From: Saccoglossus kowalevskii
Taxonomy: Eukaryota > Hemichordata > Enteropneusta > Harrimaniidae
Length of the DNA: 51,094 nt
Assembly: GCF_000003605.2 (NCBI RefSeq)
Contig: NW_003149767.1
Span: forward strand, 274,281-325,374
Direction: 5' to 3'
Each line of letters opens with the position of its first letter. Position 1 is the stretch's first letter. Position numbers and translations under genes: made by a program. Below the pieces are notes generated by a model that saw only the letters and a list, made by a program, of their open reading frames with translations, ran no database searches and had not been told where the DNA came from. Shown here piece by piece: positions 1 to 51,094 of the stretch.

Positions 1-33
1 GTTATTATTTTTTTTTCATTTCAACTTTATTAG

Positions 34-3000
34 GATTGTTCATCACGATGACCATGTTGTAGACAGATCTTCATTGCCAAATGAATTAATTCGCACTGTG
101 TCTGGCGAGACTGTCTTCAAACAGGAACTTCCTAGGGTGAGTTTTGAGAATTAGAGGCAGTATATATCTAGAATTTGCATTTCAAGTTATATTAAGGCTA
201 AGTTTATATATCGCATTAACTGATTAGGCAGTATACCCTTTCCTATGATATTTATAGTAAATGTCAGATTGAAACATCTCATTTCAGTTTTATTTATGAA
301 ATTGACAAATTGACAAATACGTGAAATGCTGAATTGTTCGAGTTATGGGCATCGAGTTACGAAAACATCGAGTTACAGAAATGACCACGTCAATATTTTT
401 GAAACCACGCCCAAATTGTAACTCGATGTCCAATTAACAGTTAACAAAACTTCGAGTTACGGGCAACATACATTTTGTTTTTGTTCAACGTCGACATTCA
501 GTAACTCAAACTTTAAATAACAGTTAACCAAATTTCGAGTTTTTGTGTTTTGTTTAACTTTCAAATTTTGTAACTCGAACTTTAATTAACAGTTATTCGA
601 ACTATTCGAGTTATTCGAGTTATTAATTCGAAATTTAATTCCTAGTTAGCCGAAGTTCGAGTTACGACAACGTAGATTGTTGTTATTGTTCGAACATCCA
701 CATAGCGTCTTTCATTTTTGACTAGCAATATGCTTGCTTGTTTCAACGTTTTTGGCTTAGTCACCTGTACATCCTCACAACTTCTTTTCGACGTCTTGCT
801 GGAGCCTGGAAACCACCACAGACCGTATATAGAGGCCGGAGTCGTGATACTTCTTCATTGGCGTCATTCCATATTTACATCATCTTCAACTTACTCTTTC
901 TTATCATATACTGATTCATAGTAAATTCAAAAACACACGACTATCGTTCGTGTCACTGGTTCAACATGTGAAATTAGGCAAGCAGATTCTCAAATCTTCA
1001 CATTAGTCAATTTTGGCGCATTTTGTTGCAATAATAACAGTAACATTGTTGCAACATTACAAATTCAAAATTGTCACAAGTAATTTTGTAATAAAATTTA
1101 CATATTTACTTATCCAAGTATCTACAAAAAATGTACATATCAAGAATGCCAGCAAATCAGTTGGAAGTTTACAAACAAAAGTTGAAACTCTCATTTGTCA
1201 CCATAAAAACAAAACAGGTCCGCCCAAGTTACCTAACATCTAATGGTAGTATCAAAACAATTGGGCTGGTACTTTTCAAGAAGAAGTCGATAATTTAATT
1301 GTCGTTGGTCAATGTAAAGTCACCTATATGAACAGGACTGTTCCGACTGCAGAGCTAAACAGTATGTCAGATATAACATATTTGCTCTATAATCATAGTG
1401 GTAATAGTATATGGTATAAGAGAGGCATATACATAAATGTATAGAAAACTATTGTAGATGGTTATATGTTAATGATTCAGAAATAATTGTAATGTTTTAT
1501 AGAAGTTAAAATATCGTTGAGTCCAAAAATGTCCTCACAAACGCCATTGAATAGTCAATTTCCAATCAAAGGAAATTAAATAGTTTACAGCATTGGTGTT
1601 GTCAAAAGAAGTTGAATTACCATATTTGCATTAATTACAAAAGTGTTTCTGGTCAAAATTACTAATATTCTAATGATTCAGTATACACCAATTTATCGTT
1701 CTTCTGTAATACAGCAAGCATGGTATCAAAAATTATTGTAAAAATAGGAAAAATATTTTTTTTTTTCAAAAGTACAAATTGTATAAACCATGAAATGTGT
1801 ATTTTTATGTATCAATAGGTTTGTCCAATCAATCATTTTCCAGATGTGGATATCAATGAAGCATCTAAAGATTTGGTGCAGCGTCACCTGACTGGTTTTC
1901 AAGCAGAACGTATGATAATGCAGGTATAGGCTTTTATTTTCACAAGAAGGTAGTGTCTGGATATCAGTAATTATACTGCCAATCATTATTACCTTATCAT
2001 ATATAATAGAAAAGTTTCGAGCTATACCACTATTCACTGCGTTCAATTATCCACTGTAAGCCGGTCAGTCAAAATGACTATTTTGAACTGTGGGCATTAA
2101 TCTGTGATTCATCCAATGACGTAGAGAGAAATGTCAGGCGAAGCCCCATGATCTCATCGATTTCCCTCCACGTCATGTAACACGTGACCGATGTCAATAG
2201 GTAAACGTCATCTCGTTCACTTCTGTTTTCTCTGCACAAGGTGTGCCTCGTAAATACCAGTGCGGTTCAGTCAGCAGTTTATCGACTGAGTTTACTCTTT
2301 GAGGTACTATCCTGTGACAATTGGTAACAGTAAGACTTGTTCCTTTCTTAATGTAGCTAAAATGGCCGACTAGGAGAAAGAAAGCATTCCTAGACGAGCT
2401 CCTAACCTCCCGTGTTTTCATTACAATAGTCAACTTGGTCTTGCAGAATTGCCACCGGGATCTGCCACACTGGAACCTGCATCGTAAATGTCATTCATAT
2501 TTGGAATGTGTGCGGGGTGTTGGCAAGTGGGGTGGAGGGGGGGATCTTCTGTGGATCGTTCCTCACCTGTTATCATGTTTGCCTCAAAGATTCGGACTAT
2601 TGTCGAGGGCCTGACAGGACAAATTTCGTCCCTTGGTAGACAAGCTGCAGGTGGAGCGGGTTTCCTCCACTGCAGTTGCATCTTGGTCGGCGAATGGGAA
2701 AAAGCACACCAGGAAGCTTGCACTCTAAGGGTGCTTCCTCCCGGGATCTCGCGCAGGCTGGAAGTACTGGGCCTCCACCGAGGATGACAGGCAGGCCACT
2801 GATAAGGTGGAGGACAGAGCAGGGCAGAACGTTGGTTTTGTCTCTCCCTTGCTTCCTGCCAGCCGGGGATCATCAGTCAGAGCCAGTACCAGAGTCTTTC
2901 CGAGAGCACTGCCTCCTCTATGTGTCACTCCCCCTTCAAGGACCTGCAGGCCTTCTAAGCGGGAACCAACCCAGTTATCTAAGGCCTTCTCACGGCGACT

Positions 3001-4824
3001 CCATTTCCAGGATACAGAGTGGCAGGTACCACACTGGGTAGCCTCCAGTCTGTTTCGGCTGTGTGACGTTCCCATGACCTATTCGCCACACTCCAGAATG
3101 CTAATCTCTCGATGTACGTGTCACTTCACTGAAATTCTTGACGTGAAAAACAGTCTTCTTACTAGCACTCGCCTCTGGTATGCATCGCCCTGAGTCAGGG
3201 GCCTTGTCCTTCTCAGAGGTATGTGTCGCTTTTATGGAAAATCAAGCTGTGCTAAAAACCCAAATCAGGTTTCTCCCCAAGAACCAAATCCCAGAGCACG
3301 ACCCACAGCCAACAGTCATCCCCTGTTTGACCAATATTGTCAGCCTTGAAGATCAGAAGGACCGAGCCCAATTCGAGCTTTGAGTTGCTATGAGAGACGT
3401 ACTAATTGAGGCAAGGCAGCAAGCACATTTTTATGTGTTTGGTCAGGGTAAGCATGATAAACCAGCCTCCCGACTTCGATTACAACAGTGTCTAAAACTG
3501 ACTGGCGTCTTCAGCACAGGGTCTACAGAGACACCAAGTACAGGTGCATAAGGTTTGTGCGATCGCCAACCCATTAGTTAATGCATCAGGTGATCCCTCG
3601 AAGACATAGTACAGGTTTCTGAAGATTGCAAATTGTCTCTATCAATTATTATCTAAGAGAAACACAATCCATTGAGGAAGTTCTTTTTAAGCTGGGTCCC
3701 ATCATTGCGGGTCAGACTTTGATTGTTAACCCATTCAGGACGACAAAGAGATCCCTGTGCATAGGCGATAGAACAGTATCTGAAAATTCTGGGCAGTGCT
3801 CTTTGGACATTCCCAGGTCTTGTTTCGGCCTATACCCTCATACAGAACTGTTTCGGCCTCTTCTTTTTGGAATGCTACTTACCCCCAGAATCATGTTTGG
3901 GTCTGGTGTATCAGTATGTTTTTACTATGGAGACGACACTGGCAAGGTAAGACACCGTTTTTCAATGCTCTTAGCTAGGTGGTAGACGTAAGTAAATAAA
4001 AATTTGTCCCAGTATTGGACACGCTTCATTTTAGTACTCCTTTATTTTCTGTTTTGCTCGGAAATCCACCATCTTTCGTCATCTGACTCTGCCTACAGAT
4101 CAAAATATTCATTTTGACTGACCGGAGTCCTTGTATACGGAGAAAACAGCTGAGTGAATATAAGGCATAAGAGCGCTGACCTATTGACTTTGGACATATG
4201 TTACGTGACATGAGGAAAATCTATGAAGTCATGGGGCTTCCCCTTACCTAGATTTCTCTCCGTCATTGGCTGAATCGCAGATTAATGCCTACAGTTCAAA
4301 ATAGTCATTTTGACTGACTAGAGTCTATGATGGGTATGAACTAGGTGAATAGGTGGGTTTAAAACCCTCTACCTAAAATTGTAAGATTCCATGCAAGAAT
4401 GGAGGGGGTTGCTATCTTGCTTGCAGGAATTTGTTCCCTGGTTTTACCTTGATTTCCATCCACTATTTATGCTTCTAAATTTTAACCCTCAGGCATTCAA
4501 GTTTCTAATGGCTTAACTCTAAACTGTCTATACAAAGCCAAATTTATGGAAATCGGCTTATAAACACACTCATCTACAAAATGCTGTCCAATTACTGTCA
4601 CAAACATACTTACCTACACTTACACATTCCATTAACCTAGTCAAAATACAAATCTTCTTCTTAACCATTTTTTTCAGCGTCAAAAAGTTCGAGCTGTTCC
4701 GGTTGCTAACATACATTGTCAATGGAAGAACAACAATTTCTCGTACTTCGTATATGGATTTGAACACAAAGTGCATGCACCAGACTACCCCCAGCAGTGC
4801 TGCTGCGGATGTACATTACTGTAA
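34..4824 (+). CDS. SSUH2: SSUH2-like gene, copy A, last three exons (5' part outside window)
   Basis: Exons 34-136, 1819-1923 and 4678-4824 are flanked by AG acceptors and GT donors and end in TAA (4822-4824). They correspond to exons 10-12 of the complete copy B with identical phases (first exon enters in phase 2; the others are phase 0). The encoded segments contain HHDDHVV, ELIRTVSGETVF, PINHFPDV, QRHLTGFQAE and YFVYGFEHKVHAPDYPQQCC, the C-terminal domain of the SSUH2 (ssu-2 homolog) family that follows its cysteine-rich CxxCxGxG region. No stop or frameshift is seen. One oddity is VCPINH where copies B and C have VWPINH. Intron 11 is swollen by a DIRS-like element. The molecular function of the family is poorly known; human SSUH2 has been linked to tooth (dentin) development. 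Whether copy A is intact upstream cannot be judged here. Confidence 0.9.
318..990. repeat. Intron insertion rich in TTCGAGTTA / TAACTCGAA motifs
   Basis: Relative to the matching introns of copies B and C, copy A has extra sequence here. From 337 to about 665 the octamer-like word CGAGTTAC/CGAGTTAT and its reverse complement occur at least ten times (near 337, 352, 368, 417, 452, 571, 608, 617 and 655), interleaved with TTAACAGTTA. No coding capacity is seen. It could be a degenerate palindromic repeat or a MITE-like insertion. Confidence 0.45.
2064..4319 (+). mobile_element. DIRS-like retrotransposon remnant in copy A intron 11
   Basis: The ends at 2064-2180 and 4200-4319 are inverted repeats of about 115 bp: GTCAGTCAAAATGACTATTT at the left is matched on the opposite strand at the right. 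G+C is clearly higher than in the flanks. An internal open frame at 3180-3383 (LSFSEVCVAF, PEHDPQPTVIPCL) resembles the tyrosine recombinase of DIRS elements, followed by HKVCAIAN near 3550-3575. Inverted terminal repeats plus a tyrosine recombinase fit the DIRS1 group. The reverse transcriptase part present in the copy B element is missing, so this one is internally deleted. Frames are broken throughout. Confidence 0.75.
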
Positions 4825-4879
4825 ACCAGTGGGCGACATTACACCTGACATGATATGATTCTCGATTTCATTGTTTTAG

Positions 4880-5263
4880 TTGGTTAGTATTAATTGTCTT
4901 GTGTTTAAAAAAATAGTTATTAACCACAGAATGGGTATTTTAATTTAAGAGAAATTAAGGAATGTATATTTAGAAACTTCATTTTCATGGAAACAGGAAA
5001 GTTTATTGTTTTTCTTTCTTAGTCACCTTTTTCTTAACTTTGTCTATATAATGATGTATTCAGAAATTTGGTTGGTTAGTATTAATTGTCTTGTGTTTAA
5101 AAAAATAGTTATTAACCACAGAATGGATATTTTAATTTAAGAGAAATTACGGAATGTATATTTAGAAACTTCATTTTCATGGAAACAGGAAAGTTTATTG
5201 TTTTTCTTTCTTAGTCACCTTTTTCTTAACTTTGTCTATATAATGATGTATTCAGAAATTTTG
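4880..5263. repeat. 192-bp tandem duplication in copy A 3' region
   Basis: The segment beginning TTGGTTAGTATTAATTGTCT at 4880 recurs at 5072 with almost no differences and runs to about 5263, a period of 192 bp. It lies 55 bp after the copy A stop, within the likely 3' UTR. Copy B has a single diverged version (about 25570-25820). Confidence 0.85.
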
Positions 5264-5613
5264 TACATAATTTATCTTATAGTAGTATTGTAGTAAACAA
5301 ACAACTGTTCCATGTGAAGAGCTTATGAGGTAATACCTTAAAGCAGATTGCATACTTTGTCAAAGTTTTCCCTCATTCTCGTTACTCATGGTGAAATATA
5401 CATTGCCTTGTTTATGTAAATATAGGTAATGTAACCATAAATTAATTGCAGTGCAACATGCTATATTACAAAAAAATAAAACAGAATCTGTCGTAACACT
5501 GAATAATTAATACTTTCACTAAAGGTCAATTCTTCTGTCAAATTCAGATAGCAGCACACTGCATAGATTTTATGCCAATTTTGTTGATCATTTTGAATTG
5601 AAAAATTGTTCAA

Positions 5614-5619
5614 AATAAA
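5614..5619 (+). terminator. Candidate polyadenylation signal of copy A
   Basis: An AATAAA hexamer lies in TTGTTCAAAATAAATACT, a context conserved downstream of copy C (41439-41444). It is 790 bp past the copy A stop; part of that distance is the 192-bp duplication. Another AATAAA occurs near 5475. Confidence 0.45.
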
Positions 5620-5649
5620 TACTGTAATTCATTGTGTTTTCATGACCGA

Positions 5650-5760
5650 TTTTCACCATCAGACATGCAGCATGCCATTTCTGTCAGGTCTGTAACAGGT
5701 CTGCTCGATCAGACATGCAACATGCCTATTCTGTCATTTCTCCGAGAAATGCATTAAGAT
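5650..5760. repeat. Two-unit ancestor of the 50-bp minisatellite
   Basis: Two units containing CATCAGACATGCAGCATGCC and TCAGGTCTGTAACAGGTCTG occur just after the copy A poly(A) signal. The same position downstream of copy C holds the large 41485-44130 array. After it, 5760-6250 aligns loosely with the sequence after the copy C array (ATTAAATTGGTCATAATGTG at 6098 versus a near match at 44193), so this is the unexpanded counterpart. Confidence 0.8.
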
Positions 5761-6620
5761 ATTGCCTGCTGAAAGCTCCAAGAAATAGCAAAATCAATGG
5801 GGGAAATATCAACAGGCAATGAGATAATCATTATACTGGACATTATTAGCTAAACTGAATTAACATTTGCTTCTGGTGGGAAGACACAATTTATTTGTAT
5901 CATCAATTTAGCTTGTATTTTTTACGCCAATTGCACCATATTGTACAAGCTGTGTCATTATTAAAAATGTCAAAAAATATTTGTAACACAATTTATGTCA
6001 TTGAATCTATAATATTTTTAATGAAAATCAGGATGAAAACTCGCCCGACCTTCCTGTGAATAAATAATGTCATATTAGGCAGGTTTAACGCTATGCAATT
6101 AAATTGGTCATAATGTGGTGGCATACAGTCTTCCAATTTCTTCACCGCAAAATCTCCAAATACCATACAATAACTATATCTAATATGCAAATATATAAAC
6201 CATAAATTTATATCAGTTGGAGACCAATGATGTCAATGTCTAATAATGTAATTTGTTTAATGCGTCATTTGATAGCAACATTAACCAGTTTTGTACAAAA
6301 CAAAATGTTTTGAAATCAAAAGACCTGTACACATTAAAATATATTGATTGTCACATGACGGTCGATTTTTTAAATCATAAAATATTAATGTCTCTTCTTC
6401 AATGTCATGGTAAGATATATATAGTAAGTACCCGCATTGGCAATGTCATTTGTTGCATCAACTGAACTATATATTGCTATTTTGTTTTTCGCATTCAAAG
6501 GCCAAAATCTCGTGTTCTAAAGAAATAAGACATAATGTCATTTTTTTTGGATTTGTTGGACCCATTTCATTATTGCCTAGCCGACAAGACAAGTTATGGC
6601 AAACGTTGTACAAAGCGACA
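5761..6620. other. Copy A 3' flank, no gene seen
   Basis: AT-rich sequence homologous in part to 44131-44300 downstream of copy C. Short open frames here have no recognisable motif or splice context. Confidence 0.5.
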
Positions 6621-7110
6621 CTATACATTGTGTATGTCATTCAAATAAAATTCCTTCACTTTGGGTAGTAATTGATGTGGAATCCTTCTTGGTGTATAGA
6701 GACATACTGGTTGAGGGTCTGAGAAAAGTGTAATGTGATATTCAGTTCCAATGAACAAAGCTGGGAATTCTGTTCTGAAGTTCGTTTTGGAGTATTGTAA
6801 TCCATTTTCAATGAACATGATTGTTTTTTATTACAGTTTCATATGCTTGCTTGTGGCGGTATTGTAGCATAACACGAAGAGATTGCTGAGTCTGACTAAA
6901 TTTATTCTTTTCCAGCCATGGAACTTTGTCACTAATGACTAAAACTGCAGCACCGGTATCTAACTTGAAGTGTGTATCATGGTCATTTTACCTTTATTTC
7001 TGCACTCCAGTATTCATCACTTCAAATTAAGATGTCAATTTCTTCAAGATTTTGAATTTCCTTCACTTTACTGCTTTGACTAGCACTTAGACACTGTTTC
7101 TGAAAGTGTA
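6621..7110 (-). mobile_element. Ty3/gypsy-like pol fragment, decayed
   Basis: On the minus strand, a frame around 6952-6966 reads FKLDTGAAVLVISDK, an aspartic-protease active-site motif (DTG). Downstream on the same strand, 6621-6818 contains EYHITL and LYTPRRIPHQLLPKVKE, the linker just before the reverse transcriptase of Ty3/gypsy elements. A cysteine/histidine-bearing segment lies further upstream near 7085-7130. Stops and frameshifts separate these blocks. No long terminal repeats were recognised. Confidence 0.65.
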
Positions 7111-7119
7111 CAATTTTCT

Positions 7120-7930
7120 GACGTTTGTGACATGTTGCTTCTCTGGCTGGATGTCAGCAACCATGTTTTGACATGTTTTTGTCCTATTACCTCAAACCCT
7201 GCAAATGGAAGTGTGCATGGAATCATGGGAAGAAACGGTGCGCATTGCCATGTGATAACTGTCATAAAGATGATTGACAGATCATACTTGTTTTCATCTC
7301 TGGAAGGACAGATGGAATCTACCTGGTGTGCCTGTGATTTACATAACACAGGGTGTTTACAACTTCAGAAGGAGAATTGGAATTTACCAGGTGTGCTGTT
7401 ATTTGAATAACAAAGGATCTACTGAGTTGCCTAAGTGAAACAGCTGCTAGCAAGATCACATTCTGATTGGCTCATGTGGAAACCCAGGTAGTGATACTGA
7501 ATCATGCCTTTGAATCATGACATTTGGGTCCATCATTTCAACTTGGTATCCAGTGTGTGCTGCTACGATATTGTGTGACAAGTGATACAGACTACAACCA
7601 TCATTCTGTGAGACTTATATGAACTGCTCTGCGATCTCTTGCTTTCAGCGGTGCCCTCCAGAATACCATCATTCCTCTGCAAGCAAGACTCCTGTATTTC
7701 TTCGTTGTTGTGTTGCAGAAGCCATTGACTGTCGTCCATTACTACATCCTGGAACTGTGAGTTATCACCAATGCACACTTCCCCCATCAATCCCCTATTT
7801 TAGTGACTTTATTCATTGTATTTTCTGTGCTTTATTTCTTGTAATTATTTTGAGAGATATTAAAGCCAGGAGCTTTAACTCGATATCTTGGTGTATGTGT
7901 ATTTCATTTCAGATTTCACATTATCTGTAA
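7120..7930. other. Intergenic region, no feature recognised
   Basis: Open frames of 75-103 codons on both strands overlap each other and lack recognisable domains. I see no splice-supported gene here. Confidence 0.4.
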
Positions 7931-7977
7931 TTAGCGAAACGAGCCGTTTACTAATTAAATTATTGCCATATTGTGCG

Positions 7978-8030
7978 TATAAAACCCATTTTCTCTGTGT
8001 CATCCCATTTCGTTTCGTTAAGCCGGTAAT
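7978..8030 (+). promoter_or_regulatory. TATA-like box ahead of the copy B first-exon array
   Basis: TATAAAA at 7978-7984 is followed about 40 bp later by a donor-like GCCG|GTAATTAGTAG (GT at 8026), the same intron start used by the first-exon modules. No ATG lies between, so it could be a decayed or non-coding version of the module. Speculative. Confidence 0.25.
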
Positions 8031-8263
8031 TAGTAGTTAATAGTGTCTGCTAGCAAATAGGAAAGTTCTACCATAATTGTGATGTTCATATGTTGAAATT
8101 GTCTGTTAATTATTGAATGACACCTATCGCAAATAGTAGTCACATGGATGTATGTTTCATGTCACGTATTTGGTTTAGATGTACACTCGATATTTATACT
8201 GTAATTAATGATTCAATTAGAGAGTGTCTGCTAGAAAATATCATAGTTCTACCATAATTATAA

Positions 8264-8580
8264 TTATGTTGCATGAGAACAGCATTCCCTGATGAGGTCA
8301 CAGCCAATCACGTGAAAATCAGCACTCCCTTGGTTTGATTAATGTAAACAGTGGAACACATTGATATGCGTGTACTTTGCTTCGTAAACTGCCGTGACTG
8401 TAAATGTTTTTGTTAGAATTTGAGTTATTCCGAGGTTCTGATCGCTTCTGTAAGTGGCACTAAACCAGCCTGACTTGTCTGGTGAAATTACGACGACAAG
8501 CTTAGAACAGTGTGTCGTATAAGACGCAAGTTACTGAAACTCGACCAACTTCTAGACAAGACAGTCGCCAAGATAGATAG
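8264..8580 (+). promoter_or_regulatory. First-exon/promoter module M1 (start codon lost)
   Basis: This is about 0.3 kb, with strong similarity to module M2: an E-box CACGTG at 8309-8314, then blocks GTAAACAGTGGAACACATTG and GACTTGTCTGGTGAAAT, then a leader ending GTCGCCAAG. Where M2, M4 and M5 have ATGAGTAG|GTAATT, M1 reads ATAGATAG|GTTATT, so the start codon is lost and the donor weakened. It may be inactive or serve as a non-coding first exon. Confidence 0.65.
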
Positions 8581-8867
8581 GTTATTAGTAGTCAATAGTG
8601 TCTGCAAGAAAATAGGGAAGTTCTACAATAATTATGATTTTCATATGTTGAAATTGTCTGTTAATTATTAAATATTGTTTATCACGAATTGTAGTCAATA
8701 CATGTATGTTTCATACCACATAAATTGTGTAGGCGCACACTCAAAATTTGTATTGTTTTTAGTGACTTAATTAGTGTCTACTAGAAAATAGGGAAGTTCT
8801 ACGATAATTATAATATAATATTTTGAAATTGTCTACTAAATATTATATGACACATAGTGAATAGTAG

Positions 8868-9360
8868 TCCGCGGTGGCTTGTATGTAATTTAACAGGAGT
8901 TTCGTCAGTCTACGCGTTGCCACGTAGCATTTAATATCTTTGTGTTCTACACTCCTTTTATGCAGCTTTATTTCCGAGGTAACTATTAAGTATTTTCGAT
9001 GTTTAAATAACAACATTGTTTATTGCAGTAAGCATACTCATAGATGTACAACTTCATTACATGCATACCCGCCACCCTCCTTCAGGTGCATTCGAGCATG
9101 TGGCGGGTGCGCAGATTTCCAGAGGTTTTTAGTCCCGTTATTATTCGGGTTTTCATTTCGGTTTTTGTTTCTGCACGGCTTATGTGCCGCTTTACAGGGA
9201 TTGCAGTTTTTAATATTCTATGTACGATAGTTACTGGTGTTCAATTTCCTCATCTATGTTTAAGTACTTACTACACTTTTTTGTTAATAAATCTTGAGAT
9301 CCGTGTGCTCCTGGCAAAGGGATTACACTCTAATTATCAGTAAGTGCGTAGTTTGATGGT
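8868..9360. repeat. Unidentified insertion of about 0.5 kb between modules M1 and M2
   Basis: It interrupts the 180-bp repeat pattern and is less AT-rich. It contains a 9-bp inverted repeat (ACCCGCCAC at 9067-9075 and GTGGCGGGT at 9100-9108) and an AATAAA near 9288. A 99-codon open frame (9044-9343) has no recognised domain. It could be a short retroelement or solo LTR; no target duplication was identified. Confidence 0.4.
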
Positions 9361-9410
9361 GTGCTCGTATGGTAGAGTGTAAACATAAGGAAGTTCATCC
9401 ATAAATGTAA

Positions 9411-9727
9411 TTATGTTGCATGAGAACAGCACCCCCCGATGACGTTATAGCTAGTCACGTGGGAATCGGCACTCCCCTGGATTGATCAATGTAAACAGTG
9501 GAACACATTGACAAGCGAGGACTTTGCTTCGTAAACTGCTGTGACTGTGAATCATTTTGTTAGAATTTGAGTCATTCGGAGATTGTGATCGCTTCCGCAA
9601 GTAGCGCAAGAATAGTCTGGCTTGTCTGGTGAAATCACGACGACAAGCTCAGAACAGTGTGTCGTATAGGACGGAAGTTACTGAAACCCGACCAACTTCT
9701 AGACAAGACAGTCGCCAAGATGAGTAG
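9411..9727 (+). promoter_or_regulatory. First-exon/promoter module M2 (intact), copy B exon 1
   Basis: E-box CACGTG at 9456-9461. The leader ends GTCGCCAAG, then ATG (9720-9722) AGT AG and donor GTAATT (GT at 9728). The phase-2 end joins exactly to the single G that begins exon 2 at 11205 (AG|G = Arg), giving Met-Ser-Arg-Thr-Gln. This is the only copy B module with both a start codon and a donor, so I choose it as the start. Confidence 0.7.
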
Positions 9728-12700
9728 GTAATTAGTAGTAAATAGTGTCTGCTAGCAAATTATTGAATGTTACCAATCACACATTTTAGTCCATTTATGT
9801 ATATTCATACCACATTAGAGTTATTGGTTCACACTCAATATTATTACTGTAATTGTCCACTAGAGAATAGGGAAGTTCCACGATAATTATAATTTTCAGA
9901 TTTTGAAATTGTCTACTAATTATTAAATATCGCAAATTGTAGTCTATGCATGTATGTTTCATACCACATAAGTGGTATGTGTGCACAATCAATATTTTTA
10001 TTGTAATCTGTGTCTTAATTATTGAGTATCTGCTAGAATATAGTGAGGTTCTGCCATAATTACAATTTCCATTTTAAAAATTATTCAATTCAATTTAAAA
10101 ATTATTCAATATTACAAATATTACCAATTGCAGAGCGTGCACTTATGGGTCATACCACATAAATGGTATAGGTGCACACTACCATAATTTTGATTTCCAT
10201 ATTTCAAACTTGTCTGCTTATCATTAAATGTTCCCTATCACAAATTGTAGACAATAAATTTATGTTTCATACTACTCAGTATATTAAGTAATATATTAGG
10301 AATAATGTTTATATACACGCACATTTCATTACACTTTCAAAGGAAGTGAATTCATTTATTGTAATTACTGTTTAAATGGATATTAGCCATTCACATTATT
10401 ATATTGAAATCAAACCATGATTACCTAATGAAAAATAATATGATAAACATTTATTCTAAGCATTGTTGATAAACTGTGGCTGCCAGTGTTTCTGCTAGCT
10501 CCCACTGTCTTCTGTAAGTGTGTGCACCATACTGTAGTCCCTAAACTTCACGACAACGGCATGTTTTAAAAATCGTATCTAATTTTCACTTCCGGGTTTA
10601 ATCTTGCACACGTTAAGTGGCTTGGAGACAAAAGCATACTGGTATACGCCCTTGAAGACAACTACTTTCTTGGGGTTATGCATATACCGTATTTGCTGTA
10701 ATAATTAATAGCGCATAGTTTTGCAGTTATATTAATGAAAATAGTGAATCTGTGATCAAAAATCAGTCACAATCCAATTGTTGTGCACTTGTATTTCTAA
10801 TAAAGCAAATACAAGAATAAATTGCACTCTGAGATCATCCCTGTTGCATTATTGGTGTTAGGAGTAGGATTACTGAGAGAAATATTTGATGGTTAACATT
10901 TTTGAACAATTCGGGAAATACATGTACTAATAATAAATGCATGTAAACTCAATGTTAGTGATAGCTTTCGCTGACCATTTGCTGATTGATTGTTCAGATT
11001 CACAAATATTCACATCTGTTTCGCATTTTCTGCATAGTCGGTTTTTAGATTCAATTTCAGGTTTTCTCGTTTTTCCTAAGTTCAATTTTTAAATTTGAGT
11101 GTATGTACATTATGGCGTCTTATTCGAGTTGTCATTTGAGGGCCTGTGTCTTACTGTATTATTATAATGATGTTTATTTATAGTGAATCTCCATACCTTA
11201 ACAGGACTCAAGGTCAACCACAGTTTGCATGTACCCACGGACAGCAATCATACCCACCGAACCAGGGGCAGCAACCAAGTAAAGTTCTCGATGATGACCC
11301 AGATGAGAACCCAAATCCACAGGTACGCACGATCAATCAGAGTTTATTATATTAGATAAAAAAAAACTTGATCAAATCTGGCCTGCAGCAGACCCTGTGG
11401 CCAAATAACAACACTATACAGATCGTTATTCCAAATCCAGAGATAATCTAATTCTTTTGTGCAACTTTGATTATTTGTTGTAACGCATGTAATCACTATT
11501 GATATTGACATTGAAACTAATGTGCCAACAGGCAGGAAATTTCCTTTGCTAATGTGGTTATTCTAGTTACGAGCGCTTTCAAAATTATTTGCGGATTTTA
11601 CATAGAGATTCAAAGTTATTGAGTACGATGCCAGAAAAAATATTCACTAGATTTGATCTGGTTTGAGTCTGAAGTTCGGCAAACTAGATTTCACGGTGTT
11701 CAACATATATTTTCAATCCCAGCATTAAATTTACCTATTCCACAGCGAAAACTAGTATGCATCTCAAAGTACCATCCACTTCCTGGATTGACCTCTGTAT
11801 GTAACCATTTGTCCATGTGTCCGTGCGTGTATTTGTACGGACCTACTAGTATATCTTGGACATACCAGGACCAATTACATTCAAACTTCAATTTGTTCCA
11901 CGATCTGATTCAAGAACCCCGAAAAGCGGTCATTTGTGTACTGAAAAATTATCAAAATCAAACATCGCTCAGCTTCAGATGATTTTTGTTCAAACTTGGT
12001 ATATACATTGCACATTATGGGAACTTGATGCACGTCATTTTGTTTTTTTTATATCAGATTCAAAATGTAGCCATTTTGTTTTAATGAATGCGACTCTGGT
12101 GCCATATCTCTAACATGTTTTAACTGATTATGTTTAAATTTTAAATATTCATTATACATCATATCATAGATATGCCGCTCCCCCAAGCCTTTACCAATAT
12201 AATGAGAACATGGGAATACCTAACTGTAAACCGAAGGGTTCATCTCTATTGTATGACAAAGTGAGCAATTTTTTAGGACATCCAGCCCTGCTGTTGCTAC
12301 AAATTAGTCTGCCTTTTAAACAATATTGTGCAAAAAAACTGACCTTCGAGCGCGGGTGGGGGGGGGNNNNNNNNNNNNNNNNNNNNNNNNNNNNNNNNNN
12401 NNNNNNNNNNNNNNNNNNNNNNNNNNNNNNNNNNNNNNNNNNNNNNNNNNNNNNNNNNNNNNCCGTGGGGGAAATCCATGGAAACTCTATTTCAGGTTTT
12501 CAAATTGGTACAAAAATGAATGCTCCCAAAAAATAACTGTTCTACGTTTGAGGGCATGATGAAAAGTCTATCATTCCATTTAAATTGTTATCAATCTGGA
12601 CCCTTTGAATTTTCTTGGGCTAGAGAGGGACGCCCGGGGGTTAGGTGATAACTTAAGAATATCAAGTTAATACTAAGTAAGGCTATTACCTTTAAGGTAA

Positions 12701-15700
12701 GAGTTCAGACTGCTATGGTTGTTAGGTTAAGAATATTAAGACCATTACAGATATTAGGTGTTTATAACGGATATTCTCAACCTTTCATTTGCACCCAATA
12801 AATTATTGTCCGAAGCAGTTACAGCCTGTATGTTAGTGTCTCTGATTTTCCCTTCAAAATCCACTCAAAAACGCAAGAAATTACGTTTCAGAAAGTTCAA
12901 TTTTCACTTTTTTCCGAGGAAGCATGCCCTCGGACACGCATAGGAAGCTCCCGGCTTCGGCGCTCAATGGTCCCTCACGAAGTAAAAAGAACCACCCCCC
13001 CTCCCAACAAAATCCTGGCTACGGACAGGAACGACTGCATGCTCAGTAAATGATTTGTTCACACTCCTACCATTTCATACTGGGGTTGTGCCATGTATGG
13101 CTTGTTATTTGTTATTGTGCCATACTCATTCGACTCATGCCCGACTAAGTGTCCAACTCCCAATTTTAAGGGATTTCTGTTTTTGTGGTCACGTTTGATT
13201 AGGCGCCCACCCCTTCTGAAACATCTTAAATTAAACTGTCATTCATGAAATTATTGATCGACGCGCAAACCTTGGTGGCAGCTATGTTTGTTTTTATTAT
13301 TAGAGAATGCTTACACGCGTAATCAATCCATATTTTGAATTCGCATTTCCTAATATGGTAGGATGAAAATACTCTGTAAAATACCGCAAAATCATTTCAG
13401 GCATACTTTTCCTAACAAATATTTGTCAAAAATCAATAAATATGTGACAACAAGTGATATATTTTTAACCTGTATTTGTTAGTTTGAATTACCCATGGTC
13501 TTCATTAATATCTAGATTCTGAACAGACAAGGTTGTATGTTTATTTTGAATATTCTGCCAGATCTCCATTCCCAAGGTCAGTTTATCGTAGTTATGTTGT
13601 TTTATTATTAAATATTCCGCATTAAAATATTATTCATATTCAGCCTCCATCACCGTCAGTCCCACCGCTTGAGGAATTGAACCAGTTTTCAGGGTATGGA
13701 AATATGGATGGTACACCATTACAGCCACCTCCTAGCTACAATGAAGCGCTGCATTTACCGCCACCACAGAGCCAAGATATTACGACAACGTAACTAATTT
13801 CTACATTATTTTTATTGTTAATAATTATGTTTTCTCAAGCATTACGATATGTTTTATTAGGACAACAGATAAAAATGATAGAATGAAAAATAATGAATTT
13901 GTATTACTAGTAACATTTATTTCTGAAATGTCAATTTTGTAAGCTTGTTGGATTCTTGCATCATTTGTTTTGCAGAGTACCAGTTGTTTCTGAAGAACAA
14001 GCGAGAACTGCATTGCTCAACCATGTTTCTCAAAATTGCTGTTTCGGTTCGAAAGCAGCAAACAAAATGAAATTCACCAATATTCTTCCATCAAGTGCAT
14101 TCCATGTAAGTTAGTTGTGTGTGGCACATGCAAATGTTCTAATTCAGTTATGCATGGTTAAGGCTTGTATATTTTTAGAACGCGCAATGTAATCATACTA
14201 TGCCCATATTATGATTACATTATGTATATACTTCACATTGTTCGAGTGTGGTTTAATTGACTTGATAATGTTATGTACTGTTCCAGCAATGTTTGCTTGG
14301 AGAATGCCTGTAGTCTATACCGTCTTTTTGCTGAAATTGACACATACATTTTTAATTTACAACATTGTTGTGCATAATTTGTGTTACTTTTGTGATGTGA
14401 TTTCTCTCTCTCAGTATTCATTGGAATCCTACACTGAGAAAAGGTCACCTAAATGGGCCTATGAACCATACCATGGTGAGTAAGTATTAATATTCTACAT
14501 ATATGGTGTTTTCAATATAAACTGTAACTTCAGACATAATTTTGCATATTTTTTTTATAAATTGTGCAATTTTATTCCATATATGGTGACTTTGTGAGAG
14601 GTTATGCAAATTTATTCCATATATGGTGACTTTGTGAGAGTTTATGCAAATTTGTTCCATATATAGTGACTTTGTGAGAGTTTATGCAAATTTGATCCAT
14701 ATATGAAATACGCTTCTAAACAATAAGGATCATTTGCTTGAAAGCCACACTCTAGTAAACAGCTCCAGCCAAGCTCCGGTAAAGACGTGTTTGTATGTGA
14801 TATATGTGACTATGAATATCACAGCAGTGATTATATATAGTATTTATGACAATAGTGTACAAGTTGAGATTTTCTCGGATAACTGTCAAAAATATGAACC
14901 GAAAAACACTACTAAGCTTGAATAATTAACTATTATCAGATTGCGTCATCTGAACTCATTTACACATTTCCTAATGCTTTTCTCATTATCACATCATCAT
15001 AGTGGATTCAACGTAGACAATGAAAATCGTCTTCTCACATTTAAACAGAGAATACGAGCCAGAAATAACCCTAGTCGTGTTTTAATTAAATGAATAATGT
15101 GTTTAGTATTATTAACTGTTACTGTTACTTAATTTGTGATATAGAACGTATTCCGGAAATAGCGTAGCATATGACAGTAAATGGGACAGGAATTAGACTC
15201 CTCGCACCAGACGATCTCGAGAATTTCCGATGATGAATCGAAAATGTTACATGTGTACAATTTAATTCATTTTTGTTTTCTCTAAAATTATTTGTTTTAA
15301 ACTGAATCTAGCTTTTATAGTCACATTAACAGGTGACTAATGACTAAAATGATTTTAGATAATACAACTTCCGACTTTCCTTGTCTAACTGGCCACGTGC
15401 ACATTAGTTAGTTTTATTTTACATTACAAATGACTGTGGTCGGTCATCAGGTTTTCGCACGCAGTGATGCATCGTTTCGAATTTATTATCTTTACTATTG
15501 CCACGTATCAGTAGCAGCATTTATTCGAGCAAAAGTATGAACGCTGTGCAGTGAGCTTGACAACATCCTAAGCATACGTGCATAATGTTCATCGCCTTTG
15601 CATCGTAGTTCAACGATACATGGTGGCAAATGGATGTGATTTGTTGAAATAAACGTAGTTCAAATAAATGGTCAATGCCACATCACTTTGTAACACGTTT

Positions 15701-18700
15701 CATATTAGCTAGTCATTACGGAATGCCTATGCAGCTCAGGTCTGTATCCTATCGAGGAAAGTCTGACTGGTCCGTTATATACTTTGATGCGTATGGGTAT
15801 TAGTGCTATCAGCTTGTACACTACGAATTTCTGTAAATTGCCACATACACACACCTATCATTTACATATTTATGCATACATTTAAAAAAATAACATTTGT
15901 ATTATGCTAGAACTATTCCATTTATCATTTCACTTTGAATGCTTTCAATAAAAGGGCAAGTAATTGATGGTCCATTCAATGGTGCAGCGCCATTTCCGTG
16001 GGATATAGAGGCAAGACCTCCTGCATTATTTCAGTCGCACACTGTAAATAGGGAAGTACCACATACAGCATCTATCAAGGTAATTAACCCCCCTGTAATG
16101 TGTTTTGATTATTTTGAGTTATTGCTATGAATTTTTATTTATAAATATCTTCGAAATAATCTACCCTTATTTGGGTATCGCAGTGCCTATTAAGAATGCT
16201 GATATCCCACCCAACATTACTCTGTGGCATGATCTTACTGTGACAGATGAAATTTAAAATGAAATATTTTTATGTTTAGCCTTGTCATGACTGTATTGGT
16301 CTGGGTAGAAAACGGTGCTGTAACTGTCGTGGTAAAGGAATGGTAAGTTAAAGTTATCGTCAATATTTAGTAATAGTCATTGTGTCTGGAAATATATTGA
16401 GTTACAATTCTACATGACTGTACTGGTTCTTGGTCTTAGCCCCTTAAAATCTGGGCTTGAACACAAACAAGTAAGGGGTCAACCCGTTAGAATCTGGTAC
16501 TAGTAACTTGTGTGAGTTTGTCACAGACAGTGGGAATGTCAAATAAATTGGCTGACATACATTAACCAACAATAATTTTTGGGAATCCCGTTTATTTTAG
16601 GTCCAAATGCAGACCAGGATGTAGTCTATTCAATTGACATTTACATGTCCATTCAGTATGTGTTTTCTTAAAATCTACTAAGCATGAAATTATCAAAATT
16701 AGTTTATATATTAATTTTGAATCTGGTACGTGTATCTAAATTGTAATTTCTTATTCATAGTTCCAACCTGAGTTATGTATGGGATCGCAAACATTTGGTG
16801 TCATTATGAAAAAAAGTACAAAATTTATTGTCTGTGTTGATGTCTGCGATTTCCTATAAATCAACTATTTTACACACATTGTTAATTTCCCCATTTCAAC
16901 TCGCTGAAGTATATGTATTCAATTATTCAATTAAACCACACTACCTATGGAGAGTGAATTATTTTTCATTTTTTCTGACACTGTAACCACCCTCAGCAAT
17001 CTCTATAGATATGATGTATATCATTTCAGACTCGATGCAAAAAATGCAAAGGGCGTGGTTATACATTTGACTACAGGATTAACAATGAGAGACGCCATTG
17101 TGACAGTTGTAATAGCCGTGGGAGAGTAAGGTGAGAAGCTTGTTTGCTTTAAAGTATATAATACCCAACTTGGAAGTATTTAAATAAGATTAGATTCCTG
17201 GCTATTAGGATGCTGATAAGATTGAATAACTTTACGGTACATGGTACATTATTATTAGATGGCGTACTCTTCACGAACACATTTCAATCTATACCTAATG
17301 CATGAGAAGATTTCTGTAATTATTTCGGTAATCTGCAAAGCTTTGTTTTTATTGATATTTTTTAGTTTAGGTTTGTTTCTGTTGTTCGCCTGTAAGTACA
17401 TGTATGTTTTCGAAGATATTAAAAAATGCAGTGTGCAGAGTAAGAAATACTCCTGGATCATTTTATTGTACACAGTGCATGTCTGCAAAAGAAAACAAAT
17501 GATTGTTCTTCATGTCTACAGGTGCTCTGTCTGCAATGCTCATGGTCAAACTGAGTGTCTTACGTGTAATGCTAGGGGTCAACTGAAGTGCTTCATCAGA
17601 CTGACTATTGAATGGTAATCTTTTATTTATTAATTTACACAGCTTATGACTTCAACATATTCTTTTTCTACTGAATATAAAACAACTAATTGGCTGAATG
17701 GGAAAGCAACCTTTTTATGCATATTAGAATAAATGCAGTTGCCAGTCGTTTATTGATAATAATCGTTTATCGAAAAAAACATCTGTGAACCAAGTTTTGA
17801 TGATTTTGTTTAATGTTTTTTTTTATCAGAAGGGACCTTATTTAATACATCAAATTTGGGAGTTTTGCATTCGATTTTGTGAAATCAGAAAACTCTATTA
17901 CACATCCTTTAGTTACTTACATGCACATGCTTCTTGCCATTTATTGTACCATAAGTGCGATGCATTATGGGAGAACTGCGATTCAGTATGGCTTCATTAT
18001 AAAATAGCAACACCTCGAGATCTGATATATTTAGTCGCCGTTGGGACATGGTCCGAAAACGAGGACTTATGGATCCAACTTTGTTCGTGCGTCTGGACCT
18101 ATATCTTAGACATGCCTGGATCGATTATCGGTATATTCAAACTTTACACATACATCATACATGATATTATACATATGCACATCAATTTAATTCACGCTCT
18201 TATTCAAGATTGCTGAATGGTGGCCATTTTTTGTGCAAAAACGTCATCGAAAACTAGGTATTACTGGCATTCCGGTATCGAGATCAAATTATGGGACCTT
18301 GATGCACAGCAATTTTCTTTTTCAGATCGGATTGAAATTGGCCGACTAGAGGCCATTTTGTTTTAAAGAATGTGGTTCTAGTGCCACATCTCGAACATGC
18401 ATAGACTGATTATGTTCAAATTTTATATACTCATTATATATCATGTCATAAATATATTGACATATTGGTTTGACAATCCGATTCGAAATTGCTGAATGCC
18501 GGCAATTTTTGTGCTAAAAAATAATCAGAAATTAAGCATTTCTGACATTCATGAATGAATTTCGTTCAAATCATGTGCATACATTAGACATTATTGGTCC
18601 TTGATGTACATCATTTTGTTTTTCAGATCGGATTTAAAATGGTTGACTGGCGCCTATTTTGTTTTAATGAATGCGGTTCCAGAGTCTGGAATGCTGACAT

Positions 18701-21700
18701 GCTTTTACTGATTATGTTAAAATTTTATATATTTATCATGTCATAAATATACAGATGCATGGTGGCCATTTTGTATTAATTAATGCTGTTGCAGGGCAAT
18801 ATCCCTCAATATGGACAAGTAGTCATTTGATGATCTGATACAAGATGACTGAATGTCAACCGTTTCAATATTAAAATTCATAATCAAGCATCAGCTTCTG
18901 GATCCATATCTCTGGCATTTTTATGTTCCAACTATATTACTATAAACAAAACCATGTATCTTAAATTTAATAACTAATGGAGACTGTGCCAGGCATGACT
19001 TGTGATTAATTTCCTGTGGACATACACATGTTGTTGTTATTATAATTATTGATTATTTTTATTTCAACTAGGGTTGTTCACCATGATGACCATGTTGTGG
19101 AAAGAACTTCATTGCCGGATGAATTAATTCGCACTGTGTCTGGTGAGACTGTCTTCAAACAGGAACTTCCTAGGGTGAGTTTTGAGAATTAGAGAGAGTA
19201 TATATCAAGGTTTTCAATTTCAAGTTATATTAAGGCTAAGTTTATATATATCATATACTGATGAGGCAACAAGCTCATTTCCTTGATATTTATAATAAAT
19301 GTGCAGTGCACAATAATGTTATTTCGCCAGCTAATATAAACATCTCGTTTCAGTTGCATTCATGAAATTGATAAATACATGCGTGTATAAAAACCTAAGG
19401 AATGGGTTTGTTGTATCAACAGTATACAAACTTCTGTGAAACTTATCAACTTAAACAATCTGATGATTGAAAGAGCTCTACTGTTCTTTAAAAACATTGT
19501 GTTAGCCAAGTCATGCAGTGGTCAGCCACAATTCAAAACGCAGTTCACCCACACACAAAAAACACAGTTTTGTTCTGGCTGTTATGGACATGCCACATAA
19601 CTTCATCAAATTGCTTACACCCAATTCCCGATTTCTGAATTACCGTTAGACGCGATGTAATTATATATTTGCGCATGTGTAAACTACCTAGCAGCGAGCG
19701 AGGGTAGGACAAAGGTATACAAATTCAAAAGAGTACCAGCAGACATGTTACCCGGAAGAAGCCAACGGCATATTTTGAACAGTTTTTTTTATGGAGAGTA
19801 TGGGTGGGTACAAATGAGGGCAGTTGTAACAAATAATTTTTCAGAGAAAATGGACTGAAATAGAGATAGTACGTGTGTGTTTCACAGAGTAAATATGACA
19901 TAGTTTCCAAATCTGTCCGATCTTCCGGTTTGTTGACCCCAGATCACGCAATATGCGAAAGCACACAAACGATGAACGCACAAATGCTATCAAATCGGGA
20001 ATCGGGAATTCAAATGTCAAATATATATTCTATAATTTCACATATTGCCATTTATCCCCCTATTTTTTAAGTTATTTACCTCTCGTATATTAATCAGACT
20101 AATAGTTTTTAAGAAGTAAAAATTGTACTAAGTCATTATGTGATAAAATTTACATAATATTATTTTAAATCAGGCAGAGATAGTCGATCCAAATACCTAC
20201 AACAAATGTACATATCAAGTATCACTGCAAATTATCATTTATTACTATAAATATCAAAATATATGCTAAAAATAGAATGGTATGAATGGTATGGTCGACA
20301 TGAAAACAATTGTCAGAGGCTCACCAATGTACATGTACCTTCAAATAAATGGTGAGTTTTCAAGAATGAGTCAACAATTATTTTTTTACCAGAACTGACA
20401 AAATATTTGCTAAAAATAGAGAAGTTAATATATTTTCAAAAATTAACAAATCTGTCAATAGGTTCATGGTCCCATGATACCTACATATTTAGTATCAAAT
20501 CAATGAGGCTGTTTACAAGAATACAAGAAGAAGACGAAAATATAACAAGAGTGTGAAAAAATATTTGCTAAAACAGAGAATTATTGATATCGACACGACA
20601 CACAGGTCCACCCAAGGTACCTAATATGTATTGGTACTATCAAAGCAATTTGGCTGGTATTTTTCAAGAAGAAGTAAAACATTTAATAGGTTATGAACAA
20701 CGGAAAGCCACCTATATGAACAACGCTTGCAGAGCTAAAAAATATATCAGATATAACATATTTGCTCTATAATCATATTGTTAATAGAATATGGTATATG
20801 AGAGACATTTACAGAAATGTATAGAAAACTATTGTAGATGGTTATATGTTAATGAGTCTGTAACAATAATGTTTTATAAAAGTTAAAATATCATTGAGTT
20901 CTATTTGTCCCCACAAACGCCATTGAATAGTCAATTTCCCATCAATGGAATTTAAATAGTTTACAGTATTGGTGTGGTCAAAGAAGGTTGAATTACTATA
21001 TTAATTACCAGGGTGTTCCGGTTCAAAATTACTAATATTCTAATGATTCAGTATACACTAAGTTATTGTTCTTCTGTAATACAGCAAGTAAGGTATCAGA
21101 AACTATTGTAAGGAACAGAAATATTTGTTTTAAAGTAGAAATTGTATAAACCATAATATGTGTATTTTTATGTATCAATAGGTTTGGCCAATAAATCATT
21201 TTCCAGATGTGAATATCATTGAAGCATCAAACAATTTGGTGCAGCGTCACCTGACTGGTTTTCAAGCAGAACGTGTTATAATGCAGGTATAGTCTTTTAT
21301 TTTTACTAAAATCTAAGTCAGGGGAAGCCCTGCGATCTCATCGATTTTCCTCAACGTTATGTAACACGTGGCCGATGTCAAGAGGTCGTCGCCATCTTGT
21401 TCACTCTCTGTTTTCTCTTCACCAAGTGTGAATCATAGAAAAACTCTCCTATGGCCGTTGGTAACAGTAAAACTTGTACTTTTCTTGGCCAACGAGAAGA
21501 AAGGAAGCACTCGTAGAAGAGCTCCACACCTCCTGTGTTGCCATCCCAATAGTCAACTCGGTCTTGCAGAATTACCACAGGGATTTCCCGGGCTGGACCC
21601 CATCATAGATTTCATTCATATTTGGAATGTGTGCACGGTTTGGATTTTTTTGCCACGAGGTTGTGTGTTCAAATTGGAATGCTAAGACTGGGATAAGTTC

Positions 21701-24700
21701 CGAATTCTGGTTCGGCATGCCGTCAGTTCTATTTGCCATGGGGGCATGAGTGAGAGGAGTGCTAGTATAGGTAGGAAGTCCTCCCGTTTGTCTACCAGTA
21801 CCTCAGGTACTGTGTTGGCAAGTGGGGGGGTGGACCCAAGCCCAAGATTTCTCTTCCCTTGACCGGAGGACATCCTCGCAGCCAGCAATGATGAGGTAGT
21901 ACCCCTATGGTCCTTCTGTCGATCCTTCCTCACAAGCTGCAGGTTGAGCGTGTTGCCTCCACTGCAGTTGCCTCTCTGTCGGCGAACAGGAAAAATGACA
22001 CTAGGAACCTTGCATTCAAACGAGGCTTCCTCTCGTGATCCCAGCTCCGACCTCCCCAGCGATTGGGAAGCAGGAGGCGCGCCACCTGGTAGTACTGGCC
22101 TCCACCAACGATGACAGGGAGGCTGGCAGGCAGGCAGGCACCGAGAACATTAGTTTCATCTCTCCCTCGCTTCCTGCAAGCCAGGGATCATCTGTCTTAG
22201 ACAGTATCAGGGGTCTTTCATAGAGCACTTCCTCCTTTATGGAAAACTCCCCCTTCAAGGAAGCAATCGGTCATAGTGTCACTATGTTGATACCCTCATC
22301 TTTGATTCTGAAGCAGCCACTCTCAAAAGCATCATAGCTTCTGGGATTCCTGATGGTGGGATCCAAGGAAACACTTTTGGTGAATTGGTGAATATGGCAA
22401 AGGGCACATAAAACCAGCAGAGTCTAGAGACAACACTGATACTATCCCTCCATTCCTTCCCCCAAACATAGGTAGCACAAACTTTTGTTCAGTGGGACAG
22501 GTAAAAGGGGATGGCCATGTTCTGTGGAATTTCTCAGCATCTTAGCCAGAAACAGTACATCATAACCTGAGCGATTCATTATTACGGTGCATCTCCAGGG
22601 CTCTGAAGTCTCAGAGGCGGAATGCACAATCCTCCTAGACTAGCAGACACATTTGTTGGTGGGACATCACACAGCTATGTGTGATATCCTGCAGTGTCAT
22701 CTGGCTCATTTGGCAGGGGCTACCTCTGTGCAGTAGGATGTGGTTTTGGCAGCTTGTGTTTTTGCCGGTGAAACGAGTCAAAGGGAGTGTCATCGCCTCA
22801 ATTACACAGACTGAATCTCCTCCACCCTCTTTGATGTGGGAGATGGAAGGCGCAGCTACGAAGCTTCAGGAACCCAATGACCAGATAGTACAAGTGGAAT
22901 CCCTAAGCCAGTGGGCTGCTGTCATAGGCTAGATGATGGGACCCCTAGGGCAGAAAACGCAAGAGCACCCACTTGCCAGAAGCTGGAAAACGCCCCTACT
23001 CTCCCGCGGCAGAGAGGAGAAGAGGGGCTCCCACAGGAAGAAGGGACTGGTGGCTGAACCTCCTCCATTGCTATCTCCGCCTCCCCTGTTGATGTCCCTG
23101 TTGGGGGTGCTCCCAGGGTGATCTGGAGACAATCCGACAGAAGGTAGACAGTTTGCTTACAAAAGGCGCCATACACAATACCATGCGACAAGTCAGGCAT
23201 CTACACACATGTGTTTGTAGCTCCAAAACTATAGGTGGCCAGCGTCTAGTTCTGGATCTAAGCAAGCTAAATCAGTATGTGCTCCTTCATCGGCTCGGCA
23301 TTGAGACGCCAATCACTGTTTTACTCTCTGTGCACCATTTTGATTGGTTAGTCTCGCTAGACTTAAATGCTTACCGGCACATACCAACCCATGCGAATCA
23401 TTGACTTATACACACACCGTCTGTTACCTAGACGACTGGCTGCTACACAACCAAATCATGGGGGTTATTGGTCAAGCAGGTAAAGTAGGATTTACTACGC
23501 CAATCGCCCAACACCTTGTTTGCTTTTCTGGGCATGCAACACATTTTGTAACTCTCTCAAGTGAGGGATGCCTTGCTCTGGTGAATCTCAATTGTCAACC
23601 TCATGCAGGGACCCCACAGCTGTGACTTCGATAACAGATGCCTCCATCACAGGAAAGTGCACCTAATATACGAACAAGTCCAAGGAACATGGCCACTGCA
23701 TTGGATTCAGGGTCGCCATATCAATCAGCTGAAACTGAAAGCAGTACACTTAGCACTGATACACTGATATTCATAGATCAGTGATACAGAGTTCTGCTGC
23801 TCTGCGCAGACAACACAGCGATGGTCTCCTACATCAACAAGGAAAGGGGACCAAATCACCAATGATGTCAGCTCTGGTGGAGCAAATTGTCAACTGTCAA
23901 GCAGACGCCCTCTTGCGGCGACTCCATTTCCAGGACATAGAGTGGCAGGTACCACACTGGGTAGCCTCCAGCCTGTTTCCCAAGACCTATTCGCCTCACC
24001 CCAGAATACTAATCTCTTCCTACTAGCTCCCGCCTCTGGGATGCATCACTCTGAGAAAGAAGCCTTGTCCTTCTCGGAGGATTGTGTCACTTTTATGGAC
24101 AATCAAGCTGTGCTAATACCACAAATCAAGTTTCTCACCAAGAACCAAGTCCCAGAGCACGATCCACAGCTGATTGTCGTCCCCTGTTTGGCCAGTATTG
24201 TTGGCCCTGGGGATCAGGAGGAGATGAGTCTATGCACGGTTGGAGCTTTGAGTTGCTATGAGAGATGTACTGGGGAGTTGAGGCAAGGCAGCAAGCACAT
24301 GTTTATGTGTTTGTTCAAGGGACTAGTAAGCAGAATAGACCAGTCGCCCCGACTTCCATTTCTAGGTTGATCACTTCGACAGTGTTTGAGGTTTACAACC
24401 GACTGGCATTCTCAACACATGGTCTACAGAAACACCAAGTACAGGTGCATGAGATTTGTGCGATCGCCAACCTATTAGCTTTTGTATCAGGTGATCCCTC
24501 GAATACTTAGTAAGGCTTCTGAAGATCGCAAATTGTCTTTAATAATTATTAGGTCTTTTTAGGGTGGGTGCCATCATCGCGGGTCAGACTTTGAATGTTG
24601 ACCCATCCCAGATGACAACAGGTATCCATGCGCATAAGCAATAGAGCAGTATCGACTACGAATGTGTGTGCTCTTTGTATATTTCCAGGTCTTGTTTCGG

Positions 24701-25514
24701 CATATGCCCACACGCAGATCTGTTTCGGTCTCTTCTTTTTGGAATGCTACTCAACCCAACAATTATGTTTGGGTCTGGTGTATATGGGCAATGCCACCCT
24801 GTCAGTATATATAAATATAAGGCAAGATGGCGCTGACTTCTTGACCTTGGTCACGCATTACGTGACGTGGAGGAAAATTTATGAGGTAATGGGGCTTCCC
24901 CTTACCTAGATTTCTCTCCGTCATTGGCTGAATTGCAGATTAATGCCTACAGTTCAAAATAGTCATTTTGACCTGACAGAGTCTATCGTGGGTATGAACT
25001 AGGTGAATAGGTGGGTTTAAAACCTTCGACCTGAATCTGTCAGATTCTGTGTATGAATAAGGGGTTGATATCTCGCTTGCACAATTTGTTCTCTGGTATT
25101 CCATCCACCATTTATACTGCTAAATCCCCCCTACGCAGATGAAATTGGAACGTTTTTACCCTCAGGCATCCAAGTTTCTAATGGTTTAACTCTAATCTGT
25201 GTATACAAAGCCAAATTTATGGAAATCCACTTATAAACACACTCATTTGTGGGCATTTACAAGATGCTGACAAATTACTGTCACATTTACATACATACTT
25301 ATACTTATACATATGTTTATTACATTTATTTAAATTAAAATATTCTTCTTAACCATTTTATTTTCAGCGTCAAAAAGTTCGAGCTGTTCCGGTTGCTAAC
25401 ATCCATTGTCAATGGAAGAACAACAGTTTCTCGTACTTCGTATATGGATTTGAACACAAAGTGCATGCACCAGACTACCCCCAGCAGTGCTGCTGTGGAT
25501 GTGCAGTACTGTAA
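9720..25514 (+). CDS. SSUH2: SSUH2-like gene, copy B, complete (12 coding exons, 399 aa)
   Basis: Exons: 9720-9727, 11205-11322, 13644-13789, 13976-14105, 14415-14475, 15955-16079, 16280-16342, 17030-17130, 17522-17614, 19072-19174, 21182-21286, 25368-25514 (TAA). All have AG/GT boundaries and phases that join without a stop, totalling 400 codons. Residues 1-90 are proline/glutamine-rich and probably disordered, with a PPSY (PPxY) motif at 71-74. Six CxxC motifs follow at 198, 209, 220, 241, 252 and 263, several in CxxCxGxG form, a DnaJ-like zinc-binding core. Then comes the SSUH2 C-terminal domain ending HAPDYPQQCCCGC. Biochemical role unknown; human SSUH2 has been linked to dentin formation. 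Introns hold a DIRS element (intron 11), a dispersed repeat (intron 9) and a sequence gap (intron 2). Identification is strong; the tiny first exon is inferred from phase and conservation. Confidence 0.9.
10310..11204 (+). other. Copy B intron 1, unique part
   Basis: AT-rich intron sequence that aligns with 31540-33413 of copy C (for example TCACTTCCGGGT and ATACCGTATTTGCT). No exon is needed here because exon 1 and exon 2 are in phase. Confidence 0.55.
11800..12170 (+). repeat. Dispersed repeat family R (partial copy), copy B intron 2
   Basis: It shares blocks GTCCGTGCGTGTATTTGTAC, ACATTGCACATTATGGGA and ATTCAAAATGTAGCCATTTTG with repeats at 18030-18990, 33880-34170 and (reverse orientation) 47170-47790. 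The copy in the matching intron of copy C shows that this insertion predates the B/C duplication. Confidence 0.6.
12367..12462. other. Assembly gap (96 N)
   Basis: A run of N within copy B intron 2, directly after a G homopolymer that probably broke the assembly. No gene content can be inferred. Confidence 0.99.
12600..13250. repeat. Probable interspersed repeat in copy B intron 2
   Basis: A locally G+C-rich block (GACGCCCGGGGGTTAGG near 12629; TCCCGGCTTCGGCGCTC near 12948; a C-rich run near 12994) ending AATCCTGGCTACGGAC. It has no counterpart in copy C intron 2, which is about half as long. It is likely a transposable-element insertion of unknown class. Confidence 0.35.
14573..14705 (+). 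repeat. 40-bp minisatellite in copy B intron 5
   Basis: Just over three units of TATTCCATATATGGTGACTT followed by TGTGAGAGGTTATGCAAATT, starting 97 bp after exon 5. A homologous array sits at the same place in copy C (35481-35660). Confidence 0.85.
18030..18990 (+). repeat. Dispersed repeat family R, near full-length, copy B intron 9
   Basis: An insertion of about 0.95 kb absent from the matching copy C intron. It starts around GTGCGTCTGGACCTATATCT and ends near GGAGACTGTGCCAGGCATGA. Inside are about three diverged subrepeats of roughly 200 bp carrying GGCCATTTTGTTTTAA and GACTGATTATGTTCAAATTT. Both ends are found in inverted order at 47170-47790, which supports a defined element. No coding frame was recognised. 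Confidence 0.6.
21315..24985 (+). mobile_element. DIRS-like retrotransposon remnant in copy B intron 11
   Basis: Blocks run in the order expected for DIRS elements. A reverse transcriptase piece (23200-23410) contains IGGQRLVLDLSKLNQYV and WLVSLDLNAY. An RNase H-like piece (23630-23910) contains LLCADNTAMVSYIN in one frame. A tyrosine recombinase piece (24040-24510) contains ALSFSEDCVTFMDNQAVL, VPEHDPQ and HEICAIANLLAF. The right inverted terminal repeat (about 24860-24985) matches that of the copy A element; the outer part of the left one is deleted. Frames are broken by stops and shifts, so it is inactive. G+C is higher than in the flanks. Confidence 0.8.
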
Positions 25515-26050
25515 ACCACCACTAGTGGGCGACATTACACCTGACAAGACATGATTCTCGATTTCATTGTTTTGGTTGGTTGGTGTTAACAATCAAATCC
25601 AATTGCTATATTTATCCATTGCAACTGCATTAATTGATTGTTTTGTGTGTAAAAAATAGTTATTAACCACGGAACAGGTATCTTAATTGAAAAGAAATTT
25701 AAGGAATGTGGATTTAGAAACTTCATTCTCATGGAAACAGAAAATATTATTTTTTCTTTCTTAGTCACATTTTTCTTAACTTCGGATTTTGTGTCTATAT
25801 AATGATGTATTCAGAAATTTAGTACATTGTTTCCAATACTGTCTTTCTCCATAATAGAACAACTTGATTTATACCATACTCGCATAATGACACTATAGCA
25901 TTTTACAATTCACTGAATACAACTGTTATTTCAGTTCCATATATGTACACATGGAATTACACAATATATATTTACAAATTTTATTAAATTCCAGTGACTT
26001 ACTTTTCACAGAAGTGAATATTTGTATACATAGAACAAAATATATACTGG
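25515..26050 (+). other. Copy B 3' UTR and flank
   Basis: This aligns with the copy A sequence after its stop (TTAACAATCAAATCC apart), with a single version of the 192-bp unit duplicated in copy A. The minisatellite seed seen after copies A and C was not found here. Confidence 0.5.
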
Positions 26051-26060
26051 TCAACAATTT

Positions 26061-26527
26061 TTATTTGTTATAATCTATTGACTCGCTTTGCAAGTCAAGA
26101 ACTTTCCCTGAAACGTCACCTAGCTCAGTTACTCCTTTAGAAGGCAGAAAACTCGCATAAAAAGGCATGAAAGAAGTTGGCAATGTTCGTGGGTCACATT
26201 GGAAAGCCTGAAGCTGAGAGGAAGCGATAACACTTGTGATGTTATAAAGTAGTATAATGGAAATGAGGCAAACTCAAGAAGAACTTGTCACCTGCAAGCG
26301 AAATCTTAGTGGTAACAGGCTGTTCTAATACCACAACATCCAGGCCAATATGAATAACAACAGTTTGGTTATTCTTGCTATAATCGGATTGCCCGAGCCA
26401 GCGATGAGAATGTAATTTCACATCTGAAATAGAAAGTGTACCCCTCAAACTTTGGAAAGGGTGGGTCAAATCTAACAATGTGTGCGTGTGAATAAATCTG
26501 CGACCAAAACACCGAGTGTATTTTCAA
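26061..26527 (-). other. Unidentified coding-looking segment, minus strand
   Basis: On the minus strand an open frame from about 26527 to 26242 includes FIHTHTLLDLTHPFQSLRG, VKLHSHRWLGQSDYS and IGLDVVVLEQPVTTKISLAG. A second frame, ending at TAA 26061-26063, includes SQLQAFQCDPRTLPTSFM and GVTELGDVSGKVLDLQSE and is followed at once by AATAAA on that strand. Composition looks protein-like, but the two parts are in different frames. It could be a gene remnant, two exons, or part of a transposon. I do not recognise the family; a trypsin-like reading of VVVLEQPV is too weak to claim. Confidence 0.3.
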
Positions 26528-26639
26528 TGTGTCAGAGTCAGAAATCTATTTTGTACAACAATTGGGTTGAATATACGTGACAGTTTTTCAACAGTGATTC
26601 AAGTAATCGGTTAAATGTGTTGTGCTCTCGTGCTCAATA

Positions 26640-27050
26640 TTTTTAGTGGAATTTGTGTTTAATTAGTGAATGTGTGCTGAAAAAAATATACAATAATTAT
26701 GATTTCCATATTTTTAAATTGTCCACGAATTATTAAATGTTATCTGTCACAAATATAGTCAATGTTTCATACCACATTAGAGATATAGGTACACGTTTTA
26801 TTATAATTAGTGTCTTAATTAGTTAGTGTTAGCCAGAAAACAGGGTTTTTCTACCATAATTATGACATCCACATTTTGAAATATTCAACTAATTATTAAA
26901 TATTAACTATCCCAAATAGTAGTCCATGCATGTATGTTTCATAGCACATAAATGGTTTAGATGCACACTCAATATTTTTACTGTAATTAGTGTCTTAATT
27001 AGAGAGTGTCTGCTACAAAATATGGAAGTTCTATCATAATTATAATTATT
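26640..27050 (+). repeat. 180-bp-type repeats, upstream of module M3
   Basis: The same repeated words as in 8030-10310 (GTGTCTTAATTAG, ATGCATGTATGTTTCATAGC, CACTCAATATTTTTACTGTA). This is the left part of the copy C upstream array, cut off from the rest by the Crypton-like insertion. Confidence 0.65.
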
Positions 27051-27163
27051 TCGCATGAGAACAGCACCCCCTGATAAGGTTACAGCAAGTCACGTGAGAA
27101 TCTGCGAATGTGAATCATTTTGGTAAGATTTGAGTCTTTCGCAGGTATTGGTCGCTTTTATAA

Positions 27164-29112
27164 CATGCCTTCATCTTTCCGCCAATTAAACACACACTTT
27201 AGAATAGGAATACCCGGGGATTGTTGCGGTCCGGTGAGCCATGTACGGACCGTCGTCAATAGCGACAGAGAGGTCCAATGATCAAAGAATTCGCGGAACT
27301 ACTTTCGTTTGCTTGGAGAAAATTTATAAAAAATAAAAATGACAATTATGATGATGTTAATATTCAATATTTTAATAAAAGTTTGCAACCACACGCAAAT
27401 CCAATTTTACAACAATAAAAACAGCTCACATCGGATACATGAGCTTGTCAACCAAAAATGAAATTCAAACAATCGCAAAAGTTCAACAACTTGCGACAAC
27501 AGTGCATACTAATTTAAAATCGGCAAGTTCTAATCAACTTCCTGGCTAAATTCTGAGCTAGTGTTAATAACCCGTATACGACTGAATTTGTATGATTTAA
27601 CACAAATTAAATTGGTGCCACATACTTCCACGTTCCCGGTTACAGTTACATTCATTGTAATGGCGCCGGCGAACATATTCTGAAACTTGTCATTTTCGGT
27701 TCCCATTGGTGAGACAGGGTAAAGTTTATTTATACCTTGATCGCGAGGTACAACTTGCTTGTATGCAGCGCTCAAAATATACAATAATTCTTTCCGTGAT
27801 CGTAGTGTTGGAGACTAGCTAGATTCTGGTGACCGGTCAATTTTGCAATTTTATGGACAGCGACACCAGCAGAAGACAAACGTTTCACGCAAGTCTTGCG
27901 CAAAGAATGATTAAATTTTCGACCGGATATACCAGTCAAACGTGTAGCATCTACCATCAATTTTCCGAGGTTATTCTTTCCGAGCGGTCGTAGATAATAC
28001 CATACACCAGACTTGATCAATTGTGGTGGAAGTGAAGTCCGAGTCGGGCTTGCAGGCAGTGGGTGGTCGATGTTTTATGTACTCAAAATATAGTGATACT
28101 GGGTCTCGCCCGCTGTTTCCAGGAGTTGAAAACATCTTCGCAGTGAATTCTCGTACGTTTGCTGTTGTCCCATCTCTGCGTTTCGTACTTCTCTCGTGAA
28201 ATTCTAAATATTCAGTACCACCTGCATCATGACCAACGACGATATTGCAGTTGCCGGTGCTCCTGCCGACCTCTCATGCCGTAATGTTTGCCAAAATGAA
28301 AAAAACATTGTGAAATTAGCACTTTTAAATTAGTGTTATGGATTCGCAGCACACCGGTTTGCCCATAACTTCCTTAGCCGAGATTTTTTCCGATCTGTGC
28401 TCTTTTCTACCCTTTCCTTGACCTTTGACATCGACTTGTTTTGCTCGTATATCTTGATTTAATTTGTGGAAAATTCGATCATTTAGATGTATATTAATTA
28501 TCGCGAAGATAGCGCTCCAAACTACACATCACGTTGGCGATGGAAGCTGGCTCATATTCGTCTCCGTCCTTCTTCTTCTTTATTCTGATGAAAATTTTGC
28601 CCAGAAGCTCATTCAACTCGACCGGTGGTATGTCTTTGAGACGTCGCAATTGTCCGGTATTCTGAGTTAACCACTCGATACAGCGACAGACAACACGTTC
28701 TGTGGTTTTTAACAGTACTTCTGGTGTTCTTTTATAAAACCGTCCACTTCGTCTGGTACTTCGTTTTCTGGTGCTGGTCCAGGAATTTCATCAAGTTTGC
28801 CCTGTCTTATCGACCGCAACCACTGCATAATATCCATTTTCTCTGCTGCAGCCATTATCTTCTGCGGGTTGTTAAGGGAGCCGGTTAAAAGGAGCAGTAA
28901 ACATATCCATCCGCAGTGCCAAACTTCTCGATTAACGCGATTGCATGCAAAACTTTTTACTGCTCATAAAAAATTATCTTTTTACCAATAAGAATTACCT
29001 TTAAACATTAAGATATAAACCCTGTATTCTTTATTTTATTAAAGGCATGTAATAAAAGTACCCTCGCGCAAGGAGGTGATTTTCCCTCCTCGGGCACAAA
29101 CGCCCATATTCA
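27164..29112 (-). mobile_element. Crypton-like element with decayed tyrosine recombinase
   Basis: The insertion limits are set by comparison with uninterrupted modules. On the minus strand, from ATG 28853-28855, pieces in several frames recall the DUF3504/ZMYM-type Crypton recombinase family: VELNELLGKIF and EYEPASIANVMCSLERYLRD (about 28480-28640), HFGKHYGMRGRQEHR (about 28245-28300), EYLEFHERSTKRRDG and DPVSLYFEYIKHRPP (about 28060-28220), then the catalytic region NHSLRKTCVKRL, KLTGHQN and SLQHYDH (27790-27920). A C-terminal tail (27530-27784) reads FQNMFAGAITMNVTVTG. At least three frameshifts separate these. No terminal repeats were seen, as expected for Cryptons. Confidence 0.75.
27530..28855 (-). 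pseudogene. Tyrosine recombinase pseudogene of the Crypton-like element
   Basis: This is the coding remnant within the insertion. Visible catalytic residues include the HSLRK arginine, the GHQN histidine and the HYDH tyrosine, all in the frame 27772-28020. Frame changes occur near 27780, 28030 and 28235, and an in-frame stop occurs near 28745. Unlike the host SSUH2 exons it has no splice-consistent structure that would repair these breaks. The N-terminal block with MAAAEKMDIMQWL marks the likely original start. Confidence 0.7.
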
Positions 29113-29502
29113 GTGACGCTAAACTAGCCTGACTTGTCTGGTGAAATCACGATGACAAACTCAGAACAGTGTGTCGTATAAGACGCAAGTTACTGAAACT
29201 CGACCAACTTCTACACAAGGTAGTCGCCAAGATGAGTAGTTAATTAGTAGTAAATAGTGTATGCTCGCGAAAAGGGAAATTCTCCTATAATTATGATTTT
29301 CATATGTTCAAATTGTCTGTTAATTATTAAGTGTCATCTATCACAAATTATAGACACCTATCGCAAATAGTAATCCATGCATTATGTTTCTTACCACGTG
29401 TTTGGTTCAGGTGCACCCTTAATATTTTCACTGTAATTAGTGACGTAATTAGAGAGTGCCTGCTAGAAAATAGGGAAGTGCAACCATAATTATAACTTTG
29501 TT

Positions 29503-29806
29503 GCATGAAAACAGCACCCACTGATGACCTTATAGCTAGTCACGTGAAAATCAGCACTCCCCTTGTTTCACTAGTGTAAACAGTAGAAAACATTGACATG
29601 CGAGAACTTTGCTTCGTATACTGCTGTGCCTGTGAATCATTTCGTTTCGAGTCATTCGGGATTCAGGTCGCTTCTGTAAGTGGCGTTAAACTAGCCTGAC
29701 TTGTTTCGTGAAATCACGACAACAAGATCAGAACAGTGTGTCGTATAAGACGCAAGTTACTGAAACTCGACCAACTTCTAGACAAGACAGTCACCAAGAT
29801 GAGTAG
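29503..29806 (+). promoter_or_regulatory. First-exon/promoter module M4 (intact)
   Basis: E-box CACGTG at 29541-29546. The leader ends GTCACCAAG, then ATG 29799-29801, AGT AG and donor GTAATT (GT 29807). Phase 2 fits copy C exon 2 (AG|G, Arg). It is a candidate alternative first exon of copy C. Confidence 0.65.
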
Positions 29807-30473
29807 GTAATTAGTATTAAATAGTGTATTCTACTATCTACTGTAATTATGATTTTCATTTTCACCTATCACAAATTGTAATCCATGCATTTATGTTTCA
29901 CACCACATGAATGGTGTAGGTGCACACTCAATATTTGTATTGTAATTAGTGTATTAATCAGTATGTGTCTGCTAAAAAACAAGGAAGTTCTACGACAATT
30001 ATGATTTCCATATTTTGAAATTTTCTGCAAATTATTAACTGACACCTATCGCAAATAGTAGTCCATGCCTGTATGTTTCATACCACATAAGTAGTACAGG
30101 TGCACAGTCAATATTTGTATTGTAACTAGTGACTTAATTAGTGAATGTCTGCTAGAAAATAGGGACGTTCTACCATAATTATAATTTTCATATTTTGAAT
30201 ATTTGGGCTAATTATAAAATGTCATCCATCTCAAATTATAATCCATGCATTTATGTTCTATATTACATAAATGGTGGAGGTGCACACTCAATATTTGTAT
30301 TGTAATTAGTGATTTAATCAGTTTGTGTCTGCTAAACAAAACAGGCAAGTTCTACGATAATTATGATTTCCATATTTTGAAATTGTCTTCAAATTATTGA
30401 ATGACACCTATCGCAAATAGTAGTCCATGCATGTATGTTTCTTACTACGTGTTTGGTTTAGGTGTACACTCAA

Positions 30474-30753
30474 TAGCTAGTCACGTGAGAATCCACACTC
30501 TCCTCGTTTCACCAATGTAAACAATAAAACACATTGATATGCGTGGACTTTGCTTCGTAAACTGCTGTAAATGTGACTCATTTTGTTAGAATTTGAATAA
30601 TTCGGAGGTTCTGGTCGCTTCTGTAAGTGACGCTAAACTAGCCTGACTTGTCTGGTGAAATCACGACGACAAGCTTAGAACAGTGTGTCGTATAGGACGC
30701 AAGGTACTGAAACTCGACCAACTTCTAGACAAGGCAGTCACCAAGATGAGTAG
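30474..30753 (+). promoter_or_regulatory. First-exon/promoter module M5 (intact start and donor)
   Basis: E-box CACGTG at 30482-30487, close to the module's left edge; the block upstream of the E-box present in M1, M2 and M4 is missing. ATG 30746-30748, AGT AG, donor GTAATT (GT 30754). It is the nearest intact module to copy C exon 2 and my default start for copy C. Confidence 0.65.
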
Positions 30754-33700
30754 GTAATTTTAGTAGTAAATAGTTTCTGCTAGCAAATAGGGAAGTTCAA
30801 ACATAATTATGATTTTCATATGTTTAAATTGTCTGTTAGTTATTAAATGTCATCAATCACAAGGTATAGTTCATAAATATATATTCATACCACATTAGAG
30901 TTATTGGTTCATATTCAATATTTTTACTGTAATTTGTGTCTTAATTTAATGAGTGTCTGGTAGAGAATGGGGAAGNNNNNNNNNNNNNNNNNNNNNNNNN
31001 NNNNNNNNNNNNNNNNNNNNNNNNNNNNNNNNNNNNNNNNNNNNNNNNNNNNNNNNNNNNNNNNNNNNNNNNNNNNNNNNNNNNNNNNNNNNNNNNNNNN
31101 NNNNNNNNNNNNNNNNNNNNNNNNNNNNNNNNNNNNNNNNNNNNNNNNNNNNNNNNNNNNNNNNNNNNNNNNNNNNNNNNNNNNNNNNNNNNNNNNNNNN
31201 NNNNNNNNNNNNNNNNNNNNNNNNNNNNNNNNNNNNNNNNNNNNNNNNNNNNNNNNNNNNNNNNNNNNNNNNNNNNNNNNNNNNNNNNNNNNNNNNNNNN
31301 NNNNNNNNNNNNNNNNNNNNNNNNNNNNNNNNNNNNNNNNNNNNNNNNNNNNNNNNNNNNNNNNNNNNNNNNNNNNNNNNNNNNNNNNNNNNNNNNNNNN
31401 NNNNNNNNNNNNNNNNNNNNNNNNNNNNNNNNNNNNNNNNNNNNNNNNNNNNNNNNNNNNNNNNNNNNNNNNNNNNNNNNNNNNNNNNNNNNNNNNNNNN
31501 NNNNNNNNNNNNNNNNNNNNNNNNNNNNNNNNNNNNNCACTCTGTTTAAATGAATATTAGCCAATTACATGCTTTACCACAAGTTTCACTTCCGGGTGTG
31601 TGTAATCTTGCACACATTACGTGGCTGAGAGACACCAGTATACTGGTACACGCCCTTGAAGATTACTACATTCTTTGGGTTATGTATATACCGTATTTGC
31701 TCTATTATTAGTAGCGCATATTTTTGCAGTTATATTAATTGAAGTGTCGTATCTATAATCAAAATAATAAGTCATAATGATTTAGTATACAATAAATCCA
31801 ATTGTTGTGCGCTTCTAATAAAGGAAATACAGTATTTGTTTGTTTCTCTGTAAATACATGTACTGAATATTACGCTGAAAATTATATTGTGAGTGGAAAT
31901 CTGGCACATACTGTTGTATACAGTGTCTGCTAATTATTGTTGCACCATGGGATCATCCCTGTTGCATTATTGGTGTTATGAGTAGGGTTGCTAAGTGAAA
32001 TATTTGATGGTTAAAATTATCCAACATTTCGGAAATACATCTACCAATAAATGCATGGAAACTAAATGTTGGTGTTAACTTTCGCTGATTGAATCTTCAG
32101 ATTAACAAGTTTGTTTGTTTCACTGCAGTACTCGCAGTAATAACAATAAGAATACAAAAAAACTGTACTGTATGTGCCCATGTATCTACGTCTTGTACCA
32201 TATTTGCTCTATTAGCATTGCATGCACTTTAATACATAAATAACAGAGGTGAGTCGATGTTCACAATAAATCATATTTTAATGGTACAACATTGTGTTGT
32301 TTTCCTTGTAATAGTGCAAATATTGCGAAGATTAATTATTAGTTTTGTTTTTATTTTCGTTTACGGTATACCTGATAGCTATTGATAAAATATTAAAAGA
32401 TGTCAACAGACTTACATTTACATTTTTAGTAATATTTTCTCTGTTCTCAGTAACTATTGAAAAGTTACATCAGTGTTACGATTGTGTGTGAGCGTACATG
32501 TATAATAATCAGAGATGTTTATAATGTGATGTGTGTAATCCAATGATGTCATGATTTATACTTTGATATGTGTCAATTAACCTCAATGGGGAAGTAACAC
32601 TTTATAGCTTACAAATATACAGATGATGTTTAATATCAATTATTATCATATTGTGGATAAACTTTCATAATGCATGCTCAAAGTTCGTGTAAACAAACAA
32701 TGTATTTTACACACATTATGTATTTCATTATTAGTCCCATATAGAACAGGAAACGTTGTGGTAACCATCGCCTGTTAATGTAATGTACTCACAATATATG
32801 ATTATATATGATCTTATAGCACTCACATTGATTCTTTAAACTTGTGTTCGCCATAGTTATTACCACCTTAGAAGAAGACAAAACTTGCATAATCACTTCA
32901 ATATATGCAATATTCACAGACAAGCCATTTCTATGAATATTCCCTATAAATTTACATTTGTAGATTGTGATCTATCTTTTAAATATGTTCCATGGTAGTT
33001 TTCAGCCTCAGTGAGTATAATCAAACAAATGAAATTAAACACCAGTTAAATTAATGATTTAAATAAATTATTACACTACTATAACATCATAGGGTACAAT
33101 ATGGCAATTAAAACACATTACAAAACAAAAAGCGTGAGTTTCATGTACTAAATTTATTTATGACATTGGGAAATAATGTACAGTTTAAAAGGAAATGTAC
33201 CTCGTCCTCTACCTCACCAGTTTCGCATTTTCTGCATAGTCGGTTTTCAGCTTCAATTTCAGGTTTTCTCTTTTTCCCTCAAGTTCAATTTCTATGTTTT
33301 AGTGTATGTACAATATGCAGTTTTATTTGAGTTGTCATTTGAGAGCCTGTGTCTTATGTATTATGTATTATTATAATGATGTTTATTCATACTAAATCTC
33401 CATACCTTAACAGGCGTCAAGGTCAAACACAGTTTCCATGTACCCACGGACAGCAATCATACCCACCGAACGAGGGTCAGCAACCAAGTAGGGTTCCCGA
33501 TGATAACCCAGATGAGAACCCAGATCCACAGGTACGCAGGATCAATCAGAGTTTATTAGATAAAAAAACGAACTTGAACAAATCTGGTCTGCAGCTGAAC
33601 ATGTGGCCAAAACAACAGCACAATACAGATCGTTATTCCAAATCCAGAGATAACCCTTATTCTTTTGTGCAACGTTGATCATTTGTTGTAATGCATGTAA

Positions 33701-36700
33701 TCACTATTGATATTGACATTGAAACTAATGTGCCAACTAGCAGGACATTTCCTTTGCTAATGTGGTTATTCTAGTTATGAACGCTTCAAAAATTAGTTGT
33801 GGATTTAACATAAAGATTCAAATTTATTCAGTACGTTGCCAGAAAAAATATTCACTAATTTTTAATACATAATATTATACATATACACATCAATTTGTTT
33901 CACGATCTGACTCAAGATGGTCGAATGGAGGCCATTTGTGTACTGAAACATTATCAAAATCGAGCATTGCTCAGCTTCAGGTGGATTTTGTTCAAAGTTT
34001 GTATATACATTCCACATACATTATGAGATCTTAAGATGCACAACATTTTGTTTTTCAGATCAAATTCAAAATGGCTGACTTGTGGCCATTTTGTATTATT
34101 CAATGATGTTCCAGGACAATTTCTCTAAATATGGACAACTACTCGTACTAATAATATAAATAAAACTATATATCTTAGACTTGACGAATGGAGCCGGGAA
34201 CAGCAACTGGTGCGCGCTGTTTACAATCGATATATATATTGAGGTCTGCCTATGCTCATTCAGATTTCTGTGTAAAGGCAGAAACTTGGTGACCAGTTTA
34301 GCATTATAGAATGCGTGTACAGTCTTTGAATTACCACAATAGGCAAAGTGGGGGTCAAGACCGAATATATGTGATTCCGGCATTTCATAATAAAAGTTTT
34401 CTATTAACAATTGCACTTTCAAATAATACTCATGAGTCATATTAATGTCATAACCTTGTTAAAGATCATTAGCAAATTGTGTAGGCTGTGCGCATGCTTT
34501 AATCAGTTTTTCCGTATCCAACAACCAATGCGTCATCACAGTCAATTAAATATTAAATATTAAAATATTATTCATATTCAGCCTCCATCACCGTCAGTCC
34601 CACCGCTTGAGGAAATGGACCAATTTTCAGGGTATGAAAATGTGGATGGTACACCATTACAGCCACCTCCTAGCTACAATGAAGCGCTGCGTTTACCGCC
34701 ACCACAAAGCCAAGCTATTACGACAACGTAACTAATTTCTACAAGTATATTACTTTATTTTTTGTGTTAATAATTATGAATTCCCCAAGCATTACGACAT
34801 GTTTTATTTGGACAAATAGAAAAGCTTGTTGAAATCTTGCATCATTTGTTTTGCAGAGTACCAGTTATTTCTGAAGAACAAGCAAGAAGTGCGTTGCTCG
34901 ACCATGTTTCTCATAATTGTTGCTTCGGTTCGAAGGCAGCAAAAAAAATGAAATTCACCAATATTTTTCGATTGAGTGCATTCCATGTAAGTTAGTTGTG
35001 TTTGTCTGGTACATGCATGTGTTCTATTTCAGTTATGCATGGTTTAGGCTTGTATATTGTTAGAAAGCGCAATGTAATCATACTATGCCCATATTATAGT
35101 TACATTGTGTATACACTTCACATTGTTGAAATGTGGTTTAATTGACTTGATAATGTTATGTACTGTTCCAGCAGTGTTTTCTTGGAGAATGCTTGTAGTC
35201 TATACCGTCTTTCTGATGAAATTGACAAATACATTTATAATTTAACATACAACATTATTGTGCATAATTTGTGGTACTTTTGTGATGTGATTTCTCCCTC
35301 TCAGTATTCCTTGGAATCCTACACTGAGAAAAGGTCAGCTAAATGGGACTATGAACCATACCATGGTGAGTAATAATAATAATATTCTTCATATATGAAC
35401 TTCATATATGAACATAAACTGTAACTTTAGACATAATTTTGTATATTTTTTATAAAATTTGATATTGTGGGAGATCATGCAAATTTGTTCCATATATGGT
35501 GACTTTGTGATAGTTTATACGAATTTGTTCCATGTATGGTGACTTTCTGAGAGTTTATGCAAATGCGTTTCATATATGGTGACTTTGTGAGAGTTTATGC
35601 AAATTTGTTCCATACATGGTGTCTTTTTGAAATTATGCAAATTTGTTCAATATATGGTAACTGCATTGAATTTTAAAGGCCTAGGTATACTATAAATACG
35701 CTTCTAAACATTATGCAAATTTGTTCAATATATGGTAACTGCATTGAATTTTAAAGGCCTAGGTATACTATAAATACGCTTCTAAACATTAGTAAACAGC
35801 TCTAATTGATGCTATGGAGCGTATTCCGTATATAGTACAGCATGTGAGAGTGAATGGGACCAGACGATCTCTAGAGTTACCGATGTCGCACCAATAATGT
35901 ACAAATTAATTCACTGGCTTTTTGTACACGGTGGCTTTTCCAGTTGTTTTAAGAAAATTGCAAATTCATGACGTAACTGTGTGCCCACGTGCAGGCCCAT
36001 AGCTAAGTTGTGGCAATTTTTTAACGTGACTACTGAATGTATAATGATAAGTTCTGACTGTCCTTGTCTAACCGGCCTCTTGCACATTTTATGTTAAAAG
36101 TGGCTGTGATCAGCTTTTCGCATCGTCTCAAATTTATTATCTTTACTATTGTCACGTATCAGTAGCAGCATTTATGCGAGTGAAAGTGTGAACGCTGCGC
36201 AGTGAAAATTGTGTTATTGTTGATCGTAGCGAGTTTGATAGCATCCTAAGCATACGTGTATCATGTTCATCGCCTTGGCATCGTAGTTCAACGATACGAT
36301 GGTGGCAAATGGATATGATACGTCAATTCTGCATCTCAGACGAACGCTATTGTTGAATTAAACGTAATTCAAAGGAATGGTCAATGCCACATCACTTTGT
36401 AACACGTTTCATATTAGCTTGTCAATACGGAATGCCTATGCAGCTCAGGTATGTGCTCTATGGAAGCAAGTCTGACTGGTCCGTTATATACTTTGATGCT
36501 TATGGGTATTAGTGTTATCAGCTTGTAAATAAACTACGAATTACTGTATACATAGGCTATGCAAGTGATTAACAGGACTCATTAGCATAGCTACGCCTTC
36601 AATAAAAACTTGCCTGGGGCAAGTGAATTGGGCCCTTAAATAGACATACTAGTAGTGAAATGGCTTGGCTCTGCACAATTTTGTGAATTTCCCTGATTCA

Positions 36701-39700
36701 TAAAATTTGCACAAATTTAAATCTTAGAAAATTGGTTCACAATATTTGCTTTAGTGCATCTCTAAAAAAATGCATTTATTAAAAGTGTGAGCATAAACAA
36801 ATTACCACATACTCATACCTGTTATTTATAATAAACACATGCGATGATGATAATAAAGTAAATACAGTACATGTAGAAACAATTGAACATTTATATTATG
36901 CTAGAATTATTCCATTGAATGAATACTTTATTTTTCAATGAAAGATCAAGTAATTGGTGGGTCATTCAACGGTTCAGTGCCATCTCCGTGGGATATAGAA
37001 GCAAGACCTCCTGCATTATTTCAGTCGAACACTGAAACTATGGAAGTACCACATACAGCATCTATCAAGGTAATTAACGAACATCGCTGTAATATATATT
37101 GATTTATTTCAATAATGTAACATAGTATAATTAATATATTCATATGATGTAATCAATTTCTTGATGGAAATACATAATGTACGAAGATGGGAAAGATGTG
37201 TTATTGCTCTGAATTTCATTTTTAAATATCTTCAAAATCCTCTTCCTTTATTTTGGTATCTCAATGCCAATTAAAACAAAATGCTGATACCCCACCTAAC
37301 TTACTCTGTGACATGATATGACTGTGACCGATTAAATTCATTTTGAAATATGTATATTTTTAGCCTTGTCATGACTGTATAGGTTTGAGTAGAAAACGGT
37401 GCTATAAGTGTGGTGGTAGAGGAATGGTAAGTTACTAAATCAATCGTCAATATTTTGTAGTAGTTATTGTGTCTGTAAATTTATTGAGTTACAATTCTAC
37501 ATGGCTGTACTGGTCACCAGTATGTAGTGGTTCTTGCTCTTAACCCGTTCAAATCCGGGCTTGAACACAAACTATTAAGCGATCAACTGGTGTCTTGTGT
37601 GAGTATGTCACAGACTTAGTAGGAATGACAAAGGCAATTGGCTGAGATGCATTTACCAACAGAGTTTGGGGAATCTCTGTTATTTTTAGGTCCAAATGCA
37701 GACCAAGATGTAGCCTATTAAATTGACATTTACATGTCCATTCAGTATGATTTTTTTTGAATCTACTAAGCATGACATTACCAAAATTAGTTTATATTAA
37801 TATCGAATTCGGTACGTGTGTCTAAATTGTGATTTCTGATTCATAACTGATTCATTCATAAGGTCATCATGGAAATAATTTAAGTAAGGGTTTATTTTCA
37901 GTGTTGATGTATACGATTTTTTTTACATATCAACTATTTGTCACACAATTTTATCACAAAGTATATATATTTTCAATTAAGCCGTACTACCTATGCCCAT
38001 AATTCTGACACTGTAACCACGCTCAACAATCTCTATAGTTACTATAATGTATATCATTTCAGACTCGGTGCAAATGGTGTAATGGAAACGGTTATGATTG
38101 TACTTTTTGTCATGGCTATGGAAAAAAAAGGTGAGAATCTTGTTCGCTTGAAAATATATAATACCCAACTTGGAAGTATTTAATTAAGATTTGATTCCAA
38201 CCAATCAGACTACTTGTATATTTGTAAATAAAGATTGATTTCTTGCTACATTGTTCGGAAACAAATGTTGTAAGTCGATCATTATCCCTGATACATTGCA
38301 GTTGGTCAAATGGAACCATTTTGAGTAGAAGCAATGCTATTAAGATGTTTTTTTAAAAGATGGCGTATTAGATGGCGTCCTGAATAGATTTCACACTATA
38401 CATAATGCATGAGAAATGAATGCTTGCGGGTTTCATTCAAGGGGTGATCTCCAAAGCTTTGTTTTTATTGAAAACTTTTTGTTTTGTTTCTGTTGTGCGC
38501 CTTTCAGTGCATGTGTGTTTTGGAAGATATTAATTAAAAAACGCAGTGTGCAGAGTAAGTGTGTTTGTTCTTAATTTTTGCAGGTGCTCTGTCTGCAAAG
38601 GTCATGGTCACACTGCATGTAATACGTGTAATGCTAGGGGTAAACTGAAGTGCTTCATCAGACTGACAATTGAATGGTAAGCTTTTATTTATTTATTTAC
38701 GAGATTGTGACTTCAACATATTTTTGTCATACTGAATATAAAATAGCTAATTGGCTGAATGGGATGGAATGGAATTTTGTTGTTGTTTTAGTCTTATTGC
38801 TCAAATAAATGAGATGCATTATGGGGGAACTAAAATGCAGTGTAGCTTTATTTATAAAATAGCGAGACTTTGAGATCTTGATTATTAAAAAAAATACTTC
38901 TAATAGGATGTGGGCGCCTATACTCATGTGAACTTATTTATTTTTATTATTTTAAAAAATAACCATCATGTGATTTATTTCCTGTGTACATGCACATATT
39001 GTTGTTATTATTGATTTATTTATTCGTTTATTTTAACTTTATTAGGAATGTTCATCATGATGACTATGTTGACCATGTTGAACATGTTGTGGAAAGAACT
39101 TCATTGCCGGATGAATTAATTCGCACTGTGTCTGGCGAGACTGTCTTCAAACAGGAACTCCCTAGGGTGAGTTTTGAGAATTAGAGGCAGTATATATCTA
39201 AATTTTGAATTTCAAGTTATATTAAGACTAAGTTTATATTTCGCATTTACTAATTAAGCAGTAAACCTTTTCCCTTGATATTTATAGTAAATGTCAGAAC
39301 GCAGTTGAATCCAACAATGTTATTTAAACAGCCAATAGAAACATCTCGTTTCAGTTTCATTCACGAAATTGACAAATACATGTATAAAAACCTAGGTAAT
39401 GTGTTAACAGTAACAGTTAACAGTGTCAACAATATACAAACCTCTGTGAAAGCTTAATAAACTTATAACAAGCAATCTGACGATTGAAAAAGCTCAACTG
39501 TTCTATAAGAACATTGTGTCAGACAAGTTAACCCACAAAAAAGCAGTTTTGTTCTTGTTGTTATGGACGGGCCACTTAACTTTGTCAAAGAAAGTTTTCA
39601 CAACCAATTTATTACACATACATGATGTCAGATATTTTATAATACCACATATGCCACTCTTCCCCTTCATCCCCTCTTGAAACAAAAAACACCTCAAATA

Positions 39701-41219
39701 TCAATCAAGCTATTAGTTTTTAAAAAGTCAAAATTGTCAGAAGATTTTTTTGTAATAAAAAAAGAGATGGTCGATCCAGGTACCTACAAAAAATGTGCAT
39801 AACAAGTATGGCAGCAAATCAGTTGGAAGTTTTCGAAAAAGAGTTGAAACTACCATTTTGTTTGTTAAAAATATGGCCATGAAAACAAATCTAACAGCGG
39901 TTACCAAAAATGACAAAATATTTGATAATCATAGAGAACTGAATTCAAATCTGTCGATAGGTTCATGGACCCATGATACCACATATCTCGTATCAAAGCA
40001 ATGAGTCTGTTTACAAGAATACAAAAAGAAGCCGAAAATATAACAAAGAATGTGAAACAATTATTTGCTAAAAATAGAGAATTAATGATATCGTCACGAA
40101 ACAAGCAAATATGTTGGGCTGGTACTTTTTAAGAAGTCAAACTGCAGAGCTAAAAAAAAATATTTCGAATAAAATAAACTATTGTAGTCGGTTGTATGGT
40201 CATAAGTAAGTAAGTAACAATTGTAACGTGAAAATATCGTTGAGTACAATTTTGCAAAATTCTGTCTACACTATTGAATAGTCAATTTCCTATCACTAGA
40301 AATTACATAGTTTACAGTATCGGTGTGAATTACCATATTTGCATTAATTACTGAAGTGTAAATGTGGTCAAAATTACTAATATGCTAATGATTCTATACA
40401 CACCAAATAAATTTATTGTGTTTCTGCCAGAGATGTGCTGCCAATACAGCAAATCCAAAATTATTGTACAAAAAAAATGTTTAAAGTTCAAGTTGTATCA
40501 ATCATGAAATTTGTATTGTTATGTATTAATAGGTTTGGCCAATCAATCATTTTCCACATGAGAATATCAACGAAGCGTCTAAAAATTTGGTGCAGCGTCA
40601 CCTGAATGATTTTCAAGCAACGTATGATAATGCAGGTATAGTCTTTTATTTTTACAAGAATGTACATTGTAGTGTCTGGATATCAGTGTTTCCTATATTC
40701 TACTAATCACTATTACATTATCATCTGCAATAGACGAGTTTCAAGTTATAGCGCCATCTGTAGGTTTCTGTGAAAGAATAGGTGCTTGATACATTATCCA
40801 GCTTGCGCAATTTATTCACTGTTTTTTTTTCTGGTTTCTGGGGCTCTGTTTAGCCATCTATCTTTTTATTTTATCACAGATGAAATTGGAATATTGTTAC
40901 GCTCAGGCGCAAGTTTCTAGTGACTTAACTCTAAATTTTTCAATTGTGTATGCATTCGCGCATTTACAAGATTACTATCACATTCACAAAGATGCTTACT
41001 TATATGTCTATTAATTTTTTTTTTAATTTTCCTTAACCAAGTCAAAAAAGTCTTCTTAACAATTTTTTTCAGCGTCAAAAAATTCGAGTTATTCCGGTTG
41101 CTAGCATCTATTCTAATTGGAACAACAACAGTTTCTCGTACTTCGTCTATGGATTTGAACACAAAGTGCATGCACCAGACTACCCCCAGCAGTGCAGCTG
41201 TGGATGTACTTTACTGTAA
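30746..41219 (+). CDS. SSUH2: SSUH2-like gene, copy C, frameshifted near the 3' end
   Basis: Exons: 30746-30753 (or M4, 29799-29806), 33414-33531, 34582-34727, 34857-34986, 35305-35365, 36945-37069, 37364-37426, 38063-38130, 38584-38676, 39046-39166, 40533-40635, 41073-41219. Splice sites and phases equal those of copy B. Differences: exon 8 is 33 nt shorter (CxxC spacing 10 instead of 21 residues); exon 10 has 18 extra nt (HHDDYVDHVEHVVER); the first CxxC reads CHDCIGLS. In exon 11, QATYDN replaces QAERMI through loss of 2 nt near 40616, shifting the frame to a TAG at 41102-41104. Predicted product is 355 aa, missing most of the last exon, whose own frame is still clean. It is either a recent pseudogene or an assembly indel. 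Confidence 0.85.
30976..31537. other. Assembly gap (562 N)
   Basis: A run of N that begins inside the 180-bp repeat array upstream of copy C. The repeat probably caused it, and more modules could be hidden here. Confidence 0.99.
32105..33217. other. Copy C intron 1 insertion of about 1.1 kb
   Basis: Sequence before it (GCTGATTGAATCTTCAGATT) and after it (TTTCGCATTTTCTGCATAGT) is nearly contiguous in copy B (10980-11040). The inserted AT-rich block has no recognised coding or terminal structure. Confidence 0.5.
33880..34170 (+). repeat. Dispersed repeat family R (partial copy), copy C intron 2
   Basis: It shares CATCAATTTGTTTCACGATC and AAAATGGCTGACTTGTGGCC with the 18030-18990 element, and sits at the position matching 11800-12170 in copy B. 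Confidence 0.6.
35481..35787 (+). repeat. 40-bp minisatellite plus 78-bp tandem duplication, copy C intron 5
   Basis: About four and a half 40-bp units (TTCCATATATGGTGACTTTG) are homologous to copy B 14573-14705. They are followed by a perfect or near-perfect 78-bp duplication (35632-35709 and 35710-35787) containing AAAGGCCTAGGTATACTATA. Confidence 0.85.
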
Positions 41220-41438
41220 TAGTTTTCACATTTTTTCTTAAAATTGTTTTTTTTGTGTATCTAATATGTATTTAGACATTTAGTACATTATTTCCAATAC
41301 TTCATTTATACCATACCATACTCGCATACATTAATATTTTCACTAAAGGTCAATTCTGCTATAAAATCCATGATAGCAGCACACTACATAGATTTTATGT
41401 CAATTGTGTTGATCTTTTTGATTTGAAAAATTGTTCAA

Positions 41439-41444
41439 AATAAA
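41439..41444 (+). terminator. Candidate polyadenylation signal of copy C
   Basis: AATAAA in TTGTTCAAAATAAATACT, conserved with copy A at 5614, 220 bp after the original stop. The minisatellite begins about 45 bp downstream. Confidence 0.45.
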
Positions 41445-41484
41445 TACTAATAATCATTGTATTTTTTGTGACTAATTTTCTCCA

Positions 41485-44130
41485 TCAGACATGCAGCATG
41501 TCATGACAGGTCTGTAATAGGTCTGCTCCGTTAGACAAGCGGCATGTCAATCCTATCAGGTCTGTTACTGGCATCGAAACAGAGAAATACTTGTCTATTG
41601 TATTATGGTTGACTACAATAGCCTCTCCGATGTTGTATACTCTCATTGCTAGCTTCACTGCAAAATACGTGTCATAAAAGTCCTTGATAGTCATAAGCCA
41701 ACTGCGAATTCAATGAATTAATGAAGGCAATTAAAAAAGTCAACTCTGACCGAATGTAGATTAAAGGACGGTGGTTGTTGTGTCATGTTCATGTAACAGG
41801 TCTGCTCCATCAGACATGTAACAAGCCAATTCTTTCAGGCCTGAAACATGTCTGCTCCATCAGACATGCAGCATACTAATTCTATCAGGTCTGTAACAGG
41901 TCTGCTCCATCAGACATGCAGCATACTAATTCTATCAGGTCTGTAACAGGTCTGCTCCATCAGACATGCAGCATACTAATTCTATCAGGTCTGTAACATG
42001 TCTACTCCATCAGACATGCAGCATACTAATTCTATCAGGTCTGTAACAGGTCTGCTCCATCAGACATGCAGCATGCCAATTCTATCAGGTCTGTAACAGA
42101 TCTGCTCCATCAGACACGCAGTAAGCTAATTCTCTCAGGCCTGTAACAGGTCTGCTCTATCAGACATGCAGCATACTAATTCTATCGGGTCTGTAACAGG
42201 TCTGCTCCATCAGACATGTAACAAGCCAATTTTGTCAGGCATGTAACATGTCTGCTCCATTAGAGATGCAGCAAGCCAATTCTCTCAGGCATGTAACAGG
42301 TCTGCTCCATCAGACTTGCAGCATACTAATTCTATCAGGTCTGTAACAGGTCTGCTCTATCAGACATGCAGCATGCTAATTCTATCAGGTCTGTAACAGG
42401 TCTGCTCTATCAGACATGCAGCATACTAATTCTGTCAGGTCTGTAACATGTCTACTCCATCTGACATGCAGCATACTAATTCTATCAGGCCTGTAACAGA
42501 TCTGATCCACCAGACATGCAGCATACTAATTCTATCAGGTCTGTAACAGAGCTGCTCCATCAGACATGCAGCATACTAATCCTTTCAAGTATGTAACAGG
42601 TCTGCTCCATCAGACATGTAACAAGCCAATTCTTTCAGGCCTGTAACATGTCTGCTCCATCAGACATGCAGCAAGCCAATTCTCTCAGGTCTGTACAAGT
42701 CTGCTCCATCAGACATACAGCAAGCCAATTCTCTCAGGCCTGTAACTAGTCTGCTCCATCAGACATGCAGCATACTAATTCTATCAGGTATGTAACAGAT
42801 CTGATCCACCAGACATGCAGCATACTAATTCCATCAGGTCTGTAACATGTCTACTCCATCAGACATGCAGCATACTAATTCTCTAAGGCCTGTAACAGGT
42901 CTGCTCCATCAGACATGCAGCATACTAATTCTTTCAGGTCTGTAACAGGTCTGCTCCATCAGACACGCAGTAAGCTAGTTCTCTCAGGCCTGTAACATGT
43001 CTACTCCATCAGACATGCAGCATACTAATTCTATCAGGTCTGTAACAGGTCTACTCCATCAGACATGCAGCATACTAATTCTATCAGGCCTGTAACAGAT
43101 CTGATCCACCAGACACGCAGTAAGCTAATTCTCTCAGGCCTGTAACAGGTCTGCTCCATCAGACATGCAGCATACTAATTCTATCAGGTCTGTAACAGAT
43201 CTGCTCCATCAGACACGCAGTAAGCTAATTCTCTCAGGCCTGTAACAGGTCTTCTCCATCAGACATGCAGCATACTAATTCTATTAGGTTTGTAACAGAT
43301 CTGATCCACCAGACACGCAGTAAGCTAATTCTCTCAGGCCTGTAACATGTCTACTCCATCAGACATGCAGCATACTAATTCTATCAGGTCTGTAACAGAT
43401 CTGCTCCATCAGACACGCAGTAAGCTAATTCTCTCAGGCCTGTAACAGGTCTGCTCCATCAGACATGCAGCATACTAATTCTATTAGGTTTGTAACAGAT
43501 CTGATCCACCAGACATGCAGCATACTAATTCTATCGGGTCTGTAACAGGTCTGCTCCATCAGACATGTAACAAGCCAATTTTGTCAGGTCTGTAACAGGT
43601 CTGCTCTATCAGACATGCAGCATGCTAATTCTATCAGGTCTGTAACAGGTCTGCTCTATCAGACATGCAGCATACTAATTCTGTCAGGTCTGTAACAGGT
43701 CTGCTCTATCAGACATGCAGCATGCTAATTCTATCAGATCTGTAACAGGTCTGCTCTATCAGACATGCAGCATGCCAATTCTATCAGGTCTGTAACAGGT
43801 CTGCTCTATCAGACATTCAGCATACTAATTCTATCAGGTCTGTAACAGGTCTGCTCCATCAGACATACAGCAAGCCAATTCTCTCAGGCATGTAACAGGT
43901 CTGCTCCATTAGACATGCAGCAAGCCAATTCTCTCAGGCATGTAACAGGTCTGCTCCATCAGACATGCAGCATCCTAATTCTATCAGGTCTGTAACAGGT
44001 CTGCTCTATCAGACATGCAGCATGCTAATTCTATCAGGTCTGTAACAGGTCTGCTCTATCAGACATGCAGCAAGCCAATTCTCTAAGGCCTGTAACAGGT
44101 CTGCTCCATCAGACATGCAGCAAGCTAATT
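41485..44130. repeat. 50-bp minisatellite, about 47 units, downstream of copy C
   Basis: The consensus unit runs CTGTAACAGGTCTGCTCCAT, CAGACATGCAGCATACTAAT, TCTATCAGGT. Two degenerate units (41485-41564) precede an inserted 227-bp segment; the main run is 41792-44130. Each unit has a potential hairpin, GTCTG-CTCCAT-CAGAC, and the word CAGGTCTG twice. Subtypes differ in the CATACTAATTCTATCAGGT versus AAGCCAATTCTCTCAGGCC part. Between 43111 and 43411 the ACACGCAGTAAGC variant recurs every 100 bp, a dimeric higher-order pattern. No spacers, so not CRISPR. Confidence 0.97.
41565..41791. repeat. 227-bp direct repeat, copy 1 (inside the minisatellite)
   Basis: Nearly identical to 44671-44897. It splits a satellite unit (GGTCTGT | TACTGG ... 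GTTCA | TGTAACAGG), with TGT on both sides as a possible 3-bp target duplication or microhomology. On the minus strand it holds an exon-like frame, MTIKDFYDTYFAVK and IGEAIVVNHNTIDKYFSV, preceded by a candidate acceptor (TTGAATTCGCAG). Confidence 0.85.
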
Positions 44131-44670
44131 CTGACCCGGACTTTCCCGCCAGTATATAATTTCATATTAGATAACTTCAACACTGTGAAATTAAATTGAT
44201 CATAACGTAGTGGTACACATTTCGTCATATATCAATATCTCCAAATCACATACTACATGATAATAATTGAATCATAAGCACTGGGTATGGAGAAACCTGA
44301 TAATAGAACAGCTTCTGACAAAGCAGTGAAATACCGCAAACCACGCTCTCATAAACGTCGATAATGAGAGAACATACGAGAAAAAAAGAAATATTAGTTT
44401 TGTAGAAACATATATACGCATGTTCCGAAGAAAGTAAGACCTGCAAATTCGTTATGAAAATAAGTCACTTTGCAAAGGTCTGTAAATCATGAACAGATAA
44501 CAGAACTCCAAAGAAGGTTAAAGACTTAGTTGTTCAGCAAGAACGAAGGTGATAGTTATGAGGAAGAATGTGTGTTTATCATTAACTTGCGCTACAGTGG
44601 CAAAACATCTTTGATAACTGTATGTGTGAACAATATACCGCTTCCAATGCTAACTGATAATCATGGTGAG
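44131..44670. other. Copy C 3' flank after the minisatellite
   Basis: Starts with sequence homologous to the copy A flank (about 6050-6200). No gene seen; a frame at 44530-44718 has no recognised motif. Confidence 0.45.
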
Positions 44671-44897
44671 TTACTGGCCTCGAAACAGAGAAATACTTGT
44701 CTATTGTATTATGGTTGACTACAATAGCCTCTCCGATGTTGTATACTCTCATTGCTAGCTTCACTGCAAAATACGTGTCATAAAAGTCCTTGATAGTCAT
44801 AAGCCAACTGCGAATTCAATGAATTAATGAAGGCAATTAAAAAAGTCAACTCTGACCGAATGTAGGTTAAAGGACGGTGGTTGTTGTGTCATGTTCA
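44671..44897. repeat. 227-bp direct repeat, copy 2
   Basis: Same length as 41565-41791 with very few differences (for example GTAGGTT versus GTAGATT; CCTCG versus CATCG). The minus-strand frame is open and longer here (44582-44800) and ends in a donor-like CCA|GTAACT. The flanks are unique sequence, so this is the likely source of copy 1. Confidence 0.85.
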
Positions 44898-45929
44898 ATA
44901 TGAAACTCACAGCAACGTCTACGTACGACGTAATGCTAACAAAAAAGTAAACAAACATCCTATCGCAATTCGCGATACCGTACTTGCCAGATGTTAAGAA
45001 TATATTATTTCAAAACATCCACTCAGTGGGCAAATGTGGTAGAACCCCCCCCCCCCATTAGTTAATGTTATAAATTTATTCTCTACGTATTTCATCAAAT
45101 TTTACTCAAAAATACATATTGATAAATTTGAACAATTTCCGTCAAGTTAAATTATTGCAATGTTTAGAACTAACTGAAACGATGTTCGACAGCAACATTT
45201 AATGCTTAGACACTTGGAATTATTACTTCCAAATCATATTCATTCAAAGTGGAAATGGGTGTAGAGTACATAGCATACAATTCGGTGGTGGTCGGTCTAA
45301 TCGTCTCAAATTATTAGTCAGGTCCAAAGTCGATTTATTAGGTTAGCCCGATACTAACTCGTCCTTATACACCCAAATAGATCCGAACAACAAATAGCAT
45401 CTTATAGTCACGCACTTGTCGTGCATACGACAGCACCTCAAACACGTTTATTGTATCACATGCAACTTGTTAATTCGTCAATCGTCAAATCAAGTTATTC
45501 ATATTTCAAACACGGTTGGCTGAACCCGTGGTAGTAATCGACAAGAGCTAGTACACACACGTACGTCGAAATTGACAACCACTGGCATACCAACATAGAA
45601 ATCAACATCACACTGCACAGGATCGCACTACTAACCAAAGGGAATGGGCGAAAGTTCATTGGAACGAATGTGAATTAGGGCGAATTGATTTATGGAACGA
45701 ATGTGAAGGGACGAATTAACTGTGAATCCTACGATTAATGTGTATATATAATTATGTGTTATAATCTCATATATCTCATAATGTTACACTGTATTATCAA
45801 TGACACGCGTCTACAATGTACCTACGTTTTAGGCAAAAAAAAGAATGCTGTTCATGAAGTTTCGGTTACGGTTGGAAGTTTTGAGTGCCGAATGCTAGCG
45901 ATCAGTGTGTTTTTATTTGCTTTAGGTTT
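44898..45929. other. Intergenic region, no gene recognised
   Basis: Includes a C homopolymer (about 45047-45057). 45240-45620 is less AT-rich than its surroundings but has no supported coding frame. Confidence 0.4.
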
Positions 45930-46590
45930 TTCCTAGATGCTCAATGTTTAAAGTAAATTGGGAAAAACTGAAGGAGCGTGGCTGGGGAAGTGGATAAGCA
46001 AGAAAGAGGTAAAGTTTGGGGTAATATGGCCCACATCACAGATCAAGATTGTGGGAATTTATTTCTCATACAATAAAGAAGAGAACTTATAGGATGTTTG
46101 AACATGTACAAGTCAAATAGCAACATAAAAATTATATTAAACCAATGGAAAAGAAAGAAATTATAAAGTACAGAGACGTTTGGTATGTCACAATTTACAT
46201 ATATTTTTACTCAAGACACTCATAAAATAATTTACAAATTTGGATAGGATATGATAGCGAGAAATTCAATGATCGGTAAAGGGGTCTAATAATGGATGGA
46301 TAAAACGCTATTTAAGCCCATATATTGAACTTCCATGGAAGGTGTTTCTGGATCAACAACTCAAACTTGTTCGTGGGGATTTCATCTTCAGCTGTAATTA
46401 CAAAACAAGTTTGCCGACGGTGCGGTTGAGTAACTTTGTCAATAACTGTTTAGATATTTGGAAAAGGGAAACGAAATCTCACCGAGGGAATAGAAATCAA
46501 ATACTGTGGAGCAATGAAAAAACATTGTTGGGCATTAATATGATACGTTTTGAAGACTTCAGACAAAACGATAGATACTGTGACTGATTT
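45930..46590 (+). mobile_element. Non-LTR retrotransposon (LINE) fragment, decayed
   Basis: Plus-strand pieces in several frames match the reverse-transcriptase thumb and downstream region of LINE ORF2 proteins: SQIKIVGIYFSYNKEENL (about 46036), NIKIILNQWKRKKL (about 46121), TETFGMSQF (about 46171), then 46280-46585 with GWIKRYLSPYIELPWKVFL, GDFIFSCNYK and ILWSNEK. Stops and shifts separate them. Clade not assigned. Confidence 0.7.
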
Positions 46591-47169
46591 TAATAGTGCA
46601 GTTATTTCGCTCACGGGAAATTCTGCTAGCAGCGCTCTCTATGGGCGTAACATACATAGTTCGTGCGATTAGTTAAATACCACACATTGTTATAGTTTTA
46701 TCCCTGCATCCATAACTGTAATGTATGTTGCGTACTGATACACAAGCGAATACTCGTTAACTGGTACAGCTGATTATTTTACCAGCCATCTTGATCAACG
46801 CAAGGTCAAATTATTCATCATATCCAGTATTAATACATTTATTATTACCAACTTGATGTGCATTGAAATTGTTGCAATTGAGTCGTAATTTCAGTAACTT
46901 AAAATCGATACTGAGAGTGTGTTTAATCTTACGCCAGATATTACGGTGTGCATATAACGTTACAGCAAATAAAGAATATGCCATCAGTAAAAGGTTGTTC
47001 ACCTCTAGTTCAATTGGTTGATACAGCTACAGATCAAATCCTTTCATTGGCTATGATTCCAATACCCTGGCAAACTATAAGCCAACAATCTCTCCTTGTT
47101 ATAAAAACTTGGCTAGGACTGGTATCAGCCATTCCAAATGAATTGAAAAAAAGACAAGCCATGCATGGC
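46591..47169. other. Intergenic, no feature recognised
   Basis: An open frame at 46948-47196 overlaps the edge of the dispersed repeat R and shows no known motif. Confidence 0.4.
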
Positions 47170-47790
47170 ACAGTCCCTGTTAGTTATCAAATTTAGTTAT
47201 AGTAATATAGTTCGACATAAACATGTCAAGAGTATGGATCCAGAAGATGATGCTTGATTATGATGATTTTTTAACATTAAAATGATTGACATCAGGTATC
47301 TGATCGTCAAACGAGTACTTGTCCATATTGAAAAATATTGCTCTGGAACAGCATTAATTAAAACAAAATGGTCATGAGTCGGTCATTAGAATACATCTAT
47401 ACCATGATGTAAAACAAATACATAAAATTTGAACATAATCACTCAAAGCATGGCAAAGATATAGAAATAGAACTGCATTCATTAAAACAAAATGGCCACC
47501 AGTCGGTCATTTTAAATTGGATCTGAAAAATAAAATGATGTGCATCAAGGTCCCATATTGTCCAACGTATGTACCAAGTTTAAACAAAATCCATCAATAA
47601 ATGCCCGATTTTGATGGTTTTTTTTAGCACAACAATGGCCACCATGAATCAGATCATGAAACAAAATGATGTGCACATGTATAATACATGTATTATTTAT
47701 GATGTACGTGTGAAGTTTGATTGTGATTCGTCTAGGCATGTTTAAAATACAGTTCCGGACGCACACCTGGACACACTAACGCACAGAAGT
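47170..47790 (-). repeat. Dispersed repeat family R, reverse orientation
   Basis: The reverse complement carries both ends of the copy B intron 9 element: GTGCGTCCGG and AAACATGCCTAGACGAATCA at one end (47700-47770), and AACTAACAGGGACTGTGCCA at the other (about 47170-47190). In between, GGCCATTTTGTTTTAATGAA-type subrepeats occur. Confidence 0.6.
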
Positions 47791-48189
47791 CAGAACCCAT
47801 TTTTGGACTGCGTCTGAATGGGGACCAAAAAAATGAACCAAAGGGTACTTGCCGAAAGTCTTGGGCATTTCGACTCAAGAGACAGTTGTTATTGCACCGG
47901 AAGTGAATACGAGTTATGTGAAAACAAAAAAATAAATCATTATTTGTCGTACCAGTTCGTGCATTAAAATCAGCTGCCATTTGTGTCTCTTACTCTTAGC
48001 TACTCACTTAGCATACCAACACGAGAATTTGTTGGTCAATTATAGTAACCGACTAAAAGTGTTTTTTCCCCCAAAGGAAATAACATTTTGTCCAGATTTA
48101 GCACTATATACAGTCTTTTAAAGTACACATACTTTTAGAATCTGTTGAACTCATTTCATATCAGTATTTCTGTACATTCAAATTTTTAA

Positions 48190-48360
48190 AATAAACTCGT
48201 GTACATATGGCCGATATAATATCTGATGTACATATGAAGTTTGACCATAATCAGTCAAAGCATGTGTAAAATTACCACTGGATATGGACTCGTAGACATA
48301 CAGATGCATGGAAGCACGCGCAAGTCCCTGACTGTGCCTGAACAGGGACTGAAAAAGAAA
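48190..48360 (-). repeat. Short fragment related to repeat family R
   Basis: ATATGAAGTTTGACCATAATCAGTCAAAGCATG resembles the family R words in antisense (cut here to show only the context; the shared core is CATAATCAGTCAAAGCATG). It is short and diverged. Confidence 0.35.
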
Positions 48361-48719
48361 TCCAGTGGAAAATATAAATAAAATAAGAACCCCAACTGCC
48401 TACCAAATATTTTGTAAACCTGTCTCTTTTGTCGCCTAGTTATTTAAGAATGGAATGACAATTTTCACCTGGTAAAAATGTTAATTTTTTCTGTATTTTT
48501 CATTTTAAAATCCCAGTAAGTGAGTGAAGGGAGGGGTATCTGCTGTCATAAATTCTATTTAGAGTTCCTAGGTCCTGTCTGGAATATCAATTAAAGAAAT
48601 ATACACAACCATTATAGAAAATATTCTTTTAATATTGACCTTGTAACAGTAGCTTCTACCAAAGTCACATGTTTTTAAGAAGTGAAAATAAAAAAATTTC
48701 AGATTTTTATGAATAGATA

Positions 48720-50641
48720 TCATCGCCGTTTCTTCTTCCACGTTTGTTGTTTAATACTTGCTCGTTTCACTACACTGTCCCATTCCTTTCTATGCAACAT
48801 GTACAATTTCATAGCAGCTTGTGCGTCTTCAACCTACAAATTTTGAAAATACATCAAAATCAATCATTGTGGTCAAATAGAATAATAGATATTTGTCTAA
48901 CATATGTCCTCGGTCGTACAGCTTACGCACCCTCGCAAGCTTCCATCGCACAACCTCAGGCCGCAAAAGCCGTATCCAGTCCATAAAGAATAAAATCTAC
49001 TTACAGAATTATGTTCGCCCTGCTGTACATCCATCTTAAGAATCTTTTTAGTCAATTTTTTCAAACCTGGTCTATTCGTCTGAAATTGAACAGATTGATT
49101 CATGTCGAAAATGCATAAGATTAGTTTGGAAACTAACTCTCGTTATATCTGATTTTTAACTTGTGAACTTGAAAACATTGCCTAATTAATGCTGGTCAAG
49201 TGTATTTTTAATCAACCCACAGAACACAGTGGGTGCATGGAAATGTTCAATTACTTATACAGAAATGAGTGAGATTATGGTCATATACAAAATACACATG
49301 TAGCTACACCCTTTTGCGAATATGCAAAGACTCCGCCAAAAACACTGTAATCATTGTTTTCACAGATTCTAATTTGCATAACAAATTCTAGCAACATTGA
49401 TTTGTCTTGCAAATTTTGTGATTTCGCAATTTGCACGACTTCTTCAATTCTTGCGAGTATTGCATATCCTTCTAAATCCTTGGTAAAATATATGTTCACT
49501 GCAATATTGCATATATTTAGTAATGACCTATGCCAATTGCAAAAGTTATTCTAAGGTTAACCTTTTCACTACCAGTTCCTTTTTTCATCATAATTTCACA
49601 TAATAGTCCTGTGCTCTCCATCAGAAATTGGGACAAAAATAGCCAAATTGTTTTAGTAAAATCTGAAAATTCACACAAATTATGTCTGTTTGGCTTCAAA
49701 ATTTGGGTTCATTTCCAGAAACTTTTAAGAATATAAGAAAAAAGTGCAGACATAATTGGGCAAAAAAGTGAGAAGGTAAAACATGGCCAAACCAAACTAG
49801 ATCAGTGTTACTACAGGTGCTAGAGATTTCATCACTCAAACAAACTGAAACCTTATCCGGTTATTTGGCAATGTCTATAATATACATACTCTCATTATTT
49901 TCTGGAACGGCTTGTATCTTGCAGTGTCTCTCACATTAATTCTCTGATGACTTAGATACAAGACCTGAAAGAGACACCAAACAACTTAACATCTAGAAAC
50001 ATGCACAAACCATAGTTGTTCTATTAGAAGTATATCTCCAATAGAAACATAAAATTGTTTTTATTGTGTACCAGATCATTACTGTGACTGCAAATATGTA
50101 CACCTTAGTTAGCAATATTGTTAGGCAATGCTACTTTCAGAATGCCAGTATACAGATGTGAAGGCAACACTGACAACATGCAGACAATTAGCTGACAATA
50201 TTACTGGCTTGGTGTACAAAACAAATGCATGACTGCAGTAACATATGCCTTTATTTGGCCACACAGACATGCATGTTATTTACGTGAGCTCATATGATAC
50301 CAACAGGGTAAATATGGTAATCTAATTTGAGTGAGTGAAACATGTTACACTAGCTGGAACTTACATAATGTAAACCCCGAAAATCTGCCTTTAGGCGCAT
50401 GTATATTATAAAAGATGCGAACACATATACAGAAAAAAAGTATCACAAAATTCAATGAGTAAAGTACATCATTGTTGATTGGCGTTTATGTATAATATTA
50501 TGAATAACTAGTCAATCAGAGACAATGTTGTAAACATTCTGCAGATATTCACCTTCATATCATTGTTCAATGCGTGACCAACCAAGATACGACCCTTGAG
50601 CATATCAGCAACATCTCTTTGAACAACATCAAACTCTTCCG
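48720..50641 (-). CDS. REXO4: REXO4-like 3'-5' exonuclease, 3' exons (5' part outside window)
   Basis: Minus-strand exons: 50553-50641, 49890-49964, 49005-49079 and 48720-48833 (stop TCA complement, 48720-48722). Each has AG/GT boundaries and compatible phases. Key motifs in order: DVVQRDVADMLKGRILVGHA then LNNDMK (Exo II motif with its Asp), VRDTARYKPF, NRPGLKKLTKKIL, and GEHNS|VEDAQAAMKLY across the last intron (Exo III motif, H then D five residues on). The tail KQQTWKKKRR is basic, possibly nuclear/nucleolar targeting. This order and wording match REXO4 (RNA exonuclease 4, a DEDDh ribosome-biogenesis-type nuclease). The DxE Exo I motif must lie upstream, outside the window. Convergent with SSUH2 copy C. 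REXO4 is favoured over other ISG20-like paralogs by the RGRILVGHA and DAQAAM neighbourhoods, from memory. Confidence 0.88.
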
Positions 50642-51094
50642 CTGTAAAGTTGACAACATAATTGGTTAACATTGTTTCTCTCAGAACTTGGGCACTATTC
50701 ACAAAATAAACCTGTCTAATAATTTTTACATATTTTGTTCAAAACTTTTGATCAAATCCAGAATTTTGATCCAAAATTGACAAAAAAAGGAACTATAGAA
50801 GAACACGTGAAAAATGTAGTACCAAAAACTTGTCCAGAAATAATAATGCGAGTCCACTATCCGATTTTGTTGGCTTGATGTAACATATTGGAATTGTGAT
50901 AATTATGAACAATTTCACACAAAATGTATGACAATGTTTGTGCTCTTTTTGCATGATCATAGGCTGTTGTGTTGTTAAATTTGATGAGGTCACCACAGTA
51001 CATATACACATTTCACAAAATTTGCATCCAGACTTTTATCAATTGCTTTGACTCGAAACAATTATCAGACAAATTAAGGGACGACATCAAAAGA

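Follow-up and report, generated by a model that had tools for sequence, protein, structure and literature searches.

The window analyzed here, a stretch of 51,094 nucleotides from the hemichordate Saccoglossus kowalevskii (contig NW_003149767.1, positions 274,281 to 325,374), holds a tandem array of three genes, A, B, and C, whose units of about 20 kb are apparent when the window is compared with itself. Upstream of B and C lie copies of a module of about 0.3 kb, in which a repeated segment carries a first exon together with flanking promoter-like and intron sequence, and these copies sit among repeat units of about 180 bp. The features are listed below in window coordinates.

8026..8115, + strand: M0, remnant of a sixth module upstream of M1 (repeat matches, sequence)
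8027..10275, + strand: units of the ~180-bp repeat that flank M1 and M2 and form the inner portion of a dispersed element
8264..8586, + strand: M1, promoter-like segment and exon-1 relic (blastn, sequence)
9411..9733, + strand: M2, intact, candidate start of gene B (blastn, gene model, first-exon search)
9720..25514, + strand: gene B, 12-exon model from M2, 399 aa, SSUH2-like, cysteine-rich
10274..10525, + strand: outer arm of the element, inside gene B intron 1 (mostly 77-79% against its other copies)
11205..11322, + strand: exon 2 of gene B, phase 2
26617..27047, + strand: units of the ~180-bp repeat before M3 (repeat matches)
27044..27163, + strand: 5' half of M3, with a 66-bp internal deletion (blastn)
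27164..29111, - strand: insertion in M3 with pieces of a tyrosine-recombinase open reading frame
29112..29245, + strand: 3' half of M3 (blastn, sequence)
29241..30975, + strand: units of the ~180-bp repeat that flank M4 and M5 and reach an assembly gap at 30976-31537
29499..29812, + strand: M4, intact (blastn, sequence, first-exon search)
30473..30759, + strand: M5, intact from module position 38 onward (blastn, sequence, gene model)
30746..41219, + strand: gene C, 12-exon model from M5 (or from M4 at 29799)
31540..31570, + strand: stub of the outer arm, inside gene C intron 1 (arm comparison)
33414..33531, + strand: exon 2 of gene C, phase 2

The name SSUH2 was carried over from the first-pass annotation and is putative, the likeness lying in CxxCxGxG-like cysteine-rich repeats. 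Against DnaJ-type cysteine-rich chains the gene B protein matched weakly (E 0.012 and 0.015), and a Pfam search of the gene product under a provisional joining of exons returned no family. Other SSUH2-like loci (C845, C4660, C4617, and C3610; eight matches at 34-47% identity) are too diverged for the comparison of an exon of three codons. When ATGAGTAG is joined to 11205 or 33414, the junction falls in phase 2 and the frame is open; for gene B, a 12-exon model that takes ATGAGTAG as its first exon reads without interruption through 399 codons. The gene C model is open as far as exon 11 (40533-40635), where 2 nt are missing relative to A and B and the frame is broken. Over exons 1-10, dS between B and C is 0.161 and dN/dS of gene C versus B is 0.63. 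The acceptor before exon 2 (cttaacag/G) is good and retained in both genes, and the donor GTAATT is used a second time after exon 6 of both. At M2 this donor scores 5.45, low among the genes' own donors (5.1-11.8), and 18 of the 382 GT sites upstream score as high.

Five module copies had been reported at first pass, and blastn alignment within the window bears them out at the same places: M1 aligns over 8264-8574, M2 over 9411-9727, M3 over 27044-27163 and 29112-29239, M4 over 29499-29806, and M5 over 30473-30753. Whole modules are 84-88% identical in pairs, that is, 12-16% different, and the 3' half of M3 is 94% identical to M5. The reported sorting of the copies by their state also held. 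M2, M4, and M5 retain ATGAGTAG followed directly by GTAATT, in the phase that matches exon 2: in M2, exon 1 lies at 9720-9727 with its donor at 9728 and an E-box, CACGTG, at 9456; in M4, exon 1 lies at 29799-29806 and the E-box at 29541; in M5, exon 1 lies at 30746-30753 and the E-box at 30482. The TATA-like box reads TATAGG in both M2 and M5 (9665 and 30691) and TATAAG in M4 (29744). M1 is the copy that has lost its ATG while keeping the GT (ATAGATAG at 8573-8580, then GTTATT). M3 is the copy that has lost the donor GT, its ATGAGTAG being followed by TTAATT, and is split by a mobile element; the insert carries a tyrosine-recombinase domain (Phage_integrase, E 9e-9), with DUF3504 and QRICH1 matches below their cut-offs, and it is presumably Crypton-like. 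Of M0 only the intron side is left (GTAATTAGTAGTTAATAG, a module-type intron start), with unrelated sequence on its left that ends exactly at the donor. A reading of M0 as a diverged module was unsupported when the 113 bp to its left were aligned locally to the modules against 300 shuffles (p = 0.11 for M1, 0.89 for M2, 0.03 for M4, and 0.21 for M5). Each intact copy has an ATG, phase 2, and a GT donor with which it could join exon 2, and all three encode the same Met-Ser-Arg, whereas M0, M1, and M3, three of the six module positions, are broken. The sequence ATGAGTAGGTAATT occurs exactly at three places in the window (9720, 29799, and 30746); with up to two mismatches it matches six times, four of them inside modules, against 0.63 expected, and none of 100 shuffles attained six.

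We give very little credence to an artifact of assembly, in which the modules would be allelic or mis-joined copies. The array upstream of gene C does meet the gap at 30976-31537, so the copy number there could be misassembled, but the modules differ by 12-16%, have their own flanks and lesions, and stand several deep before both B and C.

Coding first exons were sought upstream of exon 2 as an ATG with an open frame, phase 2, and a donor scoring at least as high as that of M2, and the candidates were compared without gaps. Twelve candidates were found in B and five in C, and the only B-C pairs with at least 65% identity were M2-M4 (0.91) and M2-M5 (0.69). Within the modules, the interval from the TATA-like box to the ATG is the least variable: across M1, M2, M4, and M5 (M3 being left out of the count), 6 of its 57 columns vary versus 58 of 208 in the rest of the module (Fisher p 0.005; minimum-window permutation p 0.009). 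Since this core is equally similar in the broken M1 and M3 and in the intact copies, exchange or recent damage, and not selection, may account for its low variation. The modules look like duplicated promoter/first exons, a promoter role being suggested by the TATA-like box and the low variation, and transcripts would start in them.

The genes might instead start elsewhere and leave the modules inert, for example through a transcript that begins in the conserved 3' part of intron 1, is translated from an in-frame ATGATG (11167 in B, 33376 in C), and runs unspliced into exon 2. The frame there is open from at least 11155 in B and 33364 in C through exon 2, 13 of the 16 residues before exon 2 are alike in B and C, and the stretch ahead of exon 2 is conserved (K 0.103 for 11018-11204). 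That conservation, however, is no stronger than at the beginning of intron 2 (0.105) or across exon 4 and the following intron (0.095), both genes keep the good acceptor, and the phase, ATG, donor, and conserved core of the modules would all have to be coincidence. We consider this reading improbable.

The module and the repeat that surrounds it differ in their distribution. Genome searches with M1 and with the 123-bp 3' core of M2 gave six and five matches, respectively, all inside this window; the searches cover the searchable genome, skipping very common words and excepting N stretches, which include 30 kb to the left and 20 kb to the right of the window with the start of gene A. Within that searchable genome, the proviso made at first pass, that the module might prove to be a dispersed repeat found at unrelated loci, is ruled out. 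The 180-bp repeat has at least 93 matches in the genome, 9 in the window and 84 outside, and we accept that its unit belongs to a dispersed element. A module-type intron start, TTAGTAGTnAATAGTGTCTGC with up to one mismatch, is found at five places in the window (M0, M1, M2, M3, and M5; that of M4 departs more) and at one place outside it (C260, L045), where the whole fetched stretch contains no 180-bp repeat and no significant module match. The module ends where the 180-bp repeat begins, so the intron side of the donor, GTAATT, is repeat sequence, and of 49 distinct repeat units elsewhere, 47 have GTAATT at the corresponding position. The element would have brought the donor, and not the reverse.

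To describe the element, we surveyed 18 repeat arrays in 15 fetched stretches, 3 of the arrays being cut by gaps or contig ends. Nine of the 15 uncut arrays end at unit position 87-88, and 13 of the 15 are followed by a common arm of about 250 bp. The precise end of this arm was located 10 times, in 8 of the stretches surveyed, and, with up to three mismatches, 15 times genome-wide. In the window, the units at 8027..10275 are interrupted by M1, another dispersed repeat (about 8869-9385), and M2. Copies with both ends were found in 2 of the 15 stretches (L064 and L065), the others having one end or none. The arms of these two copies form inverted ends of about 260 bp (238 of 262 and 234 of 263 columns identical) flanked by 9-bp sequences at the same offset that match at 8 of 9 and 7 of 9 positions. 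Long inverted ends with repeats and a target duplication are thus present in both two-ended copies, in which the dispersed element is foldback-like. We take the 9-bp duplication as presumably recalling Mutator-like elements, a lead only. In the Pacific oyster, Cg_HINE Helentrons are described as carrying central satellite-like arrays of about 140-180 bp and as lying at times in non-coding parts of genes (PMC7492417). The likeness lies in dispersed elements with a central array of satellite-like repeats; Cg_HINE has different left and right modules, whereas the two copies here have inverted arms with their repeats facing each other. Helitrons make no target duplication, in contrast to the 9-bp flanking duplications of these two copies; a 3' palindrome is a further mark of Helentron/HINE elements. 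The inverted arms at both ends and the 9-bp flanks in L064 and L065 led us to drop a Helentron/HINE identity.

The order in which the copies arose can be read in part. By their 3' flanks, M2 and M5 pair with 100% bootstrap (93% in another run), whereas the module bodies do not show this, joining M4 with M5 at 64%; to reconcile the two, one has to suppose exchange between copies or duplications that were nearly simultaneous. Divergence is 0.151 for M2-M5, 0.158 for M1-M4, and 0.103-0.175 in intron 1, in agreement with the dS between the genes. M0-M1 and M3-M4 share the same repeat arrangement; the repeat unit preceding M1 resembles the one preceding M3 at 87% and the one preceding M4 at 81%, and the unit ahead of M5 clusters with the one ahead of M4 (74%). 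The interval K for M0-M1/M3-M4 (0.241) and that for the downstream flank of M1/M4 (0.33 over 60 bp) are above the other divergences, and we are unsure of the pairing of modules other than M2-M5. Given the matching positions of M2 and M5 and the place of M0 before M1, two or three modules were probably present before the B/C duplication. If so, the changes seen since have been mostly loss, M0, M1, and M3 being broken, which modifies the proposal that modules are being gained and lost within 180-bp repeats.

The array of ~20-kb units is itself tandem, and the extra modules could then be the remains of whole gene copies with deleted bodies. In the window self-comparison (E 1e-8, matches over 100 bp), what lies between modules is repeat units and two inserted elements, with no intron 1 proper and no exons 2-12. 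The repeat matches before M1, M3, and M4, moreover, end at one common point (unit position 141-143), as expected for local exchange. Whole-gene remains seem to us a quite improbable source.

The explanation that we favor, with somewhat more than even confidence, is that the promoter/first-exon copies come from unequal exchange in the repeats of the element and are for the most part in decay, each gene using at least one. The module would represent the promoter of an SSUH2-like gene together with its first coding exon, which encodes Met-Ser-Arg in 8 nt and is of phase 2. In an ancestor of B and C, an element with long stretches of ~180-bp repeats would have come to abut the end of exon 1, and the intron would from then on have opened with element sequence, the donor GTAATT included. 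Unequal exchange between similar repeats, the likely copying mechanism, would then have copied the module with flanking units to give two or three modules before the ~20-kb duplication produced B and C. Decay since would have left B with one intact module (M2) and C with two (M4 and M5), gene C itself looking damaged. Transcription would begin in the intact module or modules near the TATA-like box, with exon 1 spliced to exon 2 over repeat-derived DNA and the same protein made from any intact module. The extra copies would be largely neutral.

The first-pass annotation knew of no described case in this family. None was found among the titles and abstract openings of the SSUH2 papers listed, but for another gene, PEP1, the FLC orthologue of Arabis alpina, the same arrangement is described. 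There, exon 1 is tandemly duplicated with parts of the promoter and of intron 1, either copy is spliced to a common exon 2 as shown by cDNA and 5' RACE, the predicted proteins are identical in accession Paj, and one copy is lost in accession Tot (PMC3527215, PMC7927791). The likeness is a partial tandem duplication of promoter and first exon with a common exon 2. PEP1 has two copies of a ~2-kb unit, whereas the present locus has five modules and a remnant in ~0.3-kb units, with a predicted coding exon of 8 nt inside the repeats of a mobile element. Clusters of multiple variable first exons (UGT1, GCNT2, protocadherin), for which birth-and-death evolution and gene conversion have been discussed (PMC1885805), likewise have tandemly duplicated first exons that share a single series of downstream exons. 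The N-terminal domains encoded by those first exons differ from one another; at the present locus, every intact copy gives the same Met-Ser-Arg and cannot add to protein diversity. With PEP1 described and variable first-exon clusters well known, the principle is not new.

PEP1, with two tandem first exons that have distinct start sites and expression, also lends its principle to an adaptive reading, in line with the tuning of expression proposed at first pass, in which the modules act as alternative promoters used by tissue or condition, all giving Met-Ser-Arg, and module number is under selection and sets expression. In its favor, M4 and M5 are both intact, and the TATA-to-ATG core is conserved among copies. 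Against it, gene C, the only gene with two intact modules, is frameshifted in exon 11 and has the dN/dS of 0.63 given above, B has a single intact module, and half of the module positions are broken. Adaptive use of the modules appears unlikely, and we retain unequal exchange followed by decay as the better account.

What is new at this locus is the recognition of the 180-bp repeats as a dispersed element, the intron side of the donor as repeat sequence, the remnant M0, the correspondence of M2 and M5, and the TATA-to-ATG interval as the least variable part of the module. A bolder version, which we put forward tentatively and hold to be more doubtful than the explanation above, is that the satellite-like arm of the element captured the promoter and first exon of a host gene and provides their 5' splice site. 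The start of the gene would then behave as a satellite monomer whose copy number rises and falls by unequal exchange while the protein stays unchanged. If that were true, promoter dosage at the locus would be expandable and probably polymorphic. The locus illustrates in concrete terms how mobile-element repeats may copy a host promoter several times over and contribute a splice site, and, if the modules start transcripts, it would be a natural test of how copying a promoter and first exon bears on expression dosage with the protein left unchanged.

The first-pass annotation proposed that a promoter/first-exon module of about 0.3 kb precedes two SSUH2 genes, B and C, in five copies. All five were recovered by blastn within the window where they had been placed, with identities of 84-88% among whole modules and 94% between M3b and M5.

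Modules recovered by blastn within the window (window positions)
8264-8574, module M1, before gene B
9411-9727, module M2, before gene B
27044-27163, M3a, one part of the split module M3, before gene C
29112-29239, M3b, the other part of M3
29499-29806, module M4, before gene C
30473-30753, module M5, before gene C

The genome searched comprised 572 Mb in 4,830 contigs, with the window at G000:C3978:274281-325374. The series of promoter/first-exon copies is real and apparently locus-specific. Exact ATGAGTAGGTAATT occurs three times, always in a module (M2, M4, and M5), which accounts for the three copies reported to keep exon and donor intact. Allowing two mismatches raises the count to six, four of them in modules, where 0.63 are expected and none of 100 shuffles reaches six. 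The copy described as lacking its ATG is M1, which retains the GT, and the copy described as donorless and split by a transposon is M3, in which the donor GT is gone, 66 bp are absent, and a 1.95-kb insert splits the module. On the minus strand of this insert, one of four scanned ORF pieces matches Phage_integrase (E 9e-9), and two others match DUF3504 (0.024) and QRICH1 (0.0041), both below curated cut-offs. These matches mark the insert as a predicted tyrosine-recombinase element, which we take to be Crypton-like by its family features.

The modules also fit as first exons. Because ATGAGTAG is 8 nt long, exon 2 (at 11205 in B and 33414 in C) must be entered in phase 2, and its phase is indeed 2, as had been claimed. 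The module donor, GTAATT, also follows exon 6 in both B and C. Scored with a matrix built from the 20 donors of the genes themselves, which range from 5.1 to 11.8, TAG/GTAATT reaches 5.45, a value equaled or exceeded by 18 of the 382 GT sites in 5800-11200. Coding first-exon candidates, defined as an ATG with an open frame, phase 2, and a donor at least as good as the module's, number 12 in B and 5 in C in the DNA upstream of exon 2. When these were compared ungapped between the genes, the only pairs at or above 65% were M2-M4 (0.91) and M2-M5 (0.69), M5 having two additional bases right after its donor. Among M1, M2, M4, and M5 (M3 was excluded), 6 of 57 columns vary between the TATA-like box and the ATG versus 58 of 208 elsewhere in the module (Fisher p 0.005), and the least variable 57-column window, 9651-9707, has 4 variable columns (p 0.009, 5000 permutations). 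Since this core is equally similar in the broken M1 and M3 and in the intact copies, exchange or recent damage could explain its low variation as well as selection. The E-box CACGTG is present in M1, M2, M3a, M4, and M5. Counting against the first-exon reading, the TATA-like box reads TATAGG in M2 and M5. The genes could instead begin at an in-frame ATGATG upstream of exon 2, found at 11167 in B, where the frame of exon 2 is open upstream at least to 11155, and likewise at 33376 in C. However, this stretch, with a divergence estimate (K) of 0.103, is conserved about as much as the start of intron 2 (0.105) or exon 4 together with its following intron (0.095). We favor the modules, and the true start of each gene is probably at least one module copy.

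Judged by sequence, the intron side of the module donor is that of a 180-bp repeat. Repeat units elsewhere read ACT/GTAATT where the modules read TAG/GTAATT, and of 49 distinct units drawn from nine loci, 47 have GTAATT exactly at the homologous place. Homology of module-bearing with plain repeats thus starts at the exon/intron boundary. The continuation after the module, TTAGTAGTnAATAGTGTCTGC, is slightly unlike the plain repeat and occurs at five places in the window; it is exact in M0 (the remnant of a sixth module upstream of M1), M1, and M2 and has one mismatch in M3 and M5, and M4 differs more. Outside the window it was found once, with one mismatch, at a locus that lacks both the repeat and the module. 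At M0 (8026), the module-type intron start directly follows 7911-8025 (CCG/GTAATTAG). This left side is not clearly related to the modules (p 0.03 to 0.89), and a dispersed element that ends near 7910 lies before it. It contains TATAAAA at 7978, stops precisely at the module-type donor, and may represent a separate, non-coding first exon sharing that donor. The adjoining 7600-7910 is part of a highly repeated element with 647 candidate places; among 40 scored, itself included, the others are 92-95% identical. Between M1 and M2, 8869-9385 is a dispersed repeat of about 0.5 kb with 38 genome matches, one of them itself; the longest of the others are at about 80%.

A profile search of the window with the 180-bp repeat gave 20 matches, all forward. 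Matches end at unit position 141-143 directly before M1, M3, and M4, and the left flank of M2, interrupted by another repeat, has the same final letters. After M1, M3, and M5 the repeat resumes at position 90-98, and after M2 and M4, which have shortened flanks, at position 1; by eye, the first repeat base after the module aligns with unit position 77. M5 starts later within the module and is joined to unit position 68. Genome-wide, the repeat gave at least 93 matches, from scoring 24 of 27 candidates; 84 of them lie outside the window, with long arrays on several contigs. Fifteen stretches from other contigs hold 18 arrays, 3 truncated by a gap or contig end, and the 15 uncut arrays end at unit position 87-88 (9), 71-82 (4), or 165 and 172 (2). 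An arm of about 250 bp, the outer part of the same dispersed element, is shared after the 13 arrays ending at 71-88 and absent after the two ending at 165 and 172. Eight of the 15 stretches together contain 10 instances of its end motif; a T comes next in 9 of these 10, and the DNA beyond is unrelated. Allowing three mismatches, the motif occurs 15 times genome-wide versus 0 for the reversed pattern. Array starts are variable, with a left flank common to L063, L069, and L076. Both ends are present in L064 (1-4301) and L065 (1-2401), inverted with the repeat arms facing each other; the arms are identical in 238/262 and 234/263 columns, respectively, and the 9 bp outside them match at 8/9 and 7/9, at one common offset. 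The inverted ends and matching flanks of these two copies point to a foldback-type DNA element. Because B has this arm after the array in its intron 1 (10274-10525) and C has a stub of it (31540-31570), the element was probably in place before B and C separated.

Self-comparison delineated a gene in three tandem copies, A, B, and C, of which A is represented by its 3' end (window 1 to about 5740). Exon models, joined via splice sites and phase, give B and C 12 exons each. Gene B has an uninterrupted translation of 399 codons. Gene C is open up to exon 11 (40533-40635); there it has 2 nt fewer than the other two genes, and reading on across the ordinary junction meets a stop. An 11-codon deletion in its exon 8 and a 6-codon insertion in its exon 10 leave the frame intact. 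Gene C may be decaying, or another donor may be in use. Between B and C, dS is 0.161 and dN 0.102 in exons 1-10 (ratio 0.63); in exon 12 alone, with 29 synonymous sites, they are 0.072 and 0.113. The encoded protein has cysteine-rich repeats and matches DnaJ-type cysteine-rich chains weakly (E 0.012, 0.015), and a Pfam scan of the protein from a provisional exon joining returned no family. The name SSUH2 came with the first-pass annotation, and we take it to be consistent with the features of that family. A genome search with the protein gave 32 matches, 24 in the window and 8 on contigs C845, C4660, C4617, and C3610 (34-47% identity). In the 3' flank of A, a 192-bp unit is present twice (4875-5261); the two are 98% alike, a recent duplication. 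A minisatellite with a 50-bp unit (TGTAACAGGTCTGCTCCATCAGACATGCAGCATAC...) in about 47 copies lies downstream of C (41792-44132), and short pieces resembling it also follow A (about 5660-5736).

Several comparisons bear on the order of events. In the 240 bp after the donors, M2 groups with M5 (bootstrap 100), and M0 and M3 stand apart from the rest (82). The repeat-unit tree joins the units after M2 and M5 (93), and the repeats are arranged alike in M0-M1 and M3-M4, with 8027-8870 aligned to 29241-30064 at 76%. Together these suggest that M0, M1, and M2 pair with M3, M4, and M5, respectively. Against the first two pairings, however, the unit before M1 resembles that before M3 (87%) more than that before M4 (81%), the units before M4 and M5 group together (74%), and K is 0.241 for the M0-M1/M3-M4 interval and 0.33 over 60 bp of the M1/M4 downstream flank. 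Only M2 with M5 is firm, so two or three modules would have existed before the B/C duplication. Divergences of 0.151 for M2-M5 (flank 0.141), 0.158 for the M1-M4 bodies, and 0.103-0.175 for intron 1 fit the B/C dS of 0.161. Because the tree of module bodies alone (M4 with M5 at 64) does not settle the branching, exchange between neighboring modules or near-simultaneous duplication would be required.

The closest parallel is PEP1 of Arabis alpina. There, a tandem duplication of about 2 kb spans the promoter and exon 1 and reaches into intron 1; both first exons, with separate starts by 5' RACE, splice to a single exon 2, and in one accession they are predicted to give identical proteins (PMC3527215, PMC7927791). 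The arrangement here would work in the same way. Unlike the UGT1 and protocadherin first-exon arrays (PMC1885805), it cannot vary the protein. Satellite-like arrays within mobile elements, some in non-coding gene parts, are described for the Pacific oyster (PMC7492417), but those elements are Helentrons. Judged from listings that cover subscription journals thinly, no like case was found in the literature on SSUH2, on splice donors and exonization in connection with satellite DNA, or on unequal crossing that involves satellite DNA and first exons.

Where the first-pass annotation had modules being gained and lost within the 180-bp repeats, the visible later events are mainly losses, with M0, M1, and M3 broken and another dispersed repeat between M1 and M2. 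The copies might tune expression, as was also proposed, but the idea is weakened by the damage to gene C. Unequal exchange within the repeats of a mobile element would yield copies of a promoter and first exon; this is most likely how the present series was made, and its copies are most likely now mostly decaying.
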